Assembly (NCBI GenBank): GCA_913064725.1
Contig: CAJYAI010000001.1
Location: 1-64,000, forward strand
Direction of reading: 5' to 3'
DNA length: 64,000 nt
From: an uncultured Alteromonadaceae bacterium
GTDB lineage: Bacteria; Pseudomonadota; Gammaproteobacteria; Pseudomonadales; Halieaceae
This document shows, piece by piece, positions 1 through 64,000 of this stretch. Position numbers and translations under genes: made by a program. The notes under the pieces were generated by a model, which saw nothing but the letters and a program-made list of their open reading frames with translations, was not told the origin of the DNA and did not search any database. Positions within the stretch are counted from its first letter, which is position 1. The number at the start of each line of letters is the position of its first letter.

Positions 1-2360
1 GCACAATACTGAGAGATGTCGGTTATTGGCTGACATCGCACGAGGGCTCGGTTGCCCCCGGTTTTGGTGGTCGCAGTGATATTTACGTCGATATCAACGG
101 CAACGGGGTTGCTGACTGCCAGGAATCAGAGGGCGGTCGAGTTGGCTACCTCGCTGGTTGTTGGTTGACTAACCCCGATGGCAGCGTTCGCGTTAACCAG
201 GACGGCGTTTTGATTGATGGTCTGCTCAGTACGGGCGGTGATAGTGCTTACGCCGAACATAACCGCGATACGCTGTATCCAGAGACCGATCGGCAGGTTG
301 TAAATTTCAATGTGAGCTATGAGTTTAGCGATACGCTCAAAGGTTTCCTTGAAACAAAGTATGTGAAAGCTGAGACCCAGACTTTCGCAGAGTACGACGG
401 TTTCTTCGATACACTCGAAATTACGCCTGATAACCCTTACTTGCCATCTGAGCTGCAGCCAGTCATGGATCAAGTGGGTTACCTTATTTTTACGAAAGAC
501 GCACTTGATTGGCATGACGATGGAGCTGAGTACACGCGCGAGACTACACGCGTTGTCGCGGGCCTCGAGTGGCAGCCATCGGAAGATCACATGGTCGAGT
601 TTTCTGTGAACCAAGGTATGTTTGAGCAGAAATCGGAAGAAACTAGCATTTTGCTTGACCGATTCTATGCGGCAATGGATACGGTTGCAGATGCCAACGG
701 TAACCCCGTCTGTCGTTCAGACTTGGATTCCACTGCGGCTTACCCCATCGACTACTTTGCATGGGCAAATGGCTACACAGAAGGCAGCTTCTACAGTGAT
801 CGCTATTACACGTTCACGCCCGGTGATGGTCAGTGCCAGCCGCTCAATCCGTTCGGCACATACGCTGCCAGTCCAGAGGCACAGAACTTCATTACGCAGC
901 GTTTAACAGACGAGCTAGAGATAGAACAGTTTGTTGTGAACGTGACGGCCGTCGGTTCGTTTGATGTCCTCAGTGGCTTCTTGGACGGTCCTATTGGCTA
1001 TGCAGCTGGCATTGAGTATCGCGACGAGTCAAGCGATAACCGTTTGGACCCATTGACACTCGGCATTTTGCCGCAGGGCACGTCGTTTACGCCGGGGGCG
1101 CAGGTGAGTGAAGTATCGCCGTGGTTGTTCGGCTTCACCTCGTTCGACAACACCCAGCAGTTCAATACTGGCGGCGACTACGATGTAACGGATGTATTTG
1201 CTGAAATTAGGCTGCCGATCTTTGCGGATCGCGCGTTTGCACGAGAGTTGACGATTGATGCGGCGGTGCGTCAAGCAGACTACTCGACATTGGGTGAGGC
1301 AACGTCGTGGAAGTTTGGCGCCACGTGGGCCCCTATTGATGACGTGAGATTCCGGTTTACCACATCGGAAGCAGTAAGGGCGCCTAATATCTCTGAACTA
1401 TACGATCCCAAGCTGCCCATCACCGTCAACAAGAACGAAGATCCCTGCGATGTTCTCCGCGTTGACGAGGGTTCGTCAGTGCGCGCCGCAAACTGTGCCG
1501 CTGCACTTCAGACCATTGGTGTAGCAGATTCCGCCATTTTCGATTCGTCGGGTAACTACGCTTGGGAAAACCCACTGACAGCCCGCTTTAATGGTGTGTC
1601 AGGCGGCAATCCAAACCTCGGTGTCGAGACTGCAGATACGGATACCTTTGGTGTGGTCTTGGCCCCCAGCTTTGTGGATGGTTTGTTGATCTCAGTTGAT
1701 TATTGGGATGTCACAATTGAGGACGCCATATCAGCTGTGGGAGCCGCAGATATCTTGCAAGGTTGTTACGACTCGGCTTCCTACCCCAGCCTGGGATTTT
1801 GTAACTCGTTTACGCGACGAGCAGACGGTGGTCTGAACTTCCTAGAAACCGGGCAGATTAACTTTGCAAACCTAGAAGCGGAGGGCGTGGATTTGTCTGC
1901 GTCTTATGAGTTTGCGGTCGGTGACAATATGTTCACAGTCCGTGCAGTGGCGTCACGCCAGGAAAATTTAGATCGTTTCTTCAATCCGCTCGACGATGCT
2001 GATGTTGATCCCGAGCTAGAGGAAGTGCAGCGACCTAAAACCTCCGGTATGTTGAGCCTGTCTTGGGATCGAGGACCACTGACGCTGGGTATGCAGACTG
2101 TCTACCAGAGCAAGCAGGGCGTTGATGAGATCGAGTCTGTGTTGGGGCTGGGCGACAACCAGGCGCTTTATGGTGATGCGGGCTTCTTTGATTCCGTGAT
2201 GATCACAGATATCAACGGTAATTATCGTTGGAGTGATGAACTCGCTCTATTCGCGGCAATTAACAACGTAACAGACGAAGAGCCCTTTGCGACTCAAACA
2301 GCATGGCCCGTAGGCCCGCGGGGACGTACGTTCATTCTTGGATTCTCATTCTCCATGTAA
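1..2360 (+). CDS. TonB-dependent receptor, C-terminal part (5' end outside window)
   Basis: The reading frame is open from base 3 without a stop, so the gene starts left of the window; about 785 codons are visible. This is the beta-barrel part of an outer-membrane receptor that takes up large or scarce substrates with energy from TonB. The APNISELYDP stretch (about 1380-1410), the NPNLGVETADT stretch (about 1610-1640) and the NNVTDEEP stretch near the end are typical of the C-terminal barrel of this family. The protein ends in FSFSM rather than in a terminal phenylalanine. Several cysteines lie in predicted surface loops. The plug domain and signal peptide are not visible, so substrate class cannot be judged. 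A strong terminator follows. The next gene is a permease transcribed the same way. Confidence 0.9.
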   Translation, partial: TILRDVGYWLTSHEGSVAPGFGGRSDIYVDINGNGVADCQESEGGRVGYLAGCWLTNPDGSVRVNQDGVLIDGLLSTGGDSAYAEHNRDTLYPETDRQVVNFNVSYEFSDTLKGFLETKYVKAETQTFAEYDGFFDTLEITPDNPYLPSELQPVMDQVGYLIFTKDALDWHDDGAEYTRETTRVVAGLEWQPSEDHMVEFSVNQGMFEQKSEETSILLDRFYAAMDTVADANGNPVCRSDLDSTAAYPIDYFAWANGYTEGSFYSDRYYTFTPGDGQCQPLNPFGTYAASPEAQNFITQRLTDELEIEQFVVNVTAVGSFDVLSGFLDGPIGYAAGIEYRDESSDNRLDPLTLGILPQGTSFTPGAQVSEVSPWLFGFTSFDNTQQFNTGGDYDVTDVFAEIRLPIFADRAFARELTIDAAVRQADYSTLGEATSWKFGATWAPIDDVRFRFTTSEAVRAPNISELYDPKLPITVNKNEDPCDVLRVDEGSSVRAANCAAALQTIGVADSAIFDSSGNYAWENPLTARFNGVSGGNPNLGVETADTDTFGVVLAPSFVDGLLISVDYWDVTIEDAISAVGAADILQGCYDSASYPSLGFCNSFTRRADGGLNFLETGQINFANLEAEGVDLSASYEFAVGDNMFTVRAVASRQENLDRFFNPLDDADVDPELEEVQRPKTSGMLSLSWDRGPLTLGMQTVYQSKQGVDEIESVLGLGDNQALYGDAGFFDSVMITDINGNYRWSDELALFAAINNVTDEEPFATQTAWPVGPRGRTFILGFSFSM

Positions 2361-2382
2361 GTGAGAGCCTGAGTTGTAAAAG

Positions 2383-2410
2383 CCCGCGGCTTCGTCCGCG
2401 GGTTTTTTTT
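2383..2410 (+). terminator. Rho-independent terminator after TonB receptor
   Basis: A perfect 7-bp stem (CCCGCGG at 2383-2389, CCGCGGG at 2396-2402) encloses a 6-base loop and is followed by eight T (2403-2410). It sits 22 bases after the receptor stop codon and separates that gene from the permease operon. Confidence 0.93.
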
Positions 2411-2570
2411 ATGACGACGGTTCAGGTGGGTATTGATGTTTATGAGTGTTGCCTCACCCGCCTGCGGAGCACATTATGTTGTCCATCGGTTACGTCGGCT
2501 CTGCGGATGAAGACCGCCTTACTGCGTAGTTATTTTCATGTGAGAGCGCATCAACCACAGAAGAAGCCCA

Positions 2571-3839
2571 ATGAGTAAGATCTCTGATCACGACGAATTT
2601 TCCACTCACGCGGTTCCTCTAGCTGAGCGAGTCGCAGCGTTTCGTGTTGCTGCAGTCGCGTCAATGGTGTCATTTTCGCTGCCAACGTTTATTGCCGGAA
2701 TTGAAGTATCCGCCGGCGTTGGCTCCGAGCTGTCGTTGCCGGCGATCTTAGGTGGGTCAGCGATCATTTTTTTGATTGGTTGGCTAATGGGCTCTGTCGG
2801 TGCCCGAACTGGGTTTAATTCCTACTTACTCGTCCGACTGGCCTTTGGTGATACAGGGGCACGCATCGTCAATATTGCTTTTTCTATATCGCTATTGGGC
2901 TGGTTTGGCATCAATCTCAATCTATTCGGGCTTGCCATTGCGGGTTTGTCAGCCGATCTATTTGGGCTGGTGCCGCCCAAATTACTGGTGACGATTGCCG
3001 CCAGCTTTCTGATAACGGTCACGACCATCATCGGCTTTCGCGCGATTAATCTTGTGTCCACACTCATGATGCCCGTACTGGCCTGTGTGGCTGTGGCGCT
3101 ACTGGTAATGGCACGAAGCACAGACGGACCTGAGCTTGCGATATCAGCGGGTGATATGAGTTTGGGCGATGGTATCTCCGCTATTGTTGGATCGATTGTC
3201 ATCGGTTCGATAATCATGCCGGACATCACGCGATTTTTGCGCTCATCAAAAGGTGCCTTGGTGACCAGTGGCACTAGTTATCTCATTGCGCAGCCTTTTG
3301 TCATGTGGGCGGCGGCTGTGGCGGCCCTGGCTCTAGGTACAAATGACATCATCGGCATCATGCTCACCCTGGGCTTGGGGCTCGGAGCCTTTGTCATCAT
3401 CATTGCAGGGTCATGGGTGTTAAACGCGCTCAACCTTTACAGCGCAGTTTTAGGGGTTACCGCGTCGTTTCCTTCACTTGATGCGCGTCACGTCACCGTG
3501 GTACTTGGGGTTCTCGGAGTCACTGCCGGGCTGATGAACATTCTGGATAGTTTCGTGACATTTCTCTTTTATTTGTCCGTCGTCTTTATCCCCGTGGCCG
3601 GCGTGGTCATTGTTGACCATTTTGTGGTGCGCCCAGGACACTATCGTGTCAGCGAGGTTTTGGATGATCGACCAGTGAATCTGTCTGGACTCGGCGCCTG
3701 GTTTATCGGCGCAGGGGTTGCCTTGGCCGCATCTGAGGGCATCATTAACAGCATCACAACCGTCGCGGCGCTCGACGCCATGCTGACTGCAGCGCTGTTA
3801 TATTGGCTACTGGCGCGTCTTGGATTCGTAGGCGACTAA
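2571..3839 (+). CDS. NCS1-family nucleobase/hydantoin permease
   Basis: A 422-residue inner-membrane protein, hydrophobic almost throughout, with about 12 membrane segments. Length and layout match the cytosine permease/CodB branch of nucleobase:cation symporter-1. The N-terminal stretch VAAFRVAAVASMVSFSLPTF and the GWFGINLNLFG segment (about residue 105) fit this family. An A/G-rich ribosome site (agaagaag) precedes the ATG. Its stop lies one base before the start of a hydantoinase-like gene, so the two are co-transcribed. That context suggests import of a cyclic amide or nucleobase-like compound for the two downstream enzymes. The exact substrate cannot be read from the sequence. Confidence 0.85.
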   Translation: MSKISDHDEFSTHAVPLAERVAAFRVAAVASMVSFSLPTFIAGIEVSAGVGSELSLPAILGGSAIIFLIGWLMGSVGARTGFNSYLLVRLAFGDTGARIVNIAFSISLLGWFGINLNLFGLAIAGLSADLFGLVPPKLLVTIAASFLITVTTIIGFRAINLVSTLMMPVLACVAVALLVMARSTDGPELAISAGDMSLGDGISAIVGSIVIGSIIMPDITRFLRSSKGALVTSGTSYLIAQPFVMWAAAVAALALGTNDIIGIMLTLGLGLGAFVIIIAGSWVLNALNLYSAVLGVTASFPSLDARHVTVVLGVLGVTAGLMNILDSFVTFLFYLSVVFIPVAGVVIVDHFVVRPGHYRVSEVLDDRPVNLSGLGAWFIGAGVALAASEGIINSITTVAALDAMLTAALLYWLLARLGFVGD

Positions 3840-3840
3840 T

Positions 3841-5391
3841 ATGCGTATTGGTTTAGACGTGGGTGGCACCCACACCGACGCGGTGCTGATGGACGGTACA
3901 ACGGTCGTCGCAAGAACCAAAGCTACCACTACCGCCGACGTAGCCTCGGGTATTGAGGCTGCGCTTCGTGTCATTTTGGCCGAGTGTGATCCAGCCGCAG
4001 TTGATTTGTTAACCATTGGTACGACACAGTTTACTAACGCGGTGATCGAGCGAAAGCAGCTATCCAAGGTTGCTGCGGTAAGGGTGTGCTTGCCGGCCGG
4101 ACGAGGTTTAATGCCAAGGTCTGACTGGCCAGAGGACCTAGTAAAGTCGACAGATGGCGGCAGTTACCTACTTCACGGGGGGCATCTTTACGACGGCCGG
4201 GAACTGGCGCCCCTTGATGATGCCGAGGTAACGGCATTGATTCGCTCACTTAATGACGCTAAACCAGCTGCTGTTATTGTCTCCTGTGCGTTCTCACCAA
4301 CACAACCGGCACTCGAGATGGCGCTGGTGGACCGCTTGCGTGCTGCGTTGCCCGACACTCCGATCTGTCCTTCTCATCAAATAGGCGGGCTGGGTCTCAT
4401 CGAGCGTGAAAACGCGGCAATTCTGAATGCCGCCCTGCTGGCCTTTGCCGATAGGGTCGCAAATGCGTTTACTGGGTCGAGCAGCCGATTGGGACTCAGA
4501 TGCCCAGTGTACGTGAGTCAAAATGATGGGACGCTGATCACCCTTGAGCGCCTTCGGCACTATCCGGCACTGACATTTGCTTCAGGACCGACTAATTCGA
4601 TTAGAGGTGCTTGGGCGTTAACGGGCCTTTCTGATGCCATTGTCATCGATATTGGCGGTACGACGTCGGATATTGGCGTGTTAAAGAATGGCTTTCCACG
4701 CCAGTCGAATCTGGTTATCGACGTGGGTGGCATCAGAACAAACTTCCGTATGCCGGATGTACTTGCGACTGGGCTCGGAGGCGGCAGTTTAGTGAGTGAC
4801 GACGGTCGCACTTGTGGCCCTCAGTCAGTTGCGCGGGAGTTACGCCAGAAGGCCCTTTGTTTTGGCGGAGATGTCATGACGCTGACTGATATAGCTGTGT
4901 CTCGTGGCCGATTAGCGATATCCGACGCAGCTGTTACATCACCCGTTACGGAGGCTCTGTGTGACATTGTTGATGAGACGATTCTCGCTAAGCTCAATGC
5001 TGCGGTTGATCAGATGAAACCAGGTGGTGCGATATTACCCGTGATCTTGGTGGGTGGCGGCGCCGCTCTCGTGCCTGGTGATAACCTAGCTGGCTGTCCT
5101 ATTGTCAGGCCCGATAATGCCGATGTTGCTAATGCAATTGGCGCATCTATTGCTCAAGTGAGTGGTGAAGCCGAAATGCTGCATGTGGCGTCCAAACAAA
5201 GTCGCTCAGAGGTGGTTGAGTTAGTAACGGCCCGTGCCGAGACGGCCGCGGTGAGCGCGGGCGCCGCGGCAGACACATTGTCTACCATCAACGTTGAAGC
5301 GCTGGATATCCCCTACATGGCTGCCGAAACAACGCGTATTCGCGTTACTGTCGTGGGCGACTTAGATGACCCGTCAAAGAGGGCATCATGA
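3841..5391 (+). CDS. Hydantoinase/oxoprolinase family ATPase-fold protein (HyuA-like)
   Basis: A 516-residue protein. The N-terminal hydantoinase/oxoprolinase domain starts with the phosphate-binding IGLDVGGTHTD (residues 3-13). A second actin-fold phosphate loop, DIGGTTSDIG, lies near residue 270 in the hydantoinase-A domain. Members hydrolyse cyclic amides such as hydantoins or 5-oxoproline with ATP, or carboxylate ketones in relatives. The protein is shorter than full HyuA (about 690 residues), as is common for versions paired with DUF917 proteins. It overlaps the DUF917 gene by ATGA and follows the permease by one base, so the three form one operon. The specific substrate is unknown. Confidence 0.85.
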   Translation: MRIGLDVGGTHTDAVLMDGTTVVARTKATTTADVASGIEAALRVILAECDPAAVDLLTIGTTQFTNAVIERKQLSKVAAVRVCLPAGRGLMPRSDWPEDLVKSTDGGSYLLHGGHLYDGRELAPLDDAEVTALIRSLNDAKPAAVIVSCAFSPTQPALEMALVDRLRAALPDTPICPSHQIGGLGLIERENAAILNAALLAFADRVANAFTGSSSRLGLRCPVYVSQNDGTLITLERLRHYPALTFASGPTNSIRGAWALTGLSDAIVIDIGGTTSDIGVLKNGFPRQSNLVIDVGGIRTNFRMPDVLATGLGGGSLVSDDGRTCGPQSVARELRQKALCFGGDVMTLTDIAVSRGRLAISDAAVTSPVTEALCDIVDETILAKLNAAVDQMKPGGAILPVILVGGGAALVPGDNLAGCPIVRPDNADVANAIGASIAQVSGEAEMLHVASKQSRSEVVELVTARAETAAVSAGAAADTLSTINVEALDIPYMAAETTRIRVTVVGDLDDPSKRAS

Positions 5392-6488
5392 AAATCGTTG
5401 CATCAGATATCGATGACCTAGCGTTGGGTGCAGTGTTTTTGGCAACGGGTGGCGGCGGCGACCCGTATTTGCCGGCATTGATTGCTAAGCAAACACTGGT
5501 GCAGACGGACGGCGTCACTTTGATAGCGCCAGAGGCATTGCGTGATGAAGATTTTGTGGTGCCGATTGGTGGCGTCGGTGCCCCGACTGTATCCCTTGAG
5601 CTACTTCCCTCTGTCGACGAGGCCTCTCAAGTCCTAGACCGTTACGAGCGACTGATGGGTCGGTCAATTGCCGCAGTCGCTTCATTTGAAATTGGGGGCG
5701 GTAACTCCCTCATGCCACTGATGGCGGCTGCTGTCCGTGGTGTGCCTGTCGTCGATGGTGATGGTATGGGGCGCGCTTTCCCAGAGGCTCAAATGATGAG
5801 CTACGCCATTGCCGGAGTGACGCCAACGCCTGCACTGGCCATGGATTATGCCGGAAATACCGCGACCTTCGAGACGGCCGATACGGTCACCTACGAGCAC
5901 CACATTCGCGCTTTTGCGGCTGCCGCTGGGGGTATGATTACCGTTGCGGAACACCCGATGTCTGGTGCGGAACTGAAAGCGTCAGTCATTTCGGGTACGG
6001 TCAGTTTTTCCTTGAAACTGGGACAGCTGTTACGCAAGCAGCGCGGCCCTATCAACCAACTTATGCCCGCCTTGCGAGCGTTGTTTAACGAGTCTGTCTA
6101 CGGCGCTATCCATCAGATTTTTTCTGGAAAAGTAGCGTCGATCAGTACACGCACCGTGGGTGGGTACGATGTCGGTGATCTGTCGATACAAGATTTTCAT
6201 GACCCCAACGCGGTCTGTTCAATTACCATCAAAAATGAATACCTGGTGGCAATGGTAGACGGACGACCCTTGGCCATGGTGCCCGACTTGATTGTTATCG
6301 TGGATGCCGAGACGGCAGCCCCGATAAATGCTGAACGACTGCATTACGGTCAGCGGGTGGCCGTTTTGGCGATTGGCGCCCCGGAGTTTTATCAAACACC
6401 GCAGGCACTCGCCGCGACGCAGCCTCGATGTTTTGGTATTGACCTAGACTATCAAGCTTTAGCGGAATTGGTGCCGTCCGATAATTAG
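5388..6488 (+). CDS. DUF917 family protein
   Basis: A 366-residue protein with the glycine-rich ATGGGGDPYLP segment near residue 20 and the IGGVGAPTV segment near residue 60, both characteristic of DUF917. Members are nearly always encoded beside hydantoinase-A-like proteins, and one group acts on thiohydantoin derivatives. Here it overlaps the hydantoinase-like gene by four bases (ATGA), so translational coupling and a shared complex are likely (inference). The TAG stop lies inside a short AT-rich repeat shared with the end of the convergent RND gene. Confidence 0.85.
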   Translation: MKIVASDIDDLALGAVFLATGGGGDPYLPALIAKQTLVQTDGVTLIAPEALRDEDFVVPIGGVGAPTVSLELLPSVDEASQVLDRYERLMGRSIAAVASFEIGGGNSLMPLMAAAVRGVPVVDGDGMGRAFPEAQMMSYAIAGVTPTPALAMDYAGNTATFETADTVTYEHHIRAFAAAAGGMITVAEHPMSGAELKASVISGTVSFSLKLGQLLRKQRGPINQLMPALRALFNESVYGAIHQIFSGKVASISTRTVGGYDVGDLSIQDFHDPNAVCSITIKNEYLVAMVDGRPLAMVPDLIVIVDAETAAPINAERLHYGQRVAVLAIGAPEFYQTPQALAATQPRCFGIDLDYQALAELVPSDN

Positions 6489-6528
6489 CTTTTAGCTCTT
6501 GGCCCCTAGCTTTTGGCTTTTAGCTCTC
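6485..6528. repeat. Short repeat spanning two convergent stop codons
   Basis: GCTTTTAGCTCTT (6488-6500) recurs as GCTTTTAGCTCTC (6516-6528), with a partial copy TAGCTTTTGG between them (6507-6516). The TAG stop of the DUF917 gene overlaps the left copy, and the TAA stop of the RND gene (6520-6522, minus strand) lies in the right copy. The 31 bases between the two genes are essentially all repeat. Confidence 0.7.
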
Positions 6529-9500
6529 AGCGGTAAGCGTTGTATCGATGGCCTCAACTGCGGTTGGTTGTCTCTCTTCCCTAAAAAGAGACAAGACATC
6601 CTCGAGAATGACAAACAACGCGGGTATCAAGATCAGTGTGACTGCCGTTGCAAACACGACGCCAAAGCCGAGTGAGACCGCTAGGGGCACAAAGGGTGCC
6701 GTATCGAAGTCGCGTGTGACCATGAGCGGTAGCAGTCCCATGAACGTAGTGACCGAGGTGAGGAAGATAGGCCGAAACCGTGACATGCCCGAATCGATCA
6801 CCGCATCTCTTACATTCATGCCGTGAAGCCTGCGATTTCGATTTATGAAGTCCACCAATACGAGACTTGAATTGATGACCACGCCTGCGAGCGCGATCAT
6901 CCCGAGTAGCGAAAAGAAGACAAGGTCATAGTTCATGATTTGGTGACCGAGGATGGCCCCGATAAAGCCAAAGGGGATGCTCGCCATGACCACTAGTGGT
7001 TGTAGGTAGGACTTTAGGGGTATGGCAAGCAGTGCATAGATCACCATGAGCGCCACCAGGCTTGCACTAACCAAGCCGCTAAGTGCACGCGCACGCTCTT
7101 CTGCTTCACCAGCTTGATAGATGGATACGCCCGGATAATCCTCTAACAGCTTCGGCACATGTGTTTTAAAGACTTGGAGCAAGATGGTCTCTGGTGCGAC
7201 TCGATTTCGATCAGCCGAAGCGACGATATTAATTGTGCGTTGCCCATCTGTTCGGTTAATGGTCGAATTACCCATGGTTGGAACCAACGTTGCCACTGAT
7301 AAAGCTGGCACCTCAATGCCATCAGGGAGTCTTATGCTCATGCTTTCAAGACTTGCCAGCGATCTGCGGTCATCCTCCGGAAAGCGCACCATGACTCTGA
7401 CGTCATCACGGCCTCTCTGCACACGCTGAGCTTCGAAGCCGTAAAACGCATTTCGCACTTGGTTACCTAAGTCCGCCTGTGTCAGACCCAATGATTCTGC
7501 TTCTGGACGTACCTTTAGCGCCAGTTCACGTTTTCCTGACCGGTAGCTATTGCTGATGTCGTACAGCCCCCCATAGCTCTCCAATGTGTTGGTCAATGAT
7601 GCTGCGGCACGGCCTAATTGTTCAATATCGCGACCTCTCAGTTCGAGATCGATATCGGCGCCGAGCGATACTGCATCAGCCGAGAAGCTTAATTCCACCA
7701 CGTCCGGTATCGGTGGTGTCAAATCGCGCCAGAGGTTTACGACCTCCTGCGGCGTCATGCCGCCTCGATCGCGATAGGGAACCAGATTGAGCGAGATTTC
7801 CGCCACATGTGATCCCGTGGCTCCAATCATGACGAGCGCACCTTGGGTAATGGTCACGCCAATCGACGACAGTTCATTTTTGAAGGCCGAACTACCGTCG
7901 CTTCGATTGCCGTCGACGATGCGGCGAGTTTCCACTGCGGAGGCCTGTATTTTTTCTACAACGGCTTGGGTTCCCGCTAGCGGATATCCCTCTGGCATGA
8001 CGACACGCGCGACAACGTTATTACCCGATACCGAAGGGAAAAACTGAAACACCACACGACCACTTGCCATCATGCCGCCCATGACAATCATCATAGCGAG
8101 GGCGATCGATAGCGTTGTGTAGCGATGGTCTATCGCCCACTCGATCCACGGTTTGTAGCGATGGCTAGCAAAGTGCCCGAGAGAGCCCGCAATTCGGTCT
8201 TGAATAGCTCCCCAACGTCTGGCAAGTCGGCTCTTTGTTGCTTTTGTTTGACTTCGATGCGCTAAGTGCGAGGGAAGAATGAGCTGTGACTCGACGATGC
8301 TAAAAATGAGGCACAGGACGACAGTGCCGCCGATGGATATGAAGAACTGACCGAGGTTGCTGTCGACGCTAAGTAGCGGCATAAAGGCAGCTATCGTCGT
8401 TAGCACACCAAAGAAAACAGGGACTGCGACCTCGCTCGTCCCCATAATTGCCGCAGTGCGCGCATCGAAACCCTCTTGCTCTTTCGTGTAGATGCGCTCC
8501 CCGACTACGATAGCGTCGTCTACAACGACCCCCAATGACAGCAACAGGCCCATTAACGACAGCGTGCTGATGCTCAGATCGGTTGAGGGGAAAAAGGCGA
8601 GGGCGCCGAAAATAGCAACGGGTATGCCCGCACTTACCCACAGCGCTAAGCGCACCTTGAGGAATAACGACAAGCTGATAATAACCAGCAGCAGTCCGCT
8701 CAGGGCATTGTTCATCATGGTCCCAAGCCGACCAATGAGTTCATCGGCTTCGTTATTCCAAATCGTAAAGTGAATACCCTCGGGTAACGCTCGCTCCTTT
8801 TGTGCTACGTAGGCGAGAACCGCCTCTGAAATTTCGATGGCGTCATCACTGCCGATACGAAAAATCTGAATCATCATTGCCTGCTCACCATTGAACTCAG
8901 CGTATTGATCGACGTCTTCAAATCCATCTCTGACCGTGGCGATGTCGCGCAGTAGGAGGCGCCCACCACCTGGTTCTCTTGCGACCACGATGTTCTCTAG
9001 GTCTTGTCCCGTGTAGCGCTGACCGGTGCTCCTAAGTCGAATTTCGCCTGACTCCGCTTTTACTGAACCGCCCGGAATATCGATGCTCGAATTACGGATA
9101 GCCTGCCCAACTTGAGCAAGCGTTAGTTGATGGCGCCGCAATGTAGCCTCGGAAATCTCGACTGACACCTCGTTAGCTCGCATGTAAAGCGTCTCAACAA
9201 GGCTGACTTCTGGAAGCTCGAGTAGGTCCTTACGAATGGCCTCCGTGATGTTCTTGAGGGATTGCTCGTCTGTGTCACCGTGCACCGCGACTTGTGTGAC
9301 TAAACTGCGCATCGTGACTTGCGAGACGATGGGGCGCTCGGTATTGGCGGGAAAGGTTGATATCGCGTTGACCTGTGCTTTTATATCATCGAGCGCCTTC
9401 GCTTTGTCGGCGTTCATGTCCAGTTCAACGGCAACATTGCATTGCCCTTCGGCAGCGGTCGTTCGCACCTTGATGATATTTTCGATACCGTCGATCGATT

Positions 9501-9708
9501 CCTCAATCCGCGCACAAACACCCGTCTCCACTTCGGCCGGCGCAGCGCCCAAATAAGGTACGGTGACCATTACCACCGGCGCCTCAACGTTAGGGAACTC
9601 CTCTTTTCTGACATCTTGCAGGGCAAGCAAACCTGACCCTATTAGGATGAACATCAGCAAGTTTGCTGCGACGGGGTTATCGACGAACCAAGCGATGAGC
9701 TTTGGCAT
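6520..9708 (-). CDS. RND-family efflux transporter permease
   Basis: A 1062-residue inner-membrane proton antiporter of the AcrB/HAE superfamily. The first membrane helix is at about residues 12-30, then a large periplasmic domain, a membrane block from about residue 335, a second periplasmic domain and a final membrane block. The proton-relay motif GVVVDDAIVVGE holds adjacent aspartates D397 and D398, equivalent to AcrB D407/D408. Full family length with no frameshift. The upstream membrane-fusion gene ends nine bases before its ATG, so the two are co-transcribed. No outer-membrane factor gene is present, so it presumably uses a TolC encoded elsewhere. The substrate is unknown; export of steroid-like amphiphiles is possible from context only. 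Confidence 0.93.
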   Translation of the reverse strand: MPKLIAWFVDNPVAANLLMFILIGSGLLALQDVRKEEFPNVEAPVVMVTVPYLGAAPAEVETGVCARIEESIDGIENIIKVRTTAAEGQCNVAVELDMNADKAKALDDIKAQVNAISTFPANTERPIVSQVTMRSLVTQVAVHGDTDEQSLKNITEAIRKDLLELPEVSLVETLYMRANEVSVEISEATLRRHQLTLAQVGQAIRNSSIDIPGGSVKAESGEIRLRSTGQRYTGQDLENIVVAREPGGGRLLLRDIATVRDGFEDVDQYAEFNGEQAMMIQIFRIGSDDAIEISEAVLAYVAQKERALPEGIHFTIWNNEADELIGRLGTMMNNALSGLLLVIISLSLFLKVRLALWVSAGIPVAIFGALAFFPSTDLSISTLSLMGLLLSLGVVVDDAIVVGERIYTKEQEGFDARTAAIMGTSEVAVPVFFGVLTTIAAFMPLLSVDSNLGQFFISIGGTVVLCLIFSIVESQLILPSHLAHRSQTKATKSRLARRWGAIQDRIAGSLGHFASHRYKPWIEWAIDHRYTTLSIALAMMIVMGGMMASGRVVFQFFPSVSGNNVVARVVMPEGYPLAGTQAVVEKIQASAVETRRIVDGNRSDGSSAFKNELSSIGVTITQGALVMIGATGSHVAEISLNLVPYRDRGGMTPQEVVNLWRDLTPPIPDVVELSFSADAVSLGADIDLELRGRDIEQLGRAAASLTNTLESYGGLYDISNSYRSGKRELALKVRPEAESLGLTQADLGNQVRNAFYGFEAQRVQRGRDDVRVMVRFPEDDRRSLASLESMSIRLPDGIEVPALSVATLVPTMGNSTINRTDGQRTINIVASADRNRVAPETILLQVFKTHVPKLLEDYPGVSIYQAGEAEERARALSGLVSASLVALMVIYALLAIPLKSYLQPLVVMASIPFGFIGAILGHQIMNYDLVFFSLLGMIALAGVVINSSLVLVDFINRNRRLHGMNVRDAVIDSGMSRFRPIFLTSVTTFMGLLPLMVTRDFDTAPFVPLAVSLGFGVVFATAVTLILIPALFVILEDVLSLFREERQPTAVEAIDTTLTAES

Positions 9709-9717
9709 ATAACAGCC

Positions 9718-10884
9718 TTATTCGATGACGGTGACGGGCATGCCCTCGACCACAAATTGCAGTGGTGAGATGCTAATGCGCTCGCCTGTGGCAAGGCCGT
9801 CAGAGATGAGCGCAGTTTGGTCCGATAATTTAAAAATCGAAACGGGTCGAAAATGCAGGCGACTCGCCTCGTCGATGACCATGACGGCGTTGTCAGGCCG
9901 AAGCGCCGTTCGCGGAACTGATACTAAATTGTCGACGGAGCGGCCTTCTATTTTAGCGTCGACAAACAAGCCCACAGGCAACCGTACGCCGTTGTCATTG
10001 ACCGTCTGAGAAACCTCAACAATCAGATGTAAAAACCGACTTTTTGTTGCAATATCGCCTTCTGTTCGCAGGAGTTTCGCGTCCCACATCTGGGTGCTAC
10101 CGGCGTAATTAGCGGTCAATGTCACATTAGCTGGCGTGTCATCGGCGAGGCCGGTTTGTGCGAAGCTTGGGTTCAGGTAGGCCAGCTGAGCGTCGGCCAG
10201 CGGCAATCGAACTTCCAGTCGATCGATATCATAAAGCGTCGCCATCGTCGCGCCCTTGGGAATAAATTGGCCTAAATCCACGGCTTCGTCTCGCACACGC
10301 CCGTTATACGGCGCGACAAATACAGTTCGCGCGAGATCGATTTTGGCGCGATCGACAGCCGCTGCCGCATCGTCTGCAGCGGCTTGCGCGACACTTTGCA
10401 AACGCTCGATATTTTGCAGTTCTGCCACACTTGCCAGCTCGTCTGCATACAATGAGCGGATGCGAGCTGCCTCCTCGTCCGCGTAGCGTTTTTCTGCCTG
10501 CATCCGCTTGCGATTTGCTTGGGCTCTGGCGAGCGCGATCTCATAGTCCCTCGGATCGAGTCGCAGGAGGACATCACCTTGCTTAAACTCGCCACCGGAG
10601 GCGAGGTTGGGAGAAATACTAACGACTTCTCCCGCAACCTGCGAAACCAGCTTGGTTTCTATTTTGGGTTGCACGTTGCCTTCGGAGGTGACGCTGAGGC
10701 TGATGGTCGTGGGATTGACCGTCATGGCCCGTACGGCAACCGGCACGGGTTCCTTGGGAGTCGTGCCCAGCTGGGGTTTAGTGCCAACGAGCACCAGGTA
10801 AACCCCTGCGGAGATAGCAAGAATGATTGCCGGGACCAGCAGTTTTCGGAGCGCAAACGCTGTGCGATCGGTGGGGTGGTCCAT
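9718..10884 (-). CDS. RND efflux membrane-fusion (periplasmic adaptor) protein
   Basis: A 388-residue HlyD/AcrA-type adaptor. One N-terminal membrane anchor spans about residues 15-33 and there is no lipobox cysteine, so it is anchored by the helix rather than by lipid. A lipoyl-like half (about residues 70-100) leads into an alanine- and arginine-rich coiled-coil hairpin (about 105-180), then the second lipoyl half and beta-barrel domain. The ATG is preceded by 5'-UTR sequence with a good -10 box further up. It is first in a two-gene operon with the RND permease. Confidence 0.9.
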   Translation of the reverse strand: MDHPTDRTAFALRKLLVPAIILAISAGVYLVLVGTKPQLGTTPKEPVPVAVRAMTVNPTTISLSVTSEGNVQPKIETKLVSQVAGEVVSISPNLASGGEFKQGDVLLRLDPRDYEIALARAQANRKRMQAEKRYADEEAARIRSLYADELASVAELQNIERLQSVAQAAADDAAAAVDRAKIDLARTVFVAPYNGRVRDEAVDLGQFIPKGATMATLYDIDRLEVRLPLADAQLAYLNPSFAQTGLADDTPANVTLTANYAGSTQMWDAKLLRTEGDIATKSRFLHLIVEVSQTVNDNGVRLPVGLFVDAKIEGRSVDNLVSVPRTALRPDNAVMVIDEASRLHFRPVSIFKLSDQTALISDGLATGERISISPLQFVVEGMPVTVIE

Positions 10885-10937
10885 AGTCAGTGCTCAATCA
10901 TTCCGAAGGGCGTGAGGTCATTCTCACGTGCGACCGC

Positions 10938-10943
10938 ATTATA
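10938..10943 (-). promoter_or_regulatory. Candidate -10 box for the RND operon
   Basis: Read on the minus strand this is a perfect TATAAT, 53 bases before the adaptor ATG. No good -35 hexamer lies at 17 bases; a TTGAGG is only 11 bases away. The call rests on the -10 element alone. Confidence 0.35.
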
Positions 10944-11083
10944 CGGGGTGTTTGCCTCAATCCGCGTCATACTTATGAATGATGACAATGCCATCATTAA
11001 CGGCCGCGCGTTGTGTCTTGCGTTTTCGGCGAACCCGAGTCTAAGACGGGAGGGGCCTTAGCGAGCCCCGGCTCGGTGGGTCT

Positions 11084-12184
11084 TTATATCGGCAGACCGT
11101 CATCGATAGCGTGATTTCGATCCGCGGGCGTTTGCACCCCGGGTACGTGGTAGATGCCATTGACGGCTGTCTGTGTCGAACCGATGTCATCCCTCGCCGC
11201 GTAAAACTGGCTGTACCACTTACGTCCCTTCAGGAAGGGCCCCTCGGTTTTCATCGCCATGGGTTTCAGCGCGGGTGTTTTGTTCTGCCAGATTTCAAAG
11301 TCTTTGGAGAAAGCTTCGAGCGCTCCCGCCTGAATGGCTTTGGCCATTTCCTTGTCCTCTGCTGTAATAGTGCCCGTTGCAGACTTGACGAGACAGCCGT
11401 GCCACGACTTGATTTTCCCGTCGCTAACCGGCGTATTTGCGATCATCTCGAACTGCGTCGCATCGCCCCAGACCTGCTTTGACAGCAACACACCTGGCCC
11501 CGTATACCAAGTGGTGGTGTATAACATCGCGCCGCCGTAGAGCGTCATCGCACCGCCTTGACGCTGGATGAGTACGTGGTCGCGCATTTCGTTCTCAAAG
11601 TATTCGCAAGGGGCGCCATGTGTCGGACCGAGATGTCGGTTGTCGCACATATTATCCAGCACCTCCTGCGGATGGAGCTCTAGCTCAGGTAGGTGGTCTA
11701 GGTCCCAATGAACCCATCCTCCCTCGTCCCACTGCTCGAGATAGGGGGCCGCGTAGTCAGGCTCTGCGCCGTCTTCGTCAAACCACATCATGATGCAGCC
11801 CATGTTGTCGACGACAGGGTAAGAGCGTATCGAGGCCGATTTGGGGCAGGGCCCGTCGTGGTAGGGAATGTCATCAACGTGACCTTCCGAACTATAGCGC
11901 CAGCCGTGGTAGGGACATCGGATGGAGTCACCCTCGACATGCTTGCCGCCCACGTCCGCTACAATCAGCATGGCGCTCGTATTTTTCGCGAGGTGGGTGC
12001 CCATATGTTTACAGTAGGCGTCGAGCATGACGGGGTTACCGCTCTCGCCACGATAGAGCGCAAAGTCGCGACCGAAAAAGGTGACGCCAATCGGTCCGTT
12101 ATCAATTTCTCGGCTCTCGGCTACGATGAACCAGCCTCTTGGGTAGGTGTTTGGCCCTAAACCGTAGTCTGCTGCTTGTGCCAC
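11084..12184 (-). CDS. Rieske non-heme iron oxygenase, KshA/DAF-36-like oxygenase component
   Basis: A 366-residue cytoplasmic oxygenase. The Rieske [2Fe-2S] ligands are C58 and H60 (CKHMGTH) and C90 and H93 (CPYHGW). The mononuclear iron site is D181, H184 and H189 in the pattern D-x2-H-x4-H. The N-terminal Rieske plus C-terminal catalytic layout and length match steroid-directed oxygenases such as 3-ketosteroid 9-alpha-hydroxylase KshA. An electron-donating reductase is needed and none is encoded nearby. It diverges from the acyl-CoA dehydrogenase operon across a 194-base gap. It is one of three such oxygenases in the window and the most divergent around the iron site. Position specificity cannot be told from sequence alone. 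Confidence 0.85.
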   Translation of the reverse strand: MAQAADYGLGPNTYPRGWFIVAESREIDNGPIGVTFFGRDFALYRGESGNPVMLDAYCKHMGTHLAKNTSAMLIVADVGGKHVEGDSIRCPYHGWRYSSEGHVDDIPYHDGPCPKSASIRSYPVVDNMGCIMMWFDEDGAEPDYAAPYLEQWDEGGWVHWDLDHLPELELHPQEVLDNMCDNRHLGPTHGAPCEYFENEMRDHVLIQRQGGAMTLYGGAMLYTTTWYTGPGVLLSKQVWGDATQFEMIANTPVSDGKIKSWHGCLVKSATGTITAEDKEMAKAIQAGALEAFSKDFEIWQNKTPALKPMAMKTEGPFLKGRKWYSQFYAARDDIGSTQTAVNGIYHVPGVQTPADRNHAIDDGLPI

Positions 12185-12209
12185 TGTCTCTCTCCTGTTG
12201 GTGCATCAT

Positions 12210-12226
12210 GTCACTCTGTCAGTGAC
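12210..12226. promoter_or_regulatory. Inverted repeat in divergent promoter region (possible operator)
   Basis: GTCACT-CTGTC-AGTGAC is a perfect 6-bp inverted repeat with a 5-base spacer. It lies 25 bases upstream of the Rieske ATG, between that gene and the divergent acyl-CoA dehydrogenase operon. A weak AAATGGACAG, partly like the CAAAYGGAYTAC element, follows at 12271-12280. Binding of a regulator is inference. Confidence 0.35.
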
Positions 12227-12378
12227 GGAGTCTGATAACGATAAACTAGGCCAATTAGAATCGCTGGTCAAAATGGACAGTCGTCATTCTCTAGACAAAA
12301 AGGACGATGACAGCGACCCTCACGAGACTGAGCATGCAGCGCTAGCATCCGTGATCCCTATTCAGTCAGGAGTGACAT

Positions 12379-13590
12379 TTGAGTCAAGATCAATTAGCTC
12401 TGTTTAGAACCGAAGTGTCGGCCTGGCTGAAGACGCATTGTCCGGCCTCGCAGCGCCAACCTATCGTCCGCGAAGAGCAGATATGGGGCGGTCGCCGACG
12501 TGTATTTCCAAGTGCGGATGCAAAGCAGTGGTTTGAGGCCTGTCGCGACAGGGGGTATACCGCGCCCGAGTGGCCTGTCGAATACGGCGGTGCTGGGCTG
12601 ACGCCAGAGCAGGCAAAGATTTTGAAGCAAGAAATGGCGCGGCTGCAATGCCGCCCACCATTGTATTGTCAGGGGCTATGGATGTTGGGCCCGGCGTTGT
12701 TGGTTTATGGCAGTGAGGCGCAGAAGCGTGAGCACTTATCGGCCATTTGCCGCGGAGAGATCCGGTGGGCGCAAGGCTATTCAGAGCCGTCTGCGGGTTC
12801 GGACTTAGCTAATCTGAAAACCAAAGCCGAGGACTGTGGTGACCACTTTCTTGTTAATGGGACCAAAATATGGACGACTAAGGCGGATGAGGCCGACTGG
12901 ATCTTTTGTCTTGTTCGAACGAGTGATGCCTCGCCCAAGCAGGCAGGCATCAGCTTTTTACTCATTGATATGGCCAGTGAGGGAGTGTCTACGTCGCCCA
13001 TTCAATTAATCAGTGGCGAATCCGAGTTTTGCCAGACCTTTTTTGACAATGTGCAGGTGCCCAAAGCCAACTTGGTTGGTGAGTTGAATGGTGGATGGGC
13101 GGTAGCTAAAGAACTACTGAAGCACGAGCGCAAGATGATGGCCGCATTTGACGGCATGCTGGAAAAACCGGCGATGTCTTTGCTGGAGTTGGCTCACTAC
13201 GCGGTAGGTGTTGATCAAGATGGTCGGCTGGGGAACTCAGAGCTTCGCAGTGATATTGCACAGCACCTCATGCGCGAGCAGGCCATTAGTCAATTGGGTG
13301 AGCGTATTTACTGGCAGGGAAAGGCTAAACAGTCAGACCCCCGATTGCCGTTATTGATGAAGCATCTGGGTACGACCGAGACACAGACGAAAGACGAGCT
13401 AATTTTGCGAGCTCTGGGTGATGAAGGACTGTCCATGGAGGACGAATGCGTGCCTGAAGGTTTGCGCAAAATGGTGAAGCAGTGGGCCTTTAACAAAGCC
13501 CTGACCATCGCTGGAGGTACCAGTGAGGTCCAGTTGAATATCATAGCCAAGCGCGCGTTGAGCATGCCTACCTCAGAGGTTAAGTCGTGA
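12379..13590 (+). CDS. Acyl-CoA dehydrogenase, larger subunit of a probable heteromer
   Basis: A 403-residue flavoenzyme with the complete acyl-CoA dehydrogenase layout: helical N-terminal domain, middle beta domain with the signature QGYSEPSAGSDLA (about residues 133-145), and C-terminal helical domain ending in the FAD-contact stretch AGGTSEVQ. Start is TTG, chosen because AGGAG lies six bases upstream (12368-12372). Its stop overlaps the GTG start of a second, smaller acyl-CoA dehydrogenase. Such adjacent pairs encode alpha2-beta2 enzymes in steroid side-chain beta-oxidation, for example FadE26-FadE27 or FadE28-FadE29 of actinobacteria; the sizes here are closest to FadE26/27. It would desaturate a steroid-CoA thioester. 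Confidence 0.85.
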   Translation: MSQDQLALFRTEVSAWLKTHCPASQRQPIVREEQIWGGRRRVFPSADAKQWFEACRDRGYTAPEWPVEYGGAGLTPEQAKILKQEMARLQCRPPLYCQGLWMLGPALLVYGSEAQKREHLSAICRGEIRWAQGYSEPSAGSDLANLKTKAEDCGDHFLVNGTKIWTTKADEADWIFCLVRTSDASPKQAGISFLLIDMASEGVSTSPIQLISGESEFCQTFFDNVQVPKANLVGELNGGWAVAKELLKHERKMMAAFDGMLEKPAMSLLELAHYAVGVDQDGRLGNSELRSDIAQHLMREQAISQLGERIYWQGKAKQSDPRLPLLMKHLGTTETQTKDELILRALGDEGLSMEDECVPEGLRKMVKQWAFNKALTIAGGTSEVQLNIIAKRALSMPTSEVKS

Positions 13591-14690
13591 TCTTGAATGC
13601 TGAGCAATTAATGATGCGCGAGACAGTGGCGCAGTTTTTTGCTGAACGAGCGCCAATCAGCCGCCTGCGAGCGCTAGAGCATGAGCCGATTGATATCAGC
13701 TACGACGTTGAATTGTGGTCTGACATGGTGGCGCTTGGGTTGACTGGGATTACCGTTCCCGAAGTCTATGACGGTCTCGATTTTGGCTGGCTTGGATTGG
13801 GTGCGATTGCGCAGGAAGCGGGACGCTGCCTCGTGGCAAGCCCACTCTTGTCGAGCGTTGTGATGGGACAGAACGTACTTCTCAATTGTGGCTCAAGGGC
13901 TCAGATCGAGCGGTATCTCCCCGCCATGCTGTCGGGTGACAGCACGTCTACGCTAGCTCTGGATGAGGGGAGGGCATTCGATCCCGATAGTATCGTGGTA
14001 GCTGAACGTGCCGGTACTATGAGTGGGCGTAAAATTCGCGTGCTCGATGCACCGATGTGTTCCCTTATTTTTTCTGTCGCTCGGCGCGAGTCTGGCGAGC
14101 TTGGTGTGGCCCTTGTCAGCGCGGATTCTCGGGGTATTACTGCTAGTGGTAGGCGTCTGATGGACCTGCACGACAGTGGCTCGGTGGTGTTCGAGGCACT
14201 TCAGACGGAGACCATCGAGTGGCTTGAGGGCCTTGATATTCGGGGAGGCCTCCAAAAGACCTTAGACCAAGCGACGGCTGTGCTCGCTGCTGAGATGATG
14301 GGCACTGCGCGTGAGGCGCTCGAGCGAACAGTGACCTTCCTTGGCGAGCGAGAGCAATTCGATGTCAAGCTAGGTACCTTTCAAGCGTTACAACATCGAT
14401 GTGCCCAAATGTACTGCGAGCTTGAACTGGCAGACAGTGCTGTAGCGGCGGCACTTGTGGCCCTGGATCACGATGCGCAAAACACGAGTAGTTTGGTCAG
14501 TAGTGCCAAGGCGCTTGCTAATGATTGCTTGACGCTCATCAGTTCGGAGTCGGTGCAGCTACACGGCGGTATGGGCGTGACCGAAGAGATGGATATGGGA
14601 CTATTCCTGAAGCGCTCTCGGGTTTGTAACCAGCTTCTCGGGTCCTCAAGCTATCACCGTGATCGTTATGCGCGACTTAACGGATTTTGA
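13587..14690 (+). CDS. Acyl-CoA dehydrogenase, smaller subunit of a probable heteromer
   Basis: A 367-residue acyl-CoA dehydrogenase with a short, divergent middle domain and a conserved C-terminal segment around VQLHGGMGVTEE (about residue 325). It starts with GTG, overlapping the previous stop as GTGA. In heteromeric steroid acyl-CoA dehydrogenases one subunit carries the catalytic base and the other supplies FAD contacts; the compact second subunit here fits that pattern. It is the last gene of the two-gene operon; the next gene is convergent. Confidence 0.82.
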   Translation: MILNAEQLMMRETVAQFFAERAPISRLRALEHEPIDISYDVELWSDMVALGLTGITVPEVYDGLDFGWLGLGAIAQEAGRCLVASPLLSSVVMGQNVLLNCGSRAQIERYLPAMLSGDSTSTLALDEGRAFDPDSIVVAERAGTMSGRKIRVLDAPMCSLIFSVARRESGELGVALVSADSRGITASGRRLMDLHDSGSVVFEALQTETIEWLEGLDIRGGLQKTLDQATAVLAAEMMGTAREALERTVTFLGEREQFDVKLGTFQALQHRCAQMYCELELADSAVAAALVALDHDAQNTSSLVSSAKALANDCLTLISSESVQLHGGMGVTEEMDMGLFLKRSRVCNQLLGSSSYHRDRYARLNGF

Positions 14691-14802
14691 GCAGCTGTTG
14701 GACCGCTATGCTAGATCTCTGTTTTTCGCTCTAAACACAGCCTCACCTCTCGTGGCTTTCGTCAGCTGCGCTTCAGATGTGGCGTTGTCAGCGTGCCCGA
14801 TG

Positions 14803-15825
14803 CTAGGCGGCGGGCTCGACTAGAAACTGGCTGAACCAGCGACGAAACTTCGCAAAGGGTCCATCACCGTCACATAAAAGCGGGCGATCGAAGTATTTTT
14901 TTCGATCCCAAATGATCTGATCTTCCGACATTTGCTGGCAAATGTTGCCAATGATCGCTTTTCCGACAGTTTTTCCCAACGTGTCCTGTGTTGCCTTTGG
15001 CTGGATAAAGGCATAGGTCGCATAGGTTCTCTCGGGACCAACCGGGGTGACGTTGGCTAACAATATAGTGTCGTATATGCCCGTAAAGCGGACGACGGAG
15101 AGGCCAGCGCCTTGACTGCGTGTTTCTATCGCACCGTCGACAATGCCGCGTGGCGTAGGCTGTCGGGTGATGAACTTGCCCTCGCGAATATGTCCATCAA
15201 AATTCTGAAAAGCGGCTTCCGGTACATCATCCGTACCGTGGACGTACAAGAAGTGCGCTGCGTCGACTGCGTTTTCACCCATTTCTTGCATGTGCGTATT
15301 AACGTCCCATGTGTGGATGATCATCTCTCCCCAGTCGGGATGATTGGCTTGCGCCTCGGGGATAATTTCTGGCTCCCACGAGGGCGCTTCTTTGTTCGGG
15401 TGGTACCACACTAAAATCTGTTGATTGATCTCGCGGACGTCCCAAGAGCCCAGAATCGACTCACCTTTGGCGACGCGCGGCGGCATGTTCTTCGCGTAAG
15501 GGATGTGCGTGCACTGGCCATCGCCGTTCCAGCGCCAGCCATGAAATGGGCACTCGATGCTATCCCCTACGATTCGGGGTCCTTTACCGGTCTGCTCGCG
15601 AATGCCATAGCCCAAATGTGCACCCATGTGGGGGCAAAAGGCATCAACCACCTTGGCGTCGCCAGCTTCGGTCCTGAAGACCACCAACTCCTGCCCGAAA
15701 TATTCGACCGGAATGGCATCGCCGACGTTGAGTTCATGCGAGTACAACACCTGAAACCAACCCATAGGCATGGGCAAGGGACAGCGCGGGGTATCGGTGG
15801 CGATCATCATGTGACTCGTTTCCAA
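14803..15825 (-). CDS. Rieske non-heme iron oxygenase, KshA/DAF-36-like oxygenase component
   Basis: A 340-residue oxygenase. The Rieske ligands are C64, H66 (CPHMGAH) and C92, H95 (CPFHGW). The iron site D188, H191, H196 lies in ENAVDAAHFLYVHG, with N185 in the position usually conserved in the family. This motif resembles both KshA and the cholesterol 7-desaturase DAF-36/Neverland group. It diverges from an acyl-CoA synthetase gene, and the shared 167-base promoter region holds two tandem copies of CAAATGGATTAC. In-frame methionines at residues 6 and 7 are alternative starts. The reaction is likely a steroid-ring hydroxylation or desaturation, exact position unknown. Confidence 0.87.
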   Translation of the reverse strand: METSHMMIATDTPRCPLPMPMGWFQVLYSHELNVGDAIPVEYFGQELVVFRTEAGDAKVVDAFCPHMGAHLGYGIREQTGKGPRIVGDSIECPFHGWRWNGDGQCTHIPYAKNMPPRVAKGESILGSWDVREINQQILVWYHPNKEAPSWEPEIIPEAQANHPDWGEMIIHTWDVNTHMQEMGENAVDAAHFLYVHGTDDVPEAAFQNFDGHIREGKFITRQPTPRGIVDGAIETRSQGAGLSVVRFTGIYDTILLANVTPVGPERTYATYAFIQPKATQDTLGKTVGKAIIGNICQQMSEDQIIWDRKKYFDRPLLCDGDGPFAKFRRWFSQFLVEPAA

Positions 15826-15885
15826 AATAAAGGATCAGGGAAAGTATAACGGCTGAGGCTGGACTGCCTACCTATAGATGGTGTG

Positions 15886-15918
15886 CAAATGGATTACGGG
15901 GCCTTCAAATGGATTACG
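15886..15918 (+). promoter_or_regulatory. Tandem CAAATGGATTACG elements, 20-bp period
   Basis: The identical 13-mer CAAATGGATTACG occurs at 15886-15898 and 15906-15918. The 20-bp period equals about two helical turns, so both would lie on the same DNA face. They sit between a Rieske oxygenase (minus) and an acyl-CoA synthetase (plus). Near-identical 12-mers occur at 21687-21698 and, on the minus strand, 52070-52081. I read them as activator or repressor sites shared by the regulon (inference). Confidence 0.6.
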
Positions 15919-15992
15919 ACGCGGTTGTATGGATCATCGCCTTAAGTAGCTATCGCTGGATACACTGAGCGAAACGAGAGAAGGGGATTCCC

Positions 15993-17666
15993 GTGTCAAT
16001 AACCACCACTATCGAGGAACTGACTGCGCAAGGCGCTTTCTTTGAGGTTTGTGAGACAGCGACAGCCCGAGGAACGCTACCGGGTTTCAAGCATGCGCCG
16101 CAAACACTCACCGAAATCATTCAAAATGCACGTGGACATGGCGACCTTAATTTTATTGTTTCTGGTGACACACGTCTGAGTTTTGCCGAGTTCTTTGCGC
16201 GAGCGGACACACTGCGGGCGTTTCTAGAGTCAGAGGGCATGAAGTCCGGTGATCGTTTTGCCATTGCCATGCGCAACAATGCTGAGTGGCTCATTGGCTT
16301 CACTGCGGCTTTTCTTGCCGGTGCTACGGTTGTCCCTATCAATAGTTGGGGCCAGGCCCCAGAGCTGGCCTTTGCCGTTAACGATTGTGAAGCCTCTTGG
16401 CTTCTTTGCGATGATCAGCGTGCCCACATGCTCGATGCTCTACTTCCAACCGAGCGACGGTTGGTGGTTTATGAGCGGTCAGAGCCAGGATCTCGCCGCG
16501 GTGTCTGTTTTGAGGATGCGATCAGCAGTGACGCGCCTTCAGAGGTGACGCTACCGAGTGCCGATGAGGTCTGTCTGATTTTGTACACCTCGGGCAGCAC
16601 GGGAGCACCCAAGGGTGTGATTCACTGTCAGCAGGCGCTGTCGCAGGCAGTCTTTAACATGATGTTTACGGGCATGCTGACCATGACCGTTGAAGGTGGG
16701 CTACGTGAGCTCAGAGGTGGCGCACTGCAAGAAAAAGCCTTGCTTAACGTGCCGTTATTTCACGCGACAGGGCTTTTGGGCTCGTTTGTACTGCCCCTAG
16801 TTACCGCGCAGGGGATTGTCATGATTGCCAAGTGGGACGCACAGGAGGCGCTGCGACTCATCGAAAGCGAGCGCGTAACGCTGTTCAGCAGCGTGCCCGC
16901 CCTGGTAAAGGATCTACTGACCCAGCCCAATCTGCACGAATTCGACATTTCGTCACTGCAACGTGTGTCATCGGGCGGAGCTGCAATGCCGTCGGATCTT
17001 CCCGGTATCATTGAGACAAAAATTGATCAGGCCTATGCCTCAGGCGGTTATGGATTGACCGAGACTCTGGCTGTTGGGAGCCAAGCTGCAGGGGCGGTTT
17101 TTGATGCGAAACCGGCTGCGGCAGGCGTACAGTCACCTATCATGCAGGTGCGATGTGCCGCGCCGGATGGCACAGTTTTGCCAACAGGTGAGGCCGGTGA
17201 AATCGAAATGCAGGGTATGGCCTGTACCTTGGGTTATTGGAACAAACCTGATGCCAACGCGGCTATTTTTACCGAAGACGGCTGGATGAAAACCGGGGAC
17301 ATAGGTTACGTTGATGATGACGGCTATCTACACATTACAGGAAGGATTAAGGACATTGTCATCCGTGGAGGCGAAAATATCTTTCCGGGCGATACGGAGC
17401 AAGCCTGCTACCAGATAGACGGGGTTAAAGAATGCGTTGTGTTTGGTATTCCCGACGAGGTGATGGGCGAAGAGCTTGCCATGATTGTGCGGGTCGATGG
17501 CAGTGTGGTCACGAAAGATCGTATTCGCAGCGGGCTAAAGTCACGTATCGCGGCTTACAAAATACCGAAATATATCCGCTTGACCGAGGAGCCACTGATG
17601 CGTGGCGCGACGGAGAAGTTTGATAAGCGCGCCATCAGGCGAGCATTTATAGATCAAATGCCCTGA
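15993..17666 (+). CDS. Acyl-CoA synthetase (AMP-forming)
   Basis: A 557-residue ANL-superfamily ligase. The phosphate loop YTSGSTGAPKG is at residues 198-208, the A5 motif GGYGLTET near residue 350, and the hinge stretch KTGDIGYVDDDGYLHITGR near residue 430. The lysine-bearing C-terminal end (EKFDKRAIRR) is intact. It activates a carboxylate, here probably a steroid side chain or a degraded ring acid, as CoA thioester. Start GTG with GAGAAGGGG a few bases upstream. It is paralogous to the synthetase at 54496-56175; both share the EWLI...NSWG region near residues 97-120. It diverges from the second Rieske oxygenase across the tandem CAAATGGATTAC sites. Confidence 0.9.
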   Translation: MSITTTIEELTAQGAFFEVCETATARGTLPGFKHAPQTLTEIIQNARGHGDLNFIVSGDTRLSFAEFFARADTLRAFLESEGMKSGDRFAIAMRNNAEWLIGFTAAFLAGATVVPINSWGQAPELAFAVNDCEASWLLCDDQRAHMLDALLPTERRLVVYERSEPGSRRGVCFEDAISSDAPSEVTLPSADEVCLILYTSGSTGAPKGVIHCQQALSQAVFNMMFTGMLTMTVEGGLRELRGGALQEKALLNVPLFHATGLLGSFVLPLVTAQGIVMIAKWDAQEALRLIESERVTLFSSVPALVKDLLTQPNLHEFDISSLQRVSSGGAAMPSDLPGIIETKIDQAYASGGYGLTETLAVGSQAAGAVFDAKPAAAGVQSPIMQVRCAAPDGTVLPTGEAGEIEMQGMACTLGYWNKPDANAAIFTEDGWMKTGDIGYVDDDGYLHITGRIKDIVIRGGENIFPGDTEQACYQIDGVKECVVFGIPDEVMGEELAMIVRVDGSVVTKDRIRSGLKSRIAAYKIPKYIRLTEEPLMRGATEKFDKRAIRRAFIDQMP

Positions 17667-17693
17667 AGCGCGCATGTGCGGCGATGGCGATAT

Positions 17694-18464
17694 TTAAACA
17701 CCAAAGCCGCCGTCGACGGGTATCAGTTGGCCTGTCGTGTAGGCTGCGTGGTTTGAGGCGAGAAAGACGGCCATCTTGGCAACCTCCTCTGGTTGACCAA
17801 ACCGCTGTAGCGGTAGCGCGTTTTTTACGGTGTCGATCCACGCGTCATCAAATACCCCCTGTTCTTTTAGACGGAGGAAGATTCCCGTCTCGATTACACC
17901 AATAGCGATGCTATTGGCGCGGATGCCGTTGACACCTTCTTCTTTGGCAACGCCCTTGATTAGCTCCTCGACAGCCGCTTTGGGTGCAACTGAAAGAATG
18001 TCGAGCGGTGGGTATTTTAATAGTCCCGCAGAGCTGATGTGGAGGTAGCTGCCGCCACCCCCAGCGCGCAGATGGGGCAGCGTCGCATAAATGGCGTTGA
18101 ATGCGCCCTCCGCATCGGAGCGCATAACCCGCTGCCAAAGCTCAGGAGTGACCTCTGAAATGGGTGACTGCGGGATGTCGTAGCCCGTGGCGATAAACAC
18201 TGAGTGCAGACGACCGTGGTGTTTGAGGCCCTCATCGACAGCGGCTTTTAGCGTATCAATCTCCTGCAGAGATATGCGACAGCACGACACGCCACTGCCA
18301 TCACAGCCAAACTCAGAAACGAGCGCTTCAGCTCGCGCTTGATTGCTGTTGTAGCTCAGCATGAGCGGAACACCCGATGCAACGAGTTCTCGGCAGATGG
18401 CTTCGCCAACACCGCCACTGCCGCCAATGACCAAGGCAAAGCCCTCTGGGTAAGAATCGTTCAT
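17694..18464 (-). CDS. SDR-fold protein lacking the catalytic tyrosine
   Basis: A 256-residue Rossmann protein of the short-chain dehydrogenase family. The cofactor loop is GGSGGVGEA (about residues 14-22). The usual YxxxK motif reads S158-V-A-P-K162, so serine replaces the catalytic tyrosine while S145 and K162 remain at the correct spacing. The NNAG motif is replaced by ATGYD near residue 92. The C-terminal stretch TTGQLIPVDGGFGV is normal. It may be an SDR with altered chemistry or a binding or structural subunit. It ends 28 bases from the convergent acyl-CoA synthetase gene. Confidence 0.8.
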   Translation of the reverse strand: MNDSYPEGFALVIGGSGGVGEAICRELVASGVPLMLSYNSNQARAEALVSEFGCDGSGVSCCRISLQEIDTLKAAVDEGLKHHGRLHSVFIATGYDIPQSPISEVTPELWQRVMRSDAEGAFNAIYATLPHLRAGGGGSYLHISSAGLLKYPPLDILSVAPKAAVEELIKGVAKEEGVNGIRANSIAIGVIETGIFLRLKEQGVFDDAWIDTVKNALPLQRFGQPEEVAKMAVFLASNHAAYTTGQLIPVDGGFGV

Positions 18465-18573
18465 GCCGTCTCCTTAGTTATGAGTTTTTCGCATCTTTAG
18501 CGCGCGAGACCAGTTTTTAGCTGGGTTTGATCCGTGTTTCGGTAGCAGGGTAATACCAACAATTTACCGAGAC

Positions 18574-18597
18574 AAAAAAAACCCGCCAGCCGGCGGG
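18574..18597 (-). terminator. Rho-independent terminator after TonB receptor (minus strand)
   Basis: On the minus strand a 6-bp stem CCCGCC/GGCGGG (18582-18597) with a 4-base loop is followed by eight T (A at 18574-18581 on the plus strand). It lies just past the stop of the receptor gene. Confidence 0.92.
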
Positions 18598-18616
18598 TTC
18601 CTATCAAACGACTTGC

Positions 18617-21466
18617 TTATAGATCGAGTCGAATATCGAGACCGTAGGTCGCCGGGTTGCCCCACTGATGCACGGCATAGCCCAGCGATGGGCCGTAGTT
18701 GTACCCAAACGTGCGGTACTCTTCATCCGTAATATTGCGACCCCAGAGCGCGAGGCTAACGCTACGACTATCCTCGAGTTCTCTGCTGAAGGTTAGACGT
18801 GCATTGACAAGCGTTCTTTCCTGGTTAGTTGCTTGATCTAGGTTCACCGGAACCGGGTTATTGCCACTTCCGTAGTTGCCGGGCACGGTATTTATGCTCA
18901 CCGTCTCATCTTTATAAGCTGCTGACAGTTGGAAGTCTAACGAGTTACCACCTGCGTTCAAAAGTGCCCAATCCATGATGAGGTTGTACTCATTATCGGG
19001 TGTCAGACCTTGTGATGGCGGAATGTTTAAGCCTAGATAGATCGGGTAGTCGTCGAAGTCACGATTAGTGTAGGCATACTGGGCACGCAACTGGAGAGTG
19101 TCAGTGGCCAACCAAGCAATATCTAGTTCCAGCCCTTCAGTGCTGAATTTAGCCGCATTAACTACGTCGGTAGAGATTGATCCAGAGTCCGTCTTAACCA
19201 CGCTGACTTGAACGTCATCGTAATCGTAGCTGTAGTACGCGCCGTTGATGCGCAGTCGACCATCAGCGAGGGTTGATTTCACGCCCACTTCAAAGCTGGC
19301 GATCGTCTCCTCGGAGAAGTCATCACCTGTGCCGGTATCACTATTGAACGCGCCGCCGTTAAAACCCCCGGCACGATAACCGGTGGTGTAGCTCGCATAG
19401 AAGTTAGTGTTGTCATCCAGGCTGTACTCGGCCACTAAACGGCCGGACGTATTGCTGAACTCCTGCTCGTTGTAATTGCCATAAACGCCGGGTGTTTCTG
19501 GGATATTACCAATACCATCAAGGTCACCCACGTAGCCGAACGTCAGACTTCTGGGTGTATTTTGAAGTGTTAGCGAGGCAACCGCTCCATCTACCTGCGC
19601 CTGTACAATCTCTTCAGGCGTTCCCGCTGGGAATTGGCTTCTCACAAACGCCTCGGTACCGCTTATGGTGAGCGAGTTTGCGATGGAGTCACCAATAGCT
19701 GCTCCAATATAAGCCTCAACGCCTCCGGCAGGAAAGTCGCGCCAGCGGTAGGTCATGTACTTTGTCTCTTCGTTATAACGAAGACCTGCGGTAAATGACC
19801 ACTTGTCAGAGGCGCGCCATGTGACTTCGCCAAAGACTGATTGCGCATCGCCGCCTGCGTCAAAACCGCGGCTTGCAGAGCTCGCTAAAGTGTAAGTTGG
19901 ATTCTGAATATTTCGCATCTCGCCGAAATCTTCCCAATCGTAGAAGCCGACGACCCAATCCAACGAATCAGTTGAGCCTAAAATCTGCAGTTCGTGGCTT
20001 TCCTGCTCGTAGCTGTTGGCGAGGTCGGTCCAGAAAATACCGTCATCACCATTGGCGTTAATCGCATCGATCATGTCCAAAGCCAAGCTGAAATTATACG
20101 TCGGTACAGTCGGGTCTCGAGGATCATCCGATACGATCGGAATATTTGTGAACGCAGCCTCTTGCCCAGCGGGACAAGGCCCAGCTTGGAAGGTAGCTGT
20201 GCAGAACGGTAGAGAGGCAGGGACAACTTGACCAAACAAGGCGCCACCAATGGTTTGAAGAGTCAAGCTACTCCTTACACCTGACGCGACTGAGTTATCG
20301 ATACCGTCGAGATCGCTAAGTGAGCGGTCATTCATGGTTCTGTCACCATATATGTATTTGATGCTGACAGCCTCACTGAGCTCGTAATTTACAGTGAGCG
20401 TGTGTGTTTCGTTTTCGACATCGGCGAAGCTCGCAACATCGCTCGAACCGGCGCCAAAATATGAATCTCCGTCGTCCAGTACGCCATTGGCCCAGTCTAC
20501 GAAGTCATTTGACCAACCTAGGAACTGCTGTATCTGTGGAAGATTAGGTAGCAGACCGAACTGAACTGACTGTGCGACACCACCCGCAAGTGCCTGAACG
20601 GTAGCAATTTGCGATGTGCTGTCGATAGGGACGTTTGCTGGATCACCACCGGCAGCGAGATAGCCATTCAAAGCAGCGGTGGAGGGGTTGAGGCCTGTCG
20701 GCTTATTCCAGTTATCCAGCTCACCGTTTACATTGCTCTGCGAATAGGCGTAATCAACGCTCAATCGATCTGTCGCATCCCAGGCAAGTGCGACCCGGAA
20801 ACCATCACGGTCGATGCTATTGAAGCCGTCCATATTGGGGTTGGTATTGTCGTAGAACGCATCGCGCTGACGATCATTGACCGAAATCGCTGTGCGGAAC
20901 GTGTCGGAGAAGGGGATGTCAGCACGCACAGAGTACTCTTGGGCACTGTAGTTACCTATCGTGCCACGAACGGTAAGTCCCATTTCGTCAGATGGCGCTT
21001 TGCTGATGTAGTTAATCGCACCTGAGGTTGAGTTGCGGCCCGACAGCGTGCCCTGTGGACCTTTCAATATCTCGATTCGAGCAAGGTCTACAATGTCGGG
21101 CGAGCTGCCCTGATTCTTACCAATATAGACGCCATCCACGTACCGACCAGCTGCTGGGTCAACATCAATCTGAGGTTGGCCATCTCCGATACCACGTATC
21201 ACAAATGCTGTCGAAGAGCCGCCCGCTGGCGATCCATAGCCCTGAACCCCAACGACTGAATTAAGAAGGTCGAGATTATTATTGATTCCGCGTTCCTGGA
21301 TGTCTCTCTCGGTGAGGGCTTCAATCGAAATCGGAGTATCTTGAATGCTGGCTTCGCGGCGCTCTGCCGTTACTATGACTTCCTCGAGTTGCGCGAACGC
21401 CGTTTCAGCGGTCAGAACTGCCAGGACGGCCGTCGCTAGGAGCGACTTAGGGCTAGATGGCTTCAT
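18617..21466 (-). CDS. TonB-dependent outer-membrane receptor
   Basis: A complete 949-residue receptor. A signal peptide ends at about residue 25 (AETAFA/QLEE). A TonB-box-like stretch EEVIVTAERRE follows at about residues 28-38, then a plug domain with VIRGIG, a PQGTLSGRNS segment (about residues 137-146), then a 22-strand-type barrel. The C-terminus is LDIRLDL. This N-terminal form (EEVIVTA, TPISIEAL, GPQGTL.GRN.T.GAIN) is the version expanded in marine proteobacteria that use lipids, terpenoids and aromatic compounds. GAGG lies near the ATG. Its upstream region contains CAAACGGACTAC (21687-21698). Transport of a steroid is inference from context. Confidence 0.93.
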   Translation of the reverse strand: MKPSSPKSLLATAVLAVLTAETAFAQLEEVIVTAERREASIQDTPISIEALTERDIQERGINNNLDLLNSVVGVQGYGSPAGGSSTAFVIRGIGDGQPQIDVDPAAGRYVDGVYIGKNQGSSPDIVDLARIEILKGPQGTLSGRNSTSGAINYISKAPSDEMGLTVRGTIGNYSAQEYSVRADIPFSDTFRTAISVNDRQRDAFYDNTNPNMDGFNSIDRDGFRVALAWDATDRLSVDYAYSQSNVNGELDNWNKPTGLNPSTAALNGYLAAGGDPANVPIDSTSQIATVQALAGGVAQSVQFGLLPNLPQIQQFLGWSNDFVDWANGVLDDGDSYFGAGSSDVASFADVENETHTLTVNYELSEAVSIKYIYGDRTMNDRSLSDLDGIDNSVASGVRSSLTLQTIGGALFGQVVPASLPFCTATFQAGPCPAGQEAAFTNIPIVSDDPRDPTVPTYNFSLALDMIDAINANGDDGIFWTDLANSYEQESHELQILGSTDSLDWVVGFYDWEDFGEMRNIQNPTYTLASSASRGFDAGGDAQSVFGEVTWRASDKWSFTAGLRYNEETKYMTYRWRDFPAGGVEAYIGAAIGDSIANSLTISGTEAFVRSQFPAGTPEEIVQAQVDGAVASLTLQNTPRSLTFGYVGDLDGIGNIPETPGVYGNYNEQEFSNTSGRLVAEYSLDDNTNFYASYTTGYRAGGFNGGAFNSDTGTGDDFSEETIASFEVGVKSTLADGRLRINGAYYSYDYDDVQVSVVKTDSGSISTDVVNAAKFSTEGLELDIAWLATDTLQLRAQYAYTNRDFDDYPIYLGLNIPPSQGLTPDNEYNLIMDWALLNAGGNSLDFQLSAAYKDETVSINTVPGNYGSGNNPVPVNLDQATNQERTLVNARLTFSRELEDSRSVSLALWGRNITDEEYRTFGYNYGPSLGYAVHQWGNPATYGLDIRLDL

Positions 21467-21902
21467 TGTATTAACCTCATTGTTAGAGTTATTGGCGGAT
21501 AGAGTATTTCCGTCTTTTCTTACCTTGCCAGACCACTTGCATCAGTCAACCCCTTAGCGGCTGATTTAACGGGTGATCTTGCACTGCAACTTACTGCTGG
21601 CAGTTCTCAGTCTGTCGGCATTTTGTTCATATAGTGTGTCTGAAGCTGCCGGAGGAGGGAATGCCTGTCTATCCGTGGTTTTAGAACAAACGGACTACCT
21701 CGGAACGTCAAGATTTCGGGGGTTCTGCTGCGTCTTACCGACTTTTTCCAAATTTGTAACGCTTGACGGAAGCGAGGTAGCTTCGACAGTCAGCCGCCTT
21801 CCTCCGCGCGATCACCGAGGTTACGACTCGTAGATCAAGGCGGTGCTCTTAAAAACCGAACCTTAGTAAACTTACGAGGCTAGTCTTTCTAGCCGTCTGC
21901 CT
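21467..21902. other. Intergenic region upstream of TonB receptor
   Basis: A long non-coding stretch before the receptor. Nearest the gene are the ribosome site (GAGG) and, on the minus strand, a TTGACT that could serve as a -35 element, without a clear -10 partner. At 21687-21698 lies the shared CAAACGGACTAC element; TCCGT (21672-21676) and ACGGA (21690-21694) form a small inverted repeat around it. A weak 86-codon GTG-started frame (21573-21833) looks non-coding. Confidence 0.5.
21687..21698 (+). promoter_or_regulatory. CAAAYGGAYTAC element upstream of TonB receptor
   Basis: CAAACGGACTAC differs from the tandem sites at 15886 and 15906 only at the two pyrimidine positions. It lies about 220 bases upstream of the receptor start, on the strand opposite to the gene. 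Its role is inferred from its recurrence in intergenic DNA next to steroid genes. Confidence 0.5.
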
Positions 21903-21966
21903 AGCGGTTTTTATAGCAGCGTTTCCAGCGGTTTTTGTAGCAGCGTTTATAAGTAGCAACGTTTAT
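21903..21966. repeat. Tandem repeat covering the end of an SDR gene
   Basis: Two 24-base units (21903-21926 and 21927-21950) differ at three positions (one internal, two at the end), and a shortened third unit (21951-21966) follows. The third unit contains the TAA stop of the minus-strand SDR (21963-21965). The copies lie directly downstream of that gene, as if its 3' end had been duplicated outward. Confidence 0.75.
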
Positions 21967-22712
21967 AAATAGGGCATTTGAATGGTTGAGCTGTTATCAA
22001 CGCGGATTTCGGCCCCGTTAATGTGGCGGGACTCATGACTGGCTAAAAAGTAAATCACGTCAGTGACCGCTTCGGGCTCGCAGGCGAAGCTATACGCCTT
22101 CATCGCCTGATCGGGTGTCATTTCGGGAAACTCGCCCTTCATGTGCGTGACCATGTCGGTCAAAATACCGTCCGGGTGAATGCTGTTACAGCGGATGGGT
22201 AGCTGATTTGTCTGGCAGTGAACTGCGACGCTCATGGTGAGACTTCTCACCGCCGCTTTGGCCGCACCATAGGCGATAAAATGAGGGTATCCGGCCACGG
22301 CTGAGGACGAGGATAGATTGATAATGGAGGCCGCATCGCTCTTTTTCAGCGCGTCTAGCATGTACTTCATTCCGAGAAATACCGACGTGCTGTTGACCTC
22401 CATCATGTGTTTGAAGTCTTCCACAGAGGAAGTTTCGATGGTGTAGGTCATTAAAATGGCCGCATTGTTGACCAGTACATCAAGTTTGCCATGCTGACCT
22501 ATCGTTGACTCGGCAAGACTCATCCAATCGGCTTCACTCGTCACATCACAGGTTTGATAGCTGACATGGTCGTGCTCGAAGAGCCCCTCAGGAAGACGTA
22601 TATCGGTGCCTATTACCGTATAACCGCACTCAGCGAACTTCCTTACCGTTGATTGACCAACGCCGCCCGCGGCGCCGGTGATGACTGCAACTCGTCTCTC
22701 TGACTGGGACAC
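21963..22712 (-). CDS. SDR family oxidoreductase
   Basis: A 249-residue short-chain dehydrogenase. The cofactor motif is TGAAGGVGQS (about residues 12-21), NNAA is near residue 86, and the catalytic Ser-Tyr-Lys set lies in SSSSAVAGYPHFIAYGAAK, with the intact YGAAK. The aspartate in GTDIRLPE after strand beta2 suggests NAD preference. The C-terminus ends in the usual INGAEIRVD pattern. Likely a hydroxysteroid or hydroxyacyl dehydrogenase by context. It diverges from the SDR at 23022 across about 300 bases. Confidence 0.85.
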   Translation of the reverse strand: MSQSERRVAVITGAAGGVGQSTVRKFAECGYTVIGTDIRLPEGLFEHDHVSYQTCDVTSEADWMSLAESTIGQHGKLDVLVNNAAILMTYTIETSSVEDFKHMMEVNSTSVFLGMKYMLDALKKSDAASIINLSSSSAVAGYPHFIAYGAAKAAVRSLTMSVAVHCQTNQLPIRCNSIHPDGILTDMVTHMKGEFPEMTPDQAMKAYSFACEPEAVTDVIYFLASHESRHINGAEIRVDNSSTIQMPYL

Positions 22713-23021
22713 TAAATACCTCCAAAACGTCGGTTATCGAACCATTCAAGCGCGGCAAACAAGCCCGGGCCAATTGTACTATGGGCAAAGGCAAATACCG
22801 TGTCTGGACCTCACGGGCCGACGGCATACCATGAACGTAAGTGCTGACACTGCCTGCCCACACTGCCTATCTAGAGTGCCAAGGCTAGCGGTAGTACTGC
22901 AAGCGCGGATGTCTGCGCAAACGGACCATGCAAGACCGACGCTCTCCATCACCGAGTATTGACAATGCTGTTAGGAGAGCAAAAAGTAGCTTTGAAGATC
23001 ATGGGGAGTGAGGTTAAAAGC
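22713..23021. other. Divergent intergenic region between two SDR genes
   Basis: No convincing gene is seen. CAAACGGACCAT at 22918-22929 matches the CAAAYGGAYTAC element at 10 of 12 positions and lies about 90 bases upstream of the plus-strand SDR. The plus-strand frame is open from 22959, but only the start at 23022 has a good ribosome site. Confidence 0.4.
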
Positions 23022-23801
23022 ATGCTACTGAAGGATAAGGTTGTGGTTATCAGCGGCGTTGGTCCGGGGCTTGGACAGTCGCTCGCCAAGATGGCAGCGC
23101 AAGAGGGTGCCGCAGTCGTATTGGGTGCCCGTAGTCAGGATTTTATCGATAAGGTTGCGGCGGAGATTCGTGACGCGGGTGGGCGCGTTGTGGCCCACAG
23201 TACGGATGTCACCTCGACGGAGCAATGCCAGGCACTGGTCTCCGCGGGCGTTGCGGCCTTTGGAAAAATTGACGGCTTAGTCAACAGCGCCTATGCCCAT
23301 GGTGATTGGGCGCCGGCTGATGTGTCAGACCCCGATAAAATGGGTGACGTCATTAATGTGATTTGCCAGGGAGCGCTTCGGATGGCACAGGCATGCGCGC
23401 CACATATGCAGGCCGCAGGTGGCGGCTCGATCGTCAACGTCTCTACCATGTCGACAGTTAAGCCATTTTCAGGTGAGACGATGTACGCGGCTGGCAAGGG
23501 GGCGCTCAATGCACTTACGCGACACATGGCGAATGATTTTGGCAAGTTTTCAATCCGGGTAAATGCGTTGCGCATGGGTTGGATTGGCGGTGCGCCGGTT
23601 TACGCGTTTATTGACTCTCAAGTCGCTGCGGGAGCCGATCGGGACACGGTCGTACGGGGCATTACCGATCGCATTCCCTTAGGCGTTATTCCGCCTGAGG
23701 CCGACTGTGCCAAAGCTGTTCTGGCGTTTCTGTCCGATTACTCTGCGGTGATTACAGGGACATCGGTAGACGTGAACGGTGGCGAGTACATGGCACCCTA
23801 A
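23022..23801 (+). CDS. SDR family oxidoreductase
   Basis: A 259-residue SDR beginning MLLKDKVVVISGVGPGLG. I chose the ATG at 23022 because GGGAGTGAGG lies just upstream and the protein then begins at the usual distance from the glycine motif; the frame is open further up to 22959. The catalytic segment is YAAGK (in FSGETMYAAGKGALN). Threonine takes the place of the usual catalytic serine in VSTMSTV. NSAYAHG replaces NNAG. The long C-terminal loop with a PVYAFID segment could bind a bulky substrate. The SRPBCC gene follows 41 bases downstream, probably in the same operon. Confidence 0.83.
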   Translation: MLLKDKVVVISGVGPGLGQSLAKMAAQEGAAVVLGARSQDFIDKVAAEIRDAGGRVVAHSTDVTSTEQCQALVSAGVAAFGKIDGLVNSAYAHGDWAPADVSDPDKMGDVINVICQGALRMAQACAPHMQAAGGGSIVNVSTMSTVKPFSGETMYAAGKGALNALTRHMANDFGKFSIRVNALRMGWIGGAPVYAFIDSQVAAGADRDTVVRGITDRIPLGVIPPEADCAKAVLAFLSDYSAVITGTSVDVNGGEYMAP

Positions 23802-23842
23802 TTCATCTTAGTGATGAGTATTGAGCTTCAAAGGAAAGAGAC

Positions 23843-24322
23843 ATGACCGAAGATGAAAAACTGGCTTTAGACCCAAACGCGATCGTCCGTTCGATAACCG
23901 TACAGATCGACGCACCTGCTCAGATCGTGTGGGATGTGCTGGTCGATTTTGACCGCTACCGTGACTGGAATCCCTTTTGTGTTGAGGCCTCGGGCGTTCT
24001 CGCAGTCGGTGAACCATTGACAATGAAACTCAAGAGCTACACGGAGGAAGGGCAGTACTTCGATAACGTCGAGATCATCACTGAAATCAATGAACCCCGT
24101 TTGGTTTCATGGTCGGCGCCTTGGGTGGATGAATGGCCATATCCAGCGAGAAGAGATCAATTCGTTGTGTCTACTGGCCCTGACAGCTGTGAGTATTACT
24201 CAACCGATGCTTTTTTGGGGCCACACGGGATACATGTCATGCGTTTCGCAGGGCCCTGGGTGAAGCGAGCTTTTGATGACACCGCATATGCTTTGAAAGC
24301 GCACGTAGAAGGGACGTCATAG
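23843..24322 (+). CDS. SRPBCC (START/polyketide-cyclase-like) protein
   Basis: A 159-residue protein with the helix-grip fold signature: ITVQIDAPAQIVWDVLVDFDRYRDWNPF at residues 14-41. The family binds hydrophobic ligands in a deep cavity, sometimes catalysing cyclisation or isomerisation. GGAAAGAG precedes the ATG. It probably forms an operon with the SDR upstream. A second SRPBCC protein with the same VW..I.DF..Y..WNPF pattern is at 38200-38670. Binding of a steroid intermediate is inference. Confidence 0.8.
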   Translation: MTEDEKLALDPNAIVRSITVQIDAPAQIVWDVLVDFDRYRDWNPFCVEASGVLAVGEPLTMKLKSYTEEGQYFDNVEIITEINEPRLVSWSAPWVDEWPYPARRDQFVVSTGPDSCEYYSTDAFLGPHGIHVMRFAGPWVKRAFDDTAYALKAHVEGTS

Positions 24323-24356
24323 CGGCTTATGGCTCGCGAAGTTGCGTCGGGGCGGC

Positions 24357-25502
24357 TCAAAAGTAAGCCTGTGTGTAACGAGCAAATTGTTGGTGCAAGC
24401 TCTCCGCGTCGAATCCAAAGTCAGACAGCTGATAATGATGTTCGGGACGACTTTCTCGTTCGTTAAAGGCTCGCCAGTGTGCCATTTCCGCCAACGCCTC
24501 AGACGTGAGCTCCAAGCCCGCGAAGTTGTAGATTTTCCGAATTTCCGTCTCGGGGTTAGCCACTGTGTCCATGAAGTAGAGGTCAAGATAGCGCGCCTCA
24601 GGGTGTGTGGCCCGATAGTCCATTGTTTTGGCCAGTCCCTTGGCCCATTTGGCTGCCCAATTCTGTGCCAGCGCAGGTGCATTCAAGTCATCGCTAAAGG
24701 GCTGCGCTAGCGCTGCCATCATGCTGCCGTAAGAGGGAATAACATCGATGGGGTGCCGATGTGTCTGCACCACCGCAGCGTCTGGGAAGCGTTTAAATAA
24801 ATACTCGGGGTAATGCAGGTGGTGTGGCGTTTTCAGTAACCAGCGCGTCCCCGTCTGTCCTTTCCTGCGCTTTTGCCACTGCAAAAACTGAAGGCACCGG
24901 TAAAGGTAGTCATAACCTGCAGACTGGTCTTGTTCATAAAGCCAGTCGCCAAACTCCGGAATGTGGGCGTAGCATTCGGGCACGGTGCTCATAAACGAGT
25001 GCTCGAGCAGCATGATCTCTTCGTCGGGTGCTCGGGCATCCATTGGGTGAATGGCCGCGAGCTCAGGTGCGGCTTCTAACATCGCTGTCACCTCAGCCTC
25101 TGAAATGCCGATGCGCTCATCCTCACGCTCGAAATCGTCGGCAAGCGGCACGGGTTGGCGGACTTCGTACCAAATGGGTGCTAGCAGTGATGTATCTGTC
25201 GCGATGGTGCGATGCAGCATGGTGGTGCCTGTTCTAGGCAGGCCCACGACGACAATTGGGCGTTCAATGGTCTCCTCAAGAATCTCGGGATGCTTCTCGA
25301 CCCAGGCCTCCATACGGAGTCGATTGGTCAGCAGATCGCGGAGTCTTGCGCCATGAAAGCCAACACCTACCTCGTTGAGCGAGGCCTCCGTGTTAAGGGC
25401 CTTGAGTAAGCGATCCAGTAGTGGCTCAAATTCATCATCGATAAATACGCGTCGCTCGGCCTGAACAAGGGCTTCCCGCTTAAGAGTCCGTATATCCAGC
25501 AT
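24357..25502 (-). CDS. PAPS-dependent sulfotransferase family protein
   Basis: A 381-residue protein with the 5'-phosphosulfate-binding loop VVVGLPRTGTT (PRTGTT at residues 89-94) and a downstream TPHHLHYPEYLFKRFPDA segment typical of bacterial sulfotransferases. Enzymes of this fold transfer sulfate from PAPS to hydroxyl groups. Sulfotransferase-like genes of this length also lie beside kshA in the actinobacterial cholesterol region (Rv3529c, from memory), so a conserved steroid-linked role is likely, though not necessarily sulfation. It is the last of a minus-strand series; a DUF1214 gene ends 106 bases upstream. Confidence 0.82.
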   Translation of the reverse strand: MLDIRTLKREALVQAERRVFIDDEFEPLLDRLLKALNTEASLNEVGVGFHGARLRDLLTNRLRMEAWVEKHPEILEETIERPIVVVGLPRTGTTMLHRTIATDTSLLAPIWYEVRQPVPLADDFEREDERIGISEAEVTAMLEAAPELAAIHPMDARAPDEEIMLLEHSFMSTVPECYAHIPEFGDWLYEQDQSAGYDYLYRCLQFLQWQKRRKGQTGTRWLLKTPHHLHYPEYLFKRFPDAAVVQTHRHPIDVIPSYGSMMAALAQPFSDDLNAPALAQNWAAKWAKGLAKTMDYRATHPEARYLDLYFMDTVANPETEIRKIYNFAGLELTSEALAEMAHWRAFNERESRPEHHYQLSDFGFDAESLHQQFARYTQAYF

Positions 25503-25608
25503 TAGTCGATCGCCTCATTCGTTTTTTTACTATTGGGTTGGCCACTCCGTGGTCGGTTGGATTGGCGCATAACCCGTGGCGTTTGACACGAACCATCCGG
25601 GTCATTAA

Positions 25609-26685
25609 TCAATCTCGAGTCATAACCGGTACGATCTCCACATGTGGATGCACAGGATCATCTGTCCCCACCCAGCGAAAACATAAGGTACCTTCGGTAT
25701 GACCTGCCGTGGATAAGGTATTCACGGCATCGCTAGCAGCCGGTGTCACGATGAGCGTAACGGAGCCGTCGGCATCCACCTCTGCTGTGTGTTTATTGAT
25801 GGATATCCGGTGGTAACGATAGTCGAGCGACTCCATCCAGTAATTATCGACCTGAAGGTTCCAGGTCTGACACTCGGGGATGCGATCGAGGCGAATCCGG
25901 AAAGCTTGATCCGCCTCGAGTCGGAAGTGTCCGTGGTAGTAAATAATATTGGGGTCCCCACCGACTGACTGGCAGAAAGACTGGTCCCATAAGGGCAGGG
26001 TATTTGGATTCTCGATGATCTGTTGGCTCCAGCGAGCAAACAACCCCAGGGTGTTCTGATAAAACGCGATGGCCTTGTCAAAGTTAGCCGTCGCCCTAGC
26101 TAAGTTTAGGGGTGCGGGTGTTGCACCACTGTCGCGCCGCCGGACATCAAAGACCGCTGGGCTCTCCGCGGTCCGATCTAAAAAGGTTTGTCGGATCAGC
26201 AGTGACTCGCTGTCTTCATCGATCGGTAGCCAGTTGCCCTCGTGCTCATGCCGGCTTAGGACGATTTGGAAGGAGCCATCGTCGGCCGTTATCAGGGCGT
26301 TGCTATCGAGAAATCCAGTTTCAATTTGTTTGAAGTTCTCCGCATAACTGCCTTTGCTGGTAGCCATGCTGATGTAGTCCACGGTCCCCCGATGACCCGT
26401 GAGTATGTAGTCAAAGCGTCCGTCGATGACTGCTTTTTCATAGATGTTATCGGGATTGTCGGCGCCGATCTTAATGGTTTCGTGAGAGGGCTTGTAGAGC
26501 TCTGGAAACTCGGGGTCGTTAAATTCTACGTACCACTCGAGGGCTGCACGCGCAATTCTCGATAAATAGCGCAATCCCTCGGCCTGAGTCTGCTCGTCCT
26601 GCGGTACGCCGGGCTCCGTCAGCAGTGAGCCAGCTGCCTTTAGGGTGTCACAGAACGTTTCCCATTTAGCCTTGCTAACGCTCAT
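25609..26685 (-). CDS. DUF1214 domain-containing protein
   Basis: A 358-residue protein. The C-terminal half carries the DUF1214 pattern, including QSFCQSVGGDPNIIYYHGHF and the LDRIPECQTWNLQVDNYWMES region (about residues 245-290). No signal peptide is visible. The biochemical function is not established. It follows the NTF2-like gene by eight bases and is part of the run 31169 to 25609. DUF1214 proteins near sulfotransferase and SDR genes also occur in actinobacterial cholesterol loci (recollection, not checked). Confidence 0.75.
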   Translation of the reverse strand: MSVSKAKWETFCDTLKAAGSLLTEPGVPQDEQTQAEGLRYLSRIARAALEWYVEFNDPEFPELYKPSHETIKIGADNPDNIYEKAVIDGRFDYILTGHRGTVDYISMATSKGSYAENFKQIETGFLDSNALITADDGSFQIVLSRHEHEGNWLPIDEDSESLLIRQTFLDRTAESPAVFDVRRRDSGATPAPLNLARATANFDKAIAFYQNTLGLFARWSQQIIENPNTLPLWDQSFCQSVGGDPNIIYYHGHFRLEADQAFRIRLDRIPECQTWNLQVDNYWMESLDYRYHRISINKHTAEVDADGSVTLIVTPAASDAVNTLSTAGHTEGTLCFRWVGTDDPVHPHVEIVPVMTRD

Positions 26686-26693
26686 GCTGCAGC

Positions 26694-27206
26694 TTACGAC
26701 GCTTCGGTGACAAGGCCGGGCGCACTGCCAATCTGCTCGATTGCGACGACACCGTTATCAGAATTGAGAAAGAGATTTGACATGAGCGTGTATCGCGAGA
26801 CGCGCATCTTCCACTCGCCATCGACCCGCGCATATTCATCCTCATAGTAGCCGCTCATGAGTTGAACTTGCTGCTGCTCGGTCTCCAACAACTGAAATCG
26901 CATGCGCCAACGACCTTTGGCCGTGTCGGGTCCCGTCATTTCAATCTCAGGGGCCGTGCCATGGTGCATGTCAACGTGAGTAGGGTGGCAGGCCAAGGAT
27001 TTAAAAACCGATATGAACGCGTCCATATCTGTGAACTCACCAATAAAACCGAAATCAATCAGAAAATTGTTCTCGTCGTAGCAGGCGCGCATACCCTGAA
27101 TATCGCGGGTATCACAAGCAAACCACCACCGCGCTTTGAGGCGTTTGATAGATTCAATGTCCTCGAGGGCTTGCACCCTCGAGGCGAGATCGAACTGATC
27201 GTTCAC
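26694..27206 (-). CDS. NTF2-like/SnoaL-like protein
   Basis: A 170-residue cone-shaped alpha+beta-barrel protein (NTF2-like). The N-terminal half has the usual IESIKRLKARWWFACDTRD helix and the CYDENNFLIDFG segment. This fold includes ketosteroid isomerase, dehydratases and hydroxylases. It does not keep the Tyr14/Asp38/Asp99 set of KSI in an obvious way. It starts four bases after the acetoacetate-decarboxylase-like gene stop, so co-translation is likely. Confidence 0.78.
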   Translation of the reverse strand: MNDQFDLASRVQALEDIESIKRLKARWWFACDTRDIQGMRACYDENNFLIDFGFIGEFTDMDAFISVFKSLACHPTHVDMHHGTAPEIEMTGPDTAKGRWRMRFQLLETEQQQVQLMSGYYEDEYARVDGEWKMRVSRYTLMSNLFLNSDNGVVAIEQIGSAPGLVTEAS

Positions 27207-27210
27207 AGAC

Positions 27211-27984
27211 TTACCGGGGAGGTGCGCCGTTTACACCGGGCCAACGAGATCCGGAGATTGTGTCGGCGTGCGGCAGGAAAGCGTCAGGGTCTAGTGGCTT
27301 CGATAGTGTGACCGAGCGATCGAGAAAAATAGGCCACCACAAATAAGCCGACAGCTGCTCCCGAAGGGGGAGTTTGCTTGCGAGAGGATCCCAAGGGCTG
27401 TCTCGAAGTACCACCTGCCCCTGAACGTTTTCCTTCCATGCGGTGCCGTATTTACTCGCTACGTGCACAACGTGTGGTGGAAAGTCATAGCCAGTGGCAG
27501 GACCACCAATACTGACGGCACGTGACACTTTGATCCACCACTCGTTCTGCACGAATTCATCACCGGGGTCAGAGGGCCCGTCACTCATGCCTTCGAATTC
27601 GAGGAAGGTATAACCTTGGTGTGTGCATTTCGCGCGCACCATTGGGCCGATGCGATGGTAGTCAATGTCGCAGGGGTACTTTGGTTGACCGTTTGTCTCC
27701 TGAGAGATGAATATGGCTGACTCCTGATCAATGCCGTACCCGAGCGTGTATTCACCTTCTATACCGTCAAAATCAGCGTTGACCGTCGTCACGACGCCGT
27801 ATTCAGGCACATCGGGAACGGGGAAGTTGTAGACCGTCAGGTTGACATTGGGTTCCTTGCCAACCGTGATGCCGGGTGGCAGTAAGGCCGCGATTGCCTC
27901 GGGATCAGTGCGGTAGTGAATCTTCAACATCGGCCAGTTGATGATGTCGCCGGTATTTCCCATTGGGGCTTGTGGTTCACTCAT
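27211..27984 (-). CDS. Acetoacetate decarboxylase family protein
   Basis: A 257-residue protein with the decarboxylase-family core: LTVYNFPVPDV, the GYGIDQESAIFISQETNGQPKYP segment and a later EFVQNEWWIKVSRAV. K102 in GQPK sits where the Schiff-base lysine region of acetoacetate decarboxylase lies. The family covers decarboxylases and aldolase- or dehydratase-like enzymes acting on beta-keto acids. It is third-last in the operon and follows the SDR at 28021 by 36 bases. Function in the steroid pathway is unproven. Confidence 0.72.
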   Translation of the reverse strand: MSEPQAPMGNTGDIINWPMLKIHYRTDPEAIAALLPPGITVGKEPNVNLTVYNFPVPDVPEYGVVTTVNADFDGIEGEYTLGYGIDQESAIFISQETNGQPKYPCDIDYHRIGPMVRAKCTHQGYTFLEFEGMSDGPSDPGDEFVQNEWWIKVSRAVSIGGPATGYDFPPHVVHVASKYGTAWKENVQGQVVLRDSPWDPLASKLPLREQLSAYLWWPIFLDRSVTLSKPLDPDAFLPHADTISGSRWPGVNGAPPR

Positions 27985-28020
27985 TTTATTATTCCTTGTG
28001 CCCTTGAACGTGTTGTGTGA

Positions 28021-28902
28021 TTAACCGACCGATTCGGGAATCGGTGTGGTTTTGTTGATGATCATATCTGCTCTACGTTGAATCTTAGCCTTGCTCTCAT
28101 CGGTGTGAGCTAGCAGCCAGAAGTCCCCATTGGGCAGGCCGGCTAGCGCCATCTCGGCCACTTCATCTGGGTGCGTTGTTTTGAGGTCGAAACCGTATTC
28201 CTCGGCCATGCGTTTCATGTCCTCAACGGAATTGATTCCTGTCTCGTTACCGGAAACACCTTTGTCAAATTCTTCGGGGCGCACACGCCCAGAATTAAAG
28301 AGACCGGTCTCAACGACATGTGGGCCGGGGAACAGAGCACTGACAACGACGGGTAATCCACCCATCTGCACTTGGTAATGTAAGTTTTCGGTGATGCTGT
28401 GAACCGCGGCTTTGGTCGCCGTGTAAATAGGCACATCTGGAAGGACCATATAGGCCCCATTGCCGGATCCGGTAATGACGATATGCGTGCGATCAGGCCG
28501 AGTGACGAGGTAGGGCATGAATACATTAATGCTATTCACCGCACCCCATAGATTGACGTTGAAGCACCATTGCCAATCCTTCTCGGAGAAACCCCAGATA
28601 GGTCCGGCTTCACCCGCGCCGATACCGGCATTGGCAAAGACTATATCCACTTCATTGAAGGTCTCTAATGCCGCGTCGAGCAGTGCCTGCAGACTTTCGG
28701 CAGACGTCACATCACAGTGTTCGATCCGATGAGATATTTGCTCTGCCGCCAGATCAGCTGTTACGGCCGCCATGGCGTTGGTATCGACGTCCCCAATGAC
28801 CACGTTGGCGCCTGCTCGTCCAAGCCCAAAGGCGATGGAGCGACCCACACCACTGGCACCGCCGGTGATAATGGCTGTCTTACCTTGGTAATAATCGCTC
28901 AT
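28021..28902 (-). CDS. SDR family oxidoreductase
   Basis: A 293-residue SDR, about 40 residues longer than classical ones through a C-terminal extension. The cofactor loop is TGGASGVGRS (about 13-22), NAGIGAGEAG near residue 90, and the catalytic segment PDVPIYTATKAAVHS contains the intact YTATK. Its ATG overlaps the TGA of the Rieske gene upstream (28899-28902), so the two are translationally coupled. Coupling suggests that it oxidises or reduces the product of that oxygenase. Confidence 0.85.
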   Translation of the reverse strand: MSDYYQGKTAIITGGASGVGRSIAFGLGRAGANVVIGDVDTNAMAAVTADLAAEQISHRIEHCDVTSAESLQALLDAALETFNEVDIVFANAGIGAGEAGPIWGFSEKDWQWCFNVNLWGAVNSINVFMPYLVTRPDRTHIVITGSGNGAYMVLPDVPIYTATKAAVHSITENLHYQVQMGGLPVVVSALFPGPHVVETGLFNSGRVRPEEFDKGVSGNETGINSVEDMKRMAEEYGFDLKTTHPDEVAEMALAGLPNGDFWLLAHTDESKAKIQRRADMIINKTTPIPESVG

Positions 28903-29861
28903 TGTTGGCCTCGCGGACTGTCAGGTAGGTAGAACTGTCGGACCCACTTTCGGAACAAGACGAGCGTTTCATCGCCCTTACAGAAAACGGGTTGTCTACG
29001 GTGCACCTTGTTTTCCCAGATCGGGTAGTCGTCAGACAAGCCTTCGATGATGCCGTCCATAACCTGATCACCAACGAATTCCGCGATCTCGTTACGGACG
29101 AGTAATGTCCAGCGCAGGAGTGTTTCATTTTTAGAGATCGGCTGTGCTGAGTTGTACACCAGCATCTCCGCTCCCGGTCCATAGCTCGTCATAACTCGGG
29201 CAAGACCGGGCTGGAACATGGTGGCATGTAACTCGCCCTTCATTCCCTGCGCCTCAATCTCCGATCGGAGATGAACAGCTCCGTCTTCCACATCAACCGA
29301 TGAGGGCGGCGTTTGATTTTGCTTGTGCACGTACTGGAAGTGTTCGGGATCACAGGAATTTTCAGCGATATCCTGAATATGAACCGGTATGTTGAACTCT
29401 ACTTGCCGTGGCTCGGTCCAGTTTTCGTCACCAATCTGTTCGATCACAGGAACCGCTCGGTCTGGCTCGGCACCTGTTGGGTGAAACCACATGTAAATCT
29501 CACCATTGACTTCGGAGGTCGGCCAGTTCTGAACCTTGGCACGCGAGGGAATCGTTTCGCAGTAAGGAATATGATTACACTTCCCGTCTCCACCGAACTG
29601 CCAGCCGTGAAACGGGCATTGGATTGATTCACCCACGACTTTGCCATTGACGCCGAGATGGGCCCCGAGGTGCGGGCAGTAAGCATCGTGCACACGAGCT
29701 TCACCCGATTCGGTTCGGTAAACGACCAAGTCCCGATCAAGCGCTGTGACGGATGTCACGTCCCCTGGTTTTATCTCGTGGCTTCGTGCAACAGACCACC
29801 AGCCAATGGGGAAGTCGGGCGCCGTATTAAGTTTCGAATCGCAGACTGCGATGAGTTCCAT
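28899..29861 (-). CDS. Rieske non-heme iron oxygenase, KshA/DAF-36-like oxygenase component
   Basis: A 320-residue oxygenase. Rieske ligands are C62, H64 (CPHLGAH) and C82, H85 (CPFHGW). The iron site D171, H174, H179 lies in ENSCDPEHFQYVHK, with N168 conserved. The EHFQYVHK form is close to the cholesterol 7-desaturase DAF-36/Neverland group and to KshA-like enzymes. It ends in an ATGA overlap with an SDR. It is the shortest of the three Rieske oxygenases here and lacks the C-terminal extension of the one at 11084. No ferredoxin or reductase partner is encoded nearby. Confidence 0.87.
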   Translation of the reverse strand: MELIAVCDSKLNTAPDFPIGWWSVARSHEIKPGDVTSVTALDRDLVVYRTESGEARVHDAYCPHLGAHLGVNGKVVGESIQCPFHGWQFGGDGKCNHIPYCETIPSRAKVQNWPTSEVNGEIYMWFHPTGAEPDRAVPVIEQIGDENWTEPRQVEFNIPVHIQDIAENSCDPEHFQYVHKQNQTPPSSVDVEDGAVHLRSEIEAQGMKGELHATMFQPGLARVMTSYGPGAEMLVYNSAQPISKNETLLRWTLLVRNEIAEFVGDQVMDGIIEGLSDDYPIWENKVHRRQPVFCKGDETLVLFRKWVRQFYLPDSPRGQQ

Positions 29862-29951
29862 GAGCGTGCTCTCCTTCGTTATTGGTATGGCGGAATATCA
29901 CTGACAGTTTGCCTTGGTGCTCCTGTCGGTGCCAACCGCCCAGTATCAATG

Positions 29952-31169
29952 TCAGCCGTTAAAAATGGACGCCGATGGCCCGATGTCAGATGCTAGACCG
30001 TTCAGATAATCGGAATCCATACCGTAAAATTGAATCGCATTTTCTCCGAGAATCTGTCGACCCGCGTCAGCATCAAATCCCTTGAACGTATCCAAATAGT
30101 ATTGTTCGGTATTTGGCCATGTGCCCTCAGGATGCGGGAAGTCGCTGCCCCACATGATTTGCTTGAGACCTATTTGATCTTTTAAGTCGAGGTCGCGCCG
30201 CGGCACACAGGACGCGCCAATGCCGCAGTTTCGGGCGAAGTATTCGCTGGGCGCCATCGACAAGTGTGAGCGGAAGTCGCCCAGCTTCGCGGAGAATTGA
30301 ATGTCCGTGTAGTTATGGTCAAGTAGCATCAGCCAAGACGGCACCATGAACATAGTTCCGCCCTCGACAACCATGGCTTTTAGGCGAGGGAATCGCTCAA
30401 AAACACCGCCCCACAACATAAACGTAAGCGGGCGGTACAACCAAAACATGACCTCGGAAACGTAGGCTCCCATCGCGCCCGGCAACTCAGCACTGCGATC
30501 CTCGTTCGGGAACGCTGGTCCAAAGTATTCGTTGTGCGGCGCCGGTCCGGAATGAAAATGAATGACGATGCCCAAGTCTTGGCAGGCTTCCCAGAAGGGA
30601 TCGTATTTCACATCGTGGTAAGCGGCATGCTCTCCCCACATAGTTGGCAGCATGACACCGCTTAGGCCATTATCTGCGCACCATCGAACAGCCTCTACCG
30701 CCTGGGCCACATCGAATAAAAGTGGTATCGATGCTACACCGTAATGCCGCTTAGGATCGTTAGCGACCAGCTCGGACAACCAACGGTTGTGCGCCATGGC
30801 ACCGGCCCATTGAAGCTCGGGGACCGCATCTTTAGGAGACAGACCCAGTCCAGCACCAAACGGCGGTGTGTTTTGCTCTGTAATGCCATCCGGAAAAATG
30901 ATTTCCGCGGCAATGCCGTCTTTGGCCAGCATTTTATGGCGCTCTTTGTAATCCCACGCGCCCGTCAATTCCTGCTTTATGGGTGCGCGCCACTCGTCAT
31001 TGATTTCTTTGATGAGGAACTGCGACTCAGCCTTGTCCATCATGTCGATTTGGATATCGACAGCCATATCGATGAAGTCATGGTATTTCGAGTCGACGTA
31101 GGGCTTGTATTGCGATATCGGCAGTCCAGCGTGGCAATCAGTGGAAACAACAGTTAATCGATCAGTCAT
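29952..31169 (-). CDS. Amidohydrolase-2 family metal-dependent hydrolase
   Basis: A 405-residue TIM-barrel hydrolase. Metal ligands can be seen: D-C-H in STDCHAG (residues 9-15), the histidines of VIHFHSG, and the late aspartate in MWGSDFPHPEG. This set is typical of the ACMSD/amidohydrolase-2 group, which decarboxylates or hydrolyses carboxylates. It is the first gene of a minus-strand series leading into the Rieske and SDR pair. A weak CAAAYGGAYTAC-like sequence (31259-31270, minus strand, 9 of 12) lies 90 bases upstream. Confidence 0.83.
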   Translation of the reverse strand: MTDRLTVVSTDCHAGLPISQYKPYVDSKYHDFIDMAVDIQIDMMDKAESQFLIKEINDEWRAPIKQELTGAWDYKERHKMLAKDGIAAEIIFPDGITEQNTPPFGAGLGLSPKDAVPELQWAGAMAHNRWLSELVANDPKRHYGVASIPLLFDVAQAVEAVRWCADNGLSGVMLPTMWGEHAAYHDVKYDPFWEACQDLGIVIHFHSGPAPHNEYFGPAFPNEDRSAELPGAMGAYVSEVMFWLYRPLTFMLWGGVFERFPRLKAMVVEGGTMFMVPSWLMLLDHNYTDIQFSAKLGDFRSHLSMAPSEYFARNCGIGASCVPRRDLDLKDQIGLKQIMWGSDFPHPEGTWPNTEQYYLDTFKGFDADAGRQILGENAIQFYGMDSDYLNGLASDIGPSASIFNG

Positions 31170-31328
31170 ATCGTCCTCATTTAAGCAGTTCTACTTGGGC
31201 TAATACGACAAACATAGGGGACGAGATGTACGAGAGCAACTTGTGTAAGGGCGCTGTCATAGTCCAACTGTGTTGTTTGATGATGTCATCTGGCTGGCCT
31301 TAACCGGTAAAACAGAAATGACAGAGAC

Positions 31329-32726
31329 TCATTTGATCAACCGTGCAGTTTCATGTGCTTTCTCGATTTCGCTGTCGAGCCAATAGAGTTCGTAATCGTT
31401 ACCGGTTTGCAGCGCGACATCTTTGAGCTGCTGCAGGACATGCAGCCGGAGTCGATTCAACGCAGTAGCGTCATCGATGCCCTCGAGTAACTCCACCAGC
31501 AGCAACGCTTGTTCGGGCCGATTGTCGTCGATTTTGCTCTGGACTAGCGACAACGCAGCCTGCTGATCAAGCACGCCGGCTAAATCGCGAAGAATCGTCG
31601 ATTGCGAGGTGGCGTAGAGTTCGCTGGTCCGGTCGAAGTGAAACCACGTCGCGTAGTACTCCCATATGGATTTCACCGCCCAGCTGACTTTGCCGTGTGT
31701 TTGGGAGAGGGCTAAGCGCTCTGGAAGCACTATGTCACGCATCAGTGTTTCGAGCGGCCTACCGGCGTTCATGCCAGCAACTGTCTGGTCGTGCACAAAG
31801 TCGACCGCATCTCGGATCCGGGTCATTCCTGCGCGAATCGTGTCGGCACCCTGGATGGGCTCGAGATGACCCGGTATTAGCGTTTCAATGTCAAACTTGA
31901 GCAAGCGACCAATTGATTGGCTGTACTCAACAGGCTTGCGGACTTTTTCACCACGCATGGTGAAGATGTTGGGAAACTGCGGGAACTGCGGGCCAAAGAA
32001 ATCGCCGGATAACAGGACCTTGTCGTCGGGCAACCACAAGACGATATTGTCCGCCCCCTCCGCACCGGGTGTGGCATGCACCTCGAATCGACGATCGCCC
32101 AAGGTGAAGCGGAAGGGGACATCATTATCAACGAGAATATCTGGCTCGAGACCCCGAAAATCCATACCCGGCAGGGTGCGCGGTGTCTCAGGAAGCCAGG
32201 GGAAAAGTGTCCGATTGCGGCCATGAAGGTAGGGGTTTAGCTCCGTGAGATAGCGCTGTTCTTCTTCAAATTCCTCGTGAGCGATAAGTTGCGCGTTGCC
32301 CTCTGACCAAAAACGCGCTCCGCCGACGTGGTCTGCGTGGCTATGGCTGAGGATTATTTTAGCAGGCTCGCTGTTGCCGATCACGGCTTGCAGCTTTTGC
32401 TTTTGCTCGGCGGCCTGAATAACCAGTCCAGTATCGAATACCACATACCCCGCCGATGTCGTAACAACGTAGGTGTTGCCTACGCCAGACGCTTTGTAAA
32501 TCCCTCGCGCTACCTCAGTGACATTAATGGGCAGCGTTATTAGCTCAGCTGCTGCAAACCCCCTGGCATTGTTGTCCGCCATCACACCCGATAGATTCTT
32601 GATGGCAGCTTTGCTGGCGACACTCGCTACGCTTTGGCGCGCCGTCGACGTCAGAAAGTCAAGATTGATGGCGACCGTTGCAATCGCGATCACGCCCAAA
32701 GTGACTAACAGTATCTTCGATTTCAT
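31329..32726 (-). CDS. MBL-fold hydrolase with alkylsulfatase-type C-terminal domain, exported
   Basis: A 465-residue metallo-beta-lactamase-fold protein. The ATG at 32726 is preferred to an upstream in-frame start because it gives a normal N-terminal signal or anchor (MKSKILLVTLGVIAIATVAI) and has AAGG upstream. The zinc motif is SHSHADHVGG; other ligands lie in HATPGAEGADNI and LIPGHLEP. The C-terminal helical part (YATWFHFDRTSELYA and the repeats after it) resembles the dimerisation domain of SdsA1-type alkylsulfatases. It diverges from a secreted sulfatase across 77 bases, which supports a sulfate-ester role. Confidence 0.8.
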   Translation of the reverse strand: MKSKILLVTLGVIAIATVAINLDFLTSTARQSVASVASKAAIKNLSGVMADNNARGFAAAELITLPINVTEVARGIYKASGVGNTYVVTTSAGYVVFDTGLVIQAAEQKQKLQAVIGNSEPAKIILSHSHADHVGGARFWSEGNAQLIAHEEFEEEQRYLTELNPYLHGRNRTLFPWLPETPRTLPGMDFRGLEPDILVDNDVPFRFTLGDRRFEVHATPGAEGADNIVLWLPDDKVLLSGDFFGPQFPQFPNIFTMRGEKVRKPVEYSQSIGRLLKFDIETLIPGHLEPIQGADTIRAGMTRIRDAVDFVHDQTVAGMNAGRPLETLMRDIVLPERLALSQTHGKVSWAVKSIWEYYATWFHFDRTSELYATSQSTILRDLAGVLDQQAALSLVQSKIDDNRPEQALLLVELLEGIDDATALNRLRLHVLQQLKDVALQTGNDYELYWLDSEIEKAHETARLIK

Positions 32727-32803
32727 GGTTTTCAGCCTTGCAATGCTCGCGTTACTCTGTGCGCAGTGTGCCATAGCCTAATAATCGGTAAGGAACGTGC
32801 TTT

Positions 32804-34423
32804 ATGGTCCGTATGTGGGGTGTTTTTGTTCTAGGGGTTTTGTCTTCGTTAGCCTTATCGGCGCAGGCGAGTGATCGACCAAACGTGGTTGTCATTGTTG
32901 CCGATGACCTGGGATGGGCTGATGTTGGATTCCACGGCAATCAAATAATAGACACGCCCTCGCTGGATCGGATCGCTGCCGAGGGCGCCCAGCTGAATCG
33001 TTTTTACACCACCCCGATATGCTCTCCCACGCGAGCCGCGCTGATGACTGGTCGAGATCCAATACGCTTGGGTGTCGCTTACTCCACAATTATGCCCTGG
33101 CAAAACAACGGTATTCATCCAGATGAAACCTTCCTGCCGGAGCTGTTTCTCAGCGCGGGATATCAGACGGCTATGGTGGGCAAATGGCATTTAGGCCACG
33201 CCCAGCAGTCATACCATCCTAACTCCCGCGGTTTTGAGCACTTTTACGGGCATCTTCACACCGAGGTCGGATTTTACCCGCCGTTTGCGAGCCTTGGCGG
33301 TAAAGATTTTCAGCGCAACGGGGTTTCGATAGACGATCAGGGCTATGAGAGCTACTTACTTGCCGACGAGGTTAGTCGTTACATTCGCGAACGCGATACA
33401 GAAAAGCCATTTTTTATTTATATGCCCTTTATTGCGCCACACACCCCCCTCGATGCGCCGGAAGAGCTGCAAACCAAGTATGCCGACATGGCGGATGATC
33501 GTGGTAAGTCGCGCAGTAAAATGGCAGACAGTACACGCTTTATGGCCAAGGTGACGGGGCGCACGAGCGCCAGACCCATGTACGCCGCCGTGGTTGATGC
33601 AATGGACCAGGCGATTGGCCGCGTGCTTGATACCTTGGATCGCGAGGGATTGGCAGACAACACGATTGTCTTGTTTTTCTCGGATAACGGCGGTGCGGTC
33701 TACGCTATCGGTGGTGCTGATAACGCGCCACTGCGGGGCGGGAAGGGTGACACTTTTGAGGGTGGTATCCGGGTTGTTGCAGCGATGCGATGGCCGGAAA
33801 AAATTCCCATGGGGAGTCGGGTTGACTCAATCATGTCGGTAATGGACGTACTACCCACGCTCGCATCGGCTGCCGGCATCGACGCCGATACACAGTTTAG
33901 GCTCGATGGTCGCAATATGTTGCCTGCGCTGATCGACGGGCAAACGATGCCGCGAGAAAAGTTGCTCTTTTTTATCTCAGAAACACCGTTTAAAAATCAC
34001 GTAAATGTCACGGCGTTCAACGATGAGTGGAAACTCATACAACGCATTGAGACTGGGTTTAGCTCCGTCGATGTGACGCAGTTTTTGTTCAATATCGCTG
34101 AGGACCCCCATGAGCATAACAACCTCGCACAGCAGCACCCGGATATTGTGGCTGATCTAGCCGACGAGATTCGTCATTGGCGTAATCTTTATCCTGTGGC
34201 AGGTACGCGGTCACAGTTGATGCCGCCGCCAGGATGGAAGGCACCGCTTGATTGGACGGATTATCCGCAGCAAGAGACGGTGCTTCAGTCTGAGCCATCG
34301 GGGGGTATGCCGCCGGAGGATGTTATTCGCATGTTGGACTGGCAATACGGTGAGAATGGACGGCTCATTTACAACTGCGAGCCCTATCGGTGGGCGGGTG
34401 GCGGCTTATGCAAACGGCAGTAG
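32804..34423 (+). CDS. Secreted type I sulfatase (arylsulfatase family)
   Basis: A 539-residue sulfatase with a signal peptide cut near residue 22 (SAQA/SDRPNVV). The C-x-P-x-R maturation motif is C73-S-P-T-R, so C73 would be converted to formylglycine. Metal aspartates D34 and D35 (ADDLGW) and the late FFSDNGG are present. Such enzymes hydrolyse sulfate esters of sugars, aromatics or steroids in the periplasm. The C-terminal tail carries an unusual two-cysteine end (NCEPYRWAGGGLC). No maturase gene is in the window. It diverges from the MBL-fold hydrolase. Confidence 0.92.
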   Translation: MVRMWGVFVLGVLSSLALSAQASDRPNVVVIVADDLGWADVGFHGNQIIDTPSLDRIAAEGAQLNRFYTTPICSPTRAALMTGRDPIRLGVAYSTIMPWQNNGIHPDETFLPELFLSAGYQTAMVGKWHLGHAQQSYHPNSRGFEHFYGHLHTEVGFYPPFASLGGKDFQRNGVSIDDQGYESYLLADEVSRYIRERDTEKPFFIYMPFIAPHTPLDAPEELQTKYADMADDRGKSRSKMADSTRFMAKVTGRTSARPMYAAVVDAMDQAIGRVLDTLDREGLADNTIVLFFSDNGGAVYAIGGADNAPLRGGKGDTFEGGIRVVAAMRWPEKIPMGSRVDSIMSVMDVLPTLASAAGIDADTQFRLDGRNMLPALIDGQTMPREKLLFFISETPFKNHVNVTAFNDEWKLIQRIETGFSSVDVTQFLFNIAEDPHEHNNLAQQHPDIVADLADEIRHWRNLYPVAGTRSQLMPPPGWKAPLDWTDYPQQETVLQSEPSGGMPPEDVIRMLDWQYGENGRLIYNCEPYRWAGGGLCKRQ

Positions 34424-34628
34424 CGCTCAGCGCTGCACGCTATGGTGATCTCTTTGTGCGTTACCGGAGCAACCTGCTAATGAGAGGTCCTGCAGAATCT
34501 CAGTCGGGGTAAGTCTGACTGCAGCTGTTTGGCCGTATTATTTCAGATGACGGCGGTGCCCGCTAACGTGGTGTAACGTGAAACATCAGCCGCCCTATGA
34601 AGTTTGGTGAGAAGTATGGGAGAGAACC

Positions 34629-35879
34629 ATGTCAGTTTGTCCGTTTACGCATCCGTTGGATCTCGATGCCTACAGCAGTGGTATGCCCTATGCGGCATTG
34701 GCAGAGGCGCGCAAAGAGGGGAGCTTCGTGCGTTACGAGGACCCGGCCACCGGTGTGCCTTATTGGGCTGCACTTAAGCGCGATGCCCTTGATTTCGTCT
34801 CACAAAACCCTGCGTTGTTTTCGTCGCAGTTGGAAGGGCCGTTTCCCATGGAGCCCGCCGACGAGACGACGCGGGAAGTCACCAAGATCATGAATGACAA
34901 CAGTTTTATTGCGATGGATCCGCCGAAGCATGTGACGCATCGGCGCATCGTTAAGGATGCATTCACGCCAAAAGCAGTCGCTGCTATGGAGCCCTGGTTA
35001 CGAGCGCAGGCCAAACACATTATCGATAGGGTCGCTTCTCGGGGCGAGTGCGAATTTGTCGAGGAAGTGGCAGCAGAGCTACCGCTGATGGCTATTTTAG
35101 AACTACTCGGAGTGCCACTAGAAGACCGCGCTCAGTTTTTTAAGTGGACGAACACCATGGCCTTTGCTGATGATCCGGATATAGCGGGGGGCATGCCTGA
35201 GGCCCAGACCGCTTCATTGGAGGTCATGATTTATGCCGCTGAGTTGGCACACAAACAGCGACAGGGTTTTACTGGGCCCGTGATACAGGCGCTTCTCGAA
35301 GGGACAATTGATGGAGAGCCGGTAACGGATGAGATGTTCTCATGGGTGTTTATCTTACTCATGGTTGGTGGCAATGAAAGCACTCGCACTGCCATCGCCC
35401 ACGGGCTTCGCTTGCTGATGGAGCACCCTGATCAGCTGCAACATCTTGTGGATCATCCGGAAGATATTCCTGCAGCCACTGAAGAGATGTTGCGCTACAA
35501 CACGGCGTTTATTGCCATGCGCAGAACAGCTACGCAGGACATCGATTGGCAGGGATATCACATCAAAAAGGGTGACAAGGTGGTCATGCACTATCACTCA
35601 GTTAATCATGACGAAGAGGTGTTTGGTGATGACGCCCTCAGCTTTGACATTCACCGAATGAAGCGCATGCCCTCGTTAAACCGCGACCTTCGCTCCTTTG
35701 GCATTGGCCAACACTTTTGTTTAGGGATCAACCTGGCGCGTTTAGAGATGCGCATCATGTTTGAGGAGCTGTTACCGCGTCTTCGAAACCCGCAGCTAGC
35801 GGGTGATATTACCTATATGCGATCATTTTTTATCAGCACAATTAAGCGAATGCCTATCACGTTTACACCCGAGCGCTGA
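34629..35879 (+). CDS. Cytochrome P450, CYP125-like
   Basis: A 416-residue soluble P450. The heme ligand is C364 in FGIGQHFCLG, the ExxR motif is E286-M-L-R289, and the I-helix motif is GGNEST (247-252), close to the AGNETT form of the CYP125 sterol 26-hydroxylases. The HIKKGDKVVMHYHSVNHDEEVF stretch also matches CYP125. GGGAGAG precedes the ATG. Such P450s start sterol side-chain degradation by oxidising the terminal methyl group; a sterol substrate is inference. No ferredoxin gene is adjacent. The following SDR lies 78 bases downstream. Confidence 0.87.
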   Translation: MSVCPFTHPLDLDAYSSGMPYAALAEARKEGSFVRYEDPATGVPYWAALKRDALDFVSQNPALFSSQLEGPFPMEPADETTREVTKIMNDNSFIAMDPPKHVTHRRIVKDAFTPKAVAAMEPWLRAQAKHIIDRVASRGECEFVEEVAAELPLMAILELLGVPLEDRAQFFKWTNTMAFADDPDIAGGMPEAQTASLEVMIYAAELAHKQRQGFTGPVIQALLEGTIDGEPVTDEMFSWVFILLMVGGNESTRTAIAHGLRLLMEHPDQLQHLVDHPEDIPAATEEMLRYNTAFIAMRRTATQDIDWQGYHIKKGDKVVMHYHSVNHDEEVFGDDALSFDIHRMKRMPSLNRDLRSFGIGQHFCLGINLARLEMRIMFEELLPRLRNPQLAGDITYMRSFFISTIKRMPITFTPER

Positions 35880-35957
35880 TGGGCAATACAGTTATAAAAA
35901 CCAGAAAGTTCATCGAACAGGCGTCACGGTTCGTCGGGTAGAGCGTTAGGGGGTTAT

Positions 35958-36728
35958 ATGGCATTCACAGGGCAACTGGCTGTTGTAACCGGTGGCGGCA
36001 GTGGTATGGGACAGGCATGGGCGCGGCAGTTGGCCACTAATGGCGCATCCGTTGCGTTGCTCGACGTCAATGCCGAGGGTATGGCGACGACGGCAGCCGG
36101 ATACGATGCGATCTACCCGTTTACTGTCGATATCACCGATGCTGTTGCCGTGAAAGCGGCAATCAGTGACATCGAGACGCAATTGGGTGCGATTGATCGC
36201 GTTATCAATGCCGCCGCTATCATGCCGTTCGGCCGTTTGGCGGATGAAGATCCATCGGTTACCAATGCCGTGATGTCGGTCAACTACGGTGGCTTGGTCA
36301 ATGTAACGACAGCGACATTGCCGACGATGCTTCAGCGAGGTTATGGAGATTTCATCAGTTTTTCGTCTATGACGGGGATTATCCCAGGCTTGCTAATGGG
36401 AGCCTACGCATCGAGCAAGGCGGCCGTTCAGCACTACAGTGAAATTCTCTACCACGAGAATCGCGATAGTGGGGTGCGCTTTTGCTGCGTTTGTCCGCCC
36501 GCTGTCGCGACACCGCTTTGGCGACAGGCAGAAGCAACAGTGGTCCCAAAACTACCCTCTAAAGGGGAAACATTGACGCCCGACGAGGTGATTGCCGAGG
36601 TTGAGCGCTGCTTGGAGGCGGGAAAACCCTTTGCCTACCCGGGAAAGCAGACAAAGCTGGGTGTGATGATGCGTCGCTTTTTCCCGGGACTTGTTTGGAA
36701 GGCCTCACACGATGCTGAGGGATTCTAG
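35958..36728 (+). CDS. SDR family oxidoreductase
   Basis: A 256-residue SDR. TGGGSGMGQA is the cofactor loop (residues 12-21), D37 (LLDVNAEG) suggests NAD, NAAAI is near residue 86, and the catalytic set is SSMTGIIPGLLMGAYASSK. A cysteine-rich CCVCPPAVATP stretch lies after the active site. The C-terminus is basic (MMRRFFPGLVWK) instead of the usual GG pattern, which may direct it to the membrane. It lies between the P450 and an OYE-type enzyme. Confidence 0.82.
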   Translation: MAFTGQLAVVTGGGSGMGQAWARQLATNGASVALLDVNAEGMATTAAGYDAIYPFTVDITDAVAVKAAISDIETQLGAIDRVINAAAIMPFGRLADEDPSVTNAVMSVNYGGLVNVTTATLPTMLQRGYGDFISFSSMTGIIPGLLMGAYASSKAAVQHYSEILYHENRDSGVRFCCVCPPAVATPLWRQAEATVVPKLPSKGETLTPDEVIAEVERCLEAGKPFAYPGKQTKLGVMMRRFFPGLVWKASHDAEGF

Positions 36729-36938
36729 CGCTCCACCACGAGGCCGGAACTTCGATGGCTTGATTGCCGTCTGTGTTGCTTTTCGAGCGTAACTGCCTTC
36801 GCTAACGTACCTTTACTAGGCCAGATTGAGCTCTTTCACGAACTGTCCGCGATCGCAGGTAACCCTCCAAAGGGACGATGGTCTGTTTGCCGGGGAAGGT
36901 ATACTGCTTGTCAACACTGTTGGTCACTGGAAGAGTCA

Positions 36939-38159
36939 ATGCTGGATAAAGCATACGAGCCACTAACCTTGGGTCCGATTACCCTGCCGAACCGGTTTAT
37001 TAAGGCGGGTGCTAACGAGAATATGTCGAAGGCAGGACGTCCTACGCGAGCCATGCGGTTACATCATGAGGCTCTGATCAAGGGTGGCGTTGGTATGACG
37101 ACCATGGCCTACGTCGCCGTAGAGAAAGACGGCCGAACACTGCCCGATCAAGTCTGGGTTCACGATGAGGCTATGGCCGACCTCCGTGTGGTCACAGATG
37201 CGGTTCATGCCGAAGGCGGTAAGATCGCGGCACAGATTACGCATGGTGGTAGTTTTGTCACTGGTGTGTTCATTCCAAGACGTCTTCAGAGCTCTGTATC
37301 TGGCTTCAATCCCGCCGGGCTGTTGCGAGGTAACCTATTGCGTCGTGCCATGAATGAGCGGGATATGGACCGTATGGTTGATCTCTTTGTGAGCGCCGCC
37401 GAACGCTGCTACGAAGCCGGATTTGACGCAGTAGAAATCCACATGGGCCATGGTTATCTCCTCAACCAGTTTCTATCGCCGCTCGATAATAATCGACAAG
37501 ATGAATACGGTGGCAGTGCTGAAAATCGTGCGCGTTTCCCAGCGCGTGTCCTCACGGCGGTGAAACAAGCCGTTGGTGATCGTATGGCCGTGATCGCCAA
37601 GATAAATGTCGCTGACGGCAGGAGCCGTGGGGCACAACTTGAAGACGGCCTTGTGACGGCTCAGATTCTAGAAGCTGCAGGTGCCGATATGCTGGTGTTA
37701 TCAGGCGGGCGGAACGTCGAATCGGGCTGGTTTACCTTCGGAAGTAATCTCAATTTAGACGCGATGCTGCGGGTCATAGGAAAATGGTCGCTCAGCGGTA
37801 TGGCGATCGCCTCGACGCAGGCATCTGTGCCTAAAATAGACTTTAAGGAACTGTATTTTTGGGAGTATTCAACCAAGATACGCGATGCTGTCGATCTACC
37901 GCTTGCCTACCTTGGCGGTGTCAGGTCATCGGATAATGTGGCGCAGTGTATGGAGGCGGGTTTTGACGCTGTCCAGCTGGCGAGGCCACTGTTGCGCGAG
38001 CCAGATCTAGTGAATCGGTGGCGCGATCAAGGCGGCACGTCGCTCTGCGATAACTGTAATAGCTGTGTTGCTTATATTTACCACCCTGCGGGTACATGGT
38101 GCATCCATCAGCCACCGAATGCGTTGGTAGACAATCAGGTATTTGCATCAACGGGGTAG
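36939..38159 (+). CDS. NADH:flavin oxidoreductase (OYE-like) with C-terminal four-cysteine cluster
   Basis: A 406-residue FMN TIM-barrel protein. The active-site region VEIHMGHGYLLNQFLSPLDNNRQDEYGG is canonical. The C-terminus has C370, C373, C376 and C388 (C-x2-C-x2-C-x11-C), as in the 2,4-dienoyl-CoA reductase/trimethylamine dehydrogenase group, where they bind [4Fe-4S]; the FAD/NAD(P) domains of those larger enzymes are missing. It probably reduces or oxidises an enone or a dienoyl-CoA. A CAAACAGACCAT (minus strand, 36878-36889; 9 of 12 to the shared element) lies about 50 bases upstream. Confidence 0.85.
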   Translation: MLDKAYEPLTLGPITLPNRFIKAGANENMSKAGRPTRAMRLHHEALIKGGVGMTTMAYVAVEKDGRTLPDQVWVHDEAMADLRVVTDAVHAEGGKIAAQITHGGSFVTGVFIPRRLQSSVSGFNPAGLLRGNLLRRAMNERDMDRMVDLFVSAAERCYEAGFDAVEIHMGHGYLLNQFLSPLDNNRQDEYGGSAENRARFPARVLTAVKQAVGDRMAVIAKINVADGRSRGAQLEDGLVTAQILEAAGADMLVLSGGRNVESGWFTFGSNLNLDAMLRVIGKWSLSGMAIASTQASVPKIDFKELYFWEYSTKIRDAVDLPLAYLGGVRSSDNVAQCMEAGFDAVQLARPLLREPDLVNRWRDQGGTSLCDNCNSCVAYIYHPAGTWCIHQPPNALVDNQVFASTG

Positions 38160-38199
38160 GCTAAGGCCCACCATAATAAAAATCGAGGGTACCAGGAGT

Positions 38200-38670
38200 A
38201 TGAAGATCGAATTCGTCCGAGAGATAGGGGCCCCAGCCGATACGGTATGGCAGGTCATCACAGATTTCTCCAGTTACTCGCAGTGGAATCCCTTCGTCAC
38301 GGCCTGTTCTTGCGATTTGACCGTTGGTGCTCCGATTGCGATGACAGTCAGGCTTGGAGAACAGGTAAGGGACCAAGTTGAATTTGTTAGCGAGGTCGTG
38401 CCGGGTGAGCTATTTGAATACCGCATGAAGCCCGTTGGATGGCTCCTTTACAGCTACCGACAGCATGAGGTGTGCGCTGTGAACGATACAACAACACGCT
38501 ATAGATCAATATTTGAGCTCAACGGCTGGATATCGCCCTTGGTAGGCATGATGCTCGGCAAAGCCCTTCAGAATGGCTTCGAAGGTATGACCGATAGTCT
38601 GGTGAGTAGGGCAGAGAGCATGGTGAAACTCTCGACCTTGGGACAGGAGGTCAGCGATGACGACATCTAA
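38200..38670 (+). CDS. SRPBCC (START-like) protein
   Basis: A 156-residue protein with the helix-grip signature VREIGAPADTVWQVITDFSSYSQWNPF at its N-terminus. The ATG at 38200 is preferred to an upstream frame start at 38143 because GAGGG lies 10 bases before it and the fold begins at once. It overlaps the next SDR by 14 bases, so it is coupled to it. It resembles the SRPBCC protein at 23843 in its N-terminal helix and again partners an SDR. Confidence 0.8.
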   Translation: MKIEFVREIGAPADTVWQVITDFSSYSQWNPFVTACSCDLTVGAPIAMTVRLGEQVRDQVEFVSEVVPGELFEYRMKPVGWLLYSYRQHEVCAVNDTTTRYRSIFELNGWISPLVGMMLGKALQNGFEGMTDSLVSRAESMVKLSTLGQEVSDDDI

Positions 38671-39535
38671 GCAGCCCGTGGCGCTCGTCACAGGTGCTAG
38701 TCGCGGTGCTGGCGCAGGAATCGCACGAGCGCTCGGCAGCTACGGCCTACGAGTCTATGTGACAGGACGCGCAGAGGTGGTGGGCGAGGCCAAGGGGTGG
38801 GATGGCGCTGCACTACCCGGCACCATTCATAGCACCGCCGCAGAAGTGACGGCCGCAGGTGGCGAGGGCATAGCACTGCGTTGCGACCATGCTGATGATG
38901 AGCGCGTTCGTGAGGTCTTCGAGCAGATTGCAGACGAGTCCGGACGCCTCGATATGCTGGTGAATAACGCGACGATGATTCATCCCGAGCTCATTACCCC
39001 GAAACCGTTTTGGGAAAAGCCCCTTGATGCGGTGGGAATTATAGATGTCGGCCTTCGTTCTGCCTATGTGGCGAGCTGGTATGCGGCGCGTTTGATGGTT
39101 CCAAAGGGGGCAGGTTTAATCGCATTTGGATCATCCTTCGGTGCCAACTGCTATATGCACGGTCCAGGCTATGGCGCGCAAAAGGCCGGTATTGATAAGT
39201 TTGCGCATGATATGCAGCACGATCTAGCAGGAACGGGCGTCAATGCGGTTTCCATCTGGATGGGGCCCTTGCGGACCGAGCGGGCGCTCATGGCTGCGGA
39301 AGTCCACCCCGAGCAGTATGAGGACATTATGCGAGTGGCAGAAAATCCTGAGTACACGGGCCATTTGCTGCACGCACTGACGGTTGCGGACACAATAGAC
39401 CGCTATGCGGGTAAAACTGTCGTTGCTGCAGAGCTAGGTGCCGAGCTCGGTATTAGTGATGCAGGTGAATATCGACCGTCACATCGCGAAATGCTCGGAG
39501 GGCCGCCAGAGCGATCCCCAGCCGTGATCTACTGA
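38657..39535 (+). CDS. SDR family oxidoreductase
   Basis: A 292-residue SDR, longer than average because of an insertion near residues 40-55 (GWDGAALPGTIHST), as in DHRS1-like proteins. The cofactor loop is TGASRGAGAG, NNATM is near residue 105, and the catalytic segment MHGPGYGAQKAG holds the intact YGAQK. It overlaps the SRPBCC gene by 14 bases and is followed after 22 bases by DUF3604. The C-terminus (GEYRPSHREMLGGPPE) is not the classical GG form. Confidence 0.82.
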   Translation: MTTSKQPVALVTGASRGAGAGIARALGSYGLRVYVTGRAEVVGEAKGWDGAALPGTIHSTAAEVTAAGGEGIALRCDHADDERVREVFEQIADESGRLDMLVNNATMIHPELITPKPFWEKPLDAVGIIDVGLRSAYVASWYAARLMVPKGAGLIAFGSSFGANCYMHGPGYGAQKAGIDKFAHDMQHDLAGTGVNAVSIWMGPLRTERALMAAEVHPEQYEDIMRVAENPEYTGHLLHALTVADTIDRYAGKTVVAAELGAELGISDAGEYRPSHREMLGGPPERSPAVIY

Positions 39536-39557
39536 TGGTCCGGGGTTAACCATCACT

Positions 39558-41459
39558 ATGCGAGCCCACACAAAACAGTTCGGTGGTGTGCTGTGGCGCG
39601 TACTTGCCGTTGCCATGGTTATCGCGGGTATCGTGTTCTATCGCTCCCTCGCGCCCATTGATGATCCGTCCCTTGCCGGTCCGGAGCCAAAAACTCTATC
39701 AGACCGCGCGCAACCGACATACGCGGGGGCCAATCAGGTCTACTGGGGCGACCTTCACATCCACACTTCGCTGTCCAGCGACGCCTTTACCATGGGTGTT
39801 AGAGCCTTACCCGATGACGTATATCGCTTTGCCAAGGGCGAGACGCTGCAGCATGGCGCAGGGTTTCCGGTCACAATATCGCGGCCCTTGGATTTTGCCG
39901 CAGTGACAGATCATGCTGAGTACCTAGGGCAGGCTCGGTTGGCCGACTTGGACGTACCTACTACCCGACAAAGTTTGGCTACGCTGCTAGCCCATGAAAA
40001 TCGTCTGACGATCACGCAGTCGTGGTGGGAGATTATGAGCTTGATTCGTGACAACGGGTTTAAGCTCACCCTTGAAGGTGTTGACGCAACCATTAACCAA
40101 TCTGCATGGCAGGAGATTGTCGCGGCTGCTGAGCAGCATAATGAGCCGGGCGTTTTCACCACCTTTCCCGGTTGGGAGTGGTCGGCGGATGCGGGCGATG
40201 TGGGAACGCATTTGCATCGCAATGTCATCTACGGCGGCGAGGAACTCCCGGCGCTGCCGTTTAGCTCCCTAGACGGCCCAACGCCACCCGAACTCTGGGC
40301 TTTCCTTCGGTTGGAGCGGGCAAAGGGGCGTCGAGTCATGGCGATTCCACACAACCCTAATCTGAGCGAGGGACTAGCCTACCGAATTACCGATGATAGT
40401 GGGCAGCGTATCTCCGGATTATCACCCGTTGATCGCTCAGACTTGGAACCGATAAGCGAGATCCTGCAAATTAAAGGTAGTTCCGAAACCCATCCGCTGC
40501 TCTCAAGCTTGGATGAGTTTGCGGATTTTGAAATTGCAGGCACGGTGCCTGGCCGGGCTATGACGTTGGCCAGTGTGAAGGGCGCCTATGCGCGTGATGC
40601 CCTGCGCAGTGGCATATCGATGTCGCACAGCGAAGGATTTAACCCACTGAAATTTGGCGTTATCGGGTCAAGCGACAGTCACAACGCGACCTCTCCCAGC
40701 GATGAAGCAGGCTACACGGGCAAGCTGCCTATGATGGACGGCTCGGCGGGTCTCAGAACGGGTGAGGCGGGCATAGGGCTGGTACAGATGACGCCTGCTC
40801 GGCAGTGGGGTTCGGGGGGGCTGGCTGGTGTATGGGCTCCTGAAAATAGCCGTGCGGCACTCTTTGATGCGATGCAACGACGCGAGACCTTCGCTACCTC
40901 AGGGCCACGCATTATCGTCAGTCTCTTTGGCGGTTGGGGTTTCCCTGAGGGCACGGCAAACGCCGCGGCCTTTGATACTGTTTCGCGTGCTCACGGTGTG
41001 CCCATGGGTGCTAATTTGCCGCAGGCGCCCGATGCTGCAGCACTGCCTGAATTTGTCGTGGTCGCACAGAGCGATCCGCACGGCGCGCACCTGGATCGTA
41101 TTCAGATGATTAAGGGTTGGGTTGACGCATCGGGCGTCAGCCACGAAAAAGTCGTTGATTTGGCCTGGTCTGGCTCGCGTGTTGTCGATCCGTTGACCGG
41201 CAAATTGCCACCTGTGGGCTCAACGGTCGACGCCGAGCGAGCGACTTATGCGAATACAATTGGAACCAGTCAGCTGCGCGCTCAGTGGCGAGACATAGAG
41301 TTCGAGCCAGCGCAGGAAGCCTTTTATTATGTTCGTGTCCTTGAAATTCCCACGCCGCGTTGGTCAACCTTTGACGCCGTGCAGCTGGGTAGCAAGCCGA
41401 TGAAGCCCGCAGCGATTCAAGAACGCGCCATTAGCTCAGCGATCTGGTATCAGCCATAG
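39558..41459 (+). CDS. DUF3604 protein (PHP-like), membrane-anchored
   Basis: A 633-residue protein. One N-terminal membrane segment (about residues 9-27) anchors or exports it. The metal-binding WGDLHIHTSLSSDAF segment (about residues 64-78), a later DHAEYLG and GSSDSHNATSP are PHP-domain features. Its C-terminus ends ERAISSAIWYQP, and the paralogue at 48267 ends ERAWTSPIWLSTTR. DUF3604 has no firm biochemical function; a periplasmic phosphoesterase or hydrolase is possible from the fold. The TAG stop lies in the first copy of an 18-bp tandem repeat. Confidence 0.82.
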   Translation: MRAHTKQFGGVLWRVLAVAMVIAGIVFYRSLAPIDDPSLAGPEPKTLSDRAQPTYAGANQVYWGDLHIHTSLSSDAFTMGVRALPDDVYRFAKGETLQHGAGFPVTISRPLDFAAVTDHAEYLGQARLADLDVPTTRQSLATLLAHENRLTITQSWWEIMSLIRDNGFKLTLEGVDATINQSAWQEIVAAAEQHNEPGVFTTFPGWEWSADAGDVGTHLHRNVIYGGEELPALPFSSLDGPTPPELWAFLRLERAKGRRVMAIPHNPNLSEGLAYRITDDSGQRISGLSPVDRSDLEPISEILQIKGSSETHPLLSSLDEFADFEIAGTVPGRAMTLASVKGAYARDALRSGISMSHSEGFNPLKFGVIGSSDSHNATSPSDEAGYTGKLPMMDGSAGLRTGEAGIGLVQMTPARQWGSGGLAGVWAPENSRAALFDAMQRRETFATSGPRIIVSLFGGWGFPEGTANAAAFDTVSRAHGVPMGANLPQAPDAAALPEFVVVAQSDPHGAHLDRIQMIKGWVDASGVSHEKVVDLAWSGSRVVDPLTGKLPPVGSTVDAERATYANTIGTSQLRAQWRDIEFEPAQEAFYYVRVLEIPTPRWSTFDAVQLGSKPMKPAAIQERAISSAIWYQP

Positions 41460-41506
41460 CCCCTGTTTAAGCCATAGTGCCTGTTTAAGCCATAGCGCCT
41501 GTTTAA
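41453..41506. repeat. Three tandem 18-bp repeats containing a stop codon
   Basis: The units gccatagcccctgtttaa (41453-41470), gccatagtgcctgtttaa (41471-41488) and gccatagcgcctgtttaa (41489-41506) differ only at one or two bases. The first includes the TAG stop of DUF3604, so the later two carry extra copies of the same stop. They end eight bases before the stop of the convergent 5-alpha-reductase-like gene. Confidence 0.92.
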
Positions 41507-41513
41507 GCAGCCT

Positions 41514-42314
41514 TCAAAGCAGACCGGGGATGACGGCTTTTCTACTTTTAGGATAGTCGTCGAAATTCTTGTGGAACCACTTGTGTGTGAACAACGCCCT
41601 GGGGATGAGATTTCCCGCCGTCATGGCGAGTACAAACACCGCGCCAAGATTCCAGACCATGATGGCAAAACCTGTAAACGAGAGGATCTCACCAAAATAC
41701 TGTGGGCAGGTTACCCAGCGGAATCCACCACCATAGGGAATCTTGTATCGCGCCTCGTCTGGACTGGGGTTGGGTGAGCGCAGGTTGCGCAATATTGTGT
41801 CTGAATGCACGTTGAGTGCGAAACCAAAGGCGTAGATTCCGAGGCCAATGATGAATCGTGGATCACGAAACCAATCGTCTGTGTATTGGGTGCCGAACTC
41901 AGTGAGGTAGGCCGCGTTAAAGTACCCGTGCAAAAAGAGGGTAATCCAGCCGGCAATAACAACACCGAGGGAAAAGCTTGCGGTTGAGCCGGGTTGAACA
42001 CGCATCAGCATGGGCGTGACCAAGGCGCGATTGGTGTAGTGAAAAAGCCATATTGCTAAGAAAAATAGTGGAACAGCTTGATCGGCGTTGGGTCCCATAA
42101 AGAAAATGACGGGAAAGACTAATAGTCCGGGCAGTTCCATGAGGATCCAGCCAGACTTCGAGCCAAGCTTGATGCCCTTGGCACGCTTACCGCCACCAAA
42201 TCGACCGCCGTAAGCGGCGGTGCCAAAAAAACTAGAGACCATGACCAGCGCGGCATAAGCGAAACCGACCAGAAGTAGTGTGTCGTAGAGCGTGTTTCCG
42301 GTATACCACTGCAT
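41514..42314 (-). CDS. Steroid 5-alpha-reductase (SRD5A) homologue
   Basis: A 266-residue membrane protein with about six or seven helices. Its C-terminal half matches human SRD5A enzymes closely: NVHSDTILRNLR, YKIPYGGGFRWVT, QYFGEI and the end FHKNFDDYPKSRKAVIP. Residues matching human SRD5A2 E57, Y91 and E197 are present as E60 (ELPG), Y93 (HYTNRAL) and E209 (YFGEI). The reaction would be NADPH-dependent reduction of the delta-4 double bond of a 3-oxosteroid, or the reverse balance with a dehydrogenase. It diverges from a flavoprotein of the 3-ketosteroid dehydrogenase type. Confidence 0.88.
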   Translation of the reverse strand: MQWYTGNTLYDTLLLVGFAYAALVMVSSFFGTAAYGGRFGGGKRAKGIKLGSKSGWILMELPGLLVFPVIFFMGPNADQAVPLFFLAIWLFHYTNRALVTPMLMRVQPGSTASFSLGVVIAGWITLFLHGYFNAAYLTEFGTQYTDDWFRDPRFIIGLGIYAFGFALNVHSDTILRNLRSPNPSPDEARYKIPYGGGFRWVTCPQYFGEILSFTGFAIMVWNLGAVFVLAMTAGNLIPRALFTHKWFHKNFDDYPKSRKAVIPGLL

Positions 42315-42465
42315 GTGCGCTGTCCTTTGCTGTTAAGTCTGCGGCGCTAACGTTCTCTCGTGTGTGCGGCGCGTGCAAGCAGCGGGTATCGTCCAAACGG
42401 AGGCAGAGCGGAACCGATTGAGGCGCTACATTGCTCTCATACTGATAACAAGGCGGATAATAACC

Positions 42466-43932
42466 GTGTCTTTTGCACCCATTCTTGAGGCGGATGTTGA
42501 ACTCTGGAGCGATACCGCTGATGTATTGATCGTGGGCTTTGGCGGTGCTGGTGCCTGTGCTGCAATCGAAGCTGCCGATAATGGCGCCTCGGTAGCGATT
42601 TTCGAGGCGGCTTCCGAGTCCGGAGGTTCAACCAAGTTATCGTCTGCGGAGTTATATCTCGGTGGTGGTACCAAAGTGCAAAAGGCCGTGGGCTATGAAG
42701 ACCCGGTAGAGGATGTTTATGGCTACCTGATGGCCTCAAATGGACCACAGGCGGATCCGGACAAAACGCGTGCTTACGCAGTCGGCGGAGCCGAACATCT
42801 CGATTGGTTAATGTCACTCGGTGTGCCTTTCAAAATGTCGGAATATCCCGGGCGCGCGATGATGGCGCTGACCGACGATTGCTTGATGTACACCGGGAGC
42901 GAAAAAGCCTGGCCGTATGTCGACAAGTTCGCACCGGCGCCACGTGGTCACAATTTGAAAGTGGAAGGCGATAACGGTGGTCCACTGTTCGTACAAATAT
43001 TGACCGATGCGGTCAGGCAACGCGATATCGATGTGCACCTAGAGGCCAGAGCGCTTCGCTTAATTGTTGATGGCTTTGGCCCCAAGCAGCGAATTGTCGG
43101 GCTGGTTGTTCGTGAGAATATGGAAGAGCGTTATTACCGGGCTGATAAAGGCGTGATTTTGTGTGCTGGCGGCTTTGTGATGAACGAGGACATGATGCAA
43201 CGCTACGCACCTGAGCTTGCCCGATCGGGAACCGTGCCCATTGGCAATCCAAACGACACCGGCGGCGGCATTCAGATGGGGCTGAGCGTGGGTGCACGCG
43301 CGATCAATATGCATGAAGGCTTCCTCAGCGTACCGTTTTATCCGCCAGCAACACTGACCCATGGCATTTTTGTCAATGGGCAGGGACAGCGCTTCATTAA
43401 TGAGGATGCCTATCATGGTCGTATTGGCTGTCTAATGGTGAAACAAACCTATCCCGTGTACCTCGTCTTAAATGTCGAAGACTACGCCGACTACGAGACG
43501 GCTAGTTGGCTGGCAGCACCGATCAAGGGTACAGGTGATACGCTCAATGAATTGGCCTCAGAGCTCGATCTGCCTGCAGGTGCCCTGCAGCAGACTGTCT
43601 CGGGCTACAACGACGCGGTAGCCGCGGGTGTGGACTCCGCATTTTACAAAGCATCAGCTTGGCTTAAACCTTTAAGTGGTCCGTTTGTCGCGCTGGATTG
43701 TACGCCCGGCGCCGGCGCTTTCTTACCGCACTTTACGCTCGGTGGTTTGGACACAACGGTGGATGGTGCGGTGTTGAATAACGAAGGCATTGTGATCGAG
43801 GGTTTGTTTGCCGCCGGTCGCACTGCCTGCGGTGTCCCGCGTCGCGGTGATGGTTATGCGTCGGGTAGCTCGGTTGGCGACGCCACATTCTCGGGTCGTC
43901 GCGCGGGCAAGCAGGTATTAGCTGCCTCCTAA
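42466..43932 (+). CDS. FAD-dependent 3-ketosteroid dehydrogenase-like flavoprotein
   Basis: A 488-residue flavoprotein of the fumarate reductase/3-ketosteroid-delta1-dehydrogenase group. GTG at 42466 is chosen because AAGGCGG lies nine bases upstream; an open frame runs further back to 42364. The FAD loop is VLIVGFGGAGACAA, followed by ESGGSTKLSS. The C-terminal FAD contact is GDGYASGSSVGDATFSGRRAG. It would desaturate ring A (delta-1 or delta-4). Assignment to KstD rather than another flavoprotein is not certain. Its promoter region is shared with the SRD5A homologue and holds CAAACGGA (42394-42401). Confidence 0.78.
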   Translation: MSFAPILEADVELWSDTADVLIVGFGGAGACAAIEAADNGASVAIFEAASESGGSTKLSSAELYLGGGTKVQKAVGYEDPVEDVYGYLMASNGPQADPDKTRAYAVGGAEHLDWLMSLGVPFKMSEYPGRAMMALTDDCLMYTGSEKAWPYVDKFAPAPRGHNLKVEGDNGGPLFVQILTDAVRQRDIDVHLEARALRLIVDGFGPKQRIVGLVVRENMEERYYRADKGVILCAGGFVMNEDMMQRYAPELARSGTVPIGNPNDTGGGIQMGLSVGARAINMHEGFLSVPFYPPATLTHGIFVNGQGQRFINEDAYHGRIGCLMVKQTYPVYLVLNVEDYADYETASWLAAPIKGTGDTLNELASELDLPAGALQQTVSGYNDAVAAGVDSAFYKASAWLKPLSGPFVALDCTPGAGAFLPHFTLGGLDTTVDGAVLNNEGIVIEGLFAAGRTACGVPRRGDGYASGSSVGDATFSGRRAGKQVLAAS

Positions 43933-43982
43933 TGCAAGCCCAACACTAAGTAGCGGCACCCCATTTAGACAGGAGTTTTGCC

Positions 43983-44624
43983 ATGACCGACGAGAGTTTG
44001 TTAGTAAGGATTGATCGCCTTGAGTCGCTCGATGAAATTCGGCAGCTGGCAGCCAAGTACTCGCTTGCGCTCGATATGAGAGATATGGATGCGATGGTCA
44101 ATTTATTTCCAGAGGATGTTCGAGTTGGCAAAGACAAGGTCGGCCGCGCACACTTTAAGCAGTGGATGGACGAGACACTTCGAGTTCAGTTCACCGGTAC
44201 ATCGCATCATATTGGCAATCATATTATTGAGTTTGAGGACCCAGACCGGGCTGTCGGCGTTGTTTATTCTAAAAATGAGCACGAGACGCCAACGCATGAT
44301 GGGGGTTGTGAATGGGTCATCATGCAGATGTTGTACTGGGATCATTATCAGCGCATTAAAGGACGCTGGTATTTCAAGCGGCGACTTCCCTGTTACTGGT
44401 ATGCAACGGATTTAAACAAGCCACCTTGCGGCGATAATAAGATGCGCTGGCCCGATCGTGACCCTTATGAAGGTGAGTTTCATAGTTTGTTTCCTAGCTG
44501 GCGCGCCTTTTGGGGTGCTCCAGCAACGGACGAACTACCCTCGGTTGCCCCTCCTGCGCCGCTGGAACAATTCTTAAATACCATGCGTCGTGGGTCAGAT
44601 AACCCCAATATCCGAACTCGCTGA
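43983..44624 (+). CDS. NTF2-like/SnoaL-like protein
   Basis: A 213-residue protein whose N-terminal 140 residues form an NTF2-like barrel (LDEIRQLAAKYSLALDMRD; an HHIGNHIIEFED core). It has an extra C-terminal tail of about 60 residues rich in Trp and Pro. CAGGAG precedes the ATG by eight bases. It follows the flavoprotein by 50 bases and precedes an OYE gene by 10, so the three are likely one operon. Possible isomerase or dehydratase; not confirmed. Confidence 0.78.
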   Translation: MTDESLLVRIDRLESLDEIRQLAAKYSLALDMRDMDAMVNLFPEDVRVGKDKVGRAHFKQWMDETLRVQFTGTSHHIGNHIIEFEDPDRAVGVVYSKNEHETPTHDGGCEWVIMQMLYWDHYQRIKGRWYFKRRLPCYWYATDLNKPPCGDNKMRWPDRDPYEGEFHSLFPSWRAFWGAPATDELPSVAPPAPLEQFLNTMRRGSDNPNIRTR

Positions 44625-44634
44625 GGAGCATTCG

Positions 44635-45714
44635 ATGACCATTGAGCAATTGCTATCTCCCTTGCAAGTTGGGGAGCTACGATTGAAAAATCGTGTCGTT
44701 ATGGCGCCGATGACCCGAAGTCGTGCCTCACAAAATGATGATTGTGTCTCTGATATTCATGAGCTGTATTACGCGCAACGCGCCAATGCCGGCTTGATCA
44801 TTACCGAGGGGACGCATCCGACGTTTGACGGCAAGGGATACAATCGCACACCCGGCATCTGCAATAACGCGCACGTGGCTGCTTGGTCGCGCGTTACCGA
44901 TGCCGTGCACGAAGCAGGGGGACTTATAGCCTGTCAGCTCATGCACTGTGGGCGGGTTGGTCACCCGGATAATAAAGCTAAAGGCACTCGAACACTGGCG
45001 CCGTCAGCGATTGCAGCTCGCGCAGAAATTTTCACAGCTGGCGGTATGAAGGCCATGCCTACGCCAGAGCCCATGACTGCCAGTGACATCGAGGCTGTCG
45101 TATCTGATTACGGTCGAGCAGCTGAGCGCTGCCTTCAGGCAGGTTTCGATGGCGTGGAATTGCACTGTGCATCGGGTTACTTGCCCGGCCAATTCTTGGC
45201 CTCGGGTAGCAATCATCGCAGTGACGAATACGGCGGCTCGTTGCACAATCGTTTGCGGTTTATCGAGCGCGTTATAGAAGCGCTGGATAGTGCGATAGGT
45301 GTGGCGCGCATCGGGTTGCGAATTTCACCGGGTAATCCCTATAACGATCACGTAGACGCCAATCCCGAGAAAACCTACGGCGCGTTGCTTGATCTCGCAG
45401 AGTTGAAAGGCGTTGCCTGGATTCACGCGATACGGATGCCATCTACTGGGATAGACAGCTTGGCATTGAGCCGAGCGCATTACTCTGGTGTGCTTATAGG
45501 GAGTGATAGCTATACGGCTGATGAGGCGGGTGCCAGCATCGCTGAAGGCGCTGTGGATGCGGTCTCGTTCGGTCGGCTATACATCGCCAATCCCGACTTG
45601 GTGAGACGCTTTCAACAAGGCGGGCCGTTTAATGATATGGATAAGCGAACGATTTACGGTGGCGAGGGGGCGGCGGGCTATTGCGACTACCCCATGCTTT
45701 CGGATGATGCATAA
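44635..45714 (+). CDS. Old Yellow Enzyme family alkene reductase
   Basis: A 359-residue FMN enzyme. The ATG at 44635 is chosen because GAGGAG lies just upstream, although the frame is open from 44590. It contains the N-terminal LKNRVVMAPMTRSRA, the DGVELHCASGYLPGQF active-site segment and the SDEYGGSLHNRLRF signature. In the classical motif HGANGYL the Gly-Ala-Asn is replaced by Cys-Ala-Ser. No C-terminal cysteine cluster is present, unlike the OYE at 36939. Such enzymes reduce activated C=C bonds with NAD(P)H. It is the third gene in the operon starting with the KstD-like flavoprotein. Confidence 0.88.
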   Translation: MTIEQLLSPLQVGELRLKNRVVMAPMTRSRASQNDDCVSDIHELYYAQRANAGLIITEGTHPTFDGKGYNRTPGICNNAHVAAWSRVTDAVHEAGGLIACQLMHCGRVGHPDNKAKGTRTLAPSAIAARAEIFTAGGMKAMPTPEPMTASDIEAVVSDYGRAAERCLQAGFDGVELHCASGYLPGQFLASGSNHRSDEYGGSLHNRLRFIERVIEALDSAIGVARIGLRISPGNPYNDHVDANPEKTYGALLDLAELKGVAWIHAIRMPSTGIDSLALSRAHYSGVLIGSDSYTADEAGASIAEGAVDAVSFGRLYIANPDLVRRFQQGGPFNDMDKRTIYGGEGAAGYCDYPMLSDDA

Positions 45715-45767
45715 ATGTCGATCACCGCGTAACGTACGCATACTAAAAACGAAGCAAGGATAGTTTC

Positions 45768-46637
45768 ATGCCCATGCCGACGGATGTGCCTGTCATCGAT
45801 TTGATGTTGGCTGTGCCTAACGATGACACCTCCAATTTCTATGATTTTATTCGACCGCTCTTGATGGATGAGCAGAGCCGTCAGATGTTCCAGATGCCGG
45901 CACAATACATGTTCAAAGACCTTCCGAAAGTAGGTAAGCGGGATGATTACATTGCTTACACGCTTGAAAAGATGGACGAATTTAACATTGAAAAGGCCAT
46001 GCTCGGTGTGGATGAAGGTCAGTATGAAACGCAGTGTGAGGCAGTAAAAAAATACCCTGATCGATTCTTCGCGTCCTACGACTGCAATCCAAATAATGGC
46101 ATGGAAGAGGTGCGCAAAATCCGTCGTCTGAAGGACGAGTACGACATTAAGTCGGTGAATGCGTTCCCCTCTGGCCTCTGCCCTCAGGTATCGCTATCGG
46201 ATAAGAAGTGGTACCCAATCTTTGTGACCTGCATCGACCTTGATATTCCGTTTTGTCCTTGCGTCGGTGTCCCCGGGCCGAGAATTCCGATGGAGCCCCA
46301 AAAAGTCGAGCACCTCGATGAGATTTGCTGGTTTTTTCCAGAGCTCAAGGTTGTCATGAAACACGGTGCAGAGCCTTGGACCGATCTGGCTTGGAAACTC
46401 ATGCTGAAGTACGAAAATCTTTTTTACATGACCAGCGCCTTTGCGCCAAAACACTACCCCAAAGATATTGTTAACTTTGCCAATACACGTGGTGCTGACA
46501 AGATCATGTATGCCGGCTACTTTCCCATGGGCCTGTCGCTGGAGCGAATCTTTGGCGACATGCCTAACGTGCCGTTTAAAGACGAGGTATGGCCGAAGTT
46601 TTTGCGAGAGAACGCGAAACGCGTATTTAAGGTCTGA
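45768..46637 (+). CDS. Amidohydrolase-like protein missing metal ligands
   Basis: A 289-residue TIM-barrel protein of the amidohydrolase-2 family. The N-terminal D-x-H motif reads D11-L-M13, and the late catalytic GSDFPH is AGYFPM with Y251 in place of aspartate; one histidine remains in VMKHG. These changes should abolish classical metal binding. The protein is otherwise intact and well placed (AAGGAT before the ATG, terminator after the stop), so it is probably functional in another way. It is last in the operon after the OYE gene. Confidence 0.8.
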   Translation: MPMPTDVPVIDLMLAVPNDDTSNFYDFIRPLLMDEQSRQMFQMPAQYMFKDLPKVGKRDDYIAYTLEKMDEFNIEKAMLGVDEGQYETQCEAVKKYPDRFFASYDCNPNNGMEEVRKIRRLKDEYDIKSVNAFPSGLCPQVSLSDKKWYPIFVTCIDLDIPFCPCVGVPGPRIPMEPQKVEHLDEICWFFPELKVVMKHGAEPWTDLAWKLMLKYENLFYMTSAFAPKHYPKDIVNFANTRGADKIMYAGYFPMGLSLERIFGDMPNVPFKDEVWPKFLRENAKRVFKV

Positions 46638-46653
46638 TAACCGACTGCGCGTC

Positions 46654-46683
46654 AAAAAAAACCCGCATCAGGCGGGTTTTTTT
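46654..46683. terminator. Bidirectional terminator between convergent genes
   Basis: Stem CCCGC/GCGGG (46662-46666 and 46672-46676) with eight A before it and seven T after it, so it can stop transcription from both sides. It lies between the amidohydrolase-like gene (plus) and the MaoC gene (minus). Confidence 0.92.
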
Positions 46684-46736
46684 GTGTTCAGACTACTGGT
46701 GTGTAACTGACGTCGTGTTTTTGGTGATCAGAGACG

Positions 46737-47198
46737 TTATTCAGGGAAGTAAATGCTAATAGCGTCGACAATACAGGCTGGCTTCTCAGCGCCTTCCGCC
46801 TGCATTACGATGCGCAGTATCATTTTGATACCGCCGCTCGCTTCCTCTACCGACACCACGGTGCCGGTTGCAGATAGCTTGGAGCCCACCGTTACGGGTG
46901 AGGGGAAGCGTGTCTTTTCTGTGCCATAGTTCACGCCCATCGATATACCCTTCACCTCAATGATTTCAGGCATAAATTTTGCGGCGAGTGACATGGTGAG
47001 ATAACCGTGAGCGATGGTGGTGCCAAAGGGTCCGTTGGCAGCCCGCTCGGCATCGATATGGATCCACTGGTGATCTCCTGTCGCTTCAGCAAACTGATCG
47101 ATACGCTCTTGGGTGATTTCCATGCTGGGACTGGGCCCCAGAGTTTTACCAACTAGGCCGTAAAGTTCTGCGGGTGACTCGATAATGGTTTTCGACAT
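46737..47198 (-). CDS. MaoC-family R-specific enoyl-CoA hydratase
   Basis: A 153-residue hot-dog protein. The hydratase-2 motif is D42-H43-Q-W-I-H47 followed by PFGTTIAHGYLT (57-68); D42 and H47 are the expected catalytic pair. Length and sequence match the actinobacterial single-domain hydratase HtdZ/Rv0130 type (ATGDHQWIH.D.ERAA.GPFGTTIAHG). It would hydrate a trans-2-enoyl-CoA in side-chain or ring beta-oxidation. It diverges from the SDR at 47516 across a 317-base gap. Confidence 0.9.
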   Translation of the reverse strand: MSKTIIESPAELYGLVGKTLGPSPSMEITQERIDQFAEATGDHQWIHIDAERAANGPFGTTIAHGYLTMSLAAKFMPEIIEVKGISMGVNYGTEKTRFPSPVTVGSKLSATGTVVSVEEASGGIKMILRIVMQAEGAEKPACIVDAISIYFPE

Positions 47199-47515
47199 GG
47201 TGCTCTCCTATTACGTTTCGTGCGTGTGTTGGCATTGAACCTTGCTAGCGGGGGTTGAGCGTGTGTCCTACAACGTTTTGTCGCGGTGTCAGCATGCGTT
47301 GACCAAATTGTATACACCATCGAAGCGATACTGAAAACAGGGCTTAGCCATGTAAAACCGGTCGACGCAGTTGGAGCGTCCTCAGCTACGGTAATTGCTT
47401 ACTGTGCCACAGATTACGCTACAGGTATCATCGCTTTAGACGATGACGGCTACCGGCAGTAGTGCGACCGTATCAATCAGAATCGCCCGTTAATGCATCG
47501 CTATTGGAGGCAAAC
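47199..47515. other. Divergent intergenic region (MaoC / SDR)
   Basis: No gene is supported here. CAAATTGTATAC at 47304-47315 matches the CAAAYGGAYTAC element at 9 of 12 positions, near the background level. A good ribosome site GGAGG (47506-47510) belongs to the SDR start at 47516. Confidence 0.4.
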
Positions 47516-48292
47516 ATGTCTGAACTTGCAGGTAAGGTCTGTTTAGTCACCGGTGGTGCCGGTCACATTGGTCGGGCTATTTGTCAGGTGTTATTGGACG
47601 AAGGGGCAGAGGTCGTCGCCGTTGGCCGCAGAGCGCCTTCAGAGCCCATTACCAGTAACGCTGCCAGCGCTTCATTTTATGCCGCCGATATTCGTGATCC
47701 CAATGCATCCCAGGGGCTGATCGAGCACATAGCGACGCAATATGGGCGACTCGATATTCTGATTAATAATGCGGGTGGTGGACCACCTGTGGTCGCAGCG
47801 GACGCAAGCGCTGAGCTGACGCGGAAGATTGTCGCGCTGAATCTCATCGCGCCCATGGTGTTATCTCAACAGGCTTACGGCCTTCTCATGCAATCGAGTG
47901 ATACCGCCTCCATCATTAACATTGCCAGTGTCAGTGGTGCCCGGCCCTCTCCAGGGACAGCGGCATACGGTGCTGCCAAGGCCGGTCTGCTCAACCTTAC
48001 TAAGTCACTGGCGATGGAGTGGGGGCCGCACATCCGTGTCAACGCGCTGATCGTGGGCCTGGTGCACAACGATGCGGGTATGTCGCACTACGGAGGCGAG
48101 GAGGGCTTTAAGCGTGTTGCAGAGATGCTGCCGCTGAAACGTATGGCCTCACCACGCGATGTTGCCAACGCCGTTATGTTGCTGTGCTCGACCCGCGCCA
48201 GCTATATCTCCGGCGCCAACCTCGAGGTCGATGGCGGTGGCGAGGTCCCCGTATTTCTCCATCTCGCTAGCGAGTCGTCGAAAGCCAAATAG
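47516..48292 (+). CDS. SDR family oxidoreductase
   Basis: A 258-residue classical SDR. ATG at 47516 is chosen for GGAGG six bases upstream, which removes 18 residues of an open frame from 47462. TGGAGHIGRA (about 12-21) is the cofactor loop; histidine in the fourth position of the loop is unusual. NNAGGG is near residue 86. The catalytic set is ASVSGARPSPGTAAYGAAK. A MaoC gene is divergent. Its 3' end overlaps the convergent DUF3604 gene by 26 bases. Confidence 0.85.
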   Translation: MSELAGKVCLVTGGAGHIGRAICQVLLDEGAEVVAVGRRAPSEPITSNAASASFYAADIRDPNASQGLIEHIATQYGRLDILINNAGGGPPVVAADASAELTRKIVALNLIAPMVLSQQAYGLLMQSSDTASIINIASVSGARPSPGTAAYGAAKAGLLNLTKSLAMEWGPHIRVNALIVGLVHNDAGMSHYGGEEGFKRVAEMLPLKRMASPRDVANAVMLLCSTRASYISGANLEVDGGGEVPVFLHLASESSKAK

Positions 48293-50282
48293 GAGAGGTC
48301 CAGGCGCGCTCGCGAATCGTGGGCGAGTAGAACGGGTCCGTGTCGGGGTTGGTGCAGCACACGCCGTAAATATCGCCTGAGTCGCCATTGTCATTGGCTA
48401 GAAGGTTGGCTTTTTCGGCCTGAACACTGCAGCTATCAGAAAGCGGATTGACGCCGGCCGCCTGGCACTGCAGCGTGCTCCAGCGGCAGCTTGGCGTTTC
48501 TAGAACCCGAGCATAATAAAACGCGGATTCGCCCTTTACATAGCTAGGGTCCTCCCAAACCATGCACAAGTTTGCGTGGCCGGGCGCAGTGGCCGCACAG
48601 CTATTCATATCAACACCCAGCCCCACTGTTTCCTCGCCGAGTACATCAACGACCCGCTCGTGTGTTGCCCCCGAATCGTCGACCCAGCCTTTGATGATCT
48701 GAATCCGCTCGAGTGGATTCGCAGGGTGCATATCGGTGCCCTGATCACGTTGGGCGCTGATGAAGAACCGAGGCGGGGCATCGGCATCGGTGCGCTGCAG
48801 GACACCACCCATGGGGACACCCGCTGAATAAGCCTGCTCAAGTGCGTCGGTGGCTTCGCACAGGTTTTCGTCATAATCGCCGGCAAAGAATCGAACAATG
48901 GGGCGTGTTCCTGACGTCGCATAGGTTTCACGACTGCGCATGGCCTCGAAAATGGCATCTCGGCGATTTTCTTCAGCCCATACCACCGCTAAACCACCGG
49001 GATTTGAAACGAAGTGGTCCTGCAGGTTTCTAAATGTGGCGTCGCGAGAACCGAGGTGCCCGACGTAGTTTTTCTCCATGGCGCCCCCGGAAGTGGCGGT
49101 ATGGGTGTCGGTACTTCCTATAAAGCCTTGTCTGAATGGGTTAAGTCCGCTGTCCTGCTCAAGCGCAAGCCCGTCTTTGAGCACATTGCGCATCATGTTT
49201 CTCCGATGGAAGCTGGCAACATCGACGGGCAAGCCTCGATCTGACCACATTTTGCCTTTCACGCTACCCAACATGGCGAGATTGTCAGAGGGTATTTGCT
49301 CGAAGCTGCACAGCTCGTCTTCAGTGTCGATACCCATGCCCGCCAAACGGTCAAATCGACACTCGGAAGCCCCTTTGTGCTGCACCAGCTCAACCAGTGG
49401 TTCGATTTCCAATCGATCGATAGCCTGTTGTTCGGTCGCAGGATCCGGAAACATCAAGCCGCCGCCGAGATTGGGGTTGTGCGGGATCGCTAAAACATCG
49501 CAATCGTTATCAGCATCCAGACACTGGGATCGCAATTGTCGCCAGAGGTCAGGCACTGAGCTGTCGGTCTCAAAAACCGAGATAGGAAGGCGCGTGACTG
49601 TTTCATTTTTGAAAATCACATTGCGGTGCAAATTGGCCATTTCTTGGCCCTGCGTGTACTCGTAGCCGACAAATGTGGTGAAGCTACAGTCCTCAGATCG
49701 ATCGTAATGCCGCTCCGCCGCGGCTTGAATGTCATCCCAGGTAGAGAGGGCGTTCGCCTCGCAGTCGCCCAGGGAGCAGACCATACCTCGTTCGGGTGCG
49801 TCACCCTCCATGCCGCCAGAGACAGTCCAGAGACTGGCTGCATAGAGCTGAACCCAAAGGTTTTTTGCACGCGACATCATGCAAACAGGCGCCCACCAGG
49901 CTGCGTTGCGCCAATTGCTGTCGCAGAGGGCAACTTCACCGAGAAACTGGCCATGATCAGTCACTGCAGCGAAGTCGATAGGGCGGTCAATTTGTGCGGA
50001 TATAGTTTGCTCTCCGTAGGCATCGGGAAGGGTGATGACCTGTCCCTTCGCGTATTCGTAGGCACCGTCGGGATCATTCTTTTGATTTGAAAGGAAGGAA
50101 TCAAAGGAGTAGCGCGTGTGGATATGAAGATCGCCAAATAGCGGTAGCTTTGTGTCTGATGACACGGCGCAGGGCAATGCCTCATTTCCCGATACCAAGA
50201 CGGAGACTAGGGCAAATGAAGTCCCGACGGCGAAACGAATGAGGAGTTGCGCTGTCGTGCGGATTCGATTTATGGGCATCAT
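48267..50282 (-). CDS. DUF3604 protein (PHP-like), exported
   Basis: A 671-residue protein with a signal peptide or anchor (about residues 14-33) and the GDLHIHTRYSFDSF metal motif. A later DHGQFLGE and STDTHTATSG correspond to the motifs of the paralogue at 39558. It has about 18 cysteines, several in an insertion (CQAAGVNPLSDSCSVQ and others) that the paralogue lacks, which fits disulfides in an exported protein. The last 26 bases overlap the SDR stop. The function is unassigned. Two copies of this family in one steroid region suggest a shared step. Confidence 0.82.
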   Translation of the reverse strand: MMPINRIRTTAQLLIRFAVGTSFALVSVLVSGNEALPCAVSSDTKLPLFGDLHIHTRYSFDSFLSNQKNDPDGAYEYAKGQVITLPDAYGEQTISAQIDRPIDFAAVTDHGQFLGEVALCDSNWRNAAWWAPVCMMSRAKNLWVQLYAASLWTVSGGMEGDAPERGMVCSLGDCEANALSTWDDIQAAAERHYDRSEDCSFTTFVGYEYTQGQEMANLHRNVIFKNETVTRLPISVFETDSSVPDLWRQLRSQCLDADNDCDVLAIPHNPNLGGGLMFPDPATEQQAIDRLEIEPLVELVQHKGASECRFDRLAGMGIDTEDELCSFEQIPSDNLAMLGSVKGKMWSDRGLPVDVASFHRRNMMRNVLKDGLALEQDSGLNPFRQGFIGSTDTHTATSGGAMEKNYVGHLGSRDATFRNLQDHFVSNPGGLAVVWAEENRRDAIFEAMRSRETYATSGTRPIVRFFAGDYDENLCEATDALEQAYSAGVPMGGVLQRTDADAPPRFFISAQRDQGTDMHPANPLERIQIIKGWVDDSGATHERVVDVLGEETVGLGVDMNSCAATAPGHANLCMVWEDPSYVKGESAFYYARVLETPSCRWSTLQCQAAGVNPLSDSCSVQAEKANLLANDNGDSGDIYGVCCTNPDTDPFYSPTIRERAWTSPIWLSTTR

Positions 50283-50406
50283 AGTGTCTTATATCACCTT
50301 TTCCGTTAGCGCTATCGATGTCTGCGACATAGACGGAGCACCTGTAGTTGCACTAGTTGCGCTAGCCGCGTGAGCGCACTGTGGTGTTGCATTGCGGTAA
50401 CTGGTC

Positions 50407-51165
50407 TTACATAGACGCATCGGGGCGCATCATCGCGTCGTGCGCGCCGTCTATGAAAAGCGTAGACCCCGCGATGTAGCTACCCTCAGGTGAGAGAAGA
50501 AACATCACAAGATTAGCCACATCCTCGGCTTGCCCGGGGCGTCCAATGGGGATGGAGTCCATGAACGCTTTTATTAATTCACCGTATTCCTCGCTCTGTT
50601 CCACAGCCTGAGTCATAGGGGTCTGAATGTAACCTGGCGCGATAGCGTTAAAAGAAACACCCTGATGCGCTAATTGAGGGGATTTTCGGCGCATGTAGCG
50701 CGCGATCGCATTCTTACTGCTGGCATAGCACTCATGGCCGTGAAGCGTCTTACCCATGGCCACGGCCGCGGCTTCATCCCCGTCAAGTAGCAGGTCGATA
50801 AGGTCCGCTCGCGTGCTCATGGGAGCTGAATTGGAGCTGATCGCTACGATACGACCGCCGGGCCTGATAAGGGGTGCCAGCCCCTCAATCAAATCGACCG
50901 AGCCGAAGTAATTGATTTGCAGGATTTTGTCGGGCTGGGGGAACTGCGACGCAACACCGGCACAGGTGATAAGTCCGTCAATTTCGGGGTGATCTGCGCC
51001 AACTCGCGCAATCACATCCTGTCGCGCACTCGGATCGCCCAGGTCGACCAGATAATCGCCATCCTTCAGGTCAATAATAATCACGGTATCACCACGGGCT
51101 CGAAGCTGGTGTTTAATGGCCGCGCCAATGCCGGTTGCACCGCCCGATATGATGTATTTCGCCAT
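50407..51165 (-). CDS. hsdA: 3-alpha-hydroxysteroid dehydrogenase/carbonyl reductase (HsdA-like)
   Basis: A 252-residue SDR. ATG at 51165 is chosen because AAGGA lies about ten bases upstream; a longer frame starts at 51186. It follows the Comamonas testosteroni 3-alpha-HSD/carbonyl reductase pattern: SGGATGIGAA loop, INYFG, an extra helix between the catalytic serine (AISSNSAP) and the tyrosine (ECYASSKNA), and the C-terminus DGAHDAMMRP against DGGIDAVMRP. That enzyme interconverts 3-alpha-hydroxy and 3-oxo steroids with NAD. A second SDR starts upstream at 52031, 50 bases before this gene, so the two probably form an operon. Confidence 0.8.
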   Translation of the reverse strand: MAKYIISGGATGIGAAIKHQLRARGDTVIIIDLKDGDYLVDLGDPSARQDVIARVGADHPEIDGLITCAGVASQFPQPDKILQINYFGSVDLIEGLAPLIRPGGRIVAISSNSAPMSTRADLIDLLLDGDEAAAVAMGKTLHGHECYASSKNAIARYMRRKSPQLAHQGVSFNAIAPGYIQTPMTQAVEQSEEYGELIKAFMDSIPIGRPGQAEDVANLVMFLLSPEGSYIAGSTLFIDGAHDAMMRPDASM

Positions 51166-51215
51166 GAGTGTTGTTTCCTTGTTCATGATTTAGCCATTAC
51201 AACGCGGCGGTGCTG

Positions 51216-52031
51216 CTATTTGTCAGCGCGCGATCGGGCCATAGTTGCTTCAATAGCGCTACCGGGGAGTGCCGCCATACCCCCGTCTACCTCGATTATT
51301 TTGCCACTGACAAAACTGGCGGCACTCGAGGCGAGATACAGGGCTGCAAGAGCGATATCCTCGGGCTGCCCCAATCTGCCTTGTGGAATCCAGCGAACAG
51401 TGGCCTCGTACATGTCCTCATTTTGCGTGATAAACGCGGTGCTCGGGGTTTCTATTGCACCCGGAGCAATACCGTTTACTCGAATCTGCGGCGCCAGCTC
51501 GTAAGCCAGTATACGTGTCATCTGGTCCATTCCCGCCTTTGCAGCGCCGTAAGCCGCAAAGTGGCGATCGACCATCCAGCTGAGTGCGGAGGACACGTTG
51601 ACTATACTCGCCGCGGGTGACGCCTTGAGTAAAGGGAGTGATAAGTGAGTTAGGGTATAGGCCGACGTCAGATTGATATCCAATGTGTTCACAAAGCGCG
51701 ACTTGGTTACCTTCGTTAACGATCCATAACCTTGACCGGGTGCCCCTGCGTTATTTATCAGAATGTCCAGTACGCCCCAACGCGACGTCAAGGTCTCCAC
51801 AACAGCGGTAAGAGCAGACTCGTCTGTCACGTCACAAGCAAATGTCAGCGCCTCGCGTCCTTGACTTTCGACCTCGTGAGCGACGGCTTCGAGGTCGGAC
51901 TCTGTCCGCGCGACAAGCGCGACGTCGGCACCCATTTCGGCAAAGGCGGTGGCGATTCGTGCGCCAATACCCTTTCCTGCGCCGGTAATTAATGCCTTCT
52001 TGCCCTGAAGGCTGAAGTGGTCGGTAATCAC
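51216..52031 (-). CDS. SDR family oxidoreductase
   Basis: A 271-residue SDR. GTG at 52031 is chosen because AAGGA lies six bases upstream, although the frame is open to 52106. TGAGKGIGAR is the cofactor loop, NNAGAPG is near residue 98, and the catalytic set is SSALSWMVDRHFAAYGAAK. The C-terminal FVSGKIIEVDGG is classical. CAAATGGACTAC lies about 40-50 bases upstream on the coding strand (52070-52081), in the region shared with the divergent SDR at 52197. Confidence 0.84.
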   Translation of the reverse strand: MITDHFSLQGKKALITGAGKGIGARIATAFAEMGADVALVARTESDLEAVAHEVESQGREALTFACDVTDESALTAVVETLTSRWGVLDILINNAGAPGQGYGSLTKVTKSRFVNTLDINLTSAYTLTHLSLPLLKASPAASIVNVSSALSWMVDRHFAAYGAAKAGMDQMTRILAYELAPQIRVNGIAPGAIETPSTAFITQNEDMYEATVRWIPQGRLGQPEDIALAALYLASSAASFVSGKIIEVDGGMAALPGSAIEATMARSRADK

Positions 52032-52069
52032 GGTAAAATCCTTATCGCATGGGTGTAAAAATAGTGGCT

Positions 52070-52081
52070 GTAGTCCATTTG
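52070..52081 (-). promoter_or_regulatory. CAAAYGGAYTAC element between divergent SDR genes
   Basis: On the minus strand the sequence is CAAATGGACTAC, one base different from each of the two tandem sites at 15886 and 15906. It lies 39 bases upstream of the minus-strand SDR start. Regulatory function is inference from recurrence. Confidence 0.5.
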
Positions 52082-52145
52082 GGCTTGTGACCCGCCGCCC
52101 TGACACGATAGAACGAAGCGTGTGAGCAAGGAATACAGGCGCAGT

Positions 52146-52159
52146 AGATTACGTAGTCT
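52146..52159. promoter_or_regulatory. Near-perfect palindrome AGATTACGTAGTCT (possible operator)
   Basis: The two 7-base arms AGATTAC and GTAGTCT are inverted copies with one mismatch. The arms share GAYTAC with the 3' half of the CAAAYGGAYTAC element. It lies 37 bases upstream of the plus-strand SDR start at 52197. TAGTCT recurs twice in the divergent region 56251-56282. Confidence 0.35.
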
Positions 52160-52196
52160 GAATTGACCATTGATAATGATTGGAGTAGCGAGAGCT

Positions 52197-52958
52197 GTGG
52201 CAGAGTTAGCGGGAAAAGCGGCATTGGTAACGGGCGCTGGGGTCGGTATTGGACGTGCAATAGCGCTAAAAATGGCGAGCGAGGGCGCCCGCGTGATGGT
52301 TGTCGATTTGAATGAGGAGACGGCTGAGGAGACGGCCGCCCTAATCTGCGATGCCGGCGGTGAGGCGATCGTCTTCACAGCGGATGTCAGTGACGAGAGC
52401 CGCGTATCAAACATGGTTAAAACGACTGTTGATCGATTTGGGTCGATCGATATTGCCTGCAATAGCGCGGCGGTGAGTCGTGGATCGGGTCCTATTCATA
52501 CCTTTGAAAAGACTGTGTTCGATCAAACGCTCGAACTCTGTTTGACCAATACATTTTTATGTATGAAGCATGAAGTTGAAGCCATGCTGGGCCAGGAACA
52601 GGGCGGCAGTATTGTTAATATATCGTCAAATGCGTCGCTTCGCGGCCAGCCATACAACACGGCTTATGCCGCAGCAAAGAGCGGTGTCAATCTACTGACG
52701 AAAAGTGCAGCAGCAGAGTACGGGCACAAGGGAATTCGGATTAATGCTGTATCTCCCGGCGTGATCCGTACGCCCGGTGTTGAACGGTACTTCGAGGAGC
52801 AGCCAAAGATTGCTGAGGGTCTTAAGCAAGCGGCGGTGATGCGCCGGTTAGGCGAGCCGTCTGAAATTGCGGAAGCAGTTTGTTTCCTCGCATCAGACCG
52901 GGCATCGTTCATAACAGGGCAACTGCTGAGCGTCGACGGTGGTGGGGCGGTAAAATGA
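52197..52958 (+). CDS. SDR family oxidoreductase
   Basis: A 253-residue classical SDR. GTG at 52197 is the likely start (GGAG at 52182-52185; the protein then begins just before LAGKAALVTGAG); TTG or ATG at 52170 and 52176 are possible but have no ribosome site. The cofactor loop is TGAGVGIGRA, NSAAVSRGSG replaces NNAG, and the catalytic set is SSNASLRGQPYNTAYAAAK. It diverges from the SDR at 52031 and converges with the SDR at 53004. Confidence 0.84.
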   Translation: MAELAGKAALVTGAGVGIGRAIALKMASEGARVMVVDLNEETAEETAALICDAGGEAIVFTADVSDESRVSNMVKTTVDRFGSIDIACNSAAVSRGSGPIHTFEKTVFDQTLELCLTNTFLCMKHEVEAMLGQEQGGSIVNISSNASLRGQPYNTAYAAAKSGVNLLTKSAAAEYGHKGIRINAVSPGVIRTPGVERYFEEQPKIAEGLKQAAVMRRLGEPSEIAEAVCFLASDRASFITGQLLSVDGGGAVK

Positions 52959-53003
52959 GTAATGGAGCGTGTTTAGACCCGCGCTGAACAGACAACGCCG
53001 CGG

Positions 53004-53786
53004 TTAACCCATATTAACCTGACCACCATCGATTGCGATTGACTGACCATTCACGTAGCGCGATTCGGGCAAACAGAGCATAGCGACAAACTCGCCGATA
53101 TCATCCTCACAATGCCCAATGCGCTTCATCGGCACAGTGTCGGCAAAGGCGGCGGCTTCTTCCGGACGCCACTGTTCCCACATCTCCAACGCCGGCGACT
53201 TTGCCAACGGTAAAATACAATTGGTTCTGACGCCGAGCGACCCCCACTCGCAGGCTGCGCCGCGCGACAGTGCTCTGATCGCTTCTTTTTCTGCGGCGTA
53301 AACGGCATAGGTTGATGTATCCCAGCGTTTGGCTGCGGCAGTCGCCAAGTTGATGATGTTACCGTCGCCCGATTGACACAAATGGGGTTGTGCGAGCTGC
53401 ATGAGTCGCAGGGTTGCCATTGGACCTACTTTCAGTCCTTTTTCAAAATCTTCAAGGCTGGTCTCCATGATCGTATTGATGGTTGTCGTGACTGCGTTGT
53501 TCACCAAGATATCAAGACGGCCAAAGGCATCGACTGCCCTTCCCATCAGTTCGTCTAAACCGTCAAGATCAGATAAGTCATACTCGATCGCCACGGCTTT
53601 TCCGCCGAAGCGCGCTGCGATATCAGCAACCGTTTTCTCACACTTACCCAGCGTTCTTCCTACTGCCACGATCGAGACGCCGCGCTTCGCCAATGAAAAC
53701 GCAATGCCCTGACCAATGCCCTGGCCCGCGCCGGTAATTAAGGCGACTTTACCGTGGAGGGGGGAGAGAGGTGCTGAGTCGGTCAT
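53004..53786 (-). CDS. SDR family oxidoreductase with threonine at the catalytic serine position
   Basis: A 260-residue SDR. TGAGQGIGQG (about 17-26) is the cofactor loop, NNAVT is near residue 96, and the active site reads NLATAAAKRWDTSTYAVYAAEK. The catalytic Tyr and Lys (YAAEK) are present, but threonine occupies the serine position after a one-residue shift. The proximity of W and K there suggests an unusual pocket. It is followed by the EthD-like gene upstream (48-base gap), so it probably belongs to the operon starting at 56175. Confidence 0.82.
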   Translation of the reverse strand: MTDSAPLSPLHGKVALITGAGQGIGQGIAFSLAKRGVSIVAVGRTLGKCEKTVADIAARFGGKAVAIEYDLSDLDGLDELMGRAVDAFGRLDILVNNAVTTTINTIMETSLEDFEKGLKVGPMATLRLMQLAQPHLCQSGDGNIINLATAAAKRWDTSTYAVYAAEKEAIRALSRGAACEWGSLGVRTNCILPLAKSPALEMWEQWRPEEAAAFADTVPMKRIGHCEDDIGEFVAMLCLPESRYVNGQSIAIDGGQVNMG

Positions 53787-53834
53787 AGAAAGTCTCGCTA
53801 AAAAGTTGAGGGTAATTGATTGGTCATGAATGAA

Positions 53835-54488
53835 TCAGCGCAAGCGACGCTCTGTCATGTGGATGACCGAGGATTTTTCTAGGTTAAGTACGCGCTCGCT
53901 GCTCTTGGTTAATACGTTTATGTGAGCCAGCATTTTTTCCTCGTCATCACCATCAGCGAAAAAAGCTGTCAGCGAGTCGGCTGCGGTAATGGGAAATAAC
54001 TCCTCCACGATGCCATCCAAAGGATCATGGGAAGAGCGAAGTACGAGATTCTGGCGGTAGCCAACCGTATTTTGTGTGGCGACGGCCACCGGTGCATGCT
54101 CGTGAAACCATATTTGCTCAAGTGCTCGGTCACTTAGACCCTGGGCACGTTCAAAGCAACACAGTTGCAGTGTGCCAGGGAATGTTTCGCCAATCATGAG
54201 GGCTGGAGGTATGGGGCTTGGCCCACGGCACCAGTGTGCTTCAGCATTCATGTCCGCTGCGAGGCGAATCACGCTTTGCCACTCGATGTCGTCTCGTTCG
54301 ATATCCATGGCGACGCGAGCTAATGGCATTTTCTGAGTGGGATTTCGAGTCCACATCTGGGCTTGTTCACTGTGCTCGTCACAACGTGCGATATACATTG
54401 CACCGGCGTCCGGAAATTCACTGTGCAATGACTCGATGCTGGCAACCGACGGTGGTGCGTCAAAAAATAACCATATCAGCCTGTGCAT
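53835..54488 (-). CDS. EthD-like dimeric alpha/beta-barrel protein
   Basis: A 217-residue protein that I recognise only weakly. The C-terminal half (residues about 125-200; QIWFHEHAPVAVATQNTVGYRQN) resembles EthD-type or dimeric alpha-beta-barrel domains, with a possible second barrel in the N-terminal half. ATG at 54488 is chosen for GAGG five bases upstream; a TTG at 54503 is in frame. It lies seven bases from the acyl-CoA synthetase stop, so it is co-transcribed with it. Function unknown. Confidence 0.65.
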   Translation of the reverse strand: MHRLIWLFFDAPPSVASIESLHSEFPDAGAMYIARCDEHSEQAQMWTRNPTQKMPLARVAMDIERDDIEWQSVIRLAADMNAEAHWCRGPSPIPPALMIGETFPGTLQLCCFERAQGLSDRALEQIWFHEHAPVAVATQNTVGYRQNLVLRSSHDPLDGIVEELFPITAADSLTAFFADGDDEEKMLAHINVLTKSSERVLNLEKSSVIHMTERRLR

Positions 54489-54495
54489 CGTCGCC

Positions 54496-56175
54496 TCAGC
54501 CAAAATAATGTTCCTTTATCGTGGGCTTGAGCAGCTTCTGAAGGGTGTTCCGAGGCAGCGCCTGATCTGTGAATACAACATGTTCTGGCACTTTGAAGCT
54601 GGCTAGGCGTTGTTTACAAAACTGCTGTACCGCGCTGGCGTTTGCAGTGCCTGTGGCTTCCAGCTTTATTACCGCACCGACTTCCTCTCCCCAGGTATCG
54701 TGTTGCACGCCCACAACCGCGACCTCCTCGCATCCCGGGTACTCTAAAAGGCAAGATTCGACCTCAGAGGGGTAGATGTTTTCGCCGCCGCGGATAATGA
54801 GGTCTTTTACGCGGCCGCAAATGTACAGCAAGCCCTCATGACTGACGTAGCCGATATCCCCTGTCGCCATCCAGCCATTCACTGGTTCGTCGGACACCTT
54901 ACCGCCACAGAAATAGCCTTGAATAGCCGCCGAGGAGCGCACCCAAATTTCTCCCGGTTCTCCTGACTCGACTGCGACGCCATCTTCGTCGCGAAAATCA
55001 AACTCGACAATGGGACTGGGGAATCCCGAGGCATCGGGCCGATCAGTAAAATAACGACCGGTGAAGGCGGCCCCTGACCCCATTGTCTCAGTCATACCCC
55101 AGCCGCCGCCTGACATGGCCGTCCCCGTTTTGCTCGCATACAGTTCGGAGAGTCGCTCTGGTGTAGCGGCGCCGCCCGCGCTCACATTTGTTAAGTGTGC
55201 CGCGTGGGCGTCAGTAAAGTCGGGGTGTTTCAGCAGTTCTAGAAGCATAACGGGCGCACCCATGACGACCGTTATCTGCTCATCAAGAATGATGCGCAGC
55301 GCGTCGCTGATATCCCACTTGTACATCATGTAGAGGGCGCGACCGTGTCGAAGATTAATGAGGGCTTGTGACAGCAAGCCGCTGATGTGAAATAGAGGTA
55401 CGGCGAGCAGCGTTTTTGGAGTAATCGAGCTGGCTAACTGTTTGGTCATCTCTTCTGTATTGGTCATATAGGTACCAGCACCGATGAACTCGACATTCAT
55501 CAGAGCTTGGCAGCAGTTAAAGTGCGTGAGGAGTGCACCTTTGGGTCGACCTGATGTGCCTGAGGTGAACATGAGGATGGCTGGATCATGATGGTCCACA
55601 CTCACGGTCGCGACAGGCTTTGTGCCGGAGCGCGCTAAAATCGGCTGAAGACAAGTCACATCGTCTCTTTGGGTGTCATCAACCAGCACAACCGGTAAGT
55701 CACCATTGAGACTTCGGATGTAGGCTAGGCGCTCACTATCGCAGAAGACCAGACAGGCTTCGCTATCCTCAAGGCCCTGCGCGAGTTCCTGGGCTTTCCC
55801 CCAGCTGTTCAGGGGCACAGCAACAGCCCCCACGGTCACGGTCGCCACAAAGGCGATAAGCCACTCCGGACGGTTGCGCATAGCGATAGCAATTCGATCG
55901 CCCTTGATAATACCTCGATCAGTCACCAACCAGCCGCAAACCTGATCCACCGCTTGAAAAAAGTCAGAGTAGGACCAGACCTCATTTTGATACTGTAAAA
56001 AAAGGGCATCGCCGTGATGTCGACCCGCAGCGAGGAACTCGCCCAGATTTTTTTCGGCATGTTTAAACGCCTGCAATGGGGTGCCCTTAACCACAACCGT
56101 CTCGACCTCAAACGGTGCCGTGGGCGCTGTCAGTTGCGCTACAGCATCAAAATAGGGCTTCGTGAATTCACTCAT
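54496..56175 (-). CDS. Acyl-CoA synthetase (AMP-forming)
   Basis: A 559-residue ANL ligase. The phosphate loop FTSGTSGRPKG is at residues 203-213, the A5 motif is GWGMTET (about 353-359), the hinge region ATGDIGYVSHEGLLYICGR is near 430, and the C-terminal catalytic lysine lies in NTLQKLLK. It is a paralogue of the synthetase at 15993. Substrate is probably a steroid side-chain or degraded ring acid. It is the first gene of a minus-strand operon with the EthD-like and SDR genes and diverges from ipdC. Confidence 0.9.
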   Translation of the reverse strand: MSEFTKPYFDAVAQLTAPTAPFEVETVVVKGTPLQAFKHAEKNLGEFLAAGRHHGDALFLQYQNEVWSYSDFFQAVDQVCGWLVTDRGIIKGDRIAIAMRNRPEWLIAFVATVTVGAVAVPLNSWGKAQELAQGLEDSEACLVFCDSERLAYIRSLNGDLPVVLVDDTQRDDVTCLQPILARSGTKPVATVSVDHHDPAILMFTSGTSGRPKGALLTHFNCCQALMNVEFIGAGTYMTNTEEMTKQLASSITPKTLLAVPLFHISGLLSQALINLRHGRALYMMYKWDISDALRIILDEQITVVMGAPVMLLELLKHPDFTDAHAAHLTNVSAGGAATPERLSELYASKTGTAMSGGGWGMTETMGSGAAFTGRYFTDRPDASGFPSPIVEFDFRDEDGVAVESGEPGEIWVRSSAAIQGYFCGGKVSDEPVNGWMATGDIGYVSHEGLLYICGRVKDLIIRGGENIYPSEVESCLLEYPGCEEVAVVGVQHDTWGEEVGAVIKLEATGTANASAVQQFCKQRLASFKVPEHVVFTDQALPRNTLQKLLKPTIKEHYFG

Positions 56176-56329
56176 TGGAACAACATCACCATTGTTTTTT
56201 TTGACTGTAAACTAGATGGTCTTGGGCGCACAGGTCTTTGCAGTGACCCATAGTCTGATCAGCCTATCGACGCACGTAGTCTCAGATTGCAGTAAAGTAT
56301 GGCTTCGATAATGTGAGGTCATTACTGCA

Positions 56330-57409
56330 ATGAGACTGACCATGGATACCAGATTGACGGCGCTACTGGGTTGTCGTTACCCCATCATTCAGACCGCTAT
56401 GGGCTGGGTTGCCGATGCCCGACTGGTGGCCGCAACAGGTAATGCTGGCGGTTTCGGATTTCTTGCCGGTGCTGTCATGACACCCGACGAGATTGAGCGT
56501 GGTATTGCCGATATAAAGTCAATGTCAGATGCGCCGTTTGGCGTGAACTTTCACATGTACGTGCCACATGCTGACGAGATTGTTGATATTTGCATCCGAC
56601 ACAAAGTGAAAGCTGTCAGCTATTCGCGTTCGCCGTCGGCAACAACAATCGAGAAGCTAAAAGCAGCGGCTATCGTCTGCATCCCAACGGTCGGTGCCAA
56701 ACGTCATGCGGTCAAAGCCGTCGAACTGGGTGCCGATGCAATAGTCATACAAGGCGGCGAGGGGGGAGGCCATACCGGCTCGGTGGCCACGTCTATTTTG
56801 TTGCCGCAAGTGAGAGAGGCGATTGATGTACCGATTGCCGCGGCCGGCGGATTTCGGGATGGTAGTGGACTCGTTGCAGCGCTGGCTATGGGTGCCGATG
56901 GCATCGCCATGGGGACGCGCTTTTTACTGTCTCAAGAGTCACCAGTGCCCGAGTCGACAAAAGCGATTTATTTGGGCACGCCACCGGAGAAAATTGTGGT
57001 TAGCACCAAGTTGGACGGTTTGCCGCAGCGCATGATCGCGAACGCGTATTTGGATCGGCTGATCCAATCATCCCACGTCGGGCTGCTCGCTCGAGCCGTT
57101 CTCAATGGTCTGGCATTTAGTCGTATGACAGGTGGATCCTTGATCGCAACGCTGACAGGCGCTTGGAAAATGTATCGAGCCGGCGATGAGTCGTTTGGTC
57201 AAACGTTGATGGCGGCCAACTCGCCTATGATGATTCAGGAGGCTATGGTGAAAGGAAATCCTGAAAATGGCATCCTGCCATCGGGGCAGGTGGCGGGTTT
57301 GATTCAGGATCTACCCGCTGTCGAGGATTTGATCGCAGGTATTGTCGGCGAGGCTAAAGCACGGGCAGCATCTGTCAATCTCACTGTCTCCGGCAAACAA
57401 TCTCATTAG
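56330..57409 (+). CDS. ipdC: IpdC-like flavin-dependent oxidoreductase (NMO superfamily), CD-ring degradation
   Basis: A 359-residue FMN protein of the nitronate monooxygenase superfamily. It matches actinobacterial IpdC (Rv3553) in many blocks: QTAMGWVADARLV, NAGGFGFLA, IQGGEGGGHTG, GTRFLL and the late LMAANSPMMIQEAMVKGN and SGQVAGLIQDLP. IpdC acts on the CoA thioester derived from rings C and D after A/B-ring removal. GAGG lies upstream of the ATG. The next gene, 11 bases away, is EchA20-like, the same pairing of functions as in actinobacteria. Confidence 0.85.
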   Translation: MRLTMDTRLTALLGCRYPIIQTAMGWVADARLVAATGNAGGFGFLAGAVMTPDEIERGIADIKSMSDAPFGVNFHMYVPHADEIVDICIRHKVKAVSYSRSPSATTIEKLKAAAIVCIPTVGAKRHAVKAVELGADAIVIQGGEGGGHTGSVATSILLPQVREAIDVPIAAAGGFRDGSGLVAALAMGADGIAMGTRFLLSQESPVPESTKAIYLGTPPEKIVVSTKLDGLPQRMIANAYLDRLIQSSHVGLLARAVLNGLAFSRMTGGSLIATLTGAWKMYRAGDESFGQTLMAANSPMMIQEAMVKGNPENGILPSGQVAGLIQDLPAVEDLIAGIVGEAKARAASVNLTVSGKQSH

Positions 57410-57419
57410 GAAATTTAGC

Positions 57420-58172
57420 ATGGCGTTCAGCACATCTATCGATTCGGGCATTGCACAGCTTGTCTTTAATAAACCGCCGGTCAATGCGTTCAATAGTGCC
57501 GAATGGTCGAGGATTGCTAACGAGGTCAGGGGTTTGGGTGAGCGATCTGATGTTCATGTCATTGTTATTCGTGCCGAGGGCAAAGGATTTTGTGCAGGCG
57601 TCGATATTAAAGAGTTAGGTGCAGATCCAAATATGATCGTGCCGGTCAACAAGGGAAACTACGACACCTTTGAGGCTATTCATCGCAACCCAAAGCCTGT
57701 TATCGCGGCGCTTCATGGCTTCGTCTTGGGTGGTGGCATCGGTATCGCTGGCGCCGCGGATATTATTATTGCCTCTGACTGTGCGACCTTTGGTGTTCCC
57801 GAAGTTGATCGCGGCGCCATGGGTGGTGGTGCCCATTTGCAGCGAATGTTTCCGGTACAAAAAGTGCGATATATGTATTTCACAGGTGAGCTCATTGATG
57901 CCCATGAGGCCCATCGCTTAGGTGCGGTAGAACGTGTGGTTCCCAAGGACGCATTGGTGAGTACCGTATTAGACATGGCGGCGACGATTGCTGAGAAAAG
58001 CCCCGTTATGATCAGTCTGGCGAAAGAAGCCCTCAACGGTGTTGAGGACGGCAATCTTGAGGACAAGTATCGTCGCGAGCAAGGATTTACGCTCGAGGCT
58101 TACCGCCATCAAGATTCACAGGAGGCGCGGGATGCGTTCAATCAAAAGCGCAGTGCAGAATTTGATTCGTGA
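57420..58172 (+). CDS. echA20: EchA20-like enoyl-CoA hydratase/ring-cleaving hydrolase
   Basis: A 250-residue crotonase-fold protein. ATG at 57420 is chosen (AGGAA upstream); the open frame extends into the previous gene. It matches EchA20 (Rv3550) well: PPVNAFNSAEW, RAEGKGFCAGVDIKE, GFVLGGGIGIAGAADIIIASD, FGVPEVDRGAMGG and YRREQGFTLE. EchA20 opens ring D in CD-ring degradation of cholesterol. The oxyanion-hole glycines (GGGIG) are present. It lies between ipdC and the ketosteroid isomerase. IpdA/IpdB, the partner ring-opening enzyme, is not in the window. Confidence 0.85.
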   Translation: MAFSTSIDSGIAQLVFNKPPVNAFNSAEWSRIANEVRGLGERSDVHVIVIRAEGKGFCAGVDIKELGADPNMIVPVNKGNYDTFEAIHRNPKPVIAALHGFVLGGGIGIAGAADIIIASDCATFGVPEVDRGAMGGGAHLQRMFPVQKVRYMYFTGELIDAHEAHRLGAVERVVPKDALVSTVLDMAATIAEKSPVMISLAKEALNGVEDGNLEDKYRREQGFTLEAYRHQDSQEARDAFNQKRSAEFDS

Positions 58173-58200
58173 TGTACACCCATAATGAGGAGAACGCACC

Positions 58201-58572
58201 ATGATTGACTACGCCACTGCCAAACGTGTTTGTGAAACATACACTCGCTCGCTCGAGGCGAGTGACCTGGAAACTCTCTTGGATTTATTTGCCGATGACG
58301 CCTCAATTGAGGATCCGGTGGGCACGCCGCTGCGTGAGGGCAAAGAGGTGTTGCGAGCCTTTTATGCGGAGGCTTGCCAGGGGGTTGCTAAGGCAGAGTT
58401 GACGGGTAGCCCGCGTCTTGCCGGTAATGAAGTCGCCTTTCCGTTTACCGTAACAGCCGGCACACCCGAGCAGGAAATAATCATTAACATCATCGATGTT
58501 TTCCGGTTCAACGACGCGGGTAAAGTCGCCACCATGCGTGCGTTTTGGGGGCCGGATAATATGAACAGCTAA
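58201..58572 (+). CDS. ksi: Steroid delta-isomerase (ketosteroid isomerase)
   Basis: A 123-residue protein matching Comamonas testosteroni KSI almost throughout. The catalytic residues keep even the Comamonas numbering: Y14, D38 (ASIEDPVG) and D99 (NIIDVFRFN). It moves the double bond of 3-oxo-delta5-steroids to delta4. It follows echA20 by 28 bases (GAGGAG before the ATG). Its stop overlaps the stop of the convergent LuxR-type regulator by four bases. This is the strongest single proof that the region handles steroids. Confidence 0.95.
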   Translation: MIDYATAKRVCETYTRSLEASDLETLLDLFADDASIEDPVGTPLREGKEVLRAFYAEACQGVAKAELTGSPRLAGNEVAFPFTVTAGTPEQEIIINIIDVFRFNDAGKVATMRAFWGPDNMNS

Positions 58573-59711
58573 GAGTAGGTCACAACGCTCTTTAGTAGGA
58601 GACTGACCAGCATAGATTGTCGAGAAACACCCGTTTTCGCGAAGATGGAGCGCAACTGAGCGCGTGCGGTATTTCGTGCTATACCGAGTTCCGCCGCTGC
58701 TTGATCTAGGTTCGCGCCCTCGGCTAATAGTTTCGATAGTGCGACTTCAGCCTTGGTCAGACCGTACAGGGACATGAGAATGCGCGTTTCAATCTGGAAG
58801 CTCCGTTCGGGCTCATTGATAAAGACGATCATGTGGGGTGTGTGACCCGGTTCTACCGTTTTGTCGATCATCATGGGCTTGAGCAAAATTTCCAGGTCGG
58901 CTTTCCCCGAGGGACGCTCCACCGACAGGGCATTGGTAGGCGCTGGGTCCTGATTGCGCTGTGCGATGACGATATCTTCAATGAAGCCATTTAGTTTGGC
59001 GCGTGCCGACGGGCTTTCAACGTGTATCTGGTCGTTGACGACCGATATGCCATCCTTGTCCCTAATGAGCTGATCAGCTACACCATTTCGCGACACAATT
59101 TTACCGCGCTCATCCAAGGTAACCACACCAACCGACTGCTTGGCGATGGTCGACGTGTAGAGCTTCCGTTCTTTGTCTAGTTGAATCAATTGCATGCCGT
59201 TCGCGACAGCCCGCTGGATGTGACTCGCTAACAATTCGAGAAACTCGCGCTCCTGCGGCCCAAAATTGTCGGCTGTTTTAGGTCGACAAAAACGCACACT
59301 GAACCTAAGCCCGTTGGCATTGCGCAAATCCACGCCCACCATATGGTAGATATCAATGGGTGCCATGCAGTATTTGTAGAGTTCTGTGCGCTCGAGCGTT
59401 CTGTAGGGGACGCATTCGTCGAGTGATACCACCGTACCCCACGGTAAATTAGTCATGAGATTAGACGTGTAATACCGATCTGTGTAAGGGTTGTCATGAT
59501 CATCGACAAAGATTTTGGGAAGGGCCTCGCAAGAGACAAATAATAAGCCTCCGTCATCACCCTTGGGCTCGCGCATGGTGATAGAGGCGAAATTCGAATC
59601 AATGATTCGACGTGTCTCGGCAAGGAACGCGCTATATGGATCTTCTTCGATGTGTCCATCGTACAGAAAACCAATGAGTTTTGAGAGCTCAGCAATGCTG
59701 GGTTGATTCAT
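58569..59711 (-). CDS. LuxR-type transcriptional regulator (TeiR/TesR-like)
   Basis: A 380-residue protein with a C-terminal LuxR-type helix-turn-helix (about residues 316-375; LTKAEVALSKLLAEG and TARAQLRSIFAKTGVSRQ) and an N-terminal sensory part of about 300 residues. Size and architecture resemble TeiR/TesR, the LuxR-type activator of steroid catabolism in Comamonas (391 residues, from memory). It is adjacent to ksi and to the hsa operon, so it is the best candidate for controlling them and for binding the CAAAYGGAYTAC elements (inference). Confidence 0.83.
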   Translation of the reverse strand: MNQPSIAELSKLIGFLYDGHIEEDPYSAFLAETRRIIDSNFASITMREPKGDDGGLLFVSCEALPKIFVDDHDNPYTDRYYTSNLMTNLPWGTVVSLDECVPYRTLERTELYKYCMAPIDIYHMVGVDLRNANGLRFSVRFCRPKTADNFGPQEREFLELLASHIQRAVANGMQLIQLDKERKLYTSTIAKQSVGVVTLDERGKIVSRNGVADQLIRDKDGISVVNDQIHVESPSARAKLNGFIEDIVIAQRNQDPAPTNALSVERPSGKADLEILLKPMMIDKTVEPGHTPHMIVFINEPERSFQIETRILMSLYGLTKAEVALSKLLAEGANLDQAAAELGIARNTARAQLRSIFAKTGVSRQSMLVSLLLKSVVTYS

Positions 59712-59762
59712 AGGGGTTCTTGCGTTTTATCGCTTATTGGGTAGAGCTACTAGGTATCAGAA

Positions 59763-59776
59763 ACGCCCAAGGGCGT
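59763..59776. terminator. Short inverted repeat after the hsa operon (weak terminator or operator)
   Basis: ACGCCC-AA-GGGCGT is a perfect palindrome. On the minus strand it can fold as a 5-bp stem with a CUUG loop and is followed by TTTCTG, a poor T tract. It lies between the hsaF stop and the regulator start, so it may end the hsa operon or regulate the regulator. Confidence 0.35.
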
Positions 59777-59782
59777 CCAGAC

Positions 59783-60805
59783 TTAGCTCGCTTTTGATGC
59801 CATTTCGATGGCGATCTCTTCTATTAGATCTTCTTGGCCGCCAACGGTCCTCCGTCGTGCCATTTCGAGCAATATTTCGTGCGAGGGAACGCCATATTTA
59901 GCTTGTGCGCGCTTTGCGAACAGTAAAAACGAGGAATAGGCCCCTGCATAACCCAGCACTAAGGCATCTCGACTCAGCCGCACAGGTTCATCCATGATTG
60001 GCAAAACGTGCTCCTCCGCGGCATCAGCGAGTTTAAAGATATCGACACCTGTAATCGCTCCCATGCGGTCCAGAACAGCGGCCATCGCCTCTAACGGTGT
60101 ATTACCGGCACCGGCGCCTAGTCCAGCTGCCGATCCGTCAATGCGATCTGCTCCAGCCGCGATCGCAGCTAGAGAGTTAGCGACCCCCATGGCAAGGTTG
60201 TGATGTCCGTGGAAGCCAATCTCGGTGTCACTATTGAGCTCTCGCCGGAGCAGAGTAACTCGATCGGTCACATCTTGTGGCAGCATGTAGCCGGCGGAGT
60301 CCGTGCAGTAAATACAGTTTGCGCCGTAGGATTCCATTAGCCGCGCCTGCTCGAGGACATCTTCTGCCGATACCATATGAGCCATCATCAGGAAGCCAAC
60401 CGTGTCCAGTCCCAGTTCTCGACTCAGCGCAATGTGTTGGCGCGAGACATTAGCCTCGGTGCAATGCGTAGCCACGCGTATAGTTTTAACGCCGCAGTCA
60501 GCGGCCATTCGCAGGTGATCCACTGTGCCGATGCCGGGCAGGAGGAGTGCGGAGATGGCGGACTGTTTAACACAGTCGACAACTGCTCTTAAATACGTCT
60601 CATCACTGGCATGAGGGAAACCATAGTTAACTGAGGCGCCACCGAGACCGTCACCATGGGTTACCTCTATGAGGGGCACGCCAGCCTCGTCAAGCGCACC
60701 GGCAATATCCACCATTTGCTCAACTGTGATTTGATGTTGCTTTGGGTGCATGCCGTCGCGCAGGCACATATCGTGTAGCGTGACACTACGTCCTTGAAGA
60801 TTCAT
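59783..60805 (-). CDS. hsaF: 4-hydroxy-2-oxoacid aldolase (HsaF/TesG-type)
   Basis: A 340-residue class II aldolase of the BphI/DmpG family. Catalytic R16, metal ligand D17 and H20 lie in [10 protein letters not shown]; the other metal ligands H199 and H201 lie in GFHGHHN. It cleaves 4-hydroxy-2-oxohexanoate-type acids to pyruvate and an aldehyde, which passes to HsaG through a channel. Its ATG overlaps the HsaG stop by four bases, as in most aldolase/dehydrogenase pairs. Confidence 0.95.
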
Positions 60806-61701
60806 GTGGGGCTCCCCTCGCGTTGCTGTCGCTGCGCCATCATCTCAGCCGTCCGCAGCCCCGCAGCCGTCATAATGTCGAGATTACCCGCGTATTTTGG
60901 CAGAAAATCACCCAAGCCCTCGACCTCAACCGATATGGTTACACGGTTGCCGTCGATGATGGGTGCGTTGTTGAGCGTGTAGCCGGGCACATAGCCTTGG
61001 ACTTCTCGCACCATCCTGTCAATCGATGCGCGCAGATCGGCCTCATTAGGGGTCTCTTTCGTAAGGCAATGAATTGTGTCGCGCATAACCAAAGGCGGCT
61101 CGGCGGGGTTAATAATAATGATCGCCTTTCCCTCATCGGCACCACCAATGCGCGAGATGGCGGACGAGGTCGTTCGAGTGAACTCGTCGATGTTGTCTCG
61201 AGTGCCCATACCGACAGACTTAGACGCGACGGTTGCCACGATTTCTGCATAGCTCACTGCTTGAACGCGGCTCACGGCATAGACCATAGGAATCGTAGCC
61301 TGACCACCGCAGGTCACCATATTCACGTTGTCGGCAGGCTCAGTGCTTAGCAGGCTGTCTAGGTTAACGGGGGGAATGCAAAACGGGCCGATCGCAGCGG
61401 GTGTCAGATCGATCATCGTTGCACCCAATGCGGTTACTTTGCGACTGTTTTCGGCATGCACATAGGCTGAGGTGGCGTCAAAAACAAAATCGACGGGTGA
61501 TTCGCTAAAACCTGCAACGAGGCCATCGACCCCGTCGGTGGACGTTCTGAGACCAAACTCGCGGGCCCGCTGTATCCCGGCGGAGTCCTCGATACCAATC
61601 ATCCATGTGGCTTCAATGAACTGACTTCTCTGACACTTCATTAACAAATCGGTGCCGATATTTCCCGGTCCGATGATAGCGGCCTTTGCCTTCGTCTTCA
61701 T
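60802..61701 (-). CDS. hsaG: Acylating acetaldehyde/propanal dehydrogenase (HsaG/TesF-type)
   Basis: A 299-residue CoA-acylating aldehyde dehydrogenase. NAD loop [10 protein letters not shown] at residues 11-20; catalytic C131 in VTCGGQA. It converts the aldehyde from HsaF to acyl-CoA. It overlaps hsaF by four bases and follows hsaE by 12 bases. Length matches the BphJ/DmpF family. Confidence 0.95.
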
Positions 61702-61713
61702 TTACGACCTTAT

Positions 61714-62520
61714 TTAGGTAAATCGGCAGTTTACACTGCAGGAATCAACGCCTTCGCCCGACATAATCAAGGTCATCTCATCGCCCTTTTGAACGGGTTC
61801 TAGCGGCACCAAGGAGCCCGACAGGATGACTTCGCCGGCCTCGAGGTCAATTCCAAATGCCCCTAACGTGTTGGCTAGCCAAGCGACGGCGGTCAAGGGG
61901 TTACCTTGAACCGCACTCCCCATTCCGGAGCTCAGGGGCGTGCCATTCTTCGTTACATCTATGCGTAGGTTGGCAAGATCAATATCACGAGGATTGAGCG
62001 TAGCATCACCCAGAACATAAACACCGCAACTCGCGTTGTCAGCAATGGTGTCTTGAATGGCAATTTGCCAATGCTCAATGCGTGAATCAACAATCTCAAA
62101 GCAGGGCATGACACAGTCGGTGGCTGCAAGAACATCTTGCTCAGTATTATTCGTGCCCGACAGAGTTGCGTTAAGTCTAAAGGCAATCTCGCCCTCAGCA
62201 CGAGGCGCTATCAGATTGCCGGCAATGGGTATTGCTGCATTGTTGGCATAGGCCATAGCGTCTGTTAAGAAACCGAAATCAGGCTGAAACACCCCTAGCA
62301 TCTTTTGTACTGCATCCGATGTCACCCCAATCTTTTTGCCGACCACACGCTCGCCGTCGGCTTCCAAGCGGTGCCTCAGCATGACACGGGAAATGTGATA
62401 AGCATCGTCAATAGTGATGGTAGGGTGGCTCTGCGTTAGCGGCTTGATGGGCGCTTCAGCGCGCATCGCATCATATAGGCTACGCCCTAAGTTATGGTGA
62501 TCTGTCGTCGATAGACTCAT
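61714..62520 (-). CDS. hsaE: 2-hydroxypenta/hexadienoate hydratase (HsaE/TesE-type)
   Basis: A 268-residue member of the fumarylacetoacetate hydrolase/MhpD family. ATG at 62520 is chosen (AGGGAA about ten bases upstream; an in-frame GTG lies at 62544). GKKIGVTSDAVQKMLGV (near residue 55) and the APRAEGEIAF metal-binding stretch are typical of the hydratase branch. It adds water to the dienoic acid released by HsaD. It lies between hsaD and hsaG. Confidence 0.92.
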   Translation of the reverse strand: MSLSTTDHHNLGRSLYDAMRAEAPIKPLTQSHPTITIDDAYHISRVMLRHRLEADGERVVGKKIGVTSDAVQKMLGVFQPDFGFLTDAMAYANNAAIPIAGNLIAPRAEGEIAFRLNATLSGTNNTEQDVLAATDCVMPCFEIVDSRIEHWQIAIQDTIADNASCGVYVLGDATLNPRDIDLANLRIDVTKNGTPLSSGMGSAVQGNPLTAVAWLANTLGAFGIDLEAGEVILSGSLVPLEPVQKGDEMTLIMSGEGVDSCSVNCRFT

Positions 62521-62533
62521 GACCGGCGTTTCC

Positions 62534-63370
62534 CTATTGATCACTCAGGAAAGTGAGGCAGCGCTGATTGAAGTGGTCTGGGTATTCGGACATCACCCAG
62601 TGACCGCAATAATTGACTAGCTCTGCCTGAACCCCACCTTTCATGGTTAAGATTTTCCAAACCCCCGATGCTGGACAGAAACGGTCATCTGTCCCCCAGA
62701 ACACCAATGTCTGAATGTCTATCTCAGGTAATTTATCGCTGAGATCGGGCACCTGCATGGTTGCCAGGACGTGTGCATTTTGTGTTTCCAGCGTTGCCCA
62801 GCGCTCATCGACTAATTCCTGATCAACCTGACCCGGGTCGTAAACCAGCTGTGTCAGTAGCTCCGCTAGAACAGACTTAGTGAATTCGGGTGAGCCCATG
62901 GGGTATTTCACCATGGCCTGAATCCCGGGCATGGCAAAATAATCTTCCCGCGATTCGATGCCACCGGGCGCCATCAGAATCAGCTTATCAATCCGTTCAG
63001 GATGCCGAAGCGCCAGGCCCAACGCGACAGCACCCCCCAGCGAATTTCCGACCAACACAGCCGTTTTTATCGCGAGGTGATCGAGTAGGGAGACAAGTCC
63101 GTCGACAAAAAAGTCGAGGGTATGATCTACGTCTTGGGGCTTTGATGTCTTTCCATAGCCCCATTGATCAAAAACGATGCATCGGTAGCCCGCGTCCTGA
63201 AATGGCGCTATGTTGTGCTTGAAGTTACTCCAGCCACTGGCTCCTGGCCCGCTGCCGTGGATGAAGATGACCGTTCCTCTGGAGTGGCCTGCTGCCGGAT
63301 GATCGCTGAAGTGAATCGATCTGCCAGCACTGGCCTCGAAGAACTGCGAGGCCTGCGGGTTAGCGGGCAT
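62534..63370 (-). CDS. hsaD: Meta-cleavage product hydrolase (HsaD/TesD-type)
   Basis: A 278-residue alpha/beta hydrolase. Nucleophile S110 in GNSLGG, acid D228 or D229 in WGTDDRF, and base H257 in CGHW. The oxyanion region HGSGPGASGW matches the C-C hydrolases BphD/HsaD. It splits the product of extradiol ring-A cleavage into a dienoate and the CD-ring propanoate. Its ATG overlaps the HsaA stop by one base (TAATG). Confidence 0.92.
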   Translation of the reverse strand: MPANPQASQFFEASAGRSIHFSDHPAAGHSRGTVIFIHGSGPGASGWSNFKHNIAPFQDAGYRCIVFDQWGYGKTSKPQDVDHTLDFFVDGLVSLLDHLAIKTAVLVGNSLGGAVALGLALRHPERIDKLILMAPGGIESREDYFAMPGIQAMVKYPMGSPEFTKSVLAELLTQLVYDPGQVDQELVDERWATLETQNAHVLATMQVPDLSDKLPEIDIQTLVFWGTDDRFCPASGVWKILTMKGGVQAELVNYCGHWVMSEYPDHFNQRCLTFLSDQ

Positions 63371-64000
63371 TAGATAAATACATCCTTGTTTTCCATCCCC
63401 AGTGCCACGCTACCGAGGTTTCTAGCGAATGCAGTTGGGTTGTTCGCTACGTGGCAGCGCGCGATATGAATATCGTGCCACAGCTGCTGCAAAGGATGTC
63501 CGTTAAAGACCGAACGACCGCCGGCGACATCGAACAGGGTATCGATGGCCTCAATGGCTTTATCGATCACGATCGATGCCTGGTACCGGTACATGATTCG
63601 GTCTTCCAGTGTCGGCTTCCAATTCGCGGCTTCCATCTTGTCAAAGTTGTGATACATCACTGCCTCAAGCTCTGCGACAGTGTTGAGTACTTTCGCGAGA
63701 CGCTCTTGTGTTTCAACATCTCCAGCGAACTTCGTCATGTCTGTTGTGGAGTTACCTTGCTTGGACTCTACGAAAACCTTGACTGCTTTTTTCAACGCAC
63801 CGATGGCCGCCGAGTTGACGACGCGGACGAAGGTTTGAGCCCACGATAGATCATACATAGGGTTGTCTTGATCATTGACGCAATTAAAGCCGTCCATTTG
63901 CTTGTGCGTTCTGTGCTCTGGTACAAAAATTGGCTCAGCGATGACAACATCATTTGAGCCTGTGCCTTGCAGACCCATGACATCCCACGTGTCTTCAATC
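63370..64000 (-). CDS. hsaA: Flavin-dependent 3-HSA monooxygenase oxygenase component, C-terminal part
   Basis: The C-terminal 209 residues of a protein with acyl-CoA-dehydrogenase fold; the frame stays open to the right edge (DTWDVMGLQGTGSNDV), so the start lies outside. The C-terminal segments FDVAGGRSVFNGHPLQQLWHD and ENKDVFI fit the HsaA/HpaH-type two-component monooxygenases. HsaA hydroxylates the phenolic A ring of 3-HSA before ring cleavage. It overlaps hsaD as TAATG. The reductase HsaB is probably just beyond the window (inference from tesA1A2DEFG order). Confidence 0.88.
   Translation of the reverse strand, partial: IEDTWDVMGLQGTGSNDVVIAEPIFVPEHRTHKQMDGFNCVNDQDNPMYDLSWAQTFVRVVNSAAIGALKKAVKVFVESKQGNSTTDMTKFAGDVETQERLAKVLNTVAELEAVMYHNFDKMEAANWKPTLEDRIMYRYQASIVIDKAIEAIDTLFDVAGGRSVFNGHPLQQLWHDIHIARCHVANNPTAFARNLGSVALGMENKDVFI

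Follow-up and report, generated by a model that had tools for sequence, protein, structure and literature searches.

Steroid genes and a repeated intergenic element

The window, the whole 64-kb stretch of DNA analysed here, comes from a Luminiphilus-type marine bacterium and carries a steroid-type gene cluster. A KshA-type Rieske oxygenase gene (14803..15825, minus strand; Pfam KshA_C and Rieske) diverges from an acyl-CoA ligase gene (15993..17666, plus strand), whose best NCBIfam model is steroid-24-oyl-CoA synthetase at 358 bits against a cut-off of 750. Further along are a TonB-dependent receptor gene (18617..21466, minus strand), a divergent pair of short-chain dehydrogenase (SDR) genes (51216..52031, leftward; 52197..52958, rightward) and a LuxR-type regulator gene (58569..59711, minus strand).

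An earlier note reported four intergenic copies of a 12-bp element, CAAAYGGAYTAC, at 15886-15897, 15906-15917 and 21687-21698 on the plus strand and 52070-52081 on the minus strand. Our scan of the window found the same four copies, all between genes. The last falls within the SDR reading frame as extended mechanically at its 5' end (51216-52106). Since orthologues begin to align at a start at 52031, preceded by an AAGGA Shine-Dalgarno sequence, this copy was taken as intergenic. None of 100 dinucleotide shuffles of the window held four copies (mean 0.03). With up to two mismatches the window holds 16 matches against 13.8 expected, a count reached by 30 of 100 shuffles, so only the tight element is conspicuous.

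Exact copies number seven in the window's own genome, with none for the reversed-pattern control. The three outside the window (L005, L006, L007) all lie within reading frames, and the binomial probability of at least four of seven falling in one 64-kb window is 1.2e-5. Exact-pattern counts across 57 genomes of the genus carry a weak signal: 43 matches against 24 reversed controls in the 25 genomes with the regulator, and 31 against 33 in the 32 without it. At 29 genus loci (L008-L036, one per genome, from genomes other than the window's own), the match was intergenic or in a likely 5' extension of a reading frame (L019, L024) in 7 of the 15 genomes with the regulator and 2 of the 14 without it.

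Dyad form and conservation of the sites

The 12-mer is real as an element, and it is just half of the site. It makes up one half and the spacer of an 18-bp inverted repeat, ATAGTCC-n4-GGACTAT. A spacer of 4 gives 39 of 70 half-site matches, against 9-20 for the other spacers from 0 to 15; the null maximum was 24±2, and none of 20,000 null sets reached 39. In total the window has ten dyad sites in eight intergenic regions. The regulon is of larger extent than had been proposed.

Two sites lie in the gap between the KshA-type and ligase genes, a distal copy at 15880..15897 and a proximal one 20 bp away at 15900..15917 (both plus strand; left halves matching at 3/7). Both copies are present in 8 of 9 close orthologous promoters, with one copy mismatched in L048 and L049; the L046 promoter has a single copy, and genome G018 spaces its copies by 16 bp rather than 20. 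The exact element is missing from three distant ligase promoters (L050-L052), where the best sequence is CAGATGGTCTA. We rejected a direct-repeat, AraC/XylS-like reading of this tandem, as single dyads are found elsewhere. Before the TonB receptor gene, the site at 21681..21698 (plus strand) sits in a sequence, GTAGTCCrTTTGTTCTAAA, present in 8 of 9 aligned promoters.

Four weaker relatives of the 12-mer had also been listed, and they fared differently. The one at 22918 is conserved: it belongs to a weaker site at 22912..22929 (plus strand; CAAACGGACCAT at 22918-22929; left half 2/7) in the gap between the 21963 and 22959 SDR genes, and its element CAAAyGGACCAT is kept in the window, L042, L045, L047 and L065 and diverged in L051 (rows L041 and L044 were left aside because their contigs end there). 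The one at 31259, a weaker site at 31259..31276 (minus strand) before an amidohydrolase-family gene (29952-31169), has a match at the corresponding position in two of three relatives and not in the third. For 36878 the conserved element lies close by, at 36868-36879, within a weaker site at 36862..36879 (plus strand) before an FMN oxidoreductase gene (36939-38159); it reads CAAAGGGACGAT and is found in 4/4 rows, window included. The match at 47304 showed no conservation and was dropped as an operator. The same divergent MaoC/SDR gap holds an operator-like dyad at 47427..47444 (plus strand; dyad 5/7), with an ATCGTCT block in 8/8 aligned rows.

Two sites serve the divergent SDR pair: operator A at 52070..52087 and operator B at 52153..52170 (both minus strand), the latter as GTAGTCT-n4-TGACCAT and kept in 12/12 rows. 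Between them lies a conserved box, CACGATAGAACGAA (52104..52117), present as GATAGAACGAA in 12/12 rows and probably formed by the -10 boxes of both genes, lying back to back and overlapping. The tenth site is a near-perfect dyad (6/7) at 56250..56267 (minus strand) between a divergent second ligase gene (54496-56175) and an NMO-family gene (56330-57409); its ATnGTC is invariant in 28/28 rows, Porticoccaceae records among them.

Model R1, trained on relatives alone with the window's genome held out, gave three matches in that whole genome at E<=10, every one on the window's contig. The best is the 52070 site (E 1.05). R1 recovered 2 of the ten window sites genome-wide and 3 of ten when the window alone was searched, and the best own-genome match of model R2 has E 0.28; individual matches are weak because the sites are degenerate. 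The training sets lacked two members of the 22918 set, L045 and L065, which the regular expressions had missed. R1 also found an eleventh site, at 67310-67330, 3.3 kb past the window and before an ipdA-like ring-C/D gene, the ipdA/fadD3 stretch being contig 67312-67329. Its counterpart is absent from the R1 training set, and it is kept in 28/28 aligned rows (own included), from Halieaceae to Porticoccaceae/SAR92.

The window, genome and R1 scans agree that the element is enriched in the promoters of a single pathway. Close relatives retain the window copies at orthologous promoters; the exceptions in the alignments are the three distant ligase promoters and one of three relatives at 31259. The earlier note's reading of the element as a regulon operator is well supported, because the genome scan and the conservation are both favourable. 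A 12-mer weight matrix found no site in most window promoters with gaps of at least 50 bp, including those before the KshA gene at 11084 and before the regulator gene itself; the regulon therefore does not take in every operon of the cluster.

Promoter geometry and the candidate regulator

The sites keep a near-fixed spacing to -10-like hexamers. Counted from predicted -10 boxes, most of them chosen by eye within conserved blocks (the TonB box is uncertain by a few bases), most site centres fall near -42 or at -61 to -65, which would be class II and class I activator positions. The ligase gene has a predicted box TACACT at 15961..15966 (plus strand; TA[AC]ACT in 10/10 close rows), and one copy, 15900..15917 in the window, would be centred at -64.5 there and at -64.5 or -62.5 in 10/10 close promoters, window included. 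Predicted centres are -62.5 for the 31259 site (equal spacing in the three sequences tried), -41.5 for the 36862 site (box TATACT), -40.5 for operator A with respect to the rightward SDR gene, -62.5 for operator B with respect to the leftward one, and -61.5 and -60.5 for the 56250 site with respect to the second ligase and NMO-family genes. At the ipdA site, a scan of gaps from 12 to 35 placed the peak of -10-like hexamers at a centre of -42.5 on both sides (scores 3.0 and 3.09; next best 1.9 and 2.41). The class I/II geometry holds on the predicted boxes, and the window's 22912 site does not fit it: by-eye counting puts it at about -52.5 in the window and L042, against -61 in three relatives.

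The protein encoded at 58569-59711, which the earlier note had named as a possible binder, ends in a C-terminal LuxR/GerE helix-turn-helix. The NCBIfam LuxR model BagY/FevT matches residues 309-373 (E 8.8e-9, far below the model's cut-off), and relatives sharing about 46% identity or less carry PF00196. On the protein itself Pfam gives HTH_30 and HTH_23 alone, below cut-off; among solved structures the C-terminus matches VpsT, DosR/DevR and GerE best (E 0.17-0.38, alone not significant). Across 34 regulator sequences, counting that of the window, the helix LGIARNTARAQLRSIFAKTG does not vary. A cultivated relative, HTCC2080, has an orthologue of the regulator at 79% identity. The AlphaFold model has a mean pLDDT of 80 and a pTM of 0.55. 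Secondary structure and Foldseek partners (phytochromes, PDE GAF, EL222 and VqmA, all at low TM-scores) suggest GAF-like and PAS-like N-terminal parts. The gene lies directly behind an hsaF-like gene on the same strand. It encodes the sole DNA-binding regulator recognised among 74 genes scanned (54 in the window and 20 further on the contig, all but nine reading frames of the remainder). Pfam hardly detects this protein, so a further regulator may have escaped the scan.

Operator and regulator also occur together. Of the 25 genus genomes with the regulator, 23 have an R2 match, against 2 of the 32 without it (Fisher 1.5e-11); with the 12 genomes known to have supplied training DNA removed, the figures are 13/14 and 1/31. 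G032 and G041 have the regulator and no R2 match, and G012 and G053 the reverse. Dyad geometry, co-occurrence and the sole recognised regulator together favour the 58569-59711 protein as the putative binder.

We consider the dyad a steroid-regulon operator, most likely bound by this protein as an activator. That it is the operator of the cluster's own LuxR-type regulator, bound by a dimer that switches the promoters on, we regard as likely (probability about 0.7). The dimer would activate by touching RNA polymerase, from the class II position at about -42 for the ipdA-like, fadD3-like, FMN oxidoreductase and rightward SDR genes, and from the class I position at about -61 to -65 for both CoA ligase, TonB receptor, leftward SDR, NMO-family and amidohydrolase genes. 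A steroid, or a product of its breakdown, may be the signal for the protein's GAF-like and PAS-like domains, and the regulon would extend from uptake through the side chain and rings A/B to rings C/D.

The dyad could instead belong to a regulator encoded elsewhere, such as a TetR-type steroid repressor, with the LuxR-type protein acting on something else. Co-occurrence does not part these readings, since regulator and cluster occur together, and the regulator scan covered 74 genes of the contig. We nevertheless think this unlikely: site placing at about -42 and -61 suits an activator, the LuxR-type gene directly follows the hsaF-like gene on the same strand, and lineages in which the site persists show no change in the recognition helix. 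With TA at each outer end, the 16-bp span also presumably resembles NarL-type sites of the LuxR family. Less probable still is that the LuxR-type protein binds these sites as a repressor released by a steroid metabolite. Repressors more often cover -35 to +10, whereas the predicted centres here, from -40.5 to -64.5, are at or upstream of -35; the portions consulted of two sources (PMC6678751, PMC8700777) nonetheless describe, for Comamonas, repression of a steroid gene by a LuxR-type protein. That the likeness of the sites arose by chance, or marks a general promoter element without a regulon, would suit the two-mismatch count and the weak individual E-values, and is very improbable in the face of conservation at orthologous promoters, the dyad test and the confinement of the genome-wide R1 matches to one contig.

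Relation to known steroid regulators

The site offers a sequence tag by which steroid regulons could be located in the genomes of uncultured marine organisms, and operator and candidate regulator together suggest parts for a steroid biosensor. Operators of the NarL/DosR/LuxR family, in the form we take them to have, are likewise inverted half-sites spanning about 16-20 bp. The dyad described here has its own half-site, RGACTAY, and a 4-bp spacer, and the sensor of the candidate regulator looks GAF-like and PAS-like rather than like a receiver or homoserine-lactone domain.

LuxR-type steroid regulators are already known in TeiR/TesR of Comamonas (PMC6678751, PMC8399759, PMC8700777). As in our cluster, this regulator is encoded within the steroid degradation cluster, and it is required for gene induction. 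TeiR differs in being reported as a polar membrane protein with kinase activity. The portions of those descriptions that we consulted name no operator, and the likeness drawn here is one of description. The literature that our search reached in part yielded no recognisable description of this operator or regulon.

The actinobacterial KstR and KstR2 regulons similarly take in uptake of cholesterol with the side chain and rings A/B on one hand and rings C/D on the other, according to the part of the source consulted (PMC6678751). The two are TetR repressors with separate regulons. Here, in contrast, one dyad stands before genes of both pathway halves, in an activator-like placing. At about even odds, Halieaceae and Porticoccaceae/SAR92 may have put the whole 9,10-seco steroid pathway, from the receptor in the outer membrane through to removal of rings C/D, under one soluble GAF-PAS-LuxR activator. 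It would read one dyad code from two distances to the promoter, and single sites would drive divergent operons in both directions, in place of the split two-repressor logic of actinobacteria.

Distribution and symmetry of the element

The earlier note had proposed the 12-bp element CAAAYGGAYTAC as a regulon operator of the steroid cluster. Its four copies lie exactly where it placed them (15886-15897, 15906-15917, 21687-21698 and, on the minus strand, 52070-52081), and none of 100 shuffles contained four. The whole source genome, 98% complete at 2.63 Mb in 113 contigs, holds seven copies and no reversed-control match. Each of the three copies outside the window falls within an ORF; judged by eye, the 313-residue product resembles a LysR regulator, the 216-residue one a metallo-hydrolase and the 712-residue one a large membrane-associated protein. 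The binomial P for at least four of seven copies within 2.4% of the genome is 1.2e-5.

Site alignment places the 12-mer as one half plus the spacer of a dyad, ATAGTCC-n4-GGACTAT. Across ten window sites, a 4-bp spacer makes 39 of 70 positions self-complementary, against 9-20 at other spacers from 0 to 15; leaving out the best site gives 33/63. With random left flanks, the maximum over spacers averages 24.0 (sd 2.0) and 39 was reached in 0 of 20,000 sets, a P value that is optimistic because some weaker sites were picked partly by resemblance. The NMO/second-ligase site (56250-56267) is nearly perfect (6/7). Another nearly perfect dyad, ATAGTCCATATGGATGG, lies directly behind an hsaC-like gene in an HTCC2080 record (L125:7746-7763).

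Gene setting and conservation in relatives

Pfam searches of 54 window genes found KshA-type oxygenases, CoA ligases, SDRs, TonB receptors, a KstD-like FAD enzyme, a P450, sulfatase and sulfotransferase genes and an hsa block. Past the window end are hsaC-like, fadD3-like and CoA-transferase (ipdA-like) genes, along with others that probably act on rings C/D; we assigned the names ksh, kst, hsa, ipd and fadD3 from family names and gene order. The sulfotransferase (24357-25502) and sulfatase (32804-34423) hint at sulfated sterols. A 222-residue cluster protein (53835-54503), about 60% identical across six fetched loci, has no match in Pfam or NCBIfam.

Synteny is largely kept in the steroid clusters of four genus genomes (G002, G004, G015 and G048). 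At the first ligase promoter both 11-mers are exact in 7 of 10 close promoters, the window counted. Two relatives (L048, L049) keep the second 11-mer with one mismatch, and a third (L046) has one copy only, at the proximal distance. Copies are spaced by 20 bp, except for 16 bp in locus L042; the exact element is absent from three distant ligase promoters (L050-L052). The SDR pair region carries three blocks, TAGTCCATTT, GATAGAACGAA and TAGTCTrAATTG, in 12/12 rows, and GTAGTCCrTTTGTTCTAAA at the TonB promoter is kept in 8/9. Weaker sites at 22912, 31259, 36862 and 47427 are conserved in most relatives compared. The gap at 18465-18616, before the SDR gene 17694-18464, holds a strongly conserved terminator-like hairpin and T run (11 aligned rows).

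Operator model R1 was trained on 50 sequences from relatives' sites, the window genome contributing none. Against that whole genome (E<=10) it returned three matches: 52069-52087, 15902-15919 and a new site at contig 67310-67330, between divergent ipdA-like and fadD3-like genes. This gap contains TGTCATAGTCynnATGGnnGATG in 28/28 rows, Porticoccaceae and SAR92 records among them; the rows include the source genome, and some genomes count twice. Its single conserved dyad (contig C1 67312-67329, fetched locus L073:3312-3329) has -10-like boxes equidistant on both sides and looks like a two-way promoter switch. A second conserved block beside it, TTAGTCTnTTTrTGCACGCTAaG (L073 about 3270-3300), occurs in the source genome and in its close relatives of Luminiphilus type, and may be another weak site plus the fadD3 -10 region. 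We conclude that the element is a real, conserved regulon operator.

Predicted promoter geometry

Site centres were counted from predicted -10 hexamers set at -12 to -7, so the geometry is inferred. The centre falls at -42.5 for ipdA (29/30 matches; the other -43.5), -41.5 for the FMN oxidoreductase gene 36939 (3/4; the other -42.5) and -40.5 for the rightward SDR (12/13; the other -38.5). A scan of all gaps from 12 to 35 in 27 distinct ipdA/fadD3 promoters peaked at -42.5 in both directions. Farther upstream are the predicted centres of the second ligase (-61.5, 8/8), NMO (-60.5, 7/7 tried), leftward SDR (-62.5 or -63.5, 12 of 13 tried), amidohydrolase-family gene 29952 (-62.5, 3/3 tried), TonB (-61.5, 8/8 tried, with an uncertain -10 box) and first ligase (-64.5 in 7/10, -62.5 in 3/10). 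The 21963 site is centred at -61 in three relatives, but the window and L042 have it at about -52.5. Apart from this last value, the predicted centres are where class II and class I activators typically sit.

The LuxR-type regulator

The minus-strand gene at 58569-59711 encodes 380 residues with a LuxR-type C-terminus, and its AlphaFold model suggests GAF-like and PAS-like parts. Its closest relatives are Halieaceae by record titles, several named Luminiphilus. Helix LGIARNTARAQLRSIFAKTG does not vary across 34 sequences. Of 57 genus genomes, 25 have a match at E<=1e-30, counting the source genome; in each of the others the best match has 79-96% identity. Model R2 (44 sequences, relatives only; E<=3) matched 23/25 genomes with the regulator versus 2/32 without. 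Excluding 12 genomes that gave training DNA leaves 13/14 versus 1/31, counts in which a few may remain, as training loci L101, L104 and L109-L120 carry no genome handle. Co-occurrence ties the operator to the regulator and cluster as a pair, not to the protein alone, because both travel together. The best explanation is that the regulator would bind the predicted operator and activate from it. Records titled Rhodospirillaceae (L123) and Akkermansiaceae (L124), whose hsa-like and regulator genes closely resemble the ones in Porticoccaceae records, are possibly mis-binned contigs.

Our literature search found no description of an operator of this kind. A sponge-derived Halieaceae isolate grows on cholesterol, in a paper whose searched text holds no mention of regulation (PMC5790920). 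TeiR/TesR of Comamonas is a LuxR-type positive regulator, and TeiR-like genes are present in P. stutzeri Chol1 (PMC6678751, PMC8399759, PMC8700777).
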